DNA from: a virus
Virus record (IMG/VR): IMGVR_UViG_3300037961_006195
Span: 272 to 47,374 of that record
Reading direction: 5' to 3' (one strand)
DNA: 47,103 bases
Shown here: positions 1-47,103 of the stretch, one piece after another
How positions within the stretch are numbered: position 1 is the first letter of the stretch
How the letters are laid out: each line of letters opens with the position of its first letter
The notes under the pieces: generated by a model
Databases searched by the model: none
Seen by the model: only the letters and a program-made list of their open reading frames with translations
What the model was told of the DNA's origin: nothing
Made by a program: the position numbers and the translations under genes

Positions 1-94
1 GAGTCATCCTAACTTCAAGCATGTCAAGATGATCATCAATCACTTTACCTGCATTTGTTTCCAGGTCAGCGAACAATTCACGTTTCGTTTTCAT
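1..94 (-). CDS. Partial small gene at left edge (N-terminus only)
   Basis: The ATG is at 94-92 and the frame stays open to the window edge, so about 31 N-terminal residues are visible, beginning MKTKRELFADLETNAGK. The start overlaps the stop of the upstream 102-residue gene in an ATGA, which implies translational coupling. The visible part is charged and probably helical. I do not recognise it. Confidence 0.6.
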   Translation of the reverse strand, partial: MKTKRELFADLETNAGKVIDDHLDMLEVRMT

Positions 95-399
95 TTTTTA
101 AAGATCTTGTAAAGTCCGTAGATGATACCACCAATCACAAAGATTGGCCACATTGAAATAACTAGGAAGAGACCAACAGCGACAGCAAGGAGAGACATCC
201 CAGCGAGAGTGCTAGAAACACCTCCGTCATCAGAATCGTCATCATCATTGTCTACACCATTGAAACGAGTTTGTAAGATTTTACCATCATACATCTCCTC
301 ACCCTGAGAACGTGCTTCAGCGTGTGTGATGCATCCTTGAACTGGCATCCATTGAATGCGTCCGTTCTTTTGTACCAAGACATCAAATCGTTTAGTCAT
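91..399 (-). CDS. Small membrane protein, unknown function (102 aa)
   Basis: The first ~50 residues are soluble (MTKRFDVLVQKNGRIQW at the start), followed by an acidic Asp-rich linker (DNDDDDSDD, ~51-59). One or two hydrophobic segments fill residues ~63-97 and a basic KIFKK tail ends the protein. This predicts an inner-membrane protein with its acidic domain on one face. The start ATG shares a base with the upstream gene's stop (TGATG), and the stop overlaps the next start (ATGA), so it belongs to a coupled operon. The family is not recognised. Confidence 0.7.
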   Translation of the reverse strand: MTKRFDVLVQKNGRIQWMPVQGCITHAEARSQGEEMYDGKILQTRFNGVDNDDDDSDDGGVSSTLAGMSLLAVAVGLFLVISMWPIFVIGGIIYGLYKIFKK

Positions 400-650
400 C
401 AGAGTGTACCTGCATTGTTAATGAACTCTTTGGCATCACTTACAGTAGTGAAATTACCAACAAAGTTATACTCGGGCCCACTATCGGTTTCAACAATTTT
501 TTTAATCGAGAAACCACCATTCTCTTTATCTTCGTAGATAGCACCGATGATTTCGCCATTGTTGTAAACTACCTCATTGTAAAGGACAAAGTTGAGATTG
601 CGGTGGTATTTAATACCAGTGGTGTCTTGAATGTGCATCATATCAAACAT
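399..650 (-). CDS. Small hypothetical phage protein (83 aa)
   Basis: A soluble mixed alpha/beta-looking protein with an internal GGFSIKKIVETDSG stretch. The ATG at 650 overlaps the upstream stop by a few bases. A start at the later Met-Met pair (641 or 638) is also possible because no clear Shine-Dalgarno separates them. It is part of the coupled minus-strand train and has no family that I recognise. Confidence 0.65.
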   Translation of the reverse strand: MFDMMHIQDTTGIKYHRNLNFVLYNEVVYNNGEIIGAIYEDKENGGFSIKKIVETDSGPEYNFVGNFTTVSDAKEFINNAGTL

Positions 651-909
651 ATTGAAGAGAAGGAATGTTCAGGGAAACTTTGAAGTTGTTGTGTTCTACC
701 TTCTCAATAGAGTGATTGGTAGGAGGAAGAATACTGAACTGATCATACACAATCCATGCATCTTCATCTTCTGAGATAACAGCGAAACCGAAGACTCCAG
801 CAGTTGGCATCATGTAGAGTCCATGTTTTTCTGCCTGTTTGAGTGATGAAAAACCACGAGTAGTGATTGTCCAGTCATCACCGAAGTAAGCGCAGATGAA
901 GTCGGTCAT
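643..909 (-). CDS. Small hypothetical phage protein (88 aa)
   Basis: I chose the ATG at 909 (protein MTDFICAYFGDDWTITTRG) because GAGAGG lies just upstream. A longer in-frame version starts at 927 and would add MLRGTP. That upstream Met lies inside the repeated element TATATTAGCCATGTTGAGA, which I read as a promoter plus leader. The sequence TTRGFSSLKQAEKHG looks like a small phage fold of the kind that displays a time or position stamp, but I cannot assign it. Confidence 0.65.
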   Translation of the reverse strand: MTDFICAYFGDDWTITTRGFSSLKQAEKHGLYMMPTAGVFGFAVISEDEDAWIVYDQFSILPPTNHSIEKVEHNNFKVSLNIPSLQYV

Positions 910-918
910 TGGTGTTCC

Positions 919-937
919 TCTCAACATGGCTAATATA
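919..937 (-). promoter_or_regulatory. Repeated promoter/leader element, copy 1
   Basis: TATATTAGCCATGTTGAGA on the minus strand, identical over 19 bases to 2422-2440. TATATT fits a -10 box and GAGA the start of a Shine-Dalgarno for the gene at 909. No good -35 (TTGACA) lies 17 nt upstream. A hairpin (GGAGAG...CTCTCC, about 966-988) precedes it. Confidence 0.45.
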
Positions 938-989
938 CATCAGATCAGGGTGTTGTGGAGAGATGGTGGACACCTCTCCGACTGTCACA

Positions 990-1148
990 TCAATCACTTA
1001 GCGGGTTAATTGTGCGCCAACCCTTTGCTGGTGTAGCATTACCTTTTGTTGGTTCTAATTCTTTCTTTAGTTTTTTAGTTTCATGCTTTATCTCTTCGTG
1101 AGTAATCTCCCACGATCCCTCTTCTTCTGGTGAGTGAAATCCTTTCAT
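990..1148 (-). CDS. Very small hypothetical protein (52 aa)
   Basis: It begins MKGFHSPEEEGSWEITHEEI and has a Lys/Glu-rich middle (KHETKKLKKELE) that predicts a helix. Its ATG overlaps the stop of the upstream 55-residue gene (TAATG), which supports it being translated. It is below the usual ORF size cut-off and is not recognised. Confidence 0.55.
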   Translation of the reverse strand: MKGFHSPEEEGSWEITHEEIKHETKKLKKELEPTKGNATPAKGWRTINPLSD

Positions 1149-1315
1149 TACCAAATTTCCGTCCATCGTTTGTGTGTTGCCTTGGTCATTCTACCTTCTT
1201 TAAGCATGTTATCACACACATTACAGAAGACTTGAAACTTTTCTTCACGAGTGAGAGTGTCAGCATACTCACATTTTTTCATGATGTTGAGCATGTATGA
1301 TTTGGAAGTGATCAT
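1148..1315 (-). CDS. Very small hypothetical protein (55 aa)
   Basis: It begins MITSKSYMLNIMKKCEYADT. It contains CNVC and an earlier Cys (KKCEY), too few for a confident zinc site. The ATG overlaps the stop of the upstream 19-residue membrane peptide (ATGA), and its stop overlaps the next start, so the three form a coupled chain. Confidence 0.55.
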   Translation of the reverse strand: MITSKSYMLNIMKKCEYADTLTREEKFQVFCNVCDNMLKEGRMTKATHKRWTEIW

Positions 1316-1371
1316 AGTATGGTGATGATGATGACAATAATAGCGAGGAGATACAACAAGAGATATTTCAT
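1312..1371 (-). CDS. Membrane micro-peptide (19 aa)
   Basis: Twenty codons including the stop encode MKYLLLYLLAIIVIIITIL, which is almost entirely hydrophobic and long enough to span a bilayer. The ATGA overlap with the following gene is the same coupling seen throughout this train. Upstream bases give only a weak ribosome site (AATCGAA). It could be a leader peptide for the next gene rather than a functional protein. Confidence 0.4.
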   Translation of the reverse strand: MKYLLLYLLAIIVIIITIL

Positions 1372-1387
1372 TTCGATTACTTTGTAA

Positions 1388-1579
1388 TTATAGACCCTCA
1401 GACAACTCACTGAGGGCCTCATGTAGACAGTTCTCCAACTGATCGTACAGATGACCTGCGTTGACATCGTGATGTGCAGAATACTGCTCAGTATGTCCTA
1501 AAGGACATCCCATCATCATATCCATGAGAAACTTAATTTGCTGAGTGTCAAGTTCTACTTGTGTGACTACACTATTCAT
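1388..1579 (-). CDS. Small hypothetical protein (63 aa)
   Basis: It begins MNSVVTQVELDTQQIKFLMD, carries a His/Cys-containing centre (CPLGHTEQYSAHHD) and an amphipathic C-terminal helix ending SELSEGL. The start overlaps the end of the upstream 86-residue gene by eight bases. A six-base-pair hairpin (CCCTCA...TGAGGG) spans the last codons but lacks a U-tract. Confidence 0.65.
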   Translation of the reverse strand: MNSVVTQVELDTQQIKFLMDMMMGCPLGHTEQYSAHHDVNAGHLYDQLENCLHEALSELSEGL

Positions 1580-1832
1580 GACTCAGTGGTTGAAGTATTT
1601 GCATAGCAGTATATGCGGTTACTTTTGACTTGTCAACGATTTTTCCTGGTTTCTTGACATTGACTGGAGCATGAACATCTCCAGTCTTTTTGTTGATGAA
1701 ACCCCACACAGTTTTGACTTGTTTGCCTTCAGCATACACATACTCTTTATGATGAATGAGCATGATTCGTTTGTACTTGGTGTTGAAGTCCTCAGTCAGA
1801 TAACTGTATCCTTCAGGTGCCTTCAGTTTCAT
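1572..1832 (-). CDS. Conserved cyanophage-type small protein (86 aa)
   Basis: The core WGFINKKTGDVHAPVNVKKP resembles a short protein common in T4-like cyanophages, which pairs a Trp-Gly-Phe strand with KxGDV and a K-P-A/G-K motif. That similarity is from memory and the function is unknown. It is probably a small soluble beta-rich protein. The start overlaps the upstream stop (ATGA), and the last codons overlap the next gene. Confidence 0.7.
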   Translation of the reverse strand: MKLKAPEGYSYLTEDFNTKYKRIMLIHHKEYVYAEGKQVKTVWGFINKKTGDVHAPVNVKKPGKIVDKSKVTAYTAMQILQPLSHE

Positions 1833-2017
1833 CGATACTTTGGTTTGTTTTGTTGTCTATCAAATTTATCAATTTGATATCCCTCTTTTAGAGCTTGAAT
1901 AATTATATTCTCATACGAATGAGAAAAGAGTGGGATGTGACGATGAAGGAGATAATCTTCACAGTCTTCTGATAGTGCTTCTTTCTCTTCGTGAGATAGT
2001 TTGGTTAGATCAAGCAT
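1829..2017 (-). CDS. Small hypothetical protein (62 aa)
   Basis: It begins MLDLTKLSHEEKEALSEDCEDY and ends with a basic FDRQQNKPKYR tail. It looks helical and soluble. It starts two bases past the stop of the upstream 52-residue gene and is coupled to the downstream gene by ATGA. It is not recognised. Confidence 0.65.
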   Translation of the reverse strand: MLDLTKLSHEEKEALSEDCEDYLLHRHIPLFSHSYENIIIQALKEGYQIDKFDRQQNKPKYR

Positions 2018-2019
2018 AG

Positions 2020-2178
2020 TTATACTGACATGATTTTACTGTTTAATGAATCAAAATCTTGAATATCATAATCAGCACGACCATTACATACGCCGTGTTC
2101 AATGACATCCATCATGATTTCTTGCAATAAAACCAGTTCCTCGTAAGTGAGACTAGAGATAGAAAAATGATTATACAT
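2020..2178 (-). CDS. Very small hypothetical protein (52 aa)
   Basis: It begins MYNHFSISSLTYEELVLLQEIMMDVIEHG, predicted as one long helix, then a short acidic stretch (DYDIQDFDSL). The ATG lies three bases after the stop of the 2182-2409 gene, consistent with reinitiation. It is in the size class that automated callers skip. Confidence 0.55.
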   Translation of the reverse strand: MYNHFSISSLTYEELVLLQEIMMDVIEHGVCNGRADYDIQDFDSLNSKIMSV

Positions 2179-2181
2179 AAC

Positions 2182-2409
2182 TCAACAAGCAGCAGGCATA
2201 TAGGACTGAGGTTCGGTCAGAAAGTCAGTGACTTCATAACCATGAAGATCAAGACGTGCATTGACAGTCTCAATCATATCACGACGTGACATCAACCGCA
2301 TGGATTGTGCTTCACCTTTGAACTTCAAAGTATACACAAACTTATCAGTCAGAATGTTGTGAGGGCGAAACTCAACAACCATGGAATTGCGTTTGTGGGT
2401 GACTTGCAT
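2182..2409 (-). CDS. Small hypothetical protein (75 aa)
   Basis: The start is either ATG 2409 (MQVTHKRNSMVVEFR) or the in-frame ATG 2430, which would add MLRRTPH. The upstream Met lies inside the same repeated TATATTAG...GAGA element seen at 919-937, so I prefer 2409. The ribosome site GAGACGG is weaker here than in the other copy, which leaves the choice open. The protein is basic and probably beta-rich. Confidence 0.6.
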   Translation of the reverse strand: MQVTHKRNSMVVEFRPHNILTDKFVYTLKFKGEAQSMRLMSRRDMIETVNARLDLHGYEVTDFLTEPQSYMPAAC

Positions 2410-2421
2410 GTGGGGTGTCCG

Positions 2422-2440
2422 TCTCAACATGGCTAATATA
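2422..2440 (-). promoter_or_regulatory. Repeated promoter/leader element, copy 2
   Basis: Second exact copy of TATATTAGCCATGTTGAGA. A hairpin with arms AAGTGTC and GACGCTT lies upstream, after the end of the 2490-2693 gene. As in copy 1, the order is gene stop, hairpin, element, new gene. This suggests a duplicated transcription start module. Confidence 0.45.
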
Positions 2441-2489
2441 CCATTGCCTAAGGGGTCTGGAAGCGTCTGTGTGACACTTCTTAGACTGT

Positions 2490-2693
2490 TTAGAGGTCAG
2501 CGTCAGGGTTGAGTGAATCATCGCTAATTAGAGAGTCATTAATGACTTGTTCAGCGTAATCTGTGATGATTTTAGTAATCTCTTCCTCAGTCATAGTATT
2601 CAACCAAGACCACAATGGATCTTCTGGATCCCATTCAAGAGAAAAAGATCCATCTTCATTTTGTTCAACTTTTAATGTATCAGTTTTATTCAC
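2490..2693 (-). CDS. Conserved cyanophage-type small acidic protein (67 aa)
   Basis: It starts with GTG (2693-2691) overlapping the upstream TGA in a GTGA. The sequence runs KVEQNEDGSFSLEWDPEDPLWSWL and then a Glu-rich helix. It resembles a short family frequent in cyanophages (DGSxxxEWDxEDPxWxW) that I know only as hypothetical. It is strongly acidic. Confidence 0.65.
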   Translation of the reverse strand: MNKTDTLKVEQNEDGSFSLEWDPEDPLWSWLNTMTEEEITKIITDYAEQVINDSLISDDSLNPDADL

Positions 2694-2986
2694 AGTTTAC
2701 CTCCAACAACACCACTGTTCACAACACGAGTATAGTCATCAATTGTACCATCTTGCAAACATTTAAGATGCCATCGTGTCATACGAATAACATCTTTCTC
2801 ATGCAATCCTGTGAGGAAATGTGCCCCCAGTGGTTCTTTCAAGATGGATACATGCAATCCAAATCGTGTTTTTTTAATGTAGAAAGCATCATCAATCCAA
2901 ACAACATTTTCGGGAATGTTTTTCTCAACAGTTCCACCCAATGAAGTTTCAATCGTCGTCTTTTTCTTCTGTGTCTCTTGTGTCAT
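2690..2986 (-). CDS. Conserved cyanophage-type hypothetical protein (98 aa)
   Basis: I chose ATG 2986 (MTQETQKKKTTIETS). A TTG codon lies one codon upstream. The core FYIKKTRFGLHVSILKEP and a later RMTRWHLKCLQ match a recurrent cyanophage small protein of unknown role, as I remember it. It overlaps the upstream 63-residue gene by about 38 bases and the downstream GTG start. Confidence 0.65.
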   Translation of the reverse strand: MTQETQKKKTTIETSLGGTVEKNIPENVVWIDDAFYIKKTRFGLHVSILKEPLGAHFLTGLHEKDVIRMTRWHLKCLQDGTIDDYTRVVNSGVVGGKL

Positions 2987-3140
2987 CAAAAATTGTGTTG
3001 AGTGTTAACTGTCTTTCCAATTCTACCTTAATTGTGTTCAAATGTCTATGGATGTAAGCTTGGTATGGGTTGCCTTTGGTTAGGTTTGTAATACCCTCAA
3101 CCTGGTGAATTGCCAGAATTAGTTTTGTTTTCTCGTCCAT
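2949..3140 (-). CDS. Small hypothetical protein (63 aa)
   Basis: It begins MDEKTKLILAIHQVEGITNL and ends in an acidic EEKDDD tail. It is probably helical. It overlaps both neighbours (about 44 and 38 bases), a denser packing than elsewhere in the train. The overlap lowers confidence slightly, but no better frame covers this stretch. Confidence 0.55.
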   Translation of the reverse strand: MDEKTKLILAIHQVEGITNLTKGNPYQAYIHRHLNTIKVELERQLTLNTIFDDTRDTEEKDDD

Positions 3141-3351
3141 GTGTCTCTGATTGTAGTTTCTTTAGGTATCGTTTCATCATCCAAGAATCATACTTAATTC
3201 TGGGATACATCGTGATAATAAACCACCTACGTCTGATAGTTACCCACAGTTCCATGAATCTAAGGTTTACTAACCTTGCTGCATTGTCATCTGTAATAAC
3301 AAAATATACACAAATAGAAAACAATACTAGAAGAGTATAATAAGTCCCCAT
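3097..3351 (-). CDS. Small membrane-anchored protein (84 aa)
   Basis: I chose ATG 3351, which shares a base with the upstream TGA (TGATG). A TTG one codon earlier is the alternative. An N-terminal hydrophobic segment (YTLLVLFSICVYFVI, ~4-18) is followed by a basic Trp/Arg-rich domain (RRRWFIITMYPRIKY). This predicts a short transmembrane anchor with a cytoplasmic basic domain. Function unknown. Confidence 0.6.
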   Translation of the reverse strand: MGTYYTLLVLFSICVYFVITDDNAARLVNLRFMELWVTIRRRWFIITMYPRIKYDSWMMKRYLKKLQSETHGRENKTNSGNSPG

Positions 3352-3533
3352 CAATAAAACTCCTTGTTCCTCTTTGTATCAAGATATGAAAGGATTTCAC
3401 CTCTCCATTCCATTAACTCATGATAACAAAGTTGTTCATGAGCATCTCTACGAAGTTCTGGATCTGGTTTTAGTACACTCTCATAAAATAAATTGAAGGC
3501 ATCGCGACGTTTTTGTTGTTTTGATTCGTCCAT
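3351..3533 (-). CDS. Small hypothetical protein (60 aa)
   Basis: It begins MDESKQQKRRDAFNLFYESVLKP and is Glu/Arg-rich and probably all-helical. The stop shares a base with the start of the membrane protein downstream. The gene follows the 58-residue gene with a 29-base gap that shows no clear promoter. Confidence 0.6.
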   Translation of the reverse strand: MDESKQQKRRDAFNLFYESVLKPDPELRRDAHEQLCYHELMEWRGEILSYLDTKRNKEFY

Positions 3534-3562
3534 TTGATTTATATGAGTGTTGTTATCATAAC

Positions 3563-3739
3563 CTATGTATCACCTTTTTTATGTTTTTTTCGGTATTTCT
3601 TTAGGTTTGCGTAACCAGTCTTAATTCTCTGATATGCCTCCTCAGAACTAATCTTATTAGCGATTTCCATATTAACAGCAGTTGTCACTACTACCTCAAA
3701 CTGTCTTAATTCTAAGTCATAATCATCAAAATTATACAT
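3563..3739 (-). CDS. Very small hypothetical protein (58 aa)
   Basis: The protein is MYNFDDYDLELRQFEVVV at its start, acidic at the N-terminus and strongly basic at the C-terminus (KKYRKKHKKGD). AAGGAAA upstream of the ATG is a reasonable ribosome site. It is the first gene after the strong terminator at 3770-3796, so it needs its own promoter or readthrough. I see no convincing -35/-10 between them. Confidence 0.55.
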   Translation of the reverse strand: MYNFDDYDLELRQFEVVVTTAVNMEIANKISSEEAYQRIKTGYANLKKYRKKHKKGDT

Positions 3740-3769
3740 ATATTTCCTTACGTACTACAATGTAGCTAT

Positions 3770-3796
3770 AAAAAAACCTCCCCGAAGGGAGGTTTT
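3770..3796 (-). terminator. Strong rho-independent terminator
   Basis: On the minus strand a stem of about nine base pairs (AAACCTCCC/GGGAGGTTT) closes a TTCG-type loop and is followed by seven Ts. The plus strand also ends in Ts, so it could act both ways. It ends the transcript carrying the 55- and 59-residue genes and directly abuts the inverted-repeat structure at 3797-3890. Confidence 0.85.
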
Positions 3797-3890
3797 ACTG
3801 GGGTTGATCTTAATTTCAAAGACCAATTGATATGAAGTGTTCATGCGAACACTCTCGGTAATTAAACCACTCGCAGGAATCAACCCCAGT
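3797..3890 (-). ncRNA. Structured RNA candidate at an mRNA 3' end
   Basis: A perfect 12-base inverted repeat (3879-3890 with 3797-3808) encloses about 70 nt. Inside, AGTGTTC-GCAT-GAACACT forms a 7-bp hairpin, and TTTAATT can pair with AATTAAG next to ACC/GGT pairing. The outer stem contains the stop codon and last codons of the 59-residue gene, and its far end touches the terminator. It is not a tRNA. Function is inference only: 3' end protection, a processed small RNA or a ligand-binding element. Confidence 0.4.
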
Positions 3891-4059
3891 CATCATCAAA
3901 GTCTGGATCTGACTTTCGATTCCACCTCTTCTTACCAGAGATTTTATATCCACTGGCAATTTCTTCATATTCATAGTCACTGTTCATAGCATAATTAATC
4001 TTTTCTTCTCTAAAAGTATTGGACTTTTTAGCAGAATACTTGCGATGAGTACGTGCCAT
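3880..4059 (-). CDS. Very small basic hypothetical protein (59 aa)
   Basis: It begins MARTHRKYSAKKSNTFREEK and ends in DPDFDDDWG. The basic N-terminus and acidic C-terminus could suit nucleic-acid or polymerase binding, but no family is recognised. AAGGAGG lies 12 bases before the ATG, a strong ribosome site. The stop codon lies inside the outer stem of the RNA structure that follows. Confidence 0.6.
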   Translation of the reverse strand: MARTHRKYSAKKSNTFREEKINYAMNSDYEYEEIASGYKISGKKRWNRKSDPDFDDDWG

Positions 4060-4082
4060 TGTTGATGGTAATCCTCCTTAAT

Positions 4083-4250
4083 TTACTCGTAATAAGTGTC
4101 GAAAGCGTAGTCATATTCAGACTGTGAGTCATCGTAGAATTCACAGTCCTCTTTTTTGTTGAGATCCATTTTGCGATAATACTCGTCAAGTTGAATCTCA
4201 TCCCGTATCTCGTCTATAATTGAACGATTTTGAATCGGTGTTGAGAACAT
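4083..4250 (-). CDS. Very small acidic hypothetical protein (55 aa)
   Basis: It begins MFSTPIQNRSIIDEIRDEIQ and ends with a Tyr/Asp-rich stretch (YDYAFDTYYE). AGAGGA precedes the ATG. It is the first gene behind the consensus promoter at 4276-4304 and is followed by the 59-residue gene. It is therefore probably expressed early and strongly, perhaps as a host-takeover peptide, which is inference from position only. Confidence 0.6.
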   Translation of the reverse strand: MFSTPIQNRSIIDEIRDEIQLDEYYRKMDLNKKEDCEFYDDSQSEYDYAFDTYYE

Positions 4251-4275
4251 TGTTCATCCTCTGATGTACTTGGTA

Positions 4276-4304
4276 ATAATACACCAACCCAGACTATTTG
4301 TCAA
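4276..4304 (-). promoter_or_regulatory. Consensus sigma70-type promoter
   Basis: TTGACA (4304-4299), a 17-base spacer and TATTAT (4281-4276) on the minus strand. A start about 7 bases further down would leave a short leader before the ATG at 4250. This should be read by unmodified host RNA polymerase. Confidence 0.85.
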
Positions 4305-4324
4305 GGGGCTTGCGTAAATATTAT

Positions 4325-4468
4325 TTAGTCCATCATCAGATTTTTTATCCACTCATCAAATTCTTCTCCAATGGAAATAGCATCTTCATATTTTCCCTCA
4401 TTGATGAGGAATTCTAATCGTTCTGTTCTATCCTTGAGAATTTCTTTGATGATAGTTTCAGTTATCAT
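4325..4468 (-). CDS. Very small hypothetical protein (47 aa)
   Basis: It begins MITETIIKEILKDRTERLEF and reads as two helices (the second IGEEFDEWIKNLM). The ATG overlaps the stop of the zinc-binding protein upstream in an ATGA. Between its stop and the promoter at 4299 there is no recognisable terminator. Confidence 0.55.
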   Translation of the reverse strand: MITETIIKEILKDRTERLEFLINEGKYEDAISIGEEFDEWIKNLMMD

Positions 4469-4734
4469 ATCTCTTTACCCCATTTTGAAATAGGACAGGA
4501 AGCGTGTTTTAGTCTAGTTTTAGCTGACATAAAACAACCACATTTTTTGCATTGTGTTGTTGAACTATTAAATTCTGGACATGCTCTACAAATTGATAAC
4601 CTATTGGAAACAGCACTTGGAGAACAAAAAGTATTTTTTCCTTTGGCGATATCACCAACGGTATCTGTGACTGTTTCAGAAAGATTCTTTAATTTATAAA
4701 CAATCTCTTTTCTGATATCGTCTCTTCTGGACAT
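4465..4734 (-). CDS. Cys-rich zinc-ribbon-like phage protein (89 aa)
   Basis: Cysteines at 37, 49, 52, 62, 65, 67 and 80 fall in a C-x2-CP...C-x2-C-x-C pattern (ICRACPEF...CKKCGCFM), followed by KTRLKHASCP and KW. This layout recurs in small phage proteins that probably bind one or two zinc ions. The N-terminal half is a charged helix. The start shares a base with the stop of the coiled-coil gene upstream. The biological role is unknown; a structural scaffold or transcription cofactor would both fit. Confidence 0.7.
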   Translation of the reverse strand: MSRRDDIRKEIVYKLKNLSETVTDTVGDIAKGKNTFCSPSAVSNRLSICRACPEFNSSTTQCKKCGCFMSAKTRLKHASCPISKWGKEI

Positions 4735-4964
4735 CAGTCAAGAACTGCAGCGACTGCTTCAGGTGATGCTTCGGGTTCTGCTGCAGGTTCTTCAGTTGTT
4801 TCTTCTTCTGGTGCAAGGATACCGAGTCCTTCAATTGCACCTTGGAGTTTAACGTAAAGTTCTTTCTTCTGAGTCAATTCAGCGTCAAGTTTACGAAGTT
4901 CATCAGCAACTGTTGCTTGCTGTTCTTTAAAGTTAGCGAGAAGTTCTTCAGGAGTCATTGTCAT
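4734..4964 (-). CDS. Coiled-coil protein downstream of tail fibre (76 aa)
   Basis: It begins MTMTPEELLANFKEQQ, with heptad-like Leu spacing through ~residue 45, then an acidic Glu/Pro/Ala tail (EEETTEEPAAEPEASPE). Small coiled-coil proteins after tail-fibre genes often serve as fibre accessory or assembly proteins in cyanophages. That is analogy, not proof. It has its own sigma70-type promoter just upstream, unlike the fibre genes. A second in-frame ATG at 4958 is possible. Confidence 0.65.
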   Translation of the reverse strand: MTMTPEELLANFKEQQATVADELRKLDAELTQKKELYVKLQGAIEGLGILAPEEETTEEPAAEPEASPEAVAAVLD

Positions 4965-4994
4965 TTGTTTTACCTATAGAATAGTAATGTGGTA

Positions 4995-5023
4995 ATCATA
5001 GAATATTTAGTCAGTTTTGTCAA
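4995..5023 (-). promoter_or_regulatory. Consensus sigma70-type promoter
   Basis: TTGACA (5023-5018), 17-base spacer, TATGAT (5000-4995) on the minus strand, 31 bases before the ATG at 4964. It separates the late virion block from the early small-gene block. Confidence 0.8.
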
Positions 5024-5089
5024 CCTACTTGACAGGGATAACCGAACTCAGTAAAATAACTCTGCCAAGGTTCAAAAGAGAAGCTATAA

Positions 5090-5368
5090 TTATTCTTCTG
5101 GGGGAGGTGGAAGTTCAGGTTCTGTTGGTATATCTGCCGCTTTACCAACTACTCCCAAGTCATAAGCTTGTTGGACTTGTGCATCAACACCAACAGCAAT
5201 TGCGATACTATTTGCATTGCAATGTGCAGTATTTAATTGAATAATTTCTTCAACGGCAATACGAGCGCGATTAATTGCTGAATTGGTAATCCATTCATCA
5301 ACATCGGCAGCAATATATTCCATGCCTAATTTTTCAGTTTCTGTTAATGTGATTGTGTAATCTGCCAT
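5090..5368 (-). CDS. Small virion-region protein, cyanophage-conserved (92 aa)
   Basis: It begins MADYTITLTETEKLGMEYIA, followed by DEWITNSAINRARIAVEEII, NTAHCNANSIAIAVGVDAQV and a Pro/Glu-rich tail. I recall near-identical short proteins beside tail-fibre genes in cyanophages, where their function is unassigned. It lies 28 bases beyond the end of the 1115-residue fibre and probably shares its transcript. The 125 bases after its stop hold only the promoter at 4995-5023. Confidence 0.65.
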   Translation of the reverse strand: MADYTITLTETEKLGMEYIAADVDEWITNSAINRARIAVEEIIQLNTAHCNANSIAIAVGVDAQVQQAYDLGVVGKAADIPTEPELPPPPEE

Positions 5369-5396
5369 TTTATATAACTTATGTGGTTTTTTATAT

Positions 5397-8300
5397 TTAT
5401 CCTAGTAAGTAACCACTAAAACGTGACCAGTTATTTCCATGATATTGGACTGCAACACTACCATTCTGCGGGTAAACATAATCATTAGCATTTAAATAAA
5501 CTACTATACTATAAGACACATTATGCCATTTACCAGTGGAAAAATCTGCACTAAAGTGAATATCTCCACCATGTATTCTAGCGCCATTTTTATACATGTA
5601 AACTGCCGCATTACTAATAGTTTGAGCATACCAAATTGAGTAGAAATTAATTTGGTATGATCCACTAACTGGAGCAGTAAATCTATAAGTTGATGTACTA
5701 TAATGACTACCAGTGTTATGCATAATACGGTCAAATTGCATTTGACTGTTTGCAGAAACAGATTTTGAAGATGCGTTCCAAGTAACACCAAATGATGGAT
5801 TTTTTGGTTTTGTTACGTGACCATTTCCAGTAATTTTCATGGACGTAACAGGAGTAAATGTAGCATTTGCAGTACTAGCATTTCTATCATTATAAAATAT
5901 AGTTGTGCCATCATAACAATATTCTGTCCCTGCATGACCCATTCCACCTGCGCCATAAGTAGAAAGACTATAAAAATTATTATTAGTACTTCCACCATCT
6001 ATACCACTAATATATCCTCTCATGTTTTGAGCAATGAGAAGATTATTATACGTTGACACCATGCTATTAGAAATAGCACCATATCCACTTTTTATCCAAC
6101 TATTAGCCGACGTTAACTGTAATGGATTTGCATATAGTGCATTTTTAAATTCTCCTATACCATTAGATCTTAATCTAACGTTCCAATTAGTGGCAGTACT
6201 GGAAACAGTTGTCCTATCAAATGCACGGAGTCCACCTAATATGAGAGCATTACCATCATACAGCATCTGAACACCATTTCCATATTGAGGACTTTCAGCA
6301 CCAGCAGCAAAACCAATCTTAGATGTACTCCAAATCAACATTCCATTGGAACTATTTGGATATGTAAAGTCATTAATCGTTGGAGTTTTGGAGTCAATAG
6401 ATGCTTGACTCATTGATCCAGAAGCTACACCTTTTTCTTTCCAACCAGTATAGTTTCCAGAAATATCACCCTCCATCTTAATTCTTGCAGATGTGGTTGG
6501 GTGGTTTATTGTAATACCTCCACTAGTATTAATGCTTAAAGCCTGGTTGGCAAAGAATGCCGATCCAGTACTACCACTAAGTCCAATATTATTACTGCCA
6601 GCTAAATTACCTCCCAAATAAAGATCACCATCTGTTTGCAATCCAGAGTGCCAAGTATTTGACGATGAATTTTTTGCTGCCCAAACATAATTATATGAAG
6701 CTATACTAGTTCCAGTCTGGAACCAAGAAGAAGTAGAAGAACTCTGAAGGTTAACACTTGCAGCCTGTATTGCACTAGTAGTAAATATAGTTCCATCATA
6801 TTTGACTGAGAATTTAGTAGTAGCAGAGGTTCCAGAGTCATATCTGTCTACTTTAAGTGCAACTCTATTACCATCATTAGTTCTTCCATCAACTGTAAGT
6901 GTTGTTGCCTCACCATCATAAGTTCCATTTCCAGGTTCAATAGTTACTCTATCATATTGTGGTCCAACAGTTGTGGTTCCATTTGATGCTACACGGAATC
7001 TAAAATTACCATTTACAAATGCTACAAAATCATCTCCTGCTGCACCAATACGAACAGATGAATTTGCTGTTGTTCCACTTGATTGGAAAGAAATATAAGA
7101 GTCTGTCTGATTAGTTTCAAATAAACCAACAATAGTTGAACCACCAGTTTCTTTACTATGAAATTTGAAGTCTGGTGATACTTCTCCCAATCCAAGTTTA
7201 CCATCAGAAGTTACACGAAGTTTTTCACTACCATTAGATGAAACTAATAATGGAATTGCTTCTTGGTTTGCTCCAGGACTTCCATCAAGATATGCATCTG
7301 CATATACACCAACGCAATCTGCTTTTCCTGTAGCAACAAAGTGTCCACCAAAACTTTTCTCTACATCATTATTCGTAAATGTGGTTGTACCTGTCTCTGC
7401 TCTTCCCCTAACACCTATTACACTATTATAATTGTAATTTGTATTGAATGCCTTTCCATAAACACCTATTCCTTTTTGTCGTGCTTGTGTGCTTGTTGGT
7501 GATGCTCCATAAACACCAACTCCTCTGACGCTAGTCAATCCGTCAATAGTTTCACCACCATAAAAACCAGAGTCGTCTTCAACTTCAGAATATACTCCAT
7601 AATTTAATTCATAACGAGGACCTAACTGTCGCACCCATAATCCATAATGTGGTCCAGTGGCGTCATTAGGGTTATATGAATTTTGACCCAGTTTCATTGC
7701 ATATGAATACTGAGTATTCTGCCCCGTAGTGGTTAACAGTGCAGAACCTTCAGGTGTTATACGAAATCTTTCTGTTGATCCTGTTCTTACTCTGAATACA
7801 TTTGCAAGACTGCTGTGATTATTGCCATAAAGATTGATATTTGCACCACTATTAGATGCAGTACCACCACTAACAGCAAAAGAACTCGTTTCTACTTCTC
7901 TTCTTAGTGTGCCATTAGTTGATATCAATTCACCATTAGATGCTATACGAAGTCTTTCTGTTCCACTAGATGCTGGATTATCAGTGCTAGTGACATTATT
8001 TTTGAATATAAATTCACCACTAGATGATGAAGTTCCAAAATATAAATCATTGGAAGAATATCCAATCTTTCCTCTATTACCTCCTTCTGCTCCTACGTCT
8101 ATAAATGCTGTTGAACCAGCTACAGATAAGGTGGCATCGGGAGTGGTATCATTAATACCAACCAGACCACCAGAGGTTATACGAACTCTCTCGTTAGATC
8201 CAGCAACAAAGCGGAAAGAATCACTATCGGCCCTATTTCCAATAACCCACTTATTGGTTCCTTGCTTAGCAAAATATAGATTGGTATTATAGCCGCTTTC

Positions 8301-8744
8301 GCTTGTATCTAATTGAAGAGCTGAATGTGGAGAAGTGCTACTTTTTATTACTACTCGATAGGCATCAGGTACGCTATTAGTTCCGATACCAACATTACCA
8401 GCAGAAGTTATACGAAGTCTTTCTGTAGATGCAGTTCCATCATGAATTGTAAATGCACCACCAGTTACATTATTGATAGAGAAATTTCTTTGAGAGTTTT
8501 GTAGATTTATAGTAGAACTATTATTTCCGGTAGTTCTTAATTTTAAATTAACAAACCCAGTCGCTGCAATGTCAAGATTTGAACTAGGGTTATTAGTTCC
8601 AATACCAACTCTATTTGTGCTCTCGTCTACAACTAAATCGTTAGTGTTAACAATTAAGTCCCCACCCGTAATCCTCAGAGTAGTCGAAGTATTGACTGAC
8701 TCTGGGATAAATACTGCGTCTACGTGATTACCGATATTTGGCAT
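5397..8744 (-). CDS. Long tail fibre with C1q-like tip (1115 aa)
   Basis: The body carries repeated fibre motifs of the form V/G-GIGTxxP and E-R/K-x-R-I/V-T/A-S-x-G (for example TERLRITSAGNVGIGT near residue 107). Similar units recur about six times before residue ~590. The middle is Gly/Ser/Asn-rich beta-helix-like sequence. The last ~135 residues, from about SFGVTWN, resemble a C1q/TNF-type trimeric head (STYRFTAPVSGSYQINFY, ending SRFSGYLLG), suited to host receptor binding. The length fits a long distal fibre. It follows a 131-residue structural gene at a gap of five bases. Confidence 0.85.
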   Translation of the reverse strand: MPNIGNHVDAVFIPESVNTSTTLRITGGDLIVNTNDLVVDESTNRVGIGTNNPSSNLDIAATGFVNLKLRTTGNNSSTINLQNSQRNFSINNVTGGAFTIHDGTASTERLRITSAGNVGIGTNSVPDAYRVVIKSSTSPHSALQLDTSESGYNTNLYFAKQGTNKWVIGNRADSDSFRFVAGSNERVRITSGGLVGINDTTPDATLSVAGSTAFIDVGAEGGNRGKIGYSSNDLYFGTSSSSGEFIFKNNVTSTDNPASSGTERLRIASNGELISTNGTLRREVETSSFAVSGGTASNSGANINLYGNNHSSLANVFRVRTGSTERFRITPEGSALLTTTGQNTQYSYAMKLGQNSYNPNDATGPHYGLWVRQLGPRYELNYGVYSEVEDDSGFYGGETIDGLTSVRGVGVYGASPTSTQARQKGIGVYGKAFNTNYNYNSVIGVRGRAETGTTTFTNNDVEKSFGGHFVATGKADCVGVYADAYLDGSPGANQEAIPLLVSSNGSEKLRVTSDGKLGLGEVSPDFKFHSKETGGSTIVGLFETNQTDSYISFQSSGTTANSSVRIGAAGDDFVAFVNGNFRFRVASNGTTTVGPQYDRVTIEPGNGTYDGEATTLTVDGRTNDGNRVALKVDRYDSGTSATTKFSVKYDGTIFTTSAIQAASVNLQSSSTSSWFQTGTSIASYNYVWAAKNSSSNTWHSGLQTDGDLYLGGNLAGSNNIGLSGSTGSAFFANQALSINTSGGITINHPTTSARIKMEGDISGNYTGWKEKGVASGSMSQASIDSKTPTINDFTYPNSSNGMLIWSTSKIGFAAGAESPQYGNGVQMLYDGNALILGGLRAFDRTTVSSTATNWNVRLRSNGIGEFKNALYANPLQLTSANSWIKSGYGAISNSMVSTYNNLLIAQNMRGYISGIDGGSTNNNFYSLSTYGAGGMGHAGTEYCYDGTTIFYNDRNASTANATFTPVTSMKITGNGHVTKPKNPSFGVTWNASSKSVSANSQMQFDRIMHNTGSHYSTSTYRFTAPVSGSYQINFYSIWYAQTISNAAVYMYKNGARIHGGDIHFSADFSTGKWHNVSYSIVVYLNANDYVYPQNGSVAVQYHGNNWSRFSGYLLG

Positions 8745-8749
8745 AGTTA

Positions 8750-9145
8750 TTACGAGGTGATTTCAAGAGCGTTAACAATTACATCGAGAGAGGAGGCTGT
8801 GTCCGATGTCACCACAATTTTATCCCCTTCATATGTAGTCTCTCCTGTTGCGAAAACTTCCATGATCTGTTTTTGACCTTGCATGATCTCCAGAGTCGAA
8901 CCTGAAGGTATTGGGATATTTTTGGCTAGATATACATCTTGTGTAGGGGCTGCCGTAGACCCTACGCCACTAGCTCCTCTATCAAGTTGTACGTCTACAT
9001 TAATAGGAGTAGAAGCAGTATTTGATAGAGCTATACCGATTACAATTGCTGTTTTACCATTTGTGCCAGTTCTATCTACTTGATAAGCCGTTGTCGGAGT
9101 GGTGCCAACGTTTGCTTTTGAAAAAGATTTAAATGTATTTGCCAT
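8750..9145 (-). CDS. Probable virion structural protein (131 aa)
   Basis: A beta-rich Thr/Val/Ala sequence beginning MANTFKSFSKANVGTTPTTAYQV, with DVQLDRG and VYLAKNIPIPSGSTLEIM further on. I recall the same pattern in cyanophage virion-region proteins, and it looks like a small jelly-roll or fibre-connector fold. It sits between a short fibre-like protein and the long tail fibre in one operon. Exact role unknown. Confidence 0.65.
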   Translation of the reverse strand: MANTFKSFSKANVGTTPTTAYQVDRTGTNGKTAIVIGIALSNTASTPINVDVQLDRGASGVGSTAAPTQDVYLAKNIPIPSGSTLEIMQGQKQIMEVFATGETTYEGDKIVVTSDTASSLDVIVNALEITS

Positions 9146-9154
9146 GGTGATATA

Positions 9155-9397
9155 TTACCCTAGAGCGATAGATAGAGCAATGATATCGTCGATTGTTGCA
9201 CCGGCTCCAGCAGTGGATCTTACCTCGTTAATTGCCGATACTATACTTGACTTATCGGTAGTTGCTAGAGAACTTAACGCCCCGACATCAACCAATTGTC
9301 CTGTGTTTGTAATTACTTCTCTGGTGGGTGTACCACCATTATCAACGCCCGTGCCTGCAGTCAGACCATGTCTGACATGAAAATGCTTTGTTGCCAT
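9155..9397 (-). CDS. Short fibre-region protein (80 aa)
   Basis: It begins MATKHFHVRHGLTAGTGVDN and contains SLATTDKSSIVSAINEV, a motif I associate with phage fibre and collar proteins that carry short trimeric linkers. It is the first gene behind a GTTTAAAG element (9442-9449), with 44 bases between. This is therefore probably where transcription of the distal fibre genes begins. Confidence 0.65.
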   Translation of the reverse strand: MATKHFHVRHGLTAGTGVDNGGTPTREVITNTGQLVDVGALSSLATTDKSSIVSAINEVRSTAGAGATIDDIIALSIALG

Positions 9398-9441
9398 AGG
9401 TTCACTTTCCCCTGTGCAAATTTGTGATTATCTATTTAAGA

Positions 9442-9449
9442 CTTTAAAC
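9442..9449 (-). promoter_or_regulatory. Candidate phage late promoter GTTTAAAG
   Basis: GTTTAAAG on the minus strand within ATTTTTTGTTTAAAGTC, nearly the same 15 bases as at 25232. It lies between the stop at 9458 and the start at 9397. Confidence 0.6.
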
Positions 9450-9457
9450 AAAAAATC

Positions 9458-11449
9458 CTAGGAGAGAACGGCAGTGCGTACTGTTTTTATCTCGATTTGT
9501 CCTATGGTTGCTGCATATCTCTGGAAGTATATTTCTACATTGCTACCTACAACGTTTGCAGAAAAATCTCCGAGTCTTTGATTCAGAGTAGAGGCCGTTC
9601 CGTAATCCACGACATCTACATCAGTTCCGTTATGAACCACGAGTAGTTCTGTAACTTGATAATTTACTGGTATGCCTGCTCCTCCTAAAGAAATCTGGAC
9701 AAAGATTTTTGCAGAACGATACGTTGATGGGAAAGAGTCGATGGTGGTTCTCTGAGTGTTGCCTAGTGGTTCGTTAGATGTAGATACCTTTTCTTGGGTT
9801 TTACTATCAGTGTTTCCGTCCCATAAAAATTCATAGGCCCCGAAGCTAATCTCGTCTGCGAAAGTAATCTCATTTTCGCCATCACCAGCAACATAGGTCC
9901 TAAAGGCTTCAGTGTCTAATCTATAGGCAGTTGCATGATCGCCGGTGGATCCTACAAAAATATATCCTTGTTCTAACTGTACTTGGTTATCAATATCTGG
10001 ATGATTGATAAATATTCTTCCATCAGCGCTCCCACTTGATTCTTTTAATAGGAGTCCTATGGGCTGCCTTTCTCCCTGAGATACTGTAGGAGGTACAAAG
10101 GTGAGTCCGCCTCCCGCTTTAACATATACTACACTTCCAGACTCATCGCTGTTTACGGGGTTGGAATCAATTGTTAAGCTATTTCCAACTTTTAACTCTC
10201 CGTATACTGTAACTATTCCGAGGCTGTTCGCCGCAATATCTGCACTAGCAAGGCCAATAGCTCTCATTGTAGTACTTGTTGCTGCATCTGCAGGACCTAC
10301 AGTAACTACTTTATTGATAGGGTCAAATCCAACAAAATAAACCGGAGTCCAGGCGTTAATTATATTTCCAGTAGAGTTTTTAACGTCAATAGTTACAGAA
10401 GAACCTACAATCTCTGAGATGTTTGTGTTAGTTCTTTGATAGATCCTTACGTTTCCATTTTGGGTGTTTTGAAATATATCCCATCTACCGTCGCTTATCT
10501 GGGACGTATTTGGAAACTCTGATAGACCTTTTACTTCAAAGTTACCAGATTGAAGTACATTGTAGTCTCTATCTAAGACCAGCTTAGGGGAATATTTGAT
10601 CTTTACATTTCCTGTAGCTAATACATCAGCCGATCCGTTATTAAGACTAAATGTATTAAGGGCCGCGTTAGAAACAGTATAGTTTCCAGAAGTTAAGCCA
10701 CCGGCAGTTGTACCGTCATTGAGGAACGGTTCAACAAAAATTTCCTCCCCGTTGAATAATCCGTGATCGTTGTACGTAAAAGTCGACGAGCTTGTTCCTG
10801 TTACACTGTCTGTTTGAAAATAATAAGCAGTAGCCGAAGCTAACGATACGTTGTCAGAATTTACTTCTACGTTAGAAGAATTAACAATTGTGTTATTACC
10901 CGCATTTATTACAGCAGTTGCAAAATTTGCCCCGTCATTGATGATGAGCTTATTTCCTGCGGAGGTGGACTCTCCTCTAACAACGTTTTTATTGTTTATA
11001 AGGATCTGGTTTCCGTCAGTGTGAACAATATCATCACCATCTGCGCCATTTACAAATTGGTCTAGGTTTCCTTGTACAGAGGCAAATTGGCCTTTAAATA
11101 CTTCTACCCACTCTCCGGCGTTATTATTTAAATATTTATTATAAATATAAATTGCTGCGTCTTCTTCCTCTACGCTTCCAGGGAAGTTTGTTCTTTTAAT
11201 CCATAGTTCACCATGAGAGAGCTCTGGAAACCCATCTATTGCCGCTGAGGGATCTGGAGCTGTAGAAGAATAATAAACTCCACCCACTCTTCTTATATGG
11301 CTATTCTCGTCTTTAATATATAGACCGGGGTCTTCGTCGTTAAAATTTACTGCAAGTTCTCCCCACTGGATATCCGTAGTTAGAGGTCTTTTATTTTTTA
11401 CACGCGATCTTCTGTGTAAAATTACGTCTCTTGGTGAGGTATTTGTCAT
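9458..11449 (-). CDS. Tail-fibre/baseplate-type structural protein (663 aa)
   Basis: The N-terminus (IQWGELAVNFNDEDPGLYIK) matches the common phage fibre motif WGELAVNxxD..LYxK. The central region is Ser/Asn/Thr-rich beta sequence (LINNKNVVRGESTSAGNKL) and the C-terminus ends in a compact beta domain. This predicts a trimeric fibre or baseplate-attached structural protein. It starts one base before the end of the upstream 277-residue gene, so the two are probably co-translated. Confidence 0.7.
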   Translation of the reverse strand: MTNTSPRDVILHRRSRVKNKRPLTTDIQWGELAVNFNDEDPGLYIKDENSHIRRVGGVYYSSTAPDPSAAIDGFPELSHGELWIKRTNFPGSVEEEDAAIYIYNKYLNNNAGEWVEVFKGQFASVQGNLDQFVNGADGDDIVHTDGNQILINNKNVVRGESTSAGNKLIINDGANFATAVINAGNNTIVNSSNVEVNSDNVSLASATAYYFQTDSVTGTSSSTFTYNDHGLFNGEEIFVEPFLNDGTTAGGLTSGNYTVSNAALNTFSLNNGSADVLATGNVKIKYSPKLVLDRDYNVLQSGNFEVKGLSEFPNTSQISDGRWDIFQNTQNGNVRIYQRTNTNISEIVGSSVTIDVKNSTGNIINAWTPVYFVGFDPINKVVTVGPADAATSTTMRAIGLASADIAANSLGIVTVYGELKVGNSLTIDSNPVNSDESGSVVYVKAGGGLTFVPPTVSQGERQPIGLLLKESSGSADGRIFINHPDIDNQVQLEQGYIFVGSTGDHATAYRLDTEAFRTYVAGDGENEITFADEISFGAYEFLWDGNTDSKTQEKVSTSNEPLGNTQRTTIDSFPSTYRSAKIFVQISLGGAGIPVNYQVTELLVVHNGTDVDVVDYGTASTLNQRLGDFSANVVGSNVEIYFQRYAATIGQIEIKTVRTAVLS

Positions 11450-11450
11450 G

Positions 11451-12284
11451 TCAGTATTCTAAAGCGTCTAATAAGAAGTTGCCGTCGGTTCCTTGAGTTA
11501 CTTGGTCAATTGTAGTTGTGATAAAAGATTCCATAAACTGTTTGTTCACGGCATCAAAATCATTGACAGGATCTGCTACATCAGAGATTCTTCTCTCACT
11601 TAATTCTAAACCGATTCCTCCAACATTGACATTCTCTCCGAGTGTAACAGTATTTACAAACTTTGCTTTGCCATCTGCATATATAGAAGCAAGATAGTCA
11701 GTAGAAGTATTTTCCCATCTCTGTACTTCGGTCATTCCATCGTTATTTGACGACCTTACAATAAAACTCGCAGATAAATTAGTTACCTCTGGGATAATTG
11801 TTGCTTCCGCAACAGTTGCAGGAGTTTTTGAAATATAATCACCAGTGATAGATAGAGCAGAAATTAAACTATCTACTTGGGTCCTTGTATATAAGACACT
11901 TTGAGTGTAATAATTTTGAGCAAGATTATTATTTATAGAAGATAATTGACTTGCTAACTCTGTATCAACGTACGTTGTTAACGCGTAGCTACCCAGAGAA
12001 AGATTATTAATTACAGCATCGACTTCAGATTTAGTATATAAAACGTTTCTCTCATAAGTCTTAGAGATATCTGCTTTAGTATCTAGATATTTGTCAACTT
12101 CTCTTTTTGTATAAAAATCTCTTAGATCTGTAGTTCCTGTTGTCCTTGATTCTCCGCTAAATACATTAGGACTAGACGAGACTGATCGGCCAGGTGAAAC
12201 CTGATGCCTCGGAGATTGTAGGATAGTTCCGTTAGTTCCGCAGGATCCGCTAGAATTAGATCCTCCGCCAAATACATTTGCCAT
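11451..12284 (-). CDS. Fibre-like structural protein with YTK-EVD repeats (277 aa)
   Basis: After a Gly/Ser-rich N-terminus (MANVFGGGSNSSGSCG) come three or four copies of a repeat like FYTKREVDKYL, LYTKSEVDAVI and LYTRTQVDSLI (~83-145). These repeats are typical of triple-helical or coiled-coil phage fibre shafts. The C-terminal part ends in LDALEY. GTTTAAAG occurs only six bases before its ATG. Confidence 0.7.
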   Translation of the reverse strand: MANVFGGGSNSSGSCGTNGTILQSPRHQVSPGRSVSSSPNVFSGESRTTGTTDLRDFYTKREVDKYLDTKADISKTYERNVLYTKSEVDAVINNLSLGSYALTTYVDTELASQLSSINNNLAQNYYTQSVLYTRTQVDSLISALSITGDYISKTPATVAEATIIPEVTNLSASFIVRSSNNDGMTEVQRWENTSTDYLASIYADGKAKFVNTVTLGENVNVGGIGLELSERRISDVADPVNDFDAVNKQFMESFITTTIDQVTQGTDGNFLLDALEY

Positions 12285-12290
12285 ACTTTA

Positions 12291-12298
12291 CTTTAAAC
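12291..12298 (-). promoter_or_regulatory. GTTTAAAG match very close to a start codon
   Basis: GTTTAAAG on the minus strand, but only six bases separate it from the ATG at 12284. If it works like the other copies, the mRNA would be leaderless. It may be a chance match. Confidence 0.3.
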
Positions 12299-12314
12299 CT
12301 CAGATTAAAATTGA

Positions 12315-13655
12315 TCAAGTATTTGCAATACCACCCATTAGGGAATGATTAGCACAATAATAGTAAAGAGTAGGCGTGCCTGTAGGTACAGTAATTTGAA
12401 TATAGGCATCGCTGTTTCCAGGAATACCAACTTTAGTTACGCCTTCTGTAAATTCAGATCCTCCTCCATGCGTACCATTAGATGTTGTTGAGAAACGTAG
12501 TGGATGATTTGAATTAGAGCTATCGTTTTGATTAAAGCGATAAGTCTCGCCCTCCACAAGATTCAAAGTTGGCTGTTGTACTCCATCTATAAAGTAACGA
12601 TTGCCAGAACTAACGCTTTGAACCGTTACCGCGTAATTTATAGCACCAAGAGCATTTATCTCATCTTGAGTTAAAACTCTCTGAGTTCTTATCTGAGCTG
12701 CTTCACCTAGAGTCTCAAAGTTATCTTGATCACAAATATAATTTCCTTTTAGTTTGTAGTTAGGGATGGGCTGTTCTACGTAATGTCCTTCTGATCCTAT
12801 TTGAACAAACTGATAATTATCTAGGTTTCTATCACTTTGAGGACCTAAACATTTATTTTGACCAGAGTTGACGCAGTATATTTTTTCCCAATATCTAATA
12901 CCATCTACTATCGGAGAAAACTTTGCAAATTTAACTAAATTCTCATCTGTAACAGGAATGTTTCTAATATTAATCCAAAGACAAAAAGCATCGCTACATT
13001 CTGCTTCTACAAGAGCAAAGTCTCCCACTTTGTAAAAGAAATCTCTTCTTATCTTATAATCATCCCATTCGTCGCTATTTCTTGGCGTAAGGTCTTGATT
13101 CCAAGTAGACTCTGCTTCGCCCCAATCCTCAAGGTATTCTTTGAGATGGTAGAACTGATAAGTAGCAATTAGTTCTTCTATAGAGGGAAGCTTTACAGGC
13201 TCTGGTGACTGTATGCTACAGACCTTAGTCCACTTTGTTCTATCTAATGGACCGGCAGGTGCAGGTATATTTTCGTTAGCTTCGTATAGGGATATCTCGT
13301 ATCCGTCATCTTCTATGTACAGTACGCGGTCGCCAGTATAATAAGCAGTTAAGCCAATATACGTGGCAACGCCCCACTCATCTCTGGTTTCGTCGTAATT
13401 TAAATTATTAGTTGTTTCTCTTAATTGCCAAGGAAACTCTACATCGCCCCAAGATTTGTAGAGTACTCCTCTTTGGAAATCGTATAGCTCATACTCATCA
13501 AATAGCTGACTAATAGTCTTGCCGCATGTATTAGTCTCTCGCGCGCAAGACTCATCAACCAGGTCACCCTCAGCACTTACTGCTTCTACAGCCGCCTTTT
13601 GCTCTTCTGTTAGTTCAGAAAAACAGCCCTTAAAGAATAAATTGGAGGTTGACAT
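12315..13655 (-). CDS. Virion structural protein with C-terminal cupredoxin-like domain (446 aa)
   Basis: Residues ~1-330 are unassigned, acidic and Trp/Tyr-rich (for example WGDVEFPWQLRETTNNL). The last ~105 residues form a cupredoxin-like domain: YFIDGVQQPTLNLVEGETY, SNHPLRFSTTSNGTH, then PTLYYYCANHSLMGG. All four type-1 copper ligand types are present (His in NHPL; Cys, His and Met in CANHSLM). Such domains occur in marine phage structural proteins and may bind copper or serve as a receptor-binding fold. GGAGGG before the ATG is a strong ribosome site. Confidence 0.75.
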   Translation of the reverse strand: MSTSNLFFKGCFSELTEEQKAAVEAVSAEGDLVDESCARETNTCGKTISQLFDEYELYDFQRGVLYKSWGDVEFPWQLRETTNNLNYDETRDEWGVATYIGLTAYYTGDRVLYIEDDGYEISLYEANENIPAPAGPLDRTKWTKVCSIQSPEPVKLPSIEELIATYQFYHLKEYLEDWGEAESTWNQDLTPRNSDEWDDYKIRRDFFYKVGDFALVEAECSDAFCLWINIRNIPVTDENLVKFAKFSPIVDGIRYWEKIYCVNSGQNKCLGPQSDRNLDNYQFVQIGSEGHYVEQPIPNYKLKGNYICDQDNFETLGEAAQIRTQRVLTQDEINALGAINYAVTVQSVSSGNRYFIDGVQQPTLNLVEGETYRFNQNDSSNSNHPLRFSTTSNGTHGGGSEFTEGVTKVGIPGNSDAYIQITVPTGTPTLYYYCANHSLMGGIANT

Positions 13656-13677
13656 ACCTCAACCCTCCTATAATAGA

Positions 13678-14106
13678 TCAGTTATATGTGAATGTGTCCA
13701 TTACAAATGTAAGTTCTAAGGTAGATACATTTGTAGAAGCTCTATCGGCCTGACCAAAATTAATAGAAGTGATCTGAGCATCAGGAATAGTAATAGTTCT
13801 ATTTCCAAGAGGTGAGGGATCTTCACCACACTCAACAGGAGTAACGGTTAGAGTTACAAAAGAACAGTCATAGGTCTTCCAGAAGTCAACAATGTCAGCG
13901 TGCTTCTCTGGGTCAAACGGAGTAGAAACGGTTACTTCAGCAAGAGTACGAGGACCCTTGAGCTGGAAGATACGACCTCTAACGCCATCAGCGTACTGAG
14001 TAGTTCCAGAAGTATCTCTGATTCCAGAGAATGTTGTAAAGTAGTGGCTAAAGGGCGAAGCCTGGATCCAGTACTGAGCTTGAGTAATAGGCTTATAGGT
14101 TAGCAT
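13678..14106 (-). CDS. Tail tube protein, gp19-like (142 aa)
   Basis: The sequence pattern SHYFTTFSGIRDTSGT, then QLKGPRTLAEVTVSTPFD, then IVDFWKTYD fits the T4 gp19-type tail tube family: a beta-sandwich with an F-x-x-SG motif, a PG-like turn and a conserved Trp. Its length (142) matches tube proteins of 140-165 residues. It lies directly downstream of the portal, while the sheath is in the plus-strand block. The call rests on motif pattern and length, not alignment. Confidence 0.6.
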   Translation of the reverse strand: MLTYKPITQAQYWIQASPFSHYFTTFSGIRDTSGTTQYADGVRGRIFQLKGPRTLAEVTVSTPFDPEKHADIVDFWKTYDCSFVTLTVTPVECGEDPSPLGNRTITIPDAQITSINFGQADRASTNVSTLELTFVMDTFTYN

Positions 14107-14141
14107 AGTAAATTATGTTATATGCAATATTTCTAAATTAT

Positions 14142-14149
14142 ATTTAAAC
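14142..14149 (-). promoter_or_regulatory. Variant late-promoter motif GTTTAAAT
   Basis: Minus-strand AGTTTAAATATAATT differs from GTTTAAAG only at the last base. It lies 35 bases before the tail tube start in the short gap after the portal. It could give the tube gene extra expression. Confidence 0.35.
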
Positions 14150-14157
14150 TAGGTGGA

Positions 14158-16035
14158 TTATTGAAAGTATGGATCAAACCATCTCCAGTATCCTTTACTC
14201 TCTATGTCAAGAGTAACACATTCTCTATGGACGGTGTATCTATTTAATCTAAATACTCTTTCATATAAAGCCACTAGATCTTTTGCTCCGCATTCTGACA
14301 GTCCTTCTTGTTCTATAAGGCTCTTCATCTTTTGAATTTCTGTCTCACAAGAGGACTTGACTTCTAAAGTCTCTGGAGGTAGCTTGCGAACGTTTCTAAT
14401 TTCCTCAAGGAGTCTTTCAATAACAAACACGATTTCTCCAGGAGAGGTAAACTCGTCGATCTTGAGCCTAGAAATTTGCATTTCGTTACCAGTGGCATCC
14501 GAAACAATTCTTTGGAACCCGACATCGTCAAGATCTCCTTTGAACTTGGCCGCGATCTCCTGAGACATCTTCTGCTTATCAGAAGCTTCCTCGAAGTCAA
14601 AGAGTTTCATGAGTTCAGTTCCAAACTCCAGATCCTCGGACATAGGAGCCTCACCTTCTTGACCTTCCTCCATAGGAGGCATCATTCCGGCACCCATCAT
14701 TCCCATACCACCCTCAGGCATTTCTTGCTTAATGAGTGATGGAATATTAAGTTTCTCTCTGAGCCAATCTACGTCCTCTACTTGATATCCCAATGCTCCT
14801 AACTGAGATAGAACCTGAACCATACGCACAGGATCTTCGCGTTGCTTAAGATCTTCAAAGTTACGAACTAGTCTCGGGGGCGTCTTACCTGGATAGTTAA
14901 GTTCTACAATCCATCGGACCAACGTAGAGTTAATTGTTTCGTCAAGCTCTTCAGAGAAGGCTTTAGCCTTTCTCATACGAACAGAGTCGGCGATTTGATC
15001 GCGCGCAAATGAGCCAACACTACCAGTTTCTTGGCCAACTGTAGTCTCTCCGTTAATTACGAAGCTAATTTGCTGGTCAATATACGTAATAAGCTGATTA
15101 TAAAGTTCTGGTCTTCCATTGCTTTCTAACCACTGAATATCCATTTCGTCTGGAATAACAACAGCGGTCTCTTGTCCTAAACGCTGAAGAGCACTAAACA
15201 AAGAATTAACCTCTTCCTCTGGAGTACCAAGGCTAAATTTACCAACTGCTGTAGGAGTTGTATGCTTATCAGAATACTGCAACCAGAAATTAAGTAAAGT
15301 TCTTCTGAACTCCACAAGAGGATATAACTGCCTTCCAAGACCTGATCCATGCACATCCATAAAGTTGCTATAGGACCAGTGCCTATGCATAATCATAGAT
15401 CTTAGGGGGATGCCCATGCCCTCCACTGGAGAGAACATAGTAATAAGCCTAGGGCTTACTGTTCCATCTTCGTTGAGGCGGAATAAGAAACGTCTTGGGT
15501 CTCTAATTTTAATCTCAGAAGGTACAATATATTTTCCTTGCCTCATCCAGCAGATTTCACCAATCGACATACCTAGTACAATCGATTCGCACATTCCGCG
15601 GATAAACGTATCAAAACCTGAACTCGTGGATACTAGAGACTCTTTACCATAGGACTGACGAGTGTTGCTACCCATGCGATTAATCACTTGGCGCACAAAC
15701 TCTGCAATCTCTTCGTCTTCGGCTCTATCGGATGAAGGGTATACTTCCCAAGGTCTTTGGATAATCTCACCTATTAGCTTTTCCCAAGCAGCAAGTATTT
15801 GACTGTCGTTAAACAGCCTCATATACTTCTCAATTGCTCGTGGGCCACCACCACCTTCTTCTAGAAGGATATCATCTCTACGTGGGAGGATCACTCCGCT
15901 AGTGAGATAAGGTGCTCCTGAGTAGGAATAGGGATCTGATTTATATCCCGCTAAGTTTCCTTGAGGAGTGCCCAGGGAAAAATAACGATCGAAAAACCCA
16001 GATTTAATATGCCTTTGGGGATTTTCAGAGGTCAT
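14158..16035 (-). CDS. Portal protein, Mu gp29/DUF935-like (625 aa)
   Basis: Residues ~60-420 follow the DUF935 portal pattern: repeated polar helices, IGEIIQRPWEVYPSSDRAEDE, FRRTLLNFWLQYSDKHTTP, then NGETTVGQETGSVGSFARDQ. The portal forms the dodecameric DNA gate at the capsid vertex. A Met/Gly/Glu-rich linker (MPEGGMGMMGAGMMPPMEE) joins a C-terminal extension of ~170 residues not usual in Mu gp29. GTTTAAAG lies 26 bases before the ATG, inside the end of the upstream gene. Confidence 0.85.
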   Translation of the reverse strand: MTSENPQRHIKSGFFDRYFSLGTPQGNLAGYKSDPYSYSGAPYLTSGVILPRRDDILLEEGGGGPRAIEKYMRLFNDSQILAAWEKLIGEIIQRPWEVYPSSDRAEDEEIAEFVRQVINRMGSNTRQSYGKESLVSTSSGFDTFIRGMCESIVLGMSIGEICWMRQGKYIVPSEIKIRDPRRFLFRLNEDGTVSPRLITMFSPVEGMGIPLRSMIMHRHWSYSNFMDVHGSGLGRQLYPLVEFRRTLLNFWLQYSDKHTTPTAVGKFSLGTPEEEVNSLFSALQRLGQETAVVIPDEMDIQWLESNGRPELYNQLITYIDQQISFVINGETTVGQETGSVGSFARDQIADSVRMRKAKAFSEELDETINSTLVRWIVELNYPGKTPPRLVRNFEDLKQREDPVRMVQVLSQLGALGYQVEDVDWLREKLNIPSLIKQEMPEGGMGMMGAGMMPPMEEGQEGEAPMSEDLEFGTELMKLFDFEEASDKQKMSQEIAAKFKGDLDDVGFQRIVSDATGNEMQISRLKIDEFTSPGEIVFVIERLLEEIRNVRKLPPETLEVKSSCETEIQKMKSLIEQEGLSECGAKDLVALYERVFRLNRYTVHRECVTLDIESKGYWRWFDPYFQ

Positions 16036-16047
16036 TAAAACAACACA

Positions 16048-16242
16048 TTATTCTTCGTTATCTTTAAACTGAGTTGGCTCAACTACCTTTGTTAAGTCTA
16101 CATACACAGTTTCAAGATCCATGAGTTTCTCTGTGAGTTCTTCCCTGGTTAGCTTCCCGGCCTCCCATTCTGCAATTAGTTCCTCGGCGCCTTCGACTCT
16201 GACGTTTTGGCCCCGTGTCAAGATGTTGATTCCTTCTTCCAT
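16048..16242 (-). CDS. Small hypothetical protein upstream of portal (64 aa)
   Basis: It begins MEEGINILTRGQNVRVEGAEE and continues as a helical region (LIAEWEAGKLTREELTEKLM), ending acidic. It overlaps the end of the 321-residue gene by about 25 bases. The coding end contains the late promoter motif for the portal. The fold and function are unknown. Confidence 0.55.
   Translation of the reverse strand: MEEGINILTRGQNVRVEGAEELIAEWEAGKLTREELTEKLMDLETVYVDLTKVVEPTQFKDNEE
16062..16069 (-). promoter_or_regulatory. Candidate phage late promoter GTTTAAAG
   Basis: GTTTAAAG lies inside the last codons of the 64-residue gene, 26 bases before the portal ATG at 16035. The spacing matches that of the other copies. 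Confidence 0.55.
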
Positions 16243-17183
16243 TTTTCGAAGTCCTTGCGAATAGTTAGATAAAATTCAGAATAAGTTTTGCGCCAGGTTT
16301 CATCGTATTTCCTGACATATTTGAAATAGTTTTCTTCCCAAGTTTTAAGGTCATATACTTCTTTATACTCTTCTGGAACACTTAAAGAGAAGTTTTTAAG
16401 TTCAAGTGCAAGTACTGCACTCATAAAATCGCCTCTTTTTGCAATCATTTGCTCTTTAAGGCTTTTCAGATCAATGTGGGGAAAGACTTCCTTTACTTTA
16501 TTGAATAAAGGAGAAGTAAGAAGATCTGACCTTTTCTTTTCTTTTTCTTTCTTGATCGTTTCTTGATATGCATTATCAAGGATCCCTGCAATAAACGTAG
16601 AGTTAAATTCTACATTGGCTCCTTCGTTAATGTCTGCCCAGAATTTTTTAAATGCATCATATCCTCTGACAATAGTAATGTTTGCATAAGATTGCATTTT
16701 CTGCTTGATGTCACGTTTAGCGGCATCGATATAATGCATATCTTTTCCATCCGGCCAGAAAGCAAATCTTTGAGCAAGAGAGTTTGACCACAAAAATGTA
16801 GTCAAAAGCTTTTTAATCCTAGGATCAGAAATGTCTTTCTTAGGAAGATCATCGATGTCTAATATTGCTTTCTTCCAGTCGTAGAAGATATCAACAGCTT
16901 TGTTCTCTGCCGCTTGCCAAACTGGAGTCTTTGAAAGCTTTCCGATATGAGTCTCATCTAGTTCTCCGTACCCAGTGAGATCGTTGATAAGGACATCGTC
17001 TTCAGAAAGGCTCTCAGAAGTGATAACTTTTGGTTTACCGAGTCCCTTGGCATTTGCATTAAACTCTACTACCCACTTATCATGCGCAAGCTGTTGCTCA
17101 AACTTCCATTTATCATGCGCTAAGATTTTATCCAGTAGCCCTTCTGGAATATTACTTAGAGCTAGTATCTCCGGTGCTATCAT
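16218..17183 (-). CDS. Unknown protein upstream of portal (321 aa)
   Basis: A charged, Trp/Lys-rich, largely helical sequence with two near-identical short units, LAHDKWKFEQQ and LAHDKWVVEFN (~22-42). I see no catalytic motif. Position before the portal would suit a packaging or head-assembly accessory protein, but this is guilt by association. It overlaps the upstream 155-residue gene by 32 bases, and AAGG falls just before the ATG. Confidence 0.6.
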   Translation of the reverse strand: MIAPEILALSNIPEGLLDKILAHDKWKFEQQLAHDKWVVEFNANAKGLGKPKVITSESLSEDDVLINDLTGYGELDETHIGKLSKTPVWQAAENKAVDIFYDWKKAILDIDDLPKKDISDPRIKKLLTTFLWSNSLAQRFAFWPDGKDMHYIDAAKRDIKQKMQSYANITIVRGYDAFKKFWADINEGANVEFNSTFIAGILDNAYQETIKKEKEKKRSDLLTSPLFNKVKEVFPHIDLKSLKEQMIAKRGDFMSAVLALELKNFSLSVPEEYKEVYDLKTWEENYFKYVRKYDETWRKTYSEFYLTIRKDFEKWKKESTS

Positions 17184-17619
17184 CCTTACTTGCTTGACGT
17201 AACTTAAGATCTATATAGCTCATTATATCACGATGATTCCAACAGTCAACAATATTTTCAAATAATTTCTCATCTACACGACCTAGGTCCATTCCAAAGG
17301 TCAAAATTTTATTTATTTCGTTCCAGCAGTTGCTTCCAGGCTCGTCAAACAAAAAGATTTTCTTATCTTTAGTTATTTCTAATTTTTCTAAGATCCCTAG
17401 AGTACTAAATACATTGGAGAGCAGAGTGTTGTCCCAGCCAGCAAAAACAACAAAATCAGCACCTTTAACCAGCGCTTCTGTTATAGACTGTCTTACTTTT
17501 ACTTCGACACCTTCTTTCTCGGTGAGGATCTGATCTAAATGAACAACCATCTTGTTGAGATCAGACGCGTTATCAACAGACTTAGATTTTACAATAACTA
17601 CAGAAGTTTTGGCGGGCAT
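17152..17619 (-). CDS. Unknown protein, possible Rossmann-like fold (155 aa)
   Basis: Alternating hydrophobic strands and helices (TSVVIVKSKSVDN, GADFVVFAGWDNTLLSNVFS, KKIFLFDEPG) suggest a Rossmann-like alpha/beta protein. The FAGW and DEPG turns recall LOG/nucleotide-binding proteins, but the diagnostic PGGxGT motif is absent. It is the first gene of the minus-strand virion block, with a GTTTAAAG element 21 bases before the ATG. Confidence 0.55.
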   Translation of the reverse strand: MPAKTSVVIVKSKSVDNASDLNKMVVHLDQILTEKEGVEVKVRQSITEALVKGADFVVFAGWDNTLLSNVFSTLGILEKLEITKDKKIFLFDEPGSNCWNEINKILTFGMDLGRVDEKLFENIVDCWNHRDIMSYIDLKLRQASKDDSTGDTSSK

Positions 17620-17640
17620 AATTTGGTCAGAGCTACAAAG

Positions 17641-17648
17641 CTTTAAAC
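17641..17648 (-). promoter_or_regulatory. Candidate late promoter GTTTAAAG (divergent pair, minus arm)
   Basis: GTTTAAAG on the minus strand, 21 bases before the ATG at 17619. It is paired with a plus-strand copy at 17654, five bases away. Confidence 0.65.
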
Positions 17649-17653
17649 CTAAA

Positions 17654-17661
17654 GTTTAAAG
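17654..17661 (+). promoter_or_regulatory. Candidate late promoter GTTTAAAG (divergent pair, plus arm)
   Basis: GTTTAAAG within AAAGTTTAAAGTTTAAG, 20 bases before the ATG at 17682. With the minus copy at 17641 it makes a near-symmetrical divergent promoter between the two virion blocks. Confidence 0.65.
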
Positions 17662-17681
17662 TTTAAGAAAAGTGTTTTGAT

Positions 17682-20600
17682 ATGCTCTCGGAATTAACAA
17701 TAACTCAGGTACGGGGAGTAAGAGGTAGTCTACCTACAATCATAGACAGTTCCTTTGTTATTTACGAAAGAGAAATAGAAAAGTTAAATGTCTTGGTAGA
17801 AAAAGAGACATTTAAAAAGGCTATGTTTGAGTATATCACGGTTATTTTAGACCGGATCGAAAAAGACAAGCCGTTGACCACGGTGCCCTTGTATGCCACA
17901 CTCTCATATGTCTTAGTTCAATTACAATTTGATGTAGCAAGATTCTTAGGGTTATATGCGATAATAAATAACGCAATCATAGAATTTCTAAGCGTTGCTT
18001 ATAATAGAAAAAATACTTCTTTAGAGGGGTATATAAAGGGATATTACACCGCAGTTCAGACCTCTTTAGATGGCCTTAATATATTCTTAAAGGGCCTACA
18101 AACAGAACAAATTGTACAGTTAATATCGGAATACGCTCCATCTTTAGCAGTTGTCAAAGATACTTTTTCTATCAGACAACTCAGTAATAACACTATATAC
18201 ACGCTTTTTGGAGAAGATAATTACTGGGAAGTTCAATCAAGAAAATATAAAAAAGATCCAACTTTTTCTACTAGGGACTATACTATATTAGACGGAACAC
18301 TTTATGTGCTAAATAAGGATGTTGGTATTTCTCGTCCCGATCCTGAATTTGATCCAGATCAATGGAGCGAATATAAGTCAAAATTCCTTGATAGAAATAA
18401 AACATTTAAAAGCAGATTTAAGAGAAGCGTTAGTAAATACGTTGTAAATGCTTTAGAGCAATCTGGAGATATTAATGAAGCTATTTCTGACAGCAAAGTA
18501 GTTTCAGAAACAGCTAATCTTGTATATGACGAGAAGGATCTGTCTTTAACTTTTGGTGGATCTGGCAAAAATATCATTGAGAATGTTTTATCTCTTAAAA
18601 CCGTAATAAAATACTTCGGGAACAAAGAGTCTTCTCCCGTAGGAGATATCGATTTTGTTGCTTCTTTTTGTGAATATCTTTACGCAGGGTGCTACGGCAG
18701 AAACCTTCCTTCAGGGTTTTCTGCATCTTCCGGTTTGAATATTTTTGGTAATTTTAACTTAATTTTTTACTATCCTCCAGAGTTAAATAAAATTGCTGGC
18801 TTAAAATTCATAGAAGGCTTTAAGGATCTAAAGTCTTTTAAGCAAAATCTTGATTTAGGAGCAGAAATAGCCGGGAGTCCAATAACTGATCCAATGGACA
18901 GAAAAGAGATTATTTATAATCCTATTTATGCAAAATATATTAAAGGCCTAAAAGATAGATTCTTATTTGATATTAGGAATCCGTATACTGACAACTATCA
19001 ATATAGCGTTGACGTTATACTATTTGGTCTAGAGTCAATTTCAGGTATAGCGGATATCTTAGGAGATACATTAGAAGCGCTTGGTAGTTCTCTTGGCAGA
19101 AACGGGACTCTACCTGGATACGAGGGCTTAGGGTCTATATCCTTACAAATAGAAGAGCTAAGAAAAGTTTTTATTCCAAAGCCAATGCTAGATGATCTTA
19201 CGTCTAGAGGAGAGAAAGTTTTACCAGGACTCAATGGCTTAACAACCTATCTTCTTAACTCTTATAAAAAGCTTACGTCCGTTGTACCAGACGTTCCATT
19301 TACAGGAGAGTCACTAGGACAACTCAGTGTTTGGGGTAGGAACGTACAAAAATACCTTGAGAGATTGCTTGCTGATACAAAGGGTATCGGGTATCTTCCA
19401 GGATCCTTTATACCTAACATTTCCTTTAAAAATTCTTCAGTAGAAAAAGGAGCGTTAATAGATCAGCTTAGATCTCTTAATTTTCAAGAAAGCGAGATTG
19501 ATAGGTTTATTTCTGCAGAATCTTTTGAGGAATTACTATTAGAATTTGCTCCTCTTTCAGACTCTAAAGACCAAGTCTCTTTCTTTAGAGGCTATGAATT
19601 ATCTCAGCTAATTTATGAGTTTGGAGGAGAAAGCGCAATTGACGCGTATTTAAGCTATCTTTATTCTCAAAATAACGAGGGATTAATTAACCTATTAAGC
19701 ATCTCTCTTAAAAATCAGTCTGAAGCTACAGTCTACAATACAAACAGATTTGGTAAGCTTGTCGGATTGCTCATGGGTTTGACATTTGCTATTGATCCAA
19801 AGCAGTTGGAACTATTTAGAGAGTACTTATCTGGAAATAACTTGACATTTTTTGAGTCAATCTCTTTCTTACTTAAGAATAAAGAGAAAAACATTCTCTT
19901 AGATAAAGATGAGATTAGCTTACTGAATCCAGTATCTAGATCTTTAATTTTTGGTAAGTCTCCGTTTGACTTAAACTCTTACTCTATTGATTATCAAACT
20001 GCAAATGAGCACGCTCCTCTTGCGTTAAAACAATATACTGAGATTTTAGATAAGAACTTAGGGGAGGCTTCTACAAATTTCTTACAAAATCTATACGATA
20101 AGAGTCAAGGACTAACAGTAAAAGAACTACTTAGAGTAATAAATCCTGAGTCTTTCCATACTGACCTAGGCCAATTACTAGATGGCTATGAGGGAGGAAG
20201 ACTAACGAGTGTAATTAATTATGCTTATTTTAGTGGAGTGCTTCACAAGGTAGGATACTATAATAATTCCTATCAAGCACCTAACTTCTTTGTTCAACCG
20301 GGAGGAGCTAATTTGGCGATCTTGGTGGAGATAATTAATTCACTAGTTCTTTCGTTAGACATAACATTAACCAATTTTGTTAATACTCTAGAAGATGATT
20401 TCTCTCAAGATGTACCAGAACTTTATTCGTTCTCGAATATTACTAATACATATAATAAAGAATTAGATACTCTTTCTAAATTAGTTAAGAACCTTGTGCC
20501 TATTGGGGGAGATCTTGGTAATCTGGGGACTCCTGAGATTATAGGTACTGAAACAATAATAGGAGCTCCAGGGATAGGTAATTCGCCTGTGCCAGAGTCC

Positions 20601-21530
20601 ATAATAAGGGAAAACAGTATAAGTCCAGAACAAGCAAACCTCTTATCCCCGCAAATTAAGACTAATTACTCGTTCTTAGCTCCTAAGAAAACCGGCAATA
20701 TCTCGGAAACGGACGTATTAAATACATACACAAAATTCATAGAAGAGACTAAATCAATTGTAGGAATACCAAAAATTAATTCTGTTGCAGTTGCAGAATC
20801 AAATATTTTATCTAAAGAATCTGAAGCTAGATCTACAGAAATTTTAAAACAAGATTTAGAATCTGTTAATCCTTTACTGTTTTCTGCCAATCCGTTCAGG
20901 GATAATGTTGAAGACGTCGTGGTAAATAATCTTTTAAAAGATGGCTTAATCAGTCAATTTAGCGCGATAAGATCCTGTAAGAGATTTGGTGGAACAAACT
21001 GTGAAGAGAGAATAGATGAGCTTATAAATACCTGCGGAGATCCTAGCAATAGTGCGATTTACTCAGAAAGAGATGAAAGTCCATTTGTTCCTAGTTCAAA
21101 TGGTGGTGTATTAGTAGACAGACCTTACGGTAAAAACTCTGAAATAAAATTAAGTAACTCATTTATTCCAACCGGTCCAAATAATCGGCCAGAGTTTTTC
21201 AATGTATTCAATGAAGATAACATTAAAATAGGAATAAATGGAGATCCTATTCTTCCTTCTTTAAGTTTTGATCCTTTAGTTTTCACAAAGCAAACTGCTG
21301 ATCCTAAAGAAAAGTTCTATTCTCAATATTATAATTCAGAATTTGGACTAATCGAGGCCATTAAAGCAAGGTGGGAAAAAGATGAGCCTTTTAAATGTTC
21401 TCTTCTAGATGATCCCTATGCTTATCAAGCGTGTATGAATCTACTAAAATGTAAAAGATTTAATAGAGTTGACGAAGTAGACTCTTTAAAATTCTGTCCT
21501 AGAACTCTTGCGGGAGGATTATTTAAATGA
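17682..21530 (+). CDS. Very large unknown virion-block protein (1282 aa)
   Basis: The largest gene in the window. The sequence is mostly helical, rich in Leu, Ser, Asn and Glu, with no signal peptide. The C-terminal ~190 residues contain clustered cysteines (RSCKRFGGTNCEERIDELINTC and later CSLLDDPYAYQACMNLLKCK). I recognise no domain. Its place at the head of a late operon before fibre-like genes suggests a baseplate, tail or virion protein. It overlaps the next start by four bases (ATGA). Confidence 0.65.
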   Translation: MLSELTITQVRGVRGSLPTIIDSSFVIYEREIEKLNVLVEKETFKKAMFEYITVILDRIEKDKPLTTVPLYATLSYVLVQLQFDVARFLGLYAIINNAIIEFLSVAYNRKNTSLEGYIKGYYTAVQTSLDGLNIFLKGLQTEQIVQLISEYAPSLAVVKDTFSIRQLSNNTIYTLFGEDNYWEVQSRKYKKDPTFSTRDYTILDGTLYVLNKDVGISRPDPEFDPDQWSEYKSKFLDRNKTFKSRFKRSVSKYVVNALEQSGDINEAISDSKVVSETANLVYDEKDLSLTFGGSGKNIIENVLSLKTVIKYFGNKESSPVGDIDFVASFCEYLYAGCYGRNLPSGFSASSGLNIFGNFNLIFYYPPELNKIAGLKFIEGFKDLKSFKQNLDLGAEIAGSPITDPMDRKEIIYNPIYAKYIKGLKDRFLFDIRNPYTDNYQYSVDVILFGLESISGIADILGDTLEALGSSLGRNGTLPGYEGLGSISLQIEELRKVFIPKPMLDDLTSRGEKVLPGLNGLTTYLLNSYKKLTSVVPDVPFTGESLGQLSVWGRNVQKYLERLLADTKGIGYLPGSFIPNISFKNSSVEKGALIDQLRSLNFQESEIDRFISAESFEELLLEFAPLSDSKDQVSFFRGYELSQLIYEFGGESAIDAYLSYLYSQNNEGLINLLSISLKNQSEATVYNTNRFGKLVGLLMGLTFAIDPKQLELFREYLSGNNLTFFESISFLLKNKEKNILLDKDEISLLNPVSRSLIFGKSPFDLNSYSIDYQTANEHAPLALKQYTEILDKNLGEASTNFLQNLYDKSQGLTVKELLRVINPESFHTDLGQLLDGYEGGRLTSVINYAYFSGVLHKVGYYNNSYQAPNFFVQPGGANLAILVEIINSLVLSLDITLTNFVNTLEDDFSQDVPELYSFSNITNTYNKELDTLSKLVKNLVPIGGDLGNLGTPEIIGTETIIGAPGIGNSPVPESIIRENSISPEQANLLSPQIKTNYSFLAPKKTGNISETDVLNTYTKFIEETKSIVGIPKINSVAVAESNILSKESEARSTEILKQDLESVNPLLFSANPFRDNVEDVVVNNLLKDGLISQFSAIRSCKRFGGTNCEERIDELINTCGDPSNSAIYSERDESPFVPSSNGGVLVDRPYGKNSEIKLSNSFIPTGPNNRPEFFNVFNEDNIKIGINGDPILPSLSFDPLVFTKQTADPKEKFYSQYYNSEFGLIEAIKARWEKDEPFKCSLLDDPYAYQACMNLLKCKRFNRVDEVDSLKFCPRTLAGGLFK

Positions 21531-22660
21531 AAATATCAACTCATTTCTTATTAAGCGAGAAAGACACGGTTTTACTGCCTATAACTAAAAAACAAAATAG
21601 TCCGTTTAACTATGTAGAGTTCATAAATGAAAATATTGTATCAAACGACGAGGTATATCTTTCAAAACAAAAAGCAAACTCTTGTGCTTTAGATATTATA
21701 GTTAACTCCCCTCCTCCTATTAAAGAACTCAAATTAACAAACCAGAATATACTCACTTGGGACGATCTATGGCTCGATGGAGAGACGGGATATAGCGTTG
21801 ATCCGCAGATAGAGTCTATTAACTTGCAAAGAAATTCTCTTTTGTATGTTAATATGAATCTAAAAAGACACTACCTCAAGAGAATAAATCTAGAAGGAAA
21901 TACGGACCTAAAAACTTTTGTAGGGATAGATCTACCTGCTCTAGAGTATCTGGACTTCACCGATTGTATCAACTTAGAGTCTGTAACCATTGGATCTTCT
22001 AAGAATATCAAGGTATTGAGTTTAAAGAACTGTAGGTTAACAGGAGATGGACTAGAGAGAATATTAAGTTCTTTCAGCCCTACAAAAACGGCATCAGCCA
22101 ACATATTTCCAGGTACACTTCCGCCATTTAGGAAGCAATACACCACTCTACTAGATCTTAGAGGCAACGATATACCTTGGGGCAATAGCAGAATTGCTTC
22201 TAAAATAAGATTGTTAGTCACAAATAACTGGCTGGTACTATGGGATAGCGCTCCTCCAACTAGTGTAATTCCAATCCAGATGTACGCTTTCTTCCCTAAG
22301 AATCTAGGGGATACACAAATAGACGGATACTACGCAGGAGTTCAAATGAGACAAGCTCCTCCGACACCGACACCTCCTCCAGCTGCTGATCCTAGTACTC
22401 AGCCTCAAGCTCCAACTGCGGCTACTGGCCAGACCCCTCAGGCTTCTCAAGCTTCGGCTCCTCCGCCGGCACAGTCTCAGGCTCCAGCCCAGTCTCAGCC
22501 ATCCCCAAGTCCCTCTCCCCAGCCTTCTCCAAGTCCAAGTCCGAGCCCTGCTCCATCACCAAGCCCAAGCCCAAGCCCAAGCCCAAGCCCCAGCCCAAGT
22601 CCTACTCCATCACCCTCGCCTTCTCCGAGTCCAAGCGGCGGTTACGGCGGCTACTACTAA
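21527..22660 (+). CDS. Leucine-rich-repeat protein with Pro/Ser tail (377 aa)
   Basis: Residues ~65-215 carry irregular leucine-rich repeats (IESINLQRNSLLYVN, LKRINLEGNTDLKTF, LEYLDFTDCINLESV, IKVLSLKNCRLTGDG, LLDLRGNDIP), a solenoid suited to protein binding. Residues ~275-370 are a Gln/Pro/Ala then Pro-Ser repeat tract (PSPSPSP...) ending GGYGGYY. The protein resembles an adhesin with a stalk. It is coupled to the 1282-residue gene, and a 20-base gap leads to the next fibre-like gene. A virion-surface recognition role is inference. Confidence 0.75.
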   Translation: MKISTHFLLSEKDTVLLPITKKQNSPFNYVEFINENIVSNDEVYLSKQKANSCALDIIVNSPPPIKELKLTNQNILTWDDLWLDGETGYSVDPQIESINLQRNSLLYVNMNLKRHYLKRINLEGNTDLKTFVGIDLPALEYLDFTDCINLESVTIGSSKNIKVLSLKNCRLTGDGLERILSSFSPTKTASANIFPGTLPPFRKQYTTLLDLRGNDIPWGNSRIASKIRLLVTNNWLVLWDSAPPTSVIPIQMYAFFPKNLGDTQIDGYYAGVQMRQAPPTPTPPPAADPSTQPQAPTAATGQTPQASQASAPPPAQSQAPAQSQPSPSPSPQPSPSPSPSPAPSPSPSPSPSPSPSPSPTPSPSPSPSPSGGYGGYY

Positions 22661-22680
22661 TATACAAATAGCTCAAAATT

Positions 22681-23766
22681 ATGGCAGACCTTAGATCTAA
22701 ATTTATCGAAGACTACGCAGGTGGTCTTTTAAATGTGTCTAGACAAGAACTTTCAAGCACAGGAGAAGTACTTTCTCAAGACGGATTTTTGTCTGATGCT
22801 ACTCTATTTGTTGAAGATGGATCCGGCACAAAAAGTGGATTGAAACTTGGTACCACACTATGCGAGGTTGTAGACCCAACTACCCCGCAGGGAGCAATTA
22901 ACGTAAGATACGCAGACAGGACTTACGCTAGCACAAGAGACCTAAAAATATTTTCTACTGCTATTGCTTCTGCTCAAGCTGCTCTATCAGACGCAACTGC
23001 GACTTCTATTACAAATTTAGAAAATGCCTTCCAGTTATTAGAAACCACTCAGGACACTCTACAAAATAAATTCGATGCTAATGTAGATTTTGTAAATGGC
23101 CGATTAGATGTTGTAGATAAGCAAGTCAGCCTTGCTGACCAGGTAAAACTTTTAGAAGATAGAACGGGCGTTTTACAAAATACTTTGACTTCATTTGTAA
23201 CTGAAGATCGAGTTATTAACTCTTCCAGATTCTATGTAAGGACCGGAACCAACGCTCAGCCTTCTGTAGTTCAATTCTATAAAACAAGAGGAGAGGTAGC
23301 TGAAAGCAACGGATCTCTATTTAAAGACGACGAGATTGGCGTAGTTGAATTTGCGGGAAATGACGGTAACGATAAAGTAGTAGGATCGAGAATAGTTGGT
23401 AAAGTTGCGTCCGCTTGGAATAACGACGAGAGAGCTACTTATATAGGATTTAACTGGGTAGGCACTGAGGAAACAGGGGCTGCTGCCACTCTAACTGAAT
23501 GGATTGCTTTTGGTAAGCCATTTAACGGTACTGATCCCATAGGACCTAAAACAATCACATTTGAGAGCATACCAGAAATCCCATCAGCTGATAATGCACG
23601 ACCCGATGTTCTGATTAATACAAATGGACAATTAGTTAAGAGCTTGGCTCCTGCTATTACCCTGAACGAGTTCAAGGCTTTATTTGCAGCTTTAGATGTA
23701 AGTGGTGCTGCTGATACTACCGCAGCATTTGCAATATTAAAAACTGCCGTTGCGGCATTATCCTAA
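22681..23766 (+). CDS. Fibre-like virion protein (361 aa)
   Basis: It begins MADLRSKFIEDYAGGLLNVSRQELSS. Residues ~95-170 form a predicted coiled coil (SITNLENAFQLLETTQDTLQ; VNGRLDVVDKQVSL), followed by a beta domain and an Ala-rich C-terminus (DTTAAFAILKTAVAALS). The arrangement suits a trimeric fibre or neck-appendage protein. A terminator lies just beyond its stop, inside the facing gene. Confidence 0.65.
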   Translation: MADLRSKFIEDYAGGLLNVSRQELSSTGEVLSQDGFLSDATLFVEDGSGTKSGLKLGTTLCEVVDPTTPQGAINVRYADRTYASTRDLKIFSTAIASAQAALSDATATSITNLENAFQLLETTQDTLQNKFDANVDFVNGRLDVVDKQVSLADQVKLLEDRTGVLQNTLTSFVTEDRVINSSRFYVRTGTNAQPSVVQFYKTRGEVAESNGSLFKDDEIGVVEFAGNDGNDKVVGSRIVGKVASAWNNDERATYIGFNWVGTEETGAAATLTEWIAFGKPFNGTDPIGPKTITFESIPEIPSADNARPDVLINTNGQLVKSLAPAITLNEFKALFAALDVSGAADTTAAFAILKTAVAALS

Positions 23767-24105
23767 AAACACTTCTTCAAGTACAGCTTTTTCTAGTCGG
23801 ATCGCGTAAATCGGTCCGACTTTTTTTAGTATCGCAAATACGACCCCTTCTTTTTCGTCTTCTTCTGTAGGGAGAAGTTGCTGCTTGATGTCTTTTAGAG
23901 CGTCATAACCGCCAAGCATTGGAGCAATATCTTTCTTGCCAAAAAGCCACATTATGTCACTTTGATCTTCCGTAGCAACATAAAGCCCTATCGGCTCGTT
24001 TTCTTTTAAGCTTTTCTTAAATTTAGGAACTAATTCTTCTTCAAGAGTTGAGATATTTTTGAATATGTTTTTAATTTTTTCTCTGGCTTCAGGATGTTCA
24101 AACAT
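23758..24105 (-). CDS. Small hypothetical protein (115 aa)
   Basis: It begins MFEHPEAREKIKNIFKNIST and continues with a mixed alpha/beta domain (PIGLYVATEDQSDIMWLFG). It is converging with the fibre-like gene and overlaps its last nine bases. Its 3' coding part contains the plus-strand terminator. The ATG shares a base with the stop of the dCMP deaminase gene, so it is probably translated with it. Confidence 0.6.
   Translation of the reverse strand: MFEHPEAREKIKNIFKNISTLEEELVPKFKKSLKENEPIGLYVATEDQSDIMWLFGKKDIAPMLGGYDALKDIKQQLLPTEEDEKEGVVFAILKKVGPIYAIRLEKAVLEEVFLG
23794..23829 (+). terminator. Terminator of the 17.7-23.8 kb plus operon
   Basis: GTCGGATCG and CGGTCCGAC pair over nine positions (one T-G) around a seven-base loop, followed by seven Ts. 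The element sits within the coding sequence of the converging minus-strand gene. Confidence 0.75.
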
Positions 24106-24512
24106 TACATTTTTTCAACTTCTACACCGAGCTGCTTAAGAACATCGATGCCATCTGTAATTCTATACTCGTTACGATAGTAAACTTTTTTTACTCCCGC
24201 TTGTGCGATCATTTTTGAGCAATCTGGACATGGGCTGTGAGTACAGAATAATTCGGATCCGTCGATAGATTCTGATGATTTAGCCATCTTTACCAACGCA
24301 TTTTGTTCTGCGTGAAGAACAAAGGGGTTTGTGCTACCATCTTCTCGCTCACAGCAATTGGTATGAAATCCTGACGGTGTGCCGTTCCAGCCATGAGCTA
24401 ATATACTCCCATTCTTAACTACAATTGCTCCTACTTTCATTCTTTTACAATTTGAAACCTGAGAAAATAACTCAGCGGTCTTCATGTAAGCTTCTTTGAT
24501 CTCAGGCTTCAT
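24105..24512 (-). CDS. dCMP deaminase (135 aa)
   Basis: A zinc-dependent cytidine/deoxycytidylate deaminase. It has the zinc and catalytic motif HAEQNAL (His67, Glu69) and PCPDCSK (Cys95, Cys98), plus GWNGTPSGFH early in the sequence. It converts dCMP to dUMP, feeding thymidylate synthesis during phage replication. Its length is typical. It has its own host-type promoter (24533-24561), unlike the late genes around it. Family-level function is well supported; regulation by dCTP/dTTP cannot be judged. Confidence 0.92.
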   Translation of the reverse strand: MKPEIKEAYMKTAELFSQVSNCKRMKVGAIVVKNGSILAHGWNGTPSGFHTNCCEREDGSTNPFVLHAEQNALVKMAKSSESIDGSELFCTHSPCPDCSKMIAQAGVKKVYYRNEYRITDGIDVLKQLGVEVEKM

Positions 24513-24532
24513 AAGGATAGATTCTTCTATCT

Positions 24533-24561
24533 ATTATATCACTTAAATTCGCTTATGTCTA
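24533..24561 (-). promoter_or_regulatory. Sigma70-type promoter for dCMP deaminase
   Basis: TAGACA (24561-24556), 17-base spacer, perfect TATAAT (24538-24533), 21 bases before the ATG at 24512. The -35 lies within the 3' end of the upstream gene. Confidence 0.75.
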
Positions 24562-24815
24562 ATATCCTTAATACCCTGTTCATCTCTAAGGTATTTTTTA
24601 TACTCTTCAAAATGCTTAATATCTTCTTGGCTTAAGAATATCTTGCCTGTTTTAGGAGGGCGAACCCTCTTCTTAACAACGGGCTCTGGCTCCACTTCAG
24701 GCTCTGGATCTGTAAAAAATTCTTCTAGCTTATCCTGAGGAATCTTATACTCTTCTTCCTGAGATGGTTTTTCAGCTTTAGCTGCCGATGTTCTTCTTGG
24801 TCTTCTGGTTGTCAT
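24543..24815 (-). CDS. Small charged hypothetical protein (90 aa)
   Basis: I chose the ATG at 24815 (MTTRRPRRTSAAKAEKPSQE), which overlaps the upstream stop in an ATGA. A longer frame opens at 24851. The N-terminus is Arg-rich, the middle Pro/Glu-rich (DPEPEVEPEPVVKK) and the C-terminus basic. It may be a disordered linker or a nucleic-acid-binding tail protein. The function is unknown. Confidence 0.6.
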   Translation of the reverse strand: MTTRRPRRTSAAKAEKPSQEEEYKIPQDKLEEFFTDPEPEVEPEPVVKKRVRPPKTGKIFLSQEDIKHFEEYKKYLRDEQGIKDIRHKRI

Positions 24816-25210
24816 ATTCTTCTCCGCTTGCAAGTAGAGCATCCGGCCCAACCATTAACCCTAGAGGGACCTGGATACTGAGTACCGGGAGCGTCTGTAT
24901 TAGAACTTACTTCATAAAGTCCTGGAGCTAAAGTTGATGCTTTCTTAGCTCTAGTGTTGGCCCAGTTTTGCCAGCCCCACATATCCTCTGAGCCATATAC
25001 ATGTGGATTTTGTTGAGAATTATTAGCCATAGCAGCTCTTGTATTTCTAGAAGGTCCTGAGTTAACTCTATTAGATGATTTTAAATACCGGTCCTGGGCA
25101 AGTGCCTCTCTAACATACGCAGTGTTCTGAGTTAGCTTATCTCTATAGTCTGCGTTCTGTCTCGAAGCTTTCCAAGACTCATATGGCGCATTGTTTGAAT
25201 TAATAGCCAT
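24812..25210 (-). CDS. Hypothetical protein (132 aa)
   Basis: An Asn/Ala/Arg-rich, probably disordered sequence (MAINSNNAPYESWKASRQN...), with WGWQNWANTRAKK in the middle and a C-terminal CSTCKRRRI. GTTTAAAG lies 21 bases before the ATG, so it is probably a late gene and possibly a minor virion component. No family recognised. Confidence 0.6.
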   Translation of the reverse strand: MAINSNNAPYESWKASRQNADYRDKLTQNTAYVREALAQDRYLKSSNRVNSGPSRNTRAAMANNSQQNPHVYGSEDMWGWQNWANTRAKKASTLAPGLYEVSSNTDAPGTQYPGPSRVNGWAGCSTCKRRRI

Positions 25211-25231
25211 TATTGTTCCTGTCTAAAATGT

Positions 25232-25239
25232 CTTTAAAC
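25232..25239 (-). promoter_or_regulatory. Candidate late promoter GTTTAAAG (divergent pair, minus arm)
   Basis: ATTTTTTGTTTAAAGAC on the minus strand, 21 bases before the ATG at 25210 and almost identical to the copy at 9442. A plus-strand copy lies 17 bases away. Confidence 0.65.
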
Positions 25240-25256
25240 AAAAAATCAAATTTAGG

Positions 25257-25264
25257 GTTTAAAG
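25257..25264 (+). promoter_or_regulatory. Candidate late promoter GTTTAAAG (divergent pair, plus arm)
   Basis: GTTTAAAG 27 bases before the ATG at 25292. A TATAAT-like hexamer (25275-25280) follows, so this start may have two promoter signals. Confidence 0.6.
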
Positions 25265-25291
25265 AAAGGTACGTATAATACAGTGTACATC

Positions 25292-25636
25292 ATGGCTACA
25301 AGCAAAATGTCCAGACCTGCAGCCGAGGAAGTTAGTGCTGGAGATACTACTTCATCTTTTGACTTCGGAGAGCCAGAGGTTGTTCCGGTAGAAATTAGCG
25401 AAGGAAAATTTCTATATCTAAAAGAACCCTGCGCAGAGGACCTTATTCATATTGCTGATATCAACGACGACGAAAAGTTGGGAGAGATTGAGGCAACCCT
25501 TCAGACGATTTGTATTCTTCACGCGCCCGAAAGAGGCGGCAAAAAACTCTCTATGAGAGACGCAAAAAGATTAACCGCAAGGCAACTCAAAAAAATTGGC
25601 GAAGCATTGGGGACCCTATTAGGATCGGATGAGTGA
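25292..25636 (+). CDS. Possible tail assembly chaperone (114 aa)
   Basis: I chose ATG 25292 over the in-frame GTG at 25283. The sequence (FLYLKEPCAEDLIHIADIND, then RLTARQLKKIGEALGTLLG) has the look of the small alpha/beta tail-assembly or tape-measure chaperones that precede tail genes in many contractile-tailed phages. That is inference from length, charge and position before the sheath. It overlaps the next gene by eight bases in a different frame, with no sign of a programmed frameshift. Confidence 0.55.
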   Translation: MATSKMSRPAAEEVSAGDTTSSFDFGEPEVVPVEISEGKFLYLKEPCAEDLIHIADINDDEKLGEIEATLQTICILHAPERGGKKLSMRDAKRLTARQLKKIGEALGTLLGSDE

Positions 25637-26054
25637 TAAATACTCGGTAATAAGAGAGCATAATTATACTATCTTAGTTAAAGATAGAAATAACAACGTA
25701 CTAAATTTTAGAGATATAACCGGAGAAGACTTAGAATTTTTAGAAAGATACTTTGATGAGAAAAAAGATCTTACTGTAAACGACGTAATTACGGTTTTAG
25801 AAAGAATAAATATATCGGGCGTAAGCATAAGAAGATTAACACCAAAGGTTATAAAAGAAGTTTTTGAAATTGTGGTAAAAGAGATATTTTGCAATTTTAT
25901 GCCGAAACTCAAATGGTTAGAGGTGTGCTACGCTTTACAAAATAATTCTTTTGTTGCGATAAGTTTTTTTGAATCACAGCCGATGACAAAAGTTATGGCT
26001 ATGGTTCAAGTCCATCAGGAAGCTGTATCTGAATTGAAAAAATCGCAAACATAA
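25629..26054 (+). CDS. Possible second tail assembly protein (141 aa)
   Basis: It begins MSDKYSVIREHNYTILVKDRNNN and continues LNFRDITGEDLEFLERYFDE with a helical C-terminus. The opening strands and acidic turn (ITGEDLEFLER) parallel the preceding protein's FLYLKEPCAEDL, so the two may be distant paralogues. The start is preceded by AGGA. Its stop shares a base with the following ATG. Confidence 0.55.
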   Translation: MSDKYSVIREHNYTILVKDRNNNVLNFRDITGEDLEFLERYFDEKKDLTVNDVITVLERINISGVSIRRLTPKVIKEVFEIVVKEIFCNFMPKLKWLEVCYALQNNSFVAISFFESQPMTKVMAMVQVHQEAVSELKKSQT

Positions 26055-26296
26055 TGACAGATGAATTAAGATTGAGGCTCATATTAATTTTATGCTCAAT
26101 TGTAGTACAAAAAAATCATACTAAATTAAAAGAGTTTGTTCAAGTGTGTTCTCATCATGTCACTGATTCAGACTTTAATAAGATTATGAGGAAGTCTCTA
26201 AAGATTTTGGAGTTTCAATCTTGTGGCAGTGAAAGCTGTCCAGATTGGTTAATGAATAACTTATTCGATCTGTACAAAAGCAATTCGGAAGATTAA
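26054..26296 (+). CDS. Small hypothetical protein (80 aa)
   Basis: The sequence MTDELRLRLILILCSIVVQKNHTKLKEFVQ opens with a hydrophobic helix, with a His/Cys-containing region (CSHHV; CGSESCPDWL) further along. It lies in the operon between the possible chaperones and the sheath. No family is recognised. The four cysteines could form a metal site, but spacing is not diagnostic. Confidence 0.55.
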   Translation: MTDELRLRLILILCSIVVQKNHTKLKEFVQVCSHHVTDSDFNKIMRKSLKILEFQSCGSESCPDWLMNNLFDLYKSNSED

Positions 26297-26315
26297 AGCT
26301 TATAAATAGCCGTTT

Positions 26316-26323
26316 GTTTAAAG
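26316..26323 (+). promoter_or_regulatory. Candidate late promoter GTTTAAAG before the sheath gene
   Basis: GTTTAAAG 39 bases before the sheath ATG. A T4-late-like TATAAATA (26301-26308) lies eight bases further upstream. Confidence 0.6.
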
Positions 26324-26362
26324 ACAATCTGAAAGGCCTCTTACTTTGTAAAGATTTAATTT

Positions 26363-29300
26363 ATGGCTAATCCTGTAAACATTAATGTCGGCGCTCTACA
26401 GCGCCCTGGAGTGTTTGTTACTCAGTCTGCGACTGGCGGATTACCTCAACCTCTGGCGTCTCACGCTATTGGTTATATCTTTGGTTCTACACCTGTGGAT
26501 CCATATGATGAAAATCCCCTAGACGAGTATTCATCTCTACCTCCATATCTACCAACACAAGTTGGTTCGCTCGAAGATTGGGTTCAAAGAGCTGGTGGTG
26601 TTCCTACTGCCGCTAATAATCCCCAATCGATTACTTCATACGATTCTGTTAAAGCGTTCTTTGAGAACGTTGGTGTTAACGGAATTCTATACTACACTCG
26701 CGTAACTCCAACTCCAGAATCCAAGGTTGTCGTAACCAAGGGTGCTGGCTGGAACCTATTTGCTCTTAAAGTCGGTGATCGTTACTTCGGAGATAAGTCT
26801 CTGGGTATTAATGATGCCGCTGGCGTAGAAATCAAGGTCATTACAACTACTGCTCTTGATGCAAATGATAACGCGTTTGATATCGTAGGTTATCTTGCTG
26901 AAGACGATCCTGACTTCAAGACTTTCTATAGAATTGAGCAAACTGATGAAGAGGCTAAAAAAGCCACTTTCAGAATCTATTCTAAAGACGCTCGTCAGAT
27001 TCCTACAATTCAAAGCTTCAAAGGATACCAGATCTCTGATACAGCTTACGCAACTCCTACAGATGCAGGCACGATTAGTCGCTATGTTCCTATCAAAGAA
27101 CTCGACTTCCGTTGTATTGCAAGAGACGTAACTACTCAAGAGCCTGTACTTCCTATCTCTGGTTCTGCTATTGGTAACTTCTTAGAAGAAACTTCTGTAA
27201 GCGGAAACACTGCAGCTGCTGCTTCCTTCACTGCTTCGACCGGCGCAGTTAAGATGGCTGATATTACTAAGCTTAGCATTGGTTCTGACGCACTTGCTGC
27301 TGGAGATAAAGTTGTTTTTGAGGGTATTGATCCTGGTGCAGTTGCTTATAACGGAGCTGGAGAGCTTCCTTGCGGAAACATCTTCTATAGCACTACTTAC
27401 ACCGTTCTAAGCGTTAACGCTAGTACTAATACGTTCATTATCAATAATGGTTCTGGTGCTGCTTTAACTTTCACTTCTGACGACGCCTTAGAAGTTAGAG
27501 TCCGTAGACTAGCTTATGACCCAGAAGTTCAAGCCGATGTATTCAAAGCAATCGAAGACTTCCTAATCGACCAGGAAATCTACGCTACTGACGCTTTAAT
27601 TCCAGACAATAAAATTGTTGCTGTCACCACTGATGAAAGAGTCGGAAAAGACGATCATGTTAAATGGTCCGATGGATTTGCCGCTTACTATCAATGGGAT
27701 GCAAGCACTACCGCTTTCACTGCAGGAGCAGCTGGAGGAGGCCTAACTGAGGTTCCTAATGGAACAATCACTTCTGTAGGCGGTAATGTAACAAGAACCG
27801 GATACGTTCCTGATAGCGTTCAAGTTTTCTATGTAAATATCGCAGGTGAGAACAGAGTCATTATTGCTAATGGCGCAACTCCTGACGAGCTTACTGCCGA
27901 TATTGTTAAGTCGCTAAAAGAAGTATTAGCTGAGAAAGAGTTAGATCCTTTCTACGATGTAGAAGCAGTTGCTGTTGACTACTCTGGATTGGGCTCTGGT
28001 AACTTTGCACCTAACAACGGAATCGCAATTACCACCTCTACTGCTACTGCTGGTAAGCCTGCTCTTCGTCCTACAAATGACGGACAGCCTCTTACAGGTA
28101 CAATTGCTACTACGGCAGCTAACACAACTATCCAAGGATCTACTTCCGCTCAGAGTGGAACTGTTCAGCTTCTAGCAAGTGGTGCTCTAATGGGTACTAA
28201 CACAGAATTCCTTTCTGTTATTGCTCCTGGATACAGAATCCTCATTGGATCTGCCACATACGAAGTTGTTGAAGTTACCTCTAACACTCAGGCGATTGTA
28301 AGCAACCGTGCTGGAACTACCGTTGGTGCTGGAGCTTCTTATAGCACAGTAACCACAAGATTCACCGAAGATCTTTATGCTGGATCTTATGTTGTTATTA
28401 ACGGATACAGATTTGAAGTTGCTAGCGTAACTAACGACTCTGCTTTCGTAGTAACAACCGCTCCTACATTCACTGCAAGTTCTACTACAGTCTTCCTAGA
28501 TAGCTCCATTGCTAACGGATTCTATCGCCACGACTACATCCTTAAGGTCAAGATTACATCTAAGAATGGTATTCCTTCTCCGGTTGTTCCTGGTCTTAAT
28601 AGATATGGTCAGAAAGACACCAACGTTGTAAGAATTAGCTCTCTTTCTGAAGCAGCCGACTTCAACGCTTATAAGTTATCTGCAAAGGCAAGAGCTCAAG
28701 ACTTTGTTTATGCCATTGAGCAGGGCATGGGTGCCAGTGACTATCGTCCAGGCTTCCTCTTCGCTCCCGAAGCATATGCAAACTTCAAGCAAGAAACTGG
28801 TGTACTCACCAAGAAAGAAGCAAGAGAAGAAAGAGTCAAGGTTACTCAATCACTTCTAAAGGCTGCCGAAGGTAAGCTTGGCGAAGTTGAGGGTATCTCT
28901 GGAACTCAGCACATCGCTCTTATCGACTGCGGCGCTGATGAACTCAGCCTAAGCGAAGTACAAGACGAACTCTCTTATGTTAAGTATACTGCCGGAGCTC
29001 CTTTCGGTCATGGTGCTTTCTATGCTCCATACATTAAGAACGCTTCTGACAGATTTGTTCCTCCTAGCGCGTTCATTGCAGGTATTGCTTGCTCTAGATA
29101 CGTTAATGAAGGATTCCAACAATCACCTGCTGGCGCAAGATATCCGCTAAGAGGAGCCACCGGCCTTCGCTTTGATATCACAGCTCAACAGCAAGAAGTT
29201 ACATATCCTCTAGGCCTCAATCCTATTAGAAGCCTACCTAATAGAGGAATTGTTGCTTGGGGTGCTAGAACAATGAGTCCTAACGCTCTATTCAAGTATG

Positions 29301-29695
29301 TTAACACTAGAGCAATCCTTAACGTTCTTCTTGACGTTATGGCTAGAAGCTTTGACGATGTTCTCTTTGAACAGATTGACTCCGCGGGTACACTTTACTC
29401 CAGAGCCAAGTCTATCGCTTCTCAGGTTATGGGTCAACTCTATCGTCAGGGTGCTCTCTTTGGAGCAAGACCAGAGCAGGCATACCTGGTTGTTTGTTCT
29501 GATGCTAACAATAGCTTAAGTGATCTAGAAAATGGAACATTGAGACTTGATGCTTATGTGGCTACATCGCCAACTCTCGAGCGTCTAGTTGTTACTGTGG
29601 TTAGAACACCTGCTGGTCAGGTTGCTCAGGTACAGGATACATTCTCTAGAAACGTAGATAGATTCGACTATCTCCTTAACCAAACTACAGTTTGA
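26363..29695 (+). CDS. Tail sheath protein (1110 aa)
   Basis: The N-terminus (NVGALQRPGVFVTQSATGG) and C-terminal core (ISLPNRG-like RSLPNRGIVAWGARTM, VNTRAILNVLLDVMARSFD, then LERLVVTVVRTP) are diagnostic of contractile phage sheaths. The subunits form the contracting outer cylinder around the tail tube. At 1110 residues it is much longer than T4 gp18 (659). Extra material includes beta-type insertions at ~275-380 and ~590-715, where two similar units occur (YRILIGSATYEVVEVTSNT; YVVINGYRFEVASVTNDS). Codon choice suggests high expression. Confidence 0.93.
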   Translation: MANPVNINVGALQRPGVFVTQSATGGLPQPLASHAIGYIFGSTPVDPYDENPLDEYSSLPPYLPTQVGSLEDWVQRAGGVPTAANNPQSITSYDSVKAFFENVGVNGILYYTRVTPTPESKVVVTKGAGWNLFALKVGDRYFGDKSLGINDAAGVEIKVITTTALDANDNAFDIVGYLAEDDPDFKTFYRIEQTDEEAKKATFRIYSKDARQIPTIQSFKGYQISDTAYATPTDAGTISRYVPIKELDFRCIARDVTTQEPVLPISGSAIGNFLEETSVSGNTAAAASFTASTGAVKMADITKLSIGSDALAAGDKVVFEGIDPGAVAYNGAGELPCGNIFYSTTYTVLSVNASTNTFIINNGSGAALTFTSDDALEVRVRRLAYDPEVQADVFKAIEDFLIDQEIYATDALIPDNKIVAVTTDERVGKDDHVKWSDGFAAYYQWDASTTAFTAGAAGGGLTEVPNGTITSVGGNVTRTGYVPDSVQVFYVNIAGENRVIIANGATPDELTADIVKSLKEVLAEKELDPFYDVEAVAVDYSGLGSGNFAPNNGIAITTSTATAGKPALRPTNDGQPLTGTIATTAANTTIQGSTSAQSGTVQLLASGALMGTNTEFLSVIAPGYRILIGSATYEVVEVTSNTQAIVSNRAGTTVGAGASYSTVTTRFTEDLYAGSYVVINGYRFEVASVTNDSAFVVTTAPTFTASSTTVFLDSSIANGFYRHDYILKVKITSKNGIPSPVVPGLNRYGQKDTNVVRISSLSEAADFNAYKLSAKARAQDFVYAIEQGMGASDYRPGFLFAPEAYANFKQETGVLTKKEAREERVKVTQSLLKAAEGKLGEVEGISGTQHIALIDCGADELSLSEVQDELSYVKYTAGAPFGHGAFYAPYIKNASDRFVPPSAFIAGIACSRYVNEGFQQSPAGARYPLRGATGLRFDITAQQQEVTYPLGLNPIRSLPNRGIVAWGARTMSPNALFKYVNTRAILNVLLDVMARSFDDVLFEQIDSAGTLYSRAKSIASQVMGQLYRQGALFGARPEQAYLVVCSDANNSLSDLENGTLRLDAYVATSPTLERLVVTVVRTPAGQVAQVQDTFSRNVDRFDYLLNQTTV

Positions 29696-29704
29696 TAATT
29701 AAAA

Positions 29705-31573
29705 ATGTCTGATAATCAAGAACAGGTTTTAAACGCTAAAGAGCCTTTAACTTCTCAACAAAAAAAGAAGACTGTACACATTGAAATGTTCAGAGCTGGT
29801 CCGCAAATCAGCTCTACTGGACAAAAATTAATGTTCACAGAAGAGGATCTGGATCAAGTTGTAGGAACATACGCTCCTGATGACCACGAAGCCCCCTTGA
29901 TTATCGGGCATGATCAAACAGATGGAACCCCAGCATTGGGTTGGGTCAAGAATCTTTGGAGAAAAGGTAAGGCTTTATGGGGTAACGTTGAACTTACCCC
30001 TAAGGCTGAAAAACTAATTCGCGATGGAGTGTTTAAGAAAGTAAGTAGCTCCTTCTATTTACCCGAGGCGGAAACTAACCCCCACCCCGGCAAACTGGCG
30101 CTCCGCCACCTCGGATTAGTATCTATTCCTGCTGTTAAAGGCCTAACCGCTTTTTCCGAAGGTGAACTTAATAACGAAAAAATTATTAATCTAACCCCCG
30201 AAGATGGGGATATCACTATTTCGTTTAAAGAAGCCTTAGAAACAAACAACTCTGCTATGACTAAAAAGAAAACAGAAGACGTTGTCAAGGAGGTCACTGT
30301 TGATCAAAGCGCTGATCATGCAGAAGGCTCCATGACCGTCAACATTAACATCGGCGGAGGCAAGCCTTCCGTCTATGATGACTCCGGCAATCAAGTTAGC
30401 GAAACAGGTGCTCCTGCCGATTATAAAATGGAGTATGCCGCTGATGAAGAAACAGAAGAAGAAATGGCTCCAGAGGCCGAAGCTGAAGCTCCTGAAGCTG
30501 AAGGCGAAGGCGATGATATGGGACTAGAAGATGAAGGTGGCGAAGAAGAAGCCCCCGCTGAAGAGGAAGCTCCTGCCGAAGAAGGCATGGGTGATGAAGA
30601 AGGAGAAGGCGAAGAGCCTGCTGGTGAGGAAGGCGAAGAAGATATCTCTGGTGAAATGGAAGATAACGACAAGAAAATTGCCTCTCTAGCTGCCGAGTAC
30701 GACGAAGACGAGCTCTTCCAAGCACTGGCTCTCAAGAAGCAAGCCGGCTCCATGATGGAGAAGGATATGTCTTCTTATGGCGAAATGCCCGAAGGACTTA
30801 AGAAGCACATGGAAGAGAAAGAAGGTAAAGGAGAGGACGAAGAAGAGAAGAAAGAAGAGGCTGATCACTCTGAAGAAGTGGTCGATAACGCTGAAGAAAA
30901 GAAAGAGGAAGAAGTAAGCGATAACGCTGAAGAAGCTCCTGAGGCCAAGGAAGAAGCTAAAACTGACATGGCTGAAGAGGAAAAAGAGGAAGAGGAAGAA
31001 GAGAAATCTGATATGTCAGAAGAGGTTAAAGAAGAGAAGAAAGAGACTGCTGATCACGCCGAAGAAGCTGCACCTCTGGCTACCGAATCTCTAGATCATG
31101 GCGAAGCTGCCATTGGAGATCAGAGCATTGATACCCTCAACGCTCGTGTAGCCGAACTCGAGGAAGAGCTTAATAAGCAAAGAAAGCTTGCTCGCGAGAA
31201 AGAGATTTCTTCGTTTGCTGAAGGACTCTATGAGTCTGGAAAGCTCACAGAACAAGTTGTACCTAAAGGTGATCTTGTTCGCTTCATGGAGACACTTAAC
31301 CATAAGAACTCTGTGAATTTCTCAGAGACCGGAAAGGCCTCTCAGTTTGACTTCATGCGTGGAGTCCTTGAGTCCCTACCTTCCATGGTCTCGTTTGAAG
31401 AGTTTGCAACACCAGCTTCCGCTCCTAAGAAGTCGAAGTCGGTAGAGCCCAACGCTTCTGGATACGCTTACGATCCAAACACCGCTGATGTTCATGCCGA
31501 TGCGTTATCTTACGCTGAAGAGAATGGATGCGATTACTTAACAGCTGTTAAGTTTGTTATTAACAACAACTAA
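29705..31573 (+). CDS. Prohead protease fused to scaffold, Mu I/Z-like (622 aa)
   Basis: Residues ~20-155 resemble Mu protein I: LMFTEEDLDQVVGTY, EAPLIIGHDQTDGTPALGWV with a candidate catalytic His, KALWGNVELTPKA, then FKKVSSSFYLPEA with candidate Ser. This protease would mature the capsid and remove scaffold. An extremely acidic Glu/Ala/Gly/Pro region (~245-470) follows. The last ~150 residues hold a coiled coil (LNARVAELEEELNKQRKLA) typical of scaffold/GPO-like delta domains. It lies nine bases after the sheath and before the capsid genes. Confidence 0.8.
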   Translation: MSDNQEQVLNAKEPLTSQQKKKTVHIEMFRAGPQISSTGQKLMFTEEDLDQVVGTYAPDDHEAPLIIGHDQTDGTPALGWVKNLWRKGKALWGNVELTPKAEKLIRDGVFKKVSSSFYLPEAETNPHPGKLALRHLGLVSIPAVKGLTAFSEGELNNEKIINLTPEDGDITISFKEALETNNSAMTKKKTEDVVKEVTVDQSADHAEGSMTVNINIGGGKPSVYDDSGNQVSETGAPADYKMEYAADEETEEEMAPEAEAEAPEAEGEGDDMGLEDEGGEEEAPAEEEAPAEEGMGDEEGEGEEPAGEEGEEDISGEMEDNDKKIASLAAEYDEDELFQALALKKQAGSMMEKDMSSYGEMPEGLKKHMEEKEGKGEDEEEKKEEADHSEEVVDNAEEKKEEEVSDNAEEAPEAKEEAKTDMAEEEKEEEEEEKSDMSEEVKEEKKETADHAEEAAPLATESLDHGEAAIGDQSIDTLNARVAELEEELNKQRKLAREKEISSFAEGLYESGKLTEQVVPKGDLVRFMETLNHKNSVNFSETGKASQFDFMRGVLESLPSMVSFEEFATPASAPKKSKSVEPNASGYAYDPNTADVHADALSYAEENGCDYLTAVKFVINNN

Positions 31574-31584
31574 GGTAAATACTA

Positions 31585-32085
31585 ATGGCAACAGACCCAC
31601 GTTATATGTCTTTTGACCACCAGTATGTCGAAACTGTATCGACCAGCGCTACAATTGCTGCTCACCGTTTCGTAACTCGTGGTGGTGCATACCCCGCTAA
31701 TGACGGCGACTTCGCCGCTGGCGTAACTATTTTTGATGCTCCTGGCCAAGGTCAACTCACAGCTAAGGGCTATCAAGTCGATGATGGATCTACTCTCGTA
31801 TATGAGGGTCAGCTTAACCCATCCACAACTCCTGCTAAGCCTGGAGTATTCCCATATCAGGGCCTTCTTTCTGTAGTAACAGAAGGAATCGCTATCGTTC
31901 AAGTTGACGCAACTTCTGGTGCGTTTGCTGTTGACGCTGCTGTATATGCTTCTGATTCCGGTGAAGCTATTGCTTCCGGTGGTGGCGGTACAAATTTCGT
32001 TCTTGGTCGCGCTCTTGATACCGCTGCTGGCACAACTGCTGGTCAGTATATCAGAGTTAAGCTAGGTTCTGAAGGCGCTGCTTGA
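31585..32085 (+). CDS. Capsid decoration/stabilising protein (166 aa)
   Basis: A Gly/Ala/Thr-rich beta protein (MATDPRYMSFDHQYVETVS; later GEAIASGGGGTNFVLGRALDTAAG), matching the DUF2190-type pattern of small head proteins found just before major capsid genes. The GRALDTAAGTTAGQYIRVKL ending is the clearest part. It probably trimerises on the capsid surface. The gene is between the protease-scaffold and major capsid genes, with AAAGGAG starting just after its stop. Confidence 0.75.
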   Translation: MATDPRYMSFDHQYVETVSTSATIAAHRFVTRGGAYPANDGDFAAGVTIFDAPGQGQLTAKGYQVDDGSTLVYEGQLNPSTTPAKPGVFPYQGLLSVVTEGIAIVQVDATSGAFAVDAAVYASDSGEAIASGGGGTNFVLGRALDTAAGTTAGQYIRVKLGSEGAA

Positions 32086-32108
32086 TAAATAAAGGAGAAT
32101 ATTAAATC

Positions 32109-33092
32109 ATGATGAATCTAGATCAAGTACGCGTAATTGACCCTATTCTTACGCAACTCGCCCAAGGCTACAAGAACGCTGAAGGCGTCGCTACATTCTT
32201 CGGTCCTGCTGTATCTATGAATACACGCGCTGGCCGTACCCTCGTATTCGGCAAAGAAGCCTTTGCTGCTCAGAATTTCCTCCGTTCGCCTGGAACTAAC
32301 ATTCAGAAGATCCAGAACGAGTTCGGAACACGTTCGTTCGCTCTCCGTCAGGAAGCGATCAGCTGGGAAATTGCTGAGGAAATTGCTGCTGAGGCTAAGA
32401 ACGGAGCTGCTCAAATTGACCTCCGTCAGTATGCCGCTAAGGACGCTGCAAACCGTCTAATGCAATCCTGGGAGATCACCGTTGCTGATGCTGTTACAGC
32501 TTCTGCTTCCTACGAGACCTCCTGTGTATTCGACCTCGCAACTCGTGCTTCTGGTGCTGACCAGTTCAACCAGGCCACTTCTGACGTTGAGGTTCTAATC
32601 GACGAAGCTAAGGAAGCCGTTCGTGCTCAGATCGGTACCTATCCTAACAAGATGGTTATCTCTCCTGATGCTTTCAACGCCCTCAAGCGTAACAAGAGAA
32701 TTCGTGACTTCATGCAGCGCGGTGTTCTCGTCAATGAGTCGACTCTTGCCAACATCTTTGGTCTTGACGAGATTCGTGTTGCACGTCGTCTCAAGCTTAA
32801 CCAGTCCTCCGGTGCTCTTGAGAACATCTACAGCAACGTAGCCGTTCTCTTCTATCAGCCCTCTGGTGCTACTGATGGTTTTGCTCCTGCGCTCGATGCC
32901 AACTATGGTAATCCTGCGTTTGCTTACACCTACACTCTTGCTGGCTATCCTATCGCCACTCCTGAGCGTTTCAACATCGAGCGCCGTGTCTTCACCGGTG
33001 ACATCCTCGTTGAGCGTTCCTTCGAGCTCGTAGGTATGGGCGAAAACGGTAAGGTTGGCGCTGGCGCTATCCTCACCAACGTTGTTGCCTGA
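32109..33092 (+). CDS. Major capsid protein, HK97-fold (327 aa)
   Basis: Position after protease, scaffold and decoration genes, length and sequence (GTRSFALRQEAISWEIAEEI; PNKMVISPDAFNALKRN; RLKLNQSSGALENIYSNVAV) fit major capsid proteins of the Mu/HK97-fold type. It has a strong ribosome site, AAAGGAG, ten bases before the ATG. Codons are far richer in C/G endings than the neighbouring genes, as expected for the most expressed protein. A strong terminator follows. Start could be either of two adjacent ATGs. Confidence 0.85.
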   Translation: MMNLDQVRVIDPILTQLAQGYKNAEGVATFFGPAVSMNTRAGRTLVFGKEAFAAQNFLRSPGTNIQKIQNEFGTRSFALRQEAISWEIAEEIAAEAKNGAAQIDLRQYAAKDAANRLMQSWEITVADAVTASASYETSCVFDLATRASGADQFNQATSDVEVLIDEAKEAVRAQIGTYPNKMVISPDAFNALKRNKRIRDFMQRGVLVNESTLANIFGLDEIRVARRLKLNQSSGALENIYSNVAVLFYQPSGATDGFAPALDANYGNPAFAYTYTLAGYPIATPERFNIERRVFTGDILVERSFELVGMGENGKVGAGAILTNVVA

Positions 33093-33117
33093 TATATAAT
33101 CTACAACCTAACAAAGT

Positions 33118-33143
33118 GGCTGGCCTTCGGGTCGGCCCTTTTT
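33118..33143 (+). terminator. Rho-independent terminator after major capsid gene
   Basis: GGCTGGCC-TTCG-GGTCGGCC makes an eight-pair stem with a stable tetraloop and a run of Ts. A GTTTAAAG element begins in the very next base, so one transcript ends and another may start here. Confidence 0.85.
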
Positions 33144-33151
33144 GTTTAAAG
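33144..33151 (+). promoter_or_regulatory. Candidate late promoter GTTTAAAG after terminator
   Basis: TTTTTGTTTAAAGTAAAAAG, 23 bases before the ATG at 33175. Position directly behind the terminator strongly suggests a genuine restart of transcription. Confidence 0.7.
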
Positions 33152-33174
33152 TAAAAAGAAGAAGAATATAAGCT

Positions 33175-33972
33175 ATGTCAGGTCCTCAGCCTCCAAGAGA
33201 TATACATGGAGTAGCGAGTAATTGCAACCTTGCAACTGTAGACTATTTTATATCTATTTTTGGCTTTCAAGAAGCTGTAGAGTTATCAAATATCGAAGAT
33301 CCTACAGGAAACGGAATAGATGTAGATAAGATCCAGCTTGCGTTAAATGATGCTGCTCAGTTAGTAAATAACTACATTGAAAGTGCTCCGCCTCAAGGTA
33401 AAGTACTTATCGCCGGTTCGTTCAGAAGAACACAAGCAACTATTGCTAGATACTATCTAGACGTACTACGTCCTAGAACTCAGGTTCAGGAAGCTGCTGA
33501 AAAAGCTTTACAACAATTAGAAGCTTGGGGATCTAAAGGAAGCCCAAGTGCGGGCCTCAAATGGCAAGAAGCTTATCGTTATTGGAGAGCTGGTTGCTCT
33601 ATGACAAAGAGCTCCTATCAGAGAGGCAGAAGCTTCACTGATCCCTCACTTAATAAGTGGGTACTCCGCGAAGGAAGTAACGATAGAGCGTTCCCCTATG
33701 CTAATAGAGAAGCTCCTGTGCTTAATAGATACAGTGAGAAAGCACTTGAGCCAGAGACAGTTGGTATGGTAGAAGTTCAATCTGATAGTAATCAGCGTTC
33801 TAACGTCCTATTTGACGCTCTTGAAACTACGAGGTCTCTATCCAGCTTTACAAATACAGAAGATGCCGCAAAGCCTGAAGAAGGCGACGGTCTTGTCGCA
33901 GATAATACCACTGAGTCTGCAGACGGAGAATTTGATAATTATGGTGGTTTAACTACTGAGGATACTTTCTGA
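33175..33972 (+). CDS. Head completion/adaptor protein, Mu gp36-like (265 aa)
   Basis: Residues ~14-120 follow the DUF1320/gp36 adaptor pattern: TVDYFISIFGFQEAVELSN, DVDKIQLALNDAAQLVNNYI, then RRTQATIARYYLDVL. Such proteins sit under the portal as the head-to-tail adaptor. The C-terminal half is longer than the family norm and is polar and acidic. The stop shares a base with the next start. Confidence 0.7.
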   Translation: MSGPQPPRDIHGVASNCNLATVDYFISIFGFQEAVELSNIEDPTGNGIDVDKIQLALNDAAQLVNNYIESAPPQGKVLIAGSFRRTQATIARYYLDVLRPRTQVQEAAEKALQQLEAWGSKGSPSAGLKWQEAYRYWRAGCSMTKSSYQRGRSFTDPSLNKWVLREGSNDRAFPYANREAPVLNRYSEKALEPETVGMVEVQSDSNQRSNVLFDALETTRSLSSFTNTEDAAKPEEGDGLVADNTTESADGEFDNYGGLTTEDTF

Positions 33973-34298
33973 TGTCTACTAGCTCTTACAAAGGATATAA
34001 CCCATATTACCCAACAGGCGAAGGTGGTGGGGCAATGTACCTCACAAATAACGATGCAGGTAATTGCTATAAGTACTTAACTGGATATAAGACTGGAGTT
34101 TTTCCAGACGGAACAAAGTATAAAGAAGATGCGGACGCTCTTCGTCAATATATCGTGTCTCTAGAATCTACTCGTAAGTTACAAGATCTTTCTGATGTTA
34201 ACTTTACAAGAAACGTAAAGAAAGGAGATTTCATTATCTACGACAATACTAGTGGTAAATGGGTTTTAACTGATTATCTGTCTGGCGGCGAGTTCTAA
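33972..34298 (+). CDS. Small virion-region protein (108 aa)
   Basis: A Gly/Tyr-rich N-terminus (SSYKGYNPYYPTGEGGGAMY) and a C-terminal unit KLQDLSDVNFTRNVKKGDFI followed by YDNTSGKWVL. The L-S-D-V-N...G-D...Y-x-x-x-x-G-K-W motif is the fibre-repeat unit I know from other marine phage structural proteins. It is probably a virion protein of the head-tail junction or neck. It is coupled to both neighbours by one-base overlaps. Confidence 0.6.
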   Translation: MSTSSYKGYNPYYPTGEGGGAMYLTNNDAGNCYKYLTGYKTGVFPDGTKYKEDADALRQYIVSLESTRKLQDLSDVNFTRNVKKGDFIIYDNTSGKWVLTDYLSGGEF

Positions 34299-35239
34299 TG
34301 CTTTTAGAAATTGAGAACCAACTACATTCAAGAATTCATAGCACCATAGGCCAAAGCGCCGTTGTTCTGCGTCTTGCTGAAGAACTAGACAAATCTGGAA
34401 GGGTTGCAGAACAAGCTATGATAATAGTTAGTTATGTCTCTGGTACATCAACTAACGAGATGGGTGGTGGTGCTTATATTCCTACAGTGAGAACAAGAAA
34501 GATGACCTATAGCGTTACTCTTGTTCAAAAACAAACTCAAAGAGAGGGACATAGTTTCTCTTTACCTATATTAGATTTAATTGCGGATGCCGTAACAGGA
34601 TGGGTACCTGAAGTCCCTGGTATTGAATTCGCTACAGGTTTTGAGTTAGATAGCGAGAAATTTGTCCAAGTAACGGAGGCTTCTCAGTTTATTTATGAAC
34701 AAAATTATTCTGTTAATGTTTCTATATCTGACGGTAGATTCTATACTCAACCTTGTGCCGCGTTTGATCCTATATCTATTGTCGATTTCTTGCCTACCAG
34801 AAAATGTCTACAAACACAAGACAAAGTACCCACAGGATTAGCAGTTTGGTCTAGGGTTACAGGACCAGAAACAACTGAAGATTGGGTTGTAGAAGATAAG
34901 AATGCTTGTGGTGATCCTGTTGGATCTAATGTTGTGATCACCTGTGGCGCTGAAGAAGACGGAACAGCAACTTATAAATTTATCCCTAGAGATGCTTACA
35001 TTCATGGGGTCGACGGAACACGAACTATAGACGAGTCAAAAACTATCTCTGGTAATCTTTCTAGGGTTTGGAAATGCAAGAAAGGAAACGCTGGAGATTA
35101 CCCGCCCTGGTTCAAACTTAACGTTGATATGGGACTCTGGACAAATACTACTCAAGCTTTAGGAAGTGAAGATGCCGGAGACTCTGCTAAGCAAATAGTA
35201 AGCATAAATCCTGATCAAGAATTTTCTAGAGGTATATAA
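34298..35239 (+). CDS. Probable tail terminator/completion protein (313 aa)
   Basis: The N-terminal ~150 residues (MLLEIENQLHSRIHSTIGQS, then RKMTYSVTLVQKQTQREGHS) resemble the Mu gp37/DUF1834 tail-completion family, an alpha/beta fold that caps the tail. The position after the adaptor supports this. The remaining ~160 residues are an extra domain with several cysteines (TRKCLQTQD; CGAEEDGTATYKF). It converges with the gene at 35215 and overlaps it by 25 bases. Confidence 0.65.
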   Translation: MLLEIENQLHSRIHSTIGQSAVVLRLAEELDKSGRVAEQAMIIVSYVSGTSTNEMGGGAYIPTVRTRKMTYSVTLVQKQTQREGHSFSLPILDLIADAVTGWVPEVPGIEFATGFELDSEKFVQVTEASQFIYEQNYSVNVSISDGRFYTQPCAAFDPISIVDFLPTRKCLQTQDKVPTGLAVWSRVTGPETTEDWVVEDKNACGDPVGSNVVITCGAEEDGTATYKFIPRDAYIHGVDGTRTIDESKTISGNLSRVWKCKKGNAGDYPPWFKLNVDMGLWTNTTQALGSEDAGDSAKQIVSINPDQEFSRGI

Positions 35240-35628
35240 TTAGGCCTTGTAAATAAGGTCCTTCCTCTCTCAATATTTCTTCGGAGAGTATTAAGTGTAA
35301 TGCATCTATGGCCAGCGTTATTGGTCATGTTTGCTTTTTTAGGATACTTTGTTGTTAACTCTCCATTTGCTTTAAGTAATGCAAATTCTGAGCTAATAAT
35401 CCCCACCCAATACTGAGGTTTTTTCTTTGCCATCAAGTAGGGCTCCTCTTGAATAAAGAGGGTGAGCCCGTACTTGTCTTCAAAATATTTGTTTAATTCA
35501 TCGAAGTTTTTCAAAGACGGGGATGAGTTCTTTGATTGTGACTGAGCTTCCATCATCTTCTTTCTTTTGTTGAGATACTGTGGTCGTACTAGCATTGGCG
35601 GCTTTTCGGAAAATGTAATCGATTTCAA
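35215..35628 (-). CDS. Small protein overlapping the polymerase end (up to 137 aa)
   Basis: The frame opens within the polymerase gene. The likely starts are the Met pair MMEAQSQSKNSS (around 35556), overlapping by about 60 bases, or MAKKKPQYWVGIISSEF (around 35434), which has GAGGAG upstream. The shared portion ends RGRTLFTRPNYIPLENS. The basic, Tyr/Trp-containing core is not recognised. The full open frame is listed because the start is undecided. Confidence 0.5.
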   Translation of the reverse strand: MKSITFSEKPPMLVRPQYLNKRKKMMEAQSQSKNSSPSLKNFDELNKYFEDKYGLTLFIQEEPYLMAKKKPQYWVGIISSEFALLKANGELTTKYPKKANMTNNAGHRCITLNTLRRNIERGRTLFTRPNYIPLENS

Positions 35629-38185
35629 TAGAGCTTAGCCAAGCATTTGCAACAGGAAGCTCGTAGATTCCGTAATTATACCTCATCCATGCCCAGCACC
35701 AGGCATGAGCAACTTGGAACAAAGCGGCAACTCTCTCTGCTTCTTCCTTTGGACACATATACAAAATACTGTCATGTACTGACATATTGAATTTTGCATT
35801 AAGTCCATGGTCTTTGATGAGCCATTCCATCGCAGCCATGAAAGCATGAAGCATTGCACTTCCGGTAGACTGGATACACCAGTTATTTCGCATTGTCCAG
35901 AAATCATCACCTACCGAGGATGGACGGAAGGCAGTTGACATTTTAGTACCACTTAGAGGGTTAATAGGGGTCTTTTCACAGGCAATTCGGGCCATCTCAT
36001 TGTAGGCATATGAGTCAGATCCACCAATCAATTCCCTCATTCCTCGGTAAGCTTTACGACCCTTCTTGATTTCAATAAGCTTCTTGCCCATGTCAACAGC
36101 TTGTTTCATAGGAATGGATTTGTTACCCTTTCGGATAGTGTTAGCAAGAGTCTTAGCTCCACAGCCATAAAGCATCCCGTAATTACAACCCTTAGCAACA
36201 GCTCGAGAGATCCCGATTGCTTTTGCTGTCATGGAGTGCATGTCTGTTCCGTTGTCTTTTGATCCCGCGAGGATAGCATGGGAGAACTGAGTAGACCCAG
36301 CCACCTTGTGATAGGAATCAGCAAAGATGGAAGCAACAACAGCCTCTTGGGCATCAAAATCTGATTCAACAAAAACCCAACCATCAGGAGCTTGTACGCG
36401 GGTTTTGATCTCGGATCCAATTTTGTCATACTTTGGATCAGGGACCGTGAGCCAGAGATTTTCTCCAGCGCGGTTAGTAGAAGTATTGTGAGGAACCGTT
36501 GCTGGGACAATAAGATTGAATTCTTTACCGAGAGGATTGTTGACTTTAGAGACATATTGTTCACGAACCCGGCTGCGAACCGAGGTCCAGTAGGATACGT
36601 TAATTGCAAGTTTAATTAGCTCTTTAGCTTGGGGGAGGTCAGAGCTAAGCATTCCAGTTTCAAAGTCATCTGCATAGTCTTTAGAAAGCACACCTCCGAC
36701 ATTCTCTCCCTCGCCTTTAGGGTGGGGAACTCGAATATACTCTCCGAGGTCTTCGTTCATGAAGCACCATCCTTTGTTGGAAAAATAAGTCATGGGCTTA
36801 TCATCCCACTTGAGACGAAGAAGGAAGTGAGAAAGACGGTTTTTAGTAGAGATGCCACCAATAACGAGCTTATTACCTTCTTCTGTTTTTTGGATCTCAG
36901 ATACGCTCCTCAACCACTTAGGAATTCCGTACCATTTAGAAGCAGGCTTTCCAGCTTTAGTAAGTTTGAAGTTACACTCCCAGTCCATTTGAGATAGCCA
37001 AGGATCGGACTCTACATCTACTTCTCCTTGGTTCCAAGCATCATACACTTCTTGAGCCATTTGGCCAAGAATTTCTTCTTGTCGAGAAATAGACTCTTCC
37101 CAAATCTTTTCACAGCCTTCAAACCACTCTCTCCAATCATCAACAACCGGAAGGAAAGCAGAAGAGATTCCAAAATGGCCAAGTAGAGTGGTCAGAGATG
37201 GATTGTTCTGGAGATATTTAAGAACAAGAATAGAATACAGCTCTTGAGTAATCTCGGCGTCTTTAAGAGCATATTGAGTCAGATCGTCGCGAAGTTCACA
37301 GATTTGCTCCATGGTCTCGCTGACAACAAACACGTCGCGGATTTTCTTATCTTCAGGTTCGAGAGGAACCATGGGTTGACAATGAAAGTTATAGCAATCA
37401 ACCAAGCCATTAAGAGATCCCTTATCGGCCCAGATGGGATCAGCACGATAACTTGCTTTCTTTGCAGTCTTCTGAACATACCACCATCGTTGACCAGAAG
37501 CCAATCCGCTCACGTTAATATGAGCAGACATGGTATCAAACCAGTAGTTCTTCTTAGTGATATCGTATGACTCTACACAACGGGCTCGGTCATAAGCAAC
37601 GTTATGGGCAATAAAGACTTTATTATCTCCGACTGGAACAAGCTTGGTATAGTACTCGATGGAAGGATCTACGTAGCACTCATGCATCCAAACATAGTAC
37701 GCAGTACTGGTAACAGCAGAAGCAAGAATGGGATGAGAGAAATCAGATCCTTTAACAAAGGTCTCACAGTCAAAGACGGCAATATCTTCTTCAATTACTT
37801 CTGGATGAGTAATATCAAACCCATCTTTGGTTGGTGTGTATTTGGTCCAACCCGGCGTATTAACGATATATTGGGAGCTAGGCTTTTTAGGTAGATCAGA
37901 ATAAGCAAAGTCCTTCATGACTTTGATTTGGTCCGATACAAGGGCCTTAGAGATATTCTCGAAGTGCTCTTTGATATTCTTACCTTTGAGTTCAGGAAGT
38001 TTGAAGTCTTCCATGAAAAAGCTTTCAGGATTTTCAATGGGGAAGGTTACCCCAAAGTTTTCCATAGAAGCTTTAATGCTTTTAATAGTATCAGGTTTTA
38101 CAGGAGATGTCTCGCAATCTCCGAACACCTGGCGGTTCATCCCATCAGAAAGAGTGGCATAACCCAGGACATTAAGTTTGGACAT
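35498..38185 (-). CDS. Family A DNA polymerase, polymerase gamma-like (895 aa)
   Basis: The N-terminal 3'-5' exonuclease is intact: Exo I VFDCET (Asp139, Glu141), Exo II AHNVAYDR (~193-200) and Exo III YALKDAE (~305-311). The polymerase domain has motif A SDFDAQE (~608-614), motif B R-x3-K-x3-Y-x3-Y (Arg661, Lys665, Tyr669, Tyr673) and motif C SVHDS (His804, Asp805). DFDAQE, GTDMHS and the motif B spacing are those of mitochondrial polymerase gamma, not T7 or T4. It replicates phage DNA. ATG 38185 is preferred over a TTG at 38191. A perfect sigma70 promoter precedes it. Confidence 0.93.
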   Translation of the reverse strand: MSKLNVLGYATLSDGMNRQVFGDCETSPVKPDTIKSIKASMENFGVTFPIENPESFFMEDFKLPELKGKNIKEHFENISKALVSDQIKVMKDFAYSDLPKKPSSQYIVNTPGWTKYTPTKDGFDITHPEVIEEDIAVFDCETFVKGSDFSHPILASAVTSTAYYVWMHECYVDPSIEYYTKLVPVGDNKVFIAHNVAYDRARCVESYDITKKNYWFDTMSAHINVSGLASGQRWWYVQKTAKKASYRADPIWADKGSLNGLVDCYNFHCQPMVPLEPEDKKIRDVFVVSETMEQICELRDDLTQYALKDAEITQELYSILVLKYLQNNPSLTTLLGHFGISSAFLPVVDDWREWFEGCEKIWEESISRQEEILGQMAQEVYDAWNQGEVDVESDPWLSQMDWECNFKLTKAGKPASKWYGIPKWLRSVSEIQKTEEGNKLVIGGISTKNRLSHFLLRLKWDDKPMTYFSNKGWCFMNEDLGEYIRVPHPKGEGENVGGVLSKDYADDFETGMLSSDLPQAKELIKLAINVSYWTSVRSRVREQYVSKVNNPLGKEFNLIVPATVPHNTSTNRAGENLWLTVPDPKYDKIGSEIKTRVQAPDGWVFVESDFDAQEAVVASIFADSYHKVAGSTQFSHAILAGSKDNGTDMHSMTAKAIGISRAVAKGCNYGMLYGCGAKTLANTIRKGNKSIPMKQAVDMGKKLIEIKKGRKAYRGMRELIGGSDSYAYNEMARIACEKTPINPLSGTKMSTAFRPSSVGDDFWTMRNNWCIQSTGSAMLHAFMAAMEWLIKDHGLNAKFNMSVHDSILYMCPKEEAERVAALFQVAHAWCWAWMRYNYGIYELPVANAWLSSIEIDYIFRKAANASTTTVSQQKKEDDGSSVTIKELIPVFEKLR

Positions 38186-38205
38186 AAACAAGAGCAGTTT
38201 TTACT

Positions 38206-38234
38206 ATTATAGACCAAGAAGCCGATCCTGTCAA
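38206..38234 (-). promoter_or_regulatory. Perfect-consensus sigma70 promoter for the DNA polymerase
   Basis: TTGACA (38234-38229), 17-base spacer, TATAAT (38211-38206), both hexamers perfect, on the minus strand. The leader would be only about 15 bases, with no good Shine-Dalgarno before ATG 38185. Confidence 0.88.
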
Positions 38235-38932
38235 TAGTGGATCAGGAACTCCTCTCGGTCAGTGTAGTAGACGCCTACGCCTTCAAAGTTGGTAGCGTCA
38301 ATTATGAGTAGGTTTTTACGCATATAAGGATAGCCATAATGTCCAAATACATATGTATCCTTTTCACAAGGACAATACTCTTCCAGTTTGTCCTTCCACC
38401 AAGGAAACCCTGGGCCAGACAATATTCTATCTCTATTTGTTTTATTTACTTCTCTGGAGAAAAGAGCGTGGCCGAGGTTAATGTTCTTAGTTTCCTTTGG
38501 TATTGTAATAGTGAGAGGACAACGGGCCAACCAAGAAATAATATCTAACCTCTCGTCAAAGTCAAGCTCTCTAAGACATTTAAGAGTATACTTAACTTCT
38601 TTTTTAAGAATACGCTCTTCTGGAGATACAAGGTTTTCTAATATATAGTTCTCGTTATTTCCAAGTATTAGAGTCGCCTCGTTATTTACGACTTTGTTCC
38701 TAATAAATTGGAGCGTACGAACAGGGGATGTTTTTCTGGTTCTTTTAAAGAATGGCTTGTGGTGGATGCTATCGCCTATCAGTATGAAGTGATATCCAGG
38801 AGACCTTTCAATGATCTTTTCAAGGGTCTCTATTCGGCCGTGAAGATCTCCTATAACGCAATATTTCTTATTCCTCGGTAACAACAGGTGCCCACCAATG
38901 TGGGGTTTCGGTTTTCCACGTGGCAAAATCAT
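38231..38932 (-). CDS. Calcineurin-like metallophosphoesterase (about 233 aa)
   Basis: Metal-binding motifs are CVIGDLHGR (Asp29, His31), LIGDS (Asp54), GNNE (~91-94), LGHALF and VFGHYGYP, the order of the calcineurin-like family. Motif III is GNNE in place of GNHE, and GDxxDRG has become GDSIHHK, so metal binding or specificity may differ. It may be a protein/nucleotide phosphatase. The start is unclear: ATG 38932 overlaps the upstream gene by 65 bases and no ATG lies between that gene's stop and GDLHG. Residue numbers are from ATG 38932. Confidence 0.75.
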   Translation of the reverse strand: MILPRGKPKPHIGGHLLLPRNKKYCVIGDLHGRIETLEKIIERSPGYHFILIGDSIHHKPFFKRTRKTSPVRTLQFIRNKVVNNEATLILGNNENYILENLVSPEERILKKEVKYTLKCLRELDFDERLDIISWLARCPLTITIPKETKNINLGHALFSREVNKTNRDRILSGPGFPWWKDKLEEYCPCEKDTYVFGHYGYPYMRKNLLIIDATNFEGVGVYYTDREEFLIHY

Positions 38933-39380
38933 GTTTATGCATGTTGTAATACTTTCGATATGCCGCCACAGCATCTCCTTCTACTTTACACTCATCAGGC
39001 ATGGCCTGGGCAAACTCTGTCATTTCTTTAGGGAGTTTTTTAGACAGAGCGATGCGCGTCTTCAGCAAAGACTTTAGGCTATCTACACCTCCATGAGGAT
39101 GGCCAAATCGTTTTTCAAATTCGGCACAAAGATACTCAGTCATGTGGTAAGCCCATGACCAGTTTCCGAAAGACTCTCCCATCCAGATAGTGCAAGGATG
39201 CTTTCGGAACATCCTTGTTTTATAAAATTCTCCGTTAGTCCGTTTTGCAGGATCCAAGTCATTCATTACAGCAACGATACTGAGCATTTGAAGATGCTCC
39301 ACAATCATTTTATTGACATGCTTATCGCAATGATACTGTGCTGCTTTTGCCGGATCCTTATCCAGTACAAATACATTCAT
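38868..39380 (-). CDS. Conserved phage protein of unknown function (170 aa)
   Basis: The N-terminus FVLDKDPAKAAQYHCDKHVNKMIVEHLQML is shared, as I recall, by a group of phage hypothetical proteins with a His-Cys-x2-His motif. Later features include FRKHPCTIWMGESFGNWSW and TPHWWAPVV. It reads as a compact helical enzyme-like protein with possible metal or nucleotide binding. A sigma70-type promoter with a good leader lies upstream. Confidence 0.7.
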   Translation of the reverse strand: MNVFVLDKDPAKAAQYHCDKHVNKMIVEHLQMLSIVAVMNDLDPAKRTNGEFYKTRMFRKHPCTIWMGESFGNWSWAYHMTEYLCAEFEKRFGHPHGGVDSLKSLLKTRIALSKKLPKEMTEFAQAMPDECKVEGDAVAAYRKYYNMHKHDFATWKTETPHWWAPVVTEE

Positions 39381-39403
39381 AGCACTATAGCTTATACTAT
39401 ATA

Positions 39404-39432
39404 ATTTTAGACTATAAATGTTGTTATGTCAA
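39404..39432 (-). promoter_or_regulatory. Sigma70-type promoter
   Basis: TTGACA (39432-39427), 17-base spacer, TAAAAT (39409-39404), 23 bases before the ATG at 39380. The TGA stop of the upstream 41-residue gene lies inside the TTGACA box. Confidence 0.82.
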
Positions 39433-39554
39433 TCTTTTTTCTCCATTTCTTCTGTAGCAAGTTTTAATATATAGTAAATAACGTATCCAGTACAAGCCAA
39501 TCCTATTGCTATCATTATGATTACGCTCCAGACAGGATCATTTATGTCATTCAT
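39429..39554 (-). CDS. Micro membrane protein (41 aa)
   Basis: A single hydrophobic segment (VWSVIIMIAIGLACTGYVIYY, about 8-28) is followed by a charged end KLATEEMEKKD. It starts seconds after the preceding small gene's end (the two overlap) and its stop is embedded in the -35 box of the next promoter. The ORF is too short for standard calling, but packing and a clear membrane segment support it. Confidence 0.5.
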   Translation of the reverse strand: MNDINDPVWSVIIMIAIGLACTGYVIYYILKLATEEMEKKD

Positions 39555-39672
39555 CTAACTCTACGGGTGGCATTCTAAGCTGTTTTATCTTCTCTCTAAG
39601 AGATTTAAAAAGCTTTCTTTGTTCTTCGATTTCTTCGGCGGATAAAGGTCCAAGTCTTTTGTCTAAGCTCAT
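39547..39672 (-). CDS. Very small helical protein (41 aa)
   Basis: It begins MSLDKRLGPLSAEEIEEQRK and is one predicted helix (LFKSLREKIKQLRM). Its ATG overlaps the zwf stop in an ATGA, so it is likely translated with zwf. Function unknown; the location leaves open a partner role for glucose-6-phosphate dehydrogenase, which is speculative. Confidence 0.5.
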   Translation of the reverse strand: MSLDKRLGPLSAEEIEEQRKLFKSLREKIKQLRMPPVELDE

Positions 39673-41114
39673 GCAGGATAATCCCAGTTAGTTATTCTTT
39701 CGACTTTGTGGATTGGTCCCCACGATCCAGGCAGATAGATATAAGGAACAGTGCGAACGGGACAAGACTCACCAGTACAGAGAAGGTCATCAACGATTCT
39801 CCAGGATTCCATAACCTCTTCAGCGTGAACAAAATGTGATTGGTCTCCATTTATAGCGTCGTAGATAAGTTTCTCGTATCCGTCTACCGCCCGGTCCTCT
39901 GGATACTTGTGCGTGAGCGTGGCGGTCTCGAGTTCGTCATTAAAGCCTGGTGATTTAATATCGACACGTATATCAAGATGGGGGTCAGGCTGTAGACGCA
40001 CCACAATACGGTCATTAATTTCTCCTTCATATAGCTTTAGAGGGGGTACTTTGAGCTTAACAACAACTTCAACACACCCATAGGGCATGTTTTTGCCTGT
40101 CATTACGTTAAAAGGAACTCCCTCCCAACGCCAGTTATCGACGAATAGAGTACCAGCAAAATAGGTAGGAGTACCACTGCGAGGATCAACGCCCTCTTCA
40201 CTACGGTATTTTTCATATTGACCAAGAATAATGTTCTCTGATATTCTAGTGGCTGCAAGTACTTTTGTCTTCTCTCGTCTTATTTCCCTTGCATCCATTT
40301 TTGAAGGGGCCTCCATTGCTATCAGAGCAAGCACTTGGAGGATATGGTTCTGAAGCATGTCTCTAACAGCCCCGGCGGTTTCATAGTATTGAGCTCGACC
40401 TTCGCATCCTATAGTTTCGGTTGCGAAAATCTGCACTTCATCTACGTATGTACGGTTCCAAAGCGGCTCAAGAAGAATATTGCTAAACCTTGTAGCAAGA
40501 ATATTGTTAACAGTATCTTTGCCAAGATAATGATCGATGCGATAAACTTGCTTTTCGCGTAAATGTCGCTCCACCACAGACTGTAAATGATTAGCAGATT
40601 TATAATCGTGCCCAAAGGGTTTTTCAATAACCACACGGGAGAGTTCTGGGTGGTCGAGGAGTCCCGCTCCTTTGAGGTTGATGATAGCATTCTCATATCT
40701 TTCTGGTGGTACTGATAAGAAATAAGTCGAATCGTCTGCATCTGGTAGTTTGTTAAGGCTCTCTTGAGATCCTAGATCTGTAGGAACCCAATCTAGTCTA
40801 TGCAAGAAATCATCAGGATACTCTCCTAAGGAATCTACCCAATCTTGTTTTGTTATCTCTCTACGAGAGGTACCAACAATAACTAGGTTATTAGGAAGTA
40901 AATCTTTTTTATGTAATTTATACAAAGCTGGAATTAACTTCCTCTTGCACAAATCTCCTGTTGCCCCAAATATTACTATTTGATAAGTAAGTATTTCAGT
41001 GGGCCGTCCCGTTTCCGTCATAGTCGTCTGATTCATAGTAGTTATTTTCACCTTTTCGGTGCCCGAAATATATTGTGGATAATACAAAGGGTATTGCTGC
41101 CCAAAATAAGACAT
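39669..41114 (-). CDS. zwf: Glucose-6-phosphate 1-dehydrogenase (481 aa)
   Basis: It oxidises glucose-6-phosphate with NADP, the entry step of the oxidative pentose phosphate pathway. The NADP site is IFGATGDLCKRKL (~48-60), the signature EKPFGHD (~164-170) and the catalytic RIDHYLGKD with His195 and Lys199. Its length is slightly below the 490-510 usual. The first ~40 residues are not conserved-looking, but the ATG at 41114 shares a base with the upstream stop, which supports it. In cyanophages zwf redirects host carbon to NADPH and ribose. Confidence 0.93.
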   Translation of the reverse strand: MSYFGQQYPLYYPQYISGTEKVKITTMNQTTMTETGRPTEILTYQIVIFGATGDLCKRKLIPALYKLHKKDLLPNNLVIVGTSRREITKQDWVDSLGEYPDDFLHRLDWVPTDLGSQESLNKLPDADDSTYFLSVPPERYENAIINLKGAGLLDHPELSRVVIEKPFGHDYKSANHLQSVVERHLREKQVYRIDHYLGKDTVNNILATRFSNILLEPLWNRTYVDEVQIFATETIGCEGRAQYYETAGAVRDMLQNHILQVLALIAMEAPSKMDAREIRREKTKVLAATRISENIILGQYEKYRSEEGVDPRSGTPTYFAGTLFVDNWRWEGVPFNVMTGKNMPYGCVEVVVKLKVPPLKLYEGEINDRIVVRLQPDPHLDIRVDIKSPGFNDELETATLTHKYPEDRAVDGYEKLIYDAINGDQSHFVHAEEVMESWRIVDDLLCTGESCPVRTVPYIYLPGSWGPIHKVERITNWDYPA

Positions 41115-41266
41115 TAGATAGGTTCATTTCTTTCGTTAAGTCCTAAAGTTTTTAAATATTCTACCCACCAACTAGGATTTTTATCGGTCTTCCAATTAGG
41201 TACCTCTTCCCCCTTATCAGAATAATATCTAAAAAGGGCTTCATCTATAGTCTGTGCGATCTCCAT
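41114..41266 (-). CDS. Small protein before zwf (50 aa, or 77 aa from 41347)
   Basis: The frame opens at 41347, but a start at ATG 41266 (MEIAQTIDEALFRYYSDKGE) has AGAGGA eight bases upstream and reduces overlap with the upstream membrane protein from 107 to 26 bases. The sequence ends NPSWWVEYLKTLGLNERNEP. The last codons overlap the zwf start. Function unknown. Confidence 0.55.
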   Translation of the reverse strand: MEIAQTIDEALFRYYSDKGEEVPNWKTDKNPSWWVEYLKTLGLNERNEPI

Positions 41267-41450
41267 ATTCTTCTTCCTCTTCATCAACATCTGCATATGC
41301 GTCCGCCAAGTAGGGTCCTCGTTTTCTAAAGGGTTCTTTTTTGACATATGTTTTTTCTGCGTTTACGGCCTCTACCCAAACCGCGAGTTTCATGACTATA
41401 AACAAAATAATCAATGGAAGAAAACATGCAAATAAAATTGCTGGATTCAT
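41241..41450 (-). CDS. Small single-pass membrane protein (69 aa)
   Basis: The N-terminus is hydrophobic (MNPAILFACFLPLIILFIVM, about 1-26) and the rest is charged, ending in a long acidic run (ADVDEEEEEYGDRTDY). This predicts one membrane span with the acidic tail in the cytoplasm. It is joined to the upstream gene by ATGA. It is one of three small membrane proteins among the phage's pentose phosphate and electron-transfer genes. Confidence 0.6.
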   Translation of the reverse strand: MNPAILFACFLPLIILFIVMKLAVWVEAVNAEKTYVKKEPFRKRGPYLADAYADVDEEEEEYGDRTDYR

Positions 41451-41683
41451 TTTTTCACCTCTTCTTGGAAATAACTTGGTAACGGACAGCCTTTAAAGTC
41501 ATTTAGTTCATCTACAAATAAGACAAACATAGTACAAAATCCGATACAGAAAGCAAAAAGCATTTGAGGAAAATTGTAATTCCCCATGTGGGCAGTAGGA
41601 TCAGGCTCATCATTATGCGGGTGCAGATGCTTTGATATCTCTTCTACCCTCTTTTTTCTTTCCTCATCGGATTTCTTAGACAT
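41447..41683 (-). CDS. Small membrane protein (78 aa)
   Basis: The first ~35 residues are soluble and charged (MSKKSDEERKKRVEEISKHL, then HPHNDEPDPTAHMGNYN), followed by a membrane segment (LFAFCIGFCTMFVLFV, about 42-57) and a short C-terminal tail. The ATG shares a base with the gnd stop. The His-rich stretch before the membrane might bind metal. No recognised family. Confidence 0.6.
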   Translation of the reverse strand: MSKKSDEERKKRVEEISKHLHPHNDEPDPTAHMGNYNFPQMLFAFCIGFCTMFVLFVDELNDFKGCPLPSYFQEEVKK

Positions 41684-42720
41684 TACCTAACGTCGTGCCC
41701 TCCAAACATTGCTCTCATACCATTTAAGACTTTGTTTGCGAAGCGTCCAAGTCTTCTGGACTCAAATCTTGAGTAGAGAGCAGTAGTAATAACAGGGGCT
41801 GGAACACCGAGATCCACAGCGCTGTGAACAGTCCAACGACCTTCACCAGAGTCTGATACTCCCCCATCGTATCCGCTAAGCTCACTATCGCGGCGTAATA
41901 CATCAGCGGTAAGGTCAAGTAACCAAGAACCAACAACGCTACCGCGACGCCATAACTCAGCAACTTCAGCACAGTCAATATCATAGCAATAATCCGCTGG
42001 ACACTCCATCGGAGCAACTTCAGCGTCACCTGCAGCAACGTATGCCGCTCCAGCATTTGCTTCATGCAGGATATTAAATCCTTCTGCGTATGCTTGCATG
42101 ATTCCATATTCAACTCCGTTATGAACCATTTTTACAAAGTGTCCGGCTCCTGGTGGCCCACAATGTAACCAACCATGCTCGGCAGATGTTTCGTAACTCA
42201 GAGGGTTAGTTCTGTTAGCGGAGCCAATTCCAGGAGCGAGCGCGCGGAAGATTGGAGAGCAGACGGATACTGCAGTATTTGTACCACCAACCATAAGACA
42301 GTATCCACGCTCCAGACCGTAAACACCACCACTAGTACCGCAGTCAATATACGCGATGCCGAGTTTAGATAGCCGTTCTGCCCTGTATCGAGAGTCCTTA
42401 AAATTGCTATTGCCATGATCAATAATAATATCGCCTTCCACACAAAATTGTAATAGCTCATTGAGTGTTTCCTCTACGGTTTCTGCAGGTACAACCATCA
42501 TGAATACTCCCGGTACCTTGCCGGTCATATCCGATCCTGTATGGACTACTTGAACAAGGCCTTCCAAAGAAGTGGTATATCCACTGATATAACCCGCTTC
42601 ATATTGCTGATTTGCTTTTTCAATGTTTTTACGATAACCATGTACTTCGTGACCTGCTTTAATGAGACGGCGGGACATACCTTCTCCCATCCGTCCGAGT
42701 CCAATCATTCCAACTTTCAT
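41683..42720 (-). CDS. gnd: 6-phosphogluconate dehydrogenase, decarboxylating (345 aa)
   Basis: It converts 6-phosphogluconate to ribulose-5-phosphate, CO2 and NAD(P)H. Motifs include the dinucleotide site MIGLGRMGEGM (5-15), DHGNSNFKDS (101-110), IDCGTSGGVYGLERG (125-139) and the catalytic helix GHFVKMVHNGVEYG with Lys197 and Asn201. The 345-residue length is that of the short type rather than the ~470-residue long type. With zwf it forms the complete oxidative branch, in the same transcription unit. Confidence 0.93.
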   Translation of the reverse strand: MKVGMIGLGRMGEGMSRRLIKAGHEVHGYRKNIEKANQQYEAGYISGYTTSLEGLVQVVHTGSDMTGKVPGVFMMVVPAETVEETLNELLQFCVEGDIIIDHGNSNFKDSRYRAERLSKLGIAYIDCGTSGGVYGLERGYCLMVGGTNTAVSVCSPIFRALAPGIGSANRTNPLSYETSAEHGWLHCGPPGAGHFVKMVHNGVEYGIMQAYAEGFNILHEANAGAAYVAAGDAEVAPMECPADYCYDIDCAEVAELWRRGSVVGSWLLDLTADVLRRDSELSGYDGGVSDSGEGRWTVHSAVDLGVPAPVITTALYSRFESRRLGRFANKVLNGMRAMFGGHDVR

Positions 42721-42899
42721 TTGTTTTTTAATAGATTTTCTATTTGTTTTCGAGTGTTGGCCATCTTTTTATTTTCCCGCTCCGCATGTTTGTATCCATG
42801 CTTTCCAGAAGATATAAAATGACCTTGACATATCATAGTTATGCCAAAAATAAAGAGAGTTACAACTCCTATCCATTCTACAAAGTTATTTTGAGCCAT
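42717..42899 (-). CDS. Small membrane protein (60 aa)
   Basis: It begins MAQNNFVEWIGVVTLFIFGI and spans the membrane once (about 9-27), followed by a basic, Lys/Glu-rich C-terminal tail. It overlaps the next membrane gene upstream by 22 bases and gnd downstream by four. Function unknown. Confidence 0.6.
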   Translation of the reverse strand: MAQNNFVEWIGVVTLFIFGITMICQGHFISSGKHGYKHAERENKKMANTRKQIENLLKNK

Positions 42900-43090
42900 G
42901 GTAGTAGTGGTGGTATTACTCCAATAAGTCGAAGCAAACCCTCAGCAAAAAGTGCAAGAACAACCCACCCAACACACATACTAATAATTGAAGCATTACG
43001 ATTATGTTTTCGTATGGCGGCATCGATCATCTCCTGAACTTCTTCTTTGGTTGTGTAATTAACTGGTGGATCCCTTTTAAATAAGCTCAT
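42878..43090 (-). CDS. Small membrane protein with C-terminal span (70 aa)
   Basis: The N-terminal half is soluble and charged (MSLFKRDPPVNYTTKEEVQEM), followed by a hydrophobic segment (IISMCVGWVVLALFAEGLLRLIG, about 35-57). It starts four bases before the stop of the terminal oxidase gene. It might accompany the oxidase in the thylakoid membrane, by position only. Confidence 0.6.
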   Translation of the reverse strand: MSLFKRDPPVNYTTKEEVQEMIDAAIRKHNRNASIISMCVGWVVLALFAEGLLRLIGVIPPLLPWLKITL

Positions 43091-43593
43091 GGCGCTAACT
43101 CAATAGCTTCCATGAGTTCTCTTGAATGTTGTAACTCATCATTTAGTATCTCTAAGATTTTTTCATCTGGTCCATTTAATGCAAGGTATTTACCATAGGT
43201 TGTTGCGGCGTGAATCTCTATTTCATAAGACAGATGGTATGCAGACTTAGGAGCCAGCCAGTAATAAACCACATTGATCCAATAATAGATAAGTACGAGG
43301 TGTTTGGCCACAAAGCGATCCACCCAATAAGCGTTACCGCCCCTACTTTCCATATATTCCAAATGTGATGTTTCATTTATGCTTTGCTCAAAATGTTGGA
43401 TCATGAGATCTAGGTGCTCAGGTCCTCTGAGTCCCATGCTCTCTCGAAAATGTAATACACTTAAAAAGGCAAAATAAGGTGCCCTAGCAATTTCTTCTAG
43501 TACCCAAAACCTTTGATAATCTCTACCTCTATAGAGGTAATCTAAAACATCGACTGAAAAGTTTAAAACTAAAGAATTAAGGTTTTTAATCAT
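43087..43593 (-). CDS. Plastoquinol terminal oxidase (PTOX), AOX family (168 aa)
   Basis: A diiron quinol oxidase that moves electrons from plastoquinol to oxygen. All six iron ligands can be placed: Glu33 in LEEIARAP, Glu74 and His77 in NETSHLEY, Glu126 in EIHAATTY and Glu153 and His156 in DELQH. The length is shorter than plant PTOX. I chose ATG 43593; ATGs at 43602 and 43617 are possible and overlap the upstream gene more. Marine cyanophages are known to carry ptox. It would relieve over-reduction during infection. Confidence 0.9.
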   Translation of the reverse strand: MIKNLNSLVLNFSVDVLDYLYRGRDYQRFWVLEEIARAPYFAFLSVLHFRESMGLRGPEHLDLMIQHFEQSINETSHLEYMESRGGNAYWVDRFVAKHLVLIYYWINVVYYWLAPKSAYHLSYEIEIHAATTYGKYLALNGPDEKILEILNDELQHSRELMEAIELAP

Positions 43594-44182
43594 CGCAATC
43601 ATTAAATACAGATCCAACTTGAGAACCTACTTCAGAACCGATATTCTGACCTAAGAGCAATGCCCAGCCACCTGCTAACCACCCTATGTAAGGTATGCTA
43701 GAAACTGCCGGAACAGCAAGACCAGCAGCTAGGCTACTTCCCGCCATTGCACCTTGTGAGCGTGCTCCAGCGTCCGCCGCTATACACTCGGCGCTTTTCA
43801 CATGCTTTCCCTCAGTATCCAGTGTTGAGGCACCTCCCATGTTACGGGTGCCCTCCATGGTGTACTGATCACGACGATATTCTGTTCGCTGCTCAGTTCC
43901 ACCACCAAAGAATCCCTTCTTGGTTTTATCAAGATTGAGAGACCTTTCTGACTCTAGAATTTTAGGGTCATTAGCACGATATTCAATTTCGTATCCATTT
44001 TTTCCGGCTTTAATTTTATAAGATGAGTATTCACCTCTAGGTAAGTTGATCATGGGCGCAGACGGCTCGGTTTTTAATAGATAACCTAAGACGCCAATGT
44101 GGGCAACACCAATCAGTGTTCCTACTCCTAATGTAAACCATTTGAATACAGAAGGGGACCTTTTATCACCGTTTTCTGACAT
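43586..44182 (-). CDS. Membrane protein, cyanophage-type hypothetical (198 aa)
   Basis: An N-terminal membrane anchor (WFTLGVGTLIGVAHIGVLGY, about 15-34), a soluble middle (SSYKIKAGKNGYEIEYRAND) and a Gly/Ala/Ser-rich hydrophobic C-terminus with a glycine-zipper look (AGSSLAAGLAVPAV, GSEVGSQVGS). It has a strong AGGAGG ribosome site and follows the CP12 terminator. I recall similar proteins in cyanophages, function unknown. A holin role cannot be excluded, but it is longer than typical holins. Confidence 0.65.
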   Translation of the reverse strand: MSENGDKRSPSVFKWFTLGVGTLIGVAHIGVLGYLLKTEPSAPMINLPRGEYSSYKIKAGKNGYEIEYRANDPKILESERSLNLDKTKKGFFGGGTEQRTEYRRDQYTMEGTRNMGGASTLDTEGKHVKSAECIAADAGARSQGAMAGSSLAAGLAVPAVSSIPYIGWLAGGWALLLGQNIGSEVGSQVGSVFNDCDD

Positions 44183-44202
44183 ATAGACCTCCTATACGTA
44201 AT

Positions 44203-44227
44203 AAAAAAGACCCCAACCTAGGGTCTT
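44203..44227 (-). terminator. Terminator after the CP12 gene
   Basis: On the minus strand AAGACCC and GGGTCTT pair over seven positions around a six-to-seven-base loop, followed by TTTTTT. It separates the CP12-nuclease-transaldolase genes from the oxidase-gnd-zwf genes. Confidence 0.8.
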
Positions 44228-44239
44228 ATATATCTATCT

Positions 44240-44452
44240 TTAATCCTCATATATCCGACACTCGTCGGTCTCAGGATTCATTTCACAATATAGCTCTAAA
44301 GCTGTAGGATCGTGATGGTCCTCTGGATGCTCTTTGTGATAATACTCAAGTTCCCGAAGTTCTTCCTCGATGTGCCTTCTCTGCTGAGGAGAGGTAGTTG
44401 GGTTTGAAAGAATTTCTTTGTCTTTAGCAATGTGAGCTTCGATGTTTTCCAT
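44240..44452 (-). CDS. CP12-like Calvin cycle inhibitor (70 aa)
   Basis: The C-terminus LELYCEMNPETDECRIYED is the CP12 signature (C...P...ECR-x-Y-E/D-D), with Cys56 and Cys65 forming the redox-sensitive pair. CP12 bridges GAPDH and phosphoribulokinase, shutting the Calvin cycle down when oxidised. The N-terminal Cys pair and AWDxVEE core of plant and many cyanobacterial CP12 are absent; instead there is an acidic, His-rich helix. It is probably still able to bind GAPDH through the C-terminal loop. It lies two bases downstream of the nuclease gene. Confidence 0.85.
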   Translation of the reverse strand: MENIEAHIAKDKEILSNPTTSPQQRRHIEEELRELEYYHKEHPEDHHDPTALELYCEMNPETDECRIYED

Positions 44453-44454
44453 AA

Positions 44455-44883
44455 TTACTTAGATTGTTTGTATTCGGAAAAAGAGGCGTACCCTCTAATT
44501 TGAACTAGCTGATCGTAGGCGGCTTCTCCTTTTTCGATCTTTGTCCCTCCATCATAACACCAGGCGTATCCATCGTCAACTATTTTCTTATTATAACACT
44601 CCTCGCCCTTATAGAACCAACCTAACATCCGGCCATACTTACCGTCTTTTTCAGTTCTAACCTCTAGTTCTTTAGGATCGCAGCCAAACCATGTTTCGGC
44701 GTAGCTAGTTGCGTCTAATCCTAGAAGTTTTTCATCTTTATCCCTGGTTCGTTTTTCTGGAGTATCGATTCCAGCAATCCGAACTCTTTCTTTTTTAAAG
44801 AGCCCAAAGCCTAAATCTAAAATAATATCTACAGTATCACCGTCTACTACCTTTACTACTTCTTTGATTCTGTATTCGTACAT
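44455..44883 (-). CDS. Thermonuclease-like (SNase) endonuclease (142 aa)
   Basis: A staphylococcal-nuclease-type fold. It has the calcium-binding DGDTVD (Asp14, Asp16), the catalytic region VRIAGIDTPEK (Arg35, Asp40, Glu43) and YGRMLGW with Arg85. All catalytic positions are present. No signal peptide is seen, so it acts in the infected cell, perhaps in host DNA degradation or recombination. Gene sits between a small overlapping ORF and CP12. Confidence 0.85.
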   Translation of the reverse strand: MYEYRIKEVVKVVDGDTVDIILDLGFGLFKKERVRIAGIDTPEKRTRDKDEKLLGLDATSYAETWFGCDPKELEVRTEKDGKYGRMLGWFYKGEECYNKKIVDDGYAWCYDGGTKIEKGEAAYDQLVQIRGYASFSEYKQSK

Positions 44884-45017
44884 TGTGTTTTTTCTTTCTT
44901 TAATCGAGAAAGAAGTAACTTTGCGTACGTAACATCTCCATCGGAGTAGTGATTAGGATGTTTTTTGGCTATTTTTATCAGTTTTTTTGCTGCTGCTTTC
45001 GCATGCTTTCGCTTCAT
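44856..45017 (-). CDS. Overlapping basic micro-protein (53 aa)
   Basis: This frame begins MKRKHAKAAAKKLIKIAKKH and continues PNHYSDGDVTYAKLLLSRLK. Its start is preceded by GGAGGT about ten bases before the ATG. It overlaps the end of the 44953-45216 gene by 65 bases and the nuclease start by 28 bases, in other frames. The K-H-P-x-x-Y-x-x-x-D-V-x-Y-A-K pattern recalls short phage proteins I know, which makes it more protein-like than the overlapping tail of its neighbour. Confidence 0.5.
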   Translation of the reverse strand: MKRKHAKAAAKKLIKIAKKHPNHYSDGDVTYAKLLLSRLKKEKTQCTNTESKK

Positions 45018-45216
45018 GTTGTCGTATCACCTCCACGTCTTCTATATATCTTATAAACTCGTTCACTATGTTACTTACGTCTTTGCCTCCCTGAGAGATC
45101 CACATATCGCAGAACTCGTAGACTTCGCGTTTAAGCGTAAAGGCTTTACCTAAGATCTCAAGAGACTTTGCTCTCAAATCCATACGTTCTTTAGAATAGC
45201 GCCAGTCGTTAGTCAT
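44953..45216 (-). CDS. Small hypothetical protein (87 aa)
   Basis: I chose ATG 45216 (MTNDWRYSKERMDLRAKSLE); an in-frame start at 45237 sits beside the tRNA end and would add seven residues. The sequence is helical (ILGKAFTLKREVYEFCDMWI) with a low-complexity Ser/Lys C-terminus (CESSSKKTDKNSQKTS). It lies just after tRNA-Val. No clear ribosome site, so it may depend on the same transcript. Confidence 0.6.
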   Translation of the reverse strand: MTNDWRYSKERMDLRAKSLEILGKAFTLKREVYEFCDMWISQGGKDVSNIVNEFIRYIEDVEVIRQHEAKACESSSKKTDKNSQKTS

Positions 45217-45237
45217 GGGGATGTATATAATATACAA

Positions 45238-45309
45238 TGCAAGATGACGGGATCGAACCGCCGACCGCCTCGGTGTAAACGAGATGCTCTACCGCTGAGC
45301 TAATCTTGC
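45238..45309 (-). tRNA. tRNA-Val (anticodon UAC)
   Basis: A full cloverleaf of 72 nt: acceptor GCAAGAT/ATCTTGC with A73, D arm GCTC...GAGC, anticodon arm TCTCG-TTTACAC-CGAGG with anticodon TAC, and T arm GGCGG-TTCGATC-CCGTC. CCA is not encoded. It lies between transaldolase and a small gene in the same orientation. Confidence 0.93.
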
Positions 45310-45319
45310 AAGAAAAGGC

Positions 45320-45976
45320 TCACGCCTTTAGGAGTTCCTCTACTTTCTTTTGATCATTGTCAAAAATTTCAAGGCCTTTATCCGTGAGGATATGCTCGTA
45401 CATTTGCTCAAATACCTTAGGAGGCATTGTTGCGATTTCGGCTCCGTTATACCAGGACCTAATAGCTCTTTGGACTGACCGAATGGAAGCAGCAAGAACT
45501 TTAGTGCTTCTCCTGTGCATGCAGTATAGCTCAGAGATACTCCGAACAACTTCAAGACCTGCAACAGACTGATCGTCAAGTCGGCCTACAAAAGGAGAAA
45601 CATAAGACGCCCCGGCTTTGGAAGCTAATACAGCTTGAGCAGCGCAGAAAATCAGAGTTACATTGATCCTAATACCCTCTTCTGAGAGTACTTTGCAAGC
45701 AAATAAACCCTCCTTTGTACAGGGTAGCTTGATTGTAGCCACCTCGCCAAACTTTTTAGATAGCCTACGGCCTTCATCGATCATCTGCCAATCAGTTCCA
45801 ACGACCTCCATACTAATGTCTTGGACTCCGATGTCTTTGATTTCCTGATAAACATCTTCTGGGTTACGTCCGCTCTTCATAATAAGAGTCGGGTTTGTCG
45901 TAACGCCATCGATGAGACCAGTGGCAAAGTGATTACGAATAATTTCAGTATCAGCGGTATCTAAAAAGATTTTCAT
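45320..45976 (-). CDS. talC: Transaldolase, TalC/fructose-6-phosphate aldolase type (218 aa)
   Basis: It transfers a dihydroxyacetone unit between sugar phosphates in the non-oxidative pentose phosphate pathway. Motifs: N-terminal KIFLDTADTEII, GVTTNPTLIMKSG (24-36), Schiff-base Lys83 in TIKLPCTKEG, and INVTLIFCAAQAVLASKAGA with SPFVGRLDD. The length is right for this short type, which differs from the longer host TalB. It lies two bases after plastocyanin in the same operon and is common in cyanophages. Confidence 0.95.
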   Translation of the reverse strand: MKIFLDTADTEIIRNHFATGLIDGVTTNPTLIMKSGRNPEDVYQEIKDIGVQDISMEVVGTDWQMIDEGRRLSKKFGEVATIKLPCTKEGLFACKVLSEEGIRINVTLIFCAAQAVLASKAGASYVSPFVGRLDDQSVAGLEVVRSISELYCMHRRSTKVLAASIRSVQRAIRSWYNGAEIATMPPKVFEQMYEHILTDKGLEIFDNDQKKVEELLKA

Positions 45977-45978
45977 AA

Positions 45979-46302
45979 TTAAGAAACGTGGGCTGTGCCA
46001 ATCATACCGGCACCTTTATGGGGAGCGCACCAGAAGGTGAAGTCGCCGGCTTCAGGGAAGGTTATGTCAAAAGACTCTCCTCCCGCAAAAGCTAGATCAT
46101 CATGAGACCATTCTGGGTGATCCTCAACTACAACGTTATGAGGAGGAAGCATTCCGTTTACAAAAGTAACCGTATCTCCCGCAGAAATATTTATTTCAGA
46201 TGGCTCAAAAACTAAGTTACCATTTGCTCCCATTGTGACTTCAACAGCCATTGCAGGAAGAGCAAAGAATAAAGAGGCAAAAATAGCGAGTAGAAATTTC
46301 AT
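45979..46302 (-). CDS. petE: Plastocyanin (107 aa)
   Basis: A soluble lumenal copper protein that carries electrons from cytochrome b6f to photosystem I or oxidase. The signal peptide (MKFLLAIFASLFFALPAMA) is followed by the mature domain starting VEVTMG. All type-1 copper ligands are present: His55 in PPHNVV and Cys92, His95 and Met100 in WCAPHKGAGM. The start overlaps the stop of a possible 43-residue ORF. Marine cyanophages are known to carry petE. Confidence 0.95.
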   Translation of the reverse strand: MKFLLAIFASLFFALPAMAVEVTMGANGNLVFEPSEINISAGDTVTFVNGMLPPHNVVVEDHPEWSHDDLAFAGGESFDITFPEAGDFTFWCAPHKGAGMIGTAHVS

Positions 46303-46430
46303 CTTTTAGTTAGTGGGTGAAAGGGTTCTACTATACCTTCACTGGAAGGGATACACTTGTAGGTGTAATATGAGGACTTCCAGACTTTCGGACTCCTTGG
46401 TATCGGATTCTGTGCAAGCACAGCGGGCAC
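46299..46430 (-). CDS. Possible micro-protein before plastocyanin (43 aa, GTG start)
   Basis: The frame starts with GTG at 46430 (or 46433) and ends TGA overlapping the petE ATG. The sequence contains NPIPRSPKVWKSSYYTYKC and ends EPFHPLTKR. AGGA precedes the GTG. Part of the frame coincides with the hairpin at 46342-46383. It may be an uncoupled leader ORF or not translated at all. The rest of the ~210-base stretch between tRNA-Gly and petE holds no other gene. Confidence 0.35.
   Translation of the reverse strand: MPAVLAQNPIPRSPKVWKSSYYTYKCIPSSEGIVEPFHPLTKR
46342..46383 (-). other. Hairpin in the petE leader
   Basis: CTGGAAG (46383-46377) pairs with CTTCCAG (46348-46342), and inside it TACAC pairs with GTGTA. 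The nested stem lies 40 to 80 bases before the petE ATG. It could be a translational or processing element. No T-run follows, so it is not a typical terminator. Confidence 0.35.
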
Positions 46431-46513
46431 CACCCCTGTCCTAATATACCTTACCCCGTGCCTCCACAAGGGTTATTCGGTCACACCCTATGGACTCTCC
46501 GTCGAGAATCCAA

Positions 46514-46585
46514 AGCGGGATATCGGACTCGAACCGACGACATTCAGCTTGGAAGGCTGACGTTCTACCACTGAACTAATCCCGC
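46514..46585 (-). tRNA. tRNA-Gly (anticodon UCC)
   Basis: A full cloverleaf of 72 nt: acceptor GCGGGAT/ATCCCGC, D arm GTTC...GAAC, anticodon arm TCAGC-CTTCCAA-GCTGA with anticodon TCC, T arm GTCGG-TTCGAGT-CCGAT. CCA is not encoded. It lies about ten bases after an extended -10 promoter and before plastocyanin. Confidence 0.93.
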
Positions 46586-46596
46586 AGAACTCAAGA

Positions 46597-46607
46597 ATTA
46601 TACCATG
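46597..46607 (-). promoter_or_regulatory. Extended -10 promoter before tRNA-Gly
   Basis: TGGTATAAT on the minus strand, i.e. the extended -10 form TGnTATAAT, ends about 12 bases before the tRNA. No good -35 is seen. It overlaps the stop codon of the lysozyme-like gene and may drive tRNA-Gly, petE and talC. Confidence 0.6.
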
Positions 46608-47103
46608 TGCTTGAGCTTTTTAACATAGTCATAGGCATAAAGTTCACGGCTACCTTTGATACCCCACCCCAGCCAATAATAGGCCGGAACCATATATTGA
46701 GATACAGTTTGTCCGTTTCCTTCAAACATGGGCAGGTATCTTTGAAAAATGTTCTCGTTGATCATATAACGAGTTTGTCCTTCCAGAGAACTAGGATCGC
46801 ATCCATATTTATCGCAGAATTTACCCAGGTTATTATATCTTCCTACTGAGGTCCACTGAATAAGACCATAACCCCCACTATGGCAAGAGTCGTAAGAAAC
46901 TCGAGCCCCTCCCTCGCATATGTTGGGAATAAACCTACTTTCCTGTTTAATGTTACCCATAATCGTCGCAAGAGCATTACGATCGGTGACTCGAGTGTGT
47001 TCTTGGAGTTCTGAGAGGACATATTGTTCTTCAGGTGTACAATCAGGACATTTCCAAGTCTTTTCTATTTCAACTTTAGGCTCAAACGACTCGACAGGGA
47101 TTG
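46598..47103 (-). CDS. Phage tail lysozyme-like domain, partial (C-terminal ~167 aa)
   Basis: The frame is open from the right edge to the stop at 46598, so the N-terminus is outside the window. The sequence ALATIMGNIKQESRF, then GGYGLIQWTSVGRYNNLGKF and LEGQTRYMINENI, follows the tail-lysozyme (Phage_lysozyme2) pattern, with Glu of KQES as the likely catalytic acid. It would cut peptidoglycan, either as part of the virion during entry or as endolysin. An upstream pair CPDC may belong to another domain. It is transcribed toward the tRNA and petE genes. Confidence 0.75.
   Translation of the reverse strand, partial: IPVESFEPKVEIEKTWKCPDCTPEEQYVLSELQEHTRVTDRNALATIMGNIKQESRFIPNICEGGARVSYDSCHSGGYGLIQWTSVGRYNNLGKFCDKYGCDPSSLEGQTRYMINENIFQRYLPMFEGNGQTVSQYMVPAYYWLGWGIKGSRELYAYDYVKKLKHMV

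Follow-up and report, generated by a model that had tools for sequence, protein, structure and literature searches.

Late switches of the kind considered here are known from T4 gp55 and SPO1 gp34. In SPO1 and Kayvirus, a gp34-type sigma factor of the phage switches on the late genes. In T4, and also in T4-like cyanophages, gp55 is a phage sigma-family protein that works with gp33 and gp45 on the host core polymerase and, for virion genes, uses an 8-bp word of the -10 type without a -35 (PMC2988020). In phage K, late promoters reportedly retain a -10 motif alone (PMC9241854), and Ma-LMM01 reportedly relies throughout on host-type promoters (PMC5780444). The arrangement that we propose for a cyanophage lineage would share with T4 a phage sigma-family protein on the host core polymerase and, for virion genes, an 8-bp word of the -10 type without a -35, and with SPO1 and Kayvirus the use of a phage sigma factor for late genes. 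It differs from SPO1 and Kayvirus in phage lineage, host and promoter word, and from T4 in a sigma factor that matches regions 2-3 of SigF/SigA. In the literature searched, the original S-TIM5 genome paper excepted, no paper describes the motif in such a context or names Aurunvirus, and both this promoter word and its lineage look undescribed there.

The DNA analyzed is a 47,103-nt stretch of an IMG/VR virus record (IMGVR_UViG_3300037961_006195), referred to as the window. Its matches and gene order identify the window as part of an S-TIM5-like cyanophage genome: megablast of positions 9-33.5 kb matched solely S-TIM5, S-TIM54, S-TIM61 and S-TIM66, at ~79% identity, and the gene order is part of that of S-TIM5 in reverse. 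Virion genes occupy ~9-35 kb and are followed by a DNA polymerase gene and metabolic genes. The S-TIM5 lineage comprises ocean myoviruses with virion proteins unlike those of T4. The initial annotation of the window had proposed the eight-letter word GTTTAAAG as a candidate phage-specific late promoter, probably read by a late sigma factor of the phage itself or by a modified host polymerase, and this interpretation is supported by the enrichment, conservation and sigma gene described below.

Occurrence and conservation of GTTTAAAG

Eleven exact copies of GTTTAAAG occur in the window (Table 1), against 3.2 +/- 1.9 in shuffled versions, and none of 100 shuffles reached eleven. Nine of the eleven lie upstream of ORFs, in positions that make up 2.8% of the sequence (p ~1e-12). 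These are the nine copies listed in the initial annotation, whose coordinates and strands are all correct; the two intragenic copies are additional. Its further observations also held, namely the two divergent pairs, the close approach of the 12291 copy to its start codon, the terminator directly before the 33144 copy (a terminator-like GGGTCGGCCC-TTTTT), the ATTTTTTGTTTAAAG common to the loci at 9442 and 25232, and the lack of any exact copy in 1-9.4 kb and 35-47 kb. The distance to the start codon needed a small correction, from 20-44 nt to 18-44 nt for the eight copies at promoter position; the 18-nt gap separates the 25257 copy from a GTG at 25283, and the next ATG is 26 nt away. The 16062 copy overlaps the end of the preceding gene.

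Table 1. Copies of GTTTAAAG and a predicted nested ORF in the window, with retention at orthologous sites of near and far relatives
Feature	Position	Strand	Context	Kept, near	Kept, far
GTTTAAAG	9442..9449	-	44 nt before virion gene 9155-9397(-)	13/13	4/5
GTTTAAAG	12291..12298	-	Exactly 6 nt before ATG of 11451-12284(-); predicted leaderless start		
GTTTAAAG	16062..16069	-	26 nt before portal gene 14158-16035(-)	34/34	9/12
GTTTAAAG	17641..17648	-	Left of divergent pair; 21 nt before 17152-17619(-)	27/27	18/22
GTTTAAAG	17654..17661	+	Right of pair; 20 nt before virion gene 17682-21530(+)	24/24	
GTTTAAAG, intragenic	22020..22027	+	Inside 21527-22660(+); probable internal promoter for virion gene 22681-23766(+)		
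GTTTAAAG	25232..25239	-	Left of second pair; 21 nt before 24812-25210(-)	19/19	1/10
GTTTAAAG	25257..25264	+	Right of second pair; before 25283-25636(+)	19/19	9/10
GTTTAAAG	26316..26323	+	39 nt before tail sheath gene 26363-29695(+)	11/11	0/3
GTTTAAAG, intragenic	30223..30230	+	Inside head protease gene 29705-31573(+); 26 nt before in-frame ATG		
Predicted nested scaffold ORF, 438 aa	30257..31573	+	In frame with protease gene; ATG is codon 185		
GTTTAAAG	33144..33151	+	After terminator-like hairpin and T-run; 23 nt before 33175-33972(+)	3/3	

In the complete genome of S-TIM5, 25 of the 36 copies of GTTTAAAG stand no more than 60 nt upstream of a same-strand gene in the deposited annotation. Such positions make up 3.3% of the genome, and the word is thus not equally frequent in coding regions, the outcome that the initial annotation had named as counting against it. 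Among the 9370 8-mers seen upstream, GTTTAAAG ranks first (p ~3e-29), and the next distinct upstream word, shifted versions of GTTTAAAG itself aside, is TGATATAAT. An AT-rich word could in principle recur by chance, with ~3 copies expected per 47 kb. However, the reversed word used as a control is scarce (8 copies vs 36 of GTTTAAAG in S-TIM5, 6 vs 38 in S-TIM54), most single-base variants lose the upstream bias (with GATTAAAG keeping part of it, 8/16), and the word is retained in orthologous footprinting, so that chance is a negligible explanation. The T4 late promoter word is TATAAATA. It lies upstream of only 1 of 212 S-TIM5 genes, by which a gp55-type TATAAATA promoter is rejected and the motif is indeed distinct from the T4-like word, as first suggested.

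In S-TIM5, a promoter-position GTTTAAAG precedes 43 of 47 virion genes in a same-strand run, vs 68 of 165 other genes. First genes labelled as virion genes number 17 of 25 behind GTTTAAAG vs 1 of 15 behind TGNTATAAT. S-TIM5 thus has two classes of promoter, one host-like with an extended -10 and one with GTTTAAAG. The initial annotation had placed all copies in the virion block. They do serve mostly virion genes, but in full genomes GTTTAAAG also stands before a few non-virion genes, such as that for alpha-GT, and one copy lies between alpha-GT and psbA; restriction to the virion block is therefore too strict.

Site-by-site conservation was assessed in IMG/VR portal relatives of two clades, a near one sharing 72-100% identity with the window portal and a far one sharing 58-65% (~62%). 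GTTTAAAG ranks first among upstream 8-mers in the near pool (116/174 copies) and in the far pool (74/98), and promoter positions hold 24 of the 34 copies in the far contig G001 (159 kb). At the eight canonical window sites the word is kept in all orthologous upstream regions of the near clade (150/150) and in 41/62 of the far clade. Upstream of control window genes that lack it, it appears in 0/149 near and 2/91 far regions. The motif is thus conserved site by site, which had been set as a test at the outset. It is kept upstream of the gene at 17682 though the protein is only ~32% identical among near relatives, and the 13-base offset of the 17641/17654 pair recurs in far contigs. By its enrichment and conservation, GTTTAAAG is a real, conserved, phage-specific promoter element.

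No excess of GTTTAAAG was seen in Synechococcus RCC307 or three other host-group genomes, where counts do not exceed the reversed-word control; a word of a host alternative sigma factor was rejected on these counts. T4-like cyanophages likewise show no enrichment, and counts in Syn9, P-SSM2 and Ma-LMM01 do not exceed that control. The motif is also not common to other sigma-encoding cyanobacterial phages: Cr-LKS4 has 14 copies vs 4 of the reversed word, mostly off promoter positions by its gene table, and MaAM05 has 16 vs 12. The word could allow late operons to be read in any fragment of the S-TIM5 lineage, even one that lacks the sigma gene.

Promoter anatomy

The gap between motif and start codon is mostly 18-30 nt, so the start of transcription would have to follow the motif closely, as it does with a -10 element. 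A modest preference for TA(G) at offset 5-6, with TAG or TAC at offset 6 in 11 of 49 sites, is weak and suits a start 6-7 nt after the motif. Across the 49 sites no column is conserved at -35 distance. TTGACA is not in excess, and neither a strong second downstream element nor a fixed downstream -10 was found.

A different division of labor would have host sigma read these promoters, with GTTTAAAG serving as an activator box for another phage protein in the style of T4 MotA, or as a -35, and a separate -10 lying downstream. TATAAT-like hexamers do follow the motif at certain spacings, and the -35 of SigB/SigF-type promoters (group 3) is similar to GTTTAA. However, the hexamer sites number 28 vs 24 +/- 3.4 in shuffled leaders, and many of the hexamers would put the start at or inside the coding sequence, most implied leaders being -8 to +6. 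As for a SigB/SigF-type promoter, with GTTTAA as -35 and GGGTAT as -10, no GGGTAT-type -10 stands at the required spacing from GTTTAAAG (best match 4/6 or less in all 36 sites), and most GTTTAAAG sites lie too close to the start codon to act as a -35. Spacing and the absence of a partner disfavor both the -35 and the activator-box role, and we consider host sigma an unlikely reader of these sites.

Somewhat less likely again is a control site other than a promoter, such as an operator, a leader RNA processing site or a translation signal. Closeness to start codons, only 6 nt at 12291, would suit such a site, but the motif is strand-specific and stands up to 82-84 nt from starts (and probably 200 nt at psbA). 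Operons carry one copy each, not one for every gene, and most of their downstream genes lack it; the phage also has a sigma gene.

The best explanation, to which we give a probability of about 0.8, is that polymerase carrying the phage SigF reads GTTTAAAG as a -10-only late promoter, mainly for virion genes. We infer the -10 role, SigF as the reader and the start site, and the late timing from gene class. If correct, cyanophages would have, beside the T4 type, a second and non-T4 kind of late promoter made of a -10 alone.

The phage sigma factor SigF

The initial annotation had suggested a search for a phage sigma-like gene. S-TIM5 carries one, annotated as SigF, at 110339-111109(-), and it is also found in S-TIM54, S-TIM66 and each of the five far portal contigs with a length of at least 89 kb; the window fragment ends short of the sigma region, which places the gene off the contig. 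The protein matches a PHROG sigma family (E 5e-18), and its best model match is SigF (E 4e-11), a further likeness to the SigB/SigF system. The profile matches cover SigF/SigA regions 2-3; region 2 reaches E 4e-5 with Pfam Sigma70_r2, 0.3 bits under the gathering score. Region 4 has no profile match and the structure model is weak (pLDDT 59), which leaves the proposed absence of -35 contacts tentative. Foldseek aligns ~220 columns of the model, and nearly all hits are sigma factors. A tblastn comparison with gp55 of T4-like cyanophages gave no match to the phage SigF (E up to 0.01), and the deposited S-TIM5 annotation holds no gp33 or gp45 homologues. Although the protein differs by ~35% between the clades, its region 2 is almost unchanged, as is the motif.

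In S-TIM5 and every relative contig that is long enough, SigF sits behind a host-type TGGTATAAT promoter. The thioredoxin-sigF unit has TG[GA]TA[TC]AAT upstream, and never GTTTAAAG, in every relative inspected, and the DNA flanking this promoter is unrelated between clades. The use of a host-type word at this unit, and never GTTTAAAG, leads us to propose a cascade from host sigma to SigF to late genes. Host sigma would act at TGNTATAAT promoters and transcribe early and middle genes together with thioredoxin-sigF. SigF would then direct the host core RNA polymerase to the ~27 GTTTAAAG promoters of the genome, where its region 2 would bind the word as a -10 element lacking a -35 partner, and transcription would start ~6-7 nt downstream, often at TA(G). 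These promoters would include divergent pairs, one that lies in the head protease gene and serves a nested scaffold, and a leaderless type with the spacing N6-ATG. The pairing of GTTTAAAG with SigF is a late switch that can be tested directly.

Intragenic and predicted leaderless sites

Both intragenic copies look functional. The gene around the 30223 copy encodes a Mu-like head maturation protease, with Mu-like_Pro at residues 73-201, and has an in-frame internal start after the protease domain, as in the nested protease-scaffold gene of Mu type. Codons 173-185 show the highest synonymous conservation of the first 290 (near 0.96 vs median 0.59; far 0.97), the ATG at codon 185 is invariant in near and far relatives, and a TTAG keeps its place 5 nt downstream of the motif even where a codon is missing from the far clade. 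The region has the anatomy of a promoter for a likely nested scaffold gene inside the head protease gene. Nested protease-scaffold genes are also known from phages Mu (I/Z) and lambda (C/Nu3). The arrangement here resembles them in an in-frame start that follows a head protease domain, one of the Mu gpI family, but the nested start seems to own a promoter within the protease gene. The protease-to-scaffold ratio may therefore be set partly by transcription.

The 22020 copy falls in the most synonymously constrained codons of its gene in the near clade; the site is unremarkable when both clades are pooled, and GTTTAAAG is absent there in the far clade. It most probably serves the virion gene at 22681, ~650 nt downstream.

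Taken together, a lineage of ocean myoviruses whose virion proteins differ from those of T4 would have its own late switch, with a SigF/SigA-like sigma factor made from a host-type promoter and -10-only GTTTAAAG promoters, an intragenic promoter that yields a scaffold transcript distinct from that of the protease, and at least one leaderless late mRNA. We put this full combination at even odds.

At 12291, the word stands exactly at N6-ATG, and a start 6-7 nt after the motif would therefore predict a leaderless mRNA. The N6-ATG spacing is kept in 13 of 20 near relatives with divergent upstream DNA, and in three further near relatives the word lies at the same place with one base changed.

Leader and gene order of the sigF unit

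The leader that runs from the TGGTATAAT promoter to the thioredoxin-sigF unit contains, in the near clade of portal relatives, a hairpin-like element (GTCGT..ACGAC / GTTAG..CTAAC) that lies 3' of the promoter and is followed by GAGCGCACGCG. Changes in this element are apparently compensatory in S-TIM5 and loci L013-L034, L037 and L038, and sigF, the phage sigma-factor gene, may be under RNA regulation through the leader hairpin. Every relative inspected has the thioredoxin-like gene directly coupled with sigF, which points to a possible redox link to the late switch.

Late word, its variant and predicted late transcripts

The ATG at window position 12284 (-) lies exactly 6 nt downstream of the late word GTTTAAAG, as in many near relatives, and a leaderless late mRNA is predicted there. 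GATTAAAG differs from the late word by one base and was found upstream of genes in 8 of 16 copies in S-TIM5 (L001-L004). Several of the downstream genes in S-TIM5 are early or middle genes, and GATTAAAG perhaps represents a weaker or different promoter class. A conserved late word suggests that psbA, a photosynthesis gene, is also transcribed late. Separately, a contig labelled Euryarchaeota archaeon TMED129 (L198) has a psbA that shares 94% identity with the S-TIM5 gene and is probably a misbinned phage or cyanobacterial contig.

Head protease gene

The head protease gene has an internal ATG that is in frame and invariant, and its product ends in a long acidic C-terminal portion. It probably encloses a nested scaffold of the Mu I/Z kind with its own promoter.

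Coordinates of the features discussed and of two tRNA genes
Feature	Genome and position	Strand	Remark
Leader, TGGTATAAT promoter to thioredoxin-sigF	S-TIM5 111421-111502	-	Near clade; also L013-L034, L037, L038
Thioredoxin-like gene	S-TIM5 111106-111420	-	Coupled directly to sigF
Head protease gene	Window 29705-31573	+	Internal ATG (probable nested start) at 30257
Late word before psbA	S-TIM5 8047; S-TIM54 7859	+	Conserved, ~200 nt upstream
tRNA-Val (tac) gene	Window 45237-45310	-	tRNA also found in S-TIM5
tRNA-Gly (tcc) gene	Window 46514-46585	-	tRNA also found in S-TIM5
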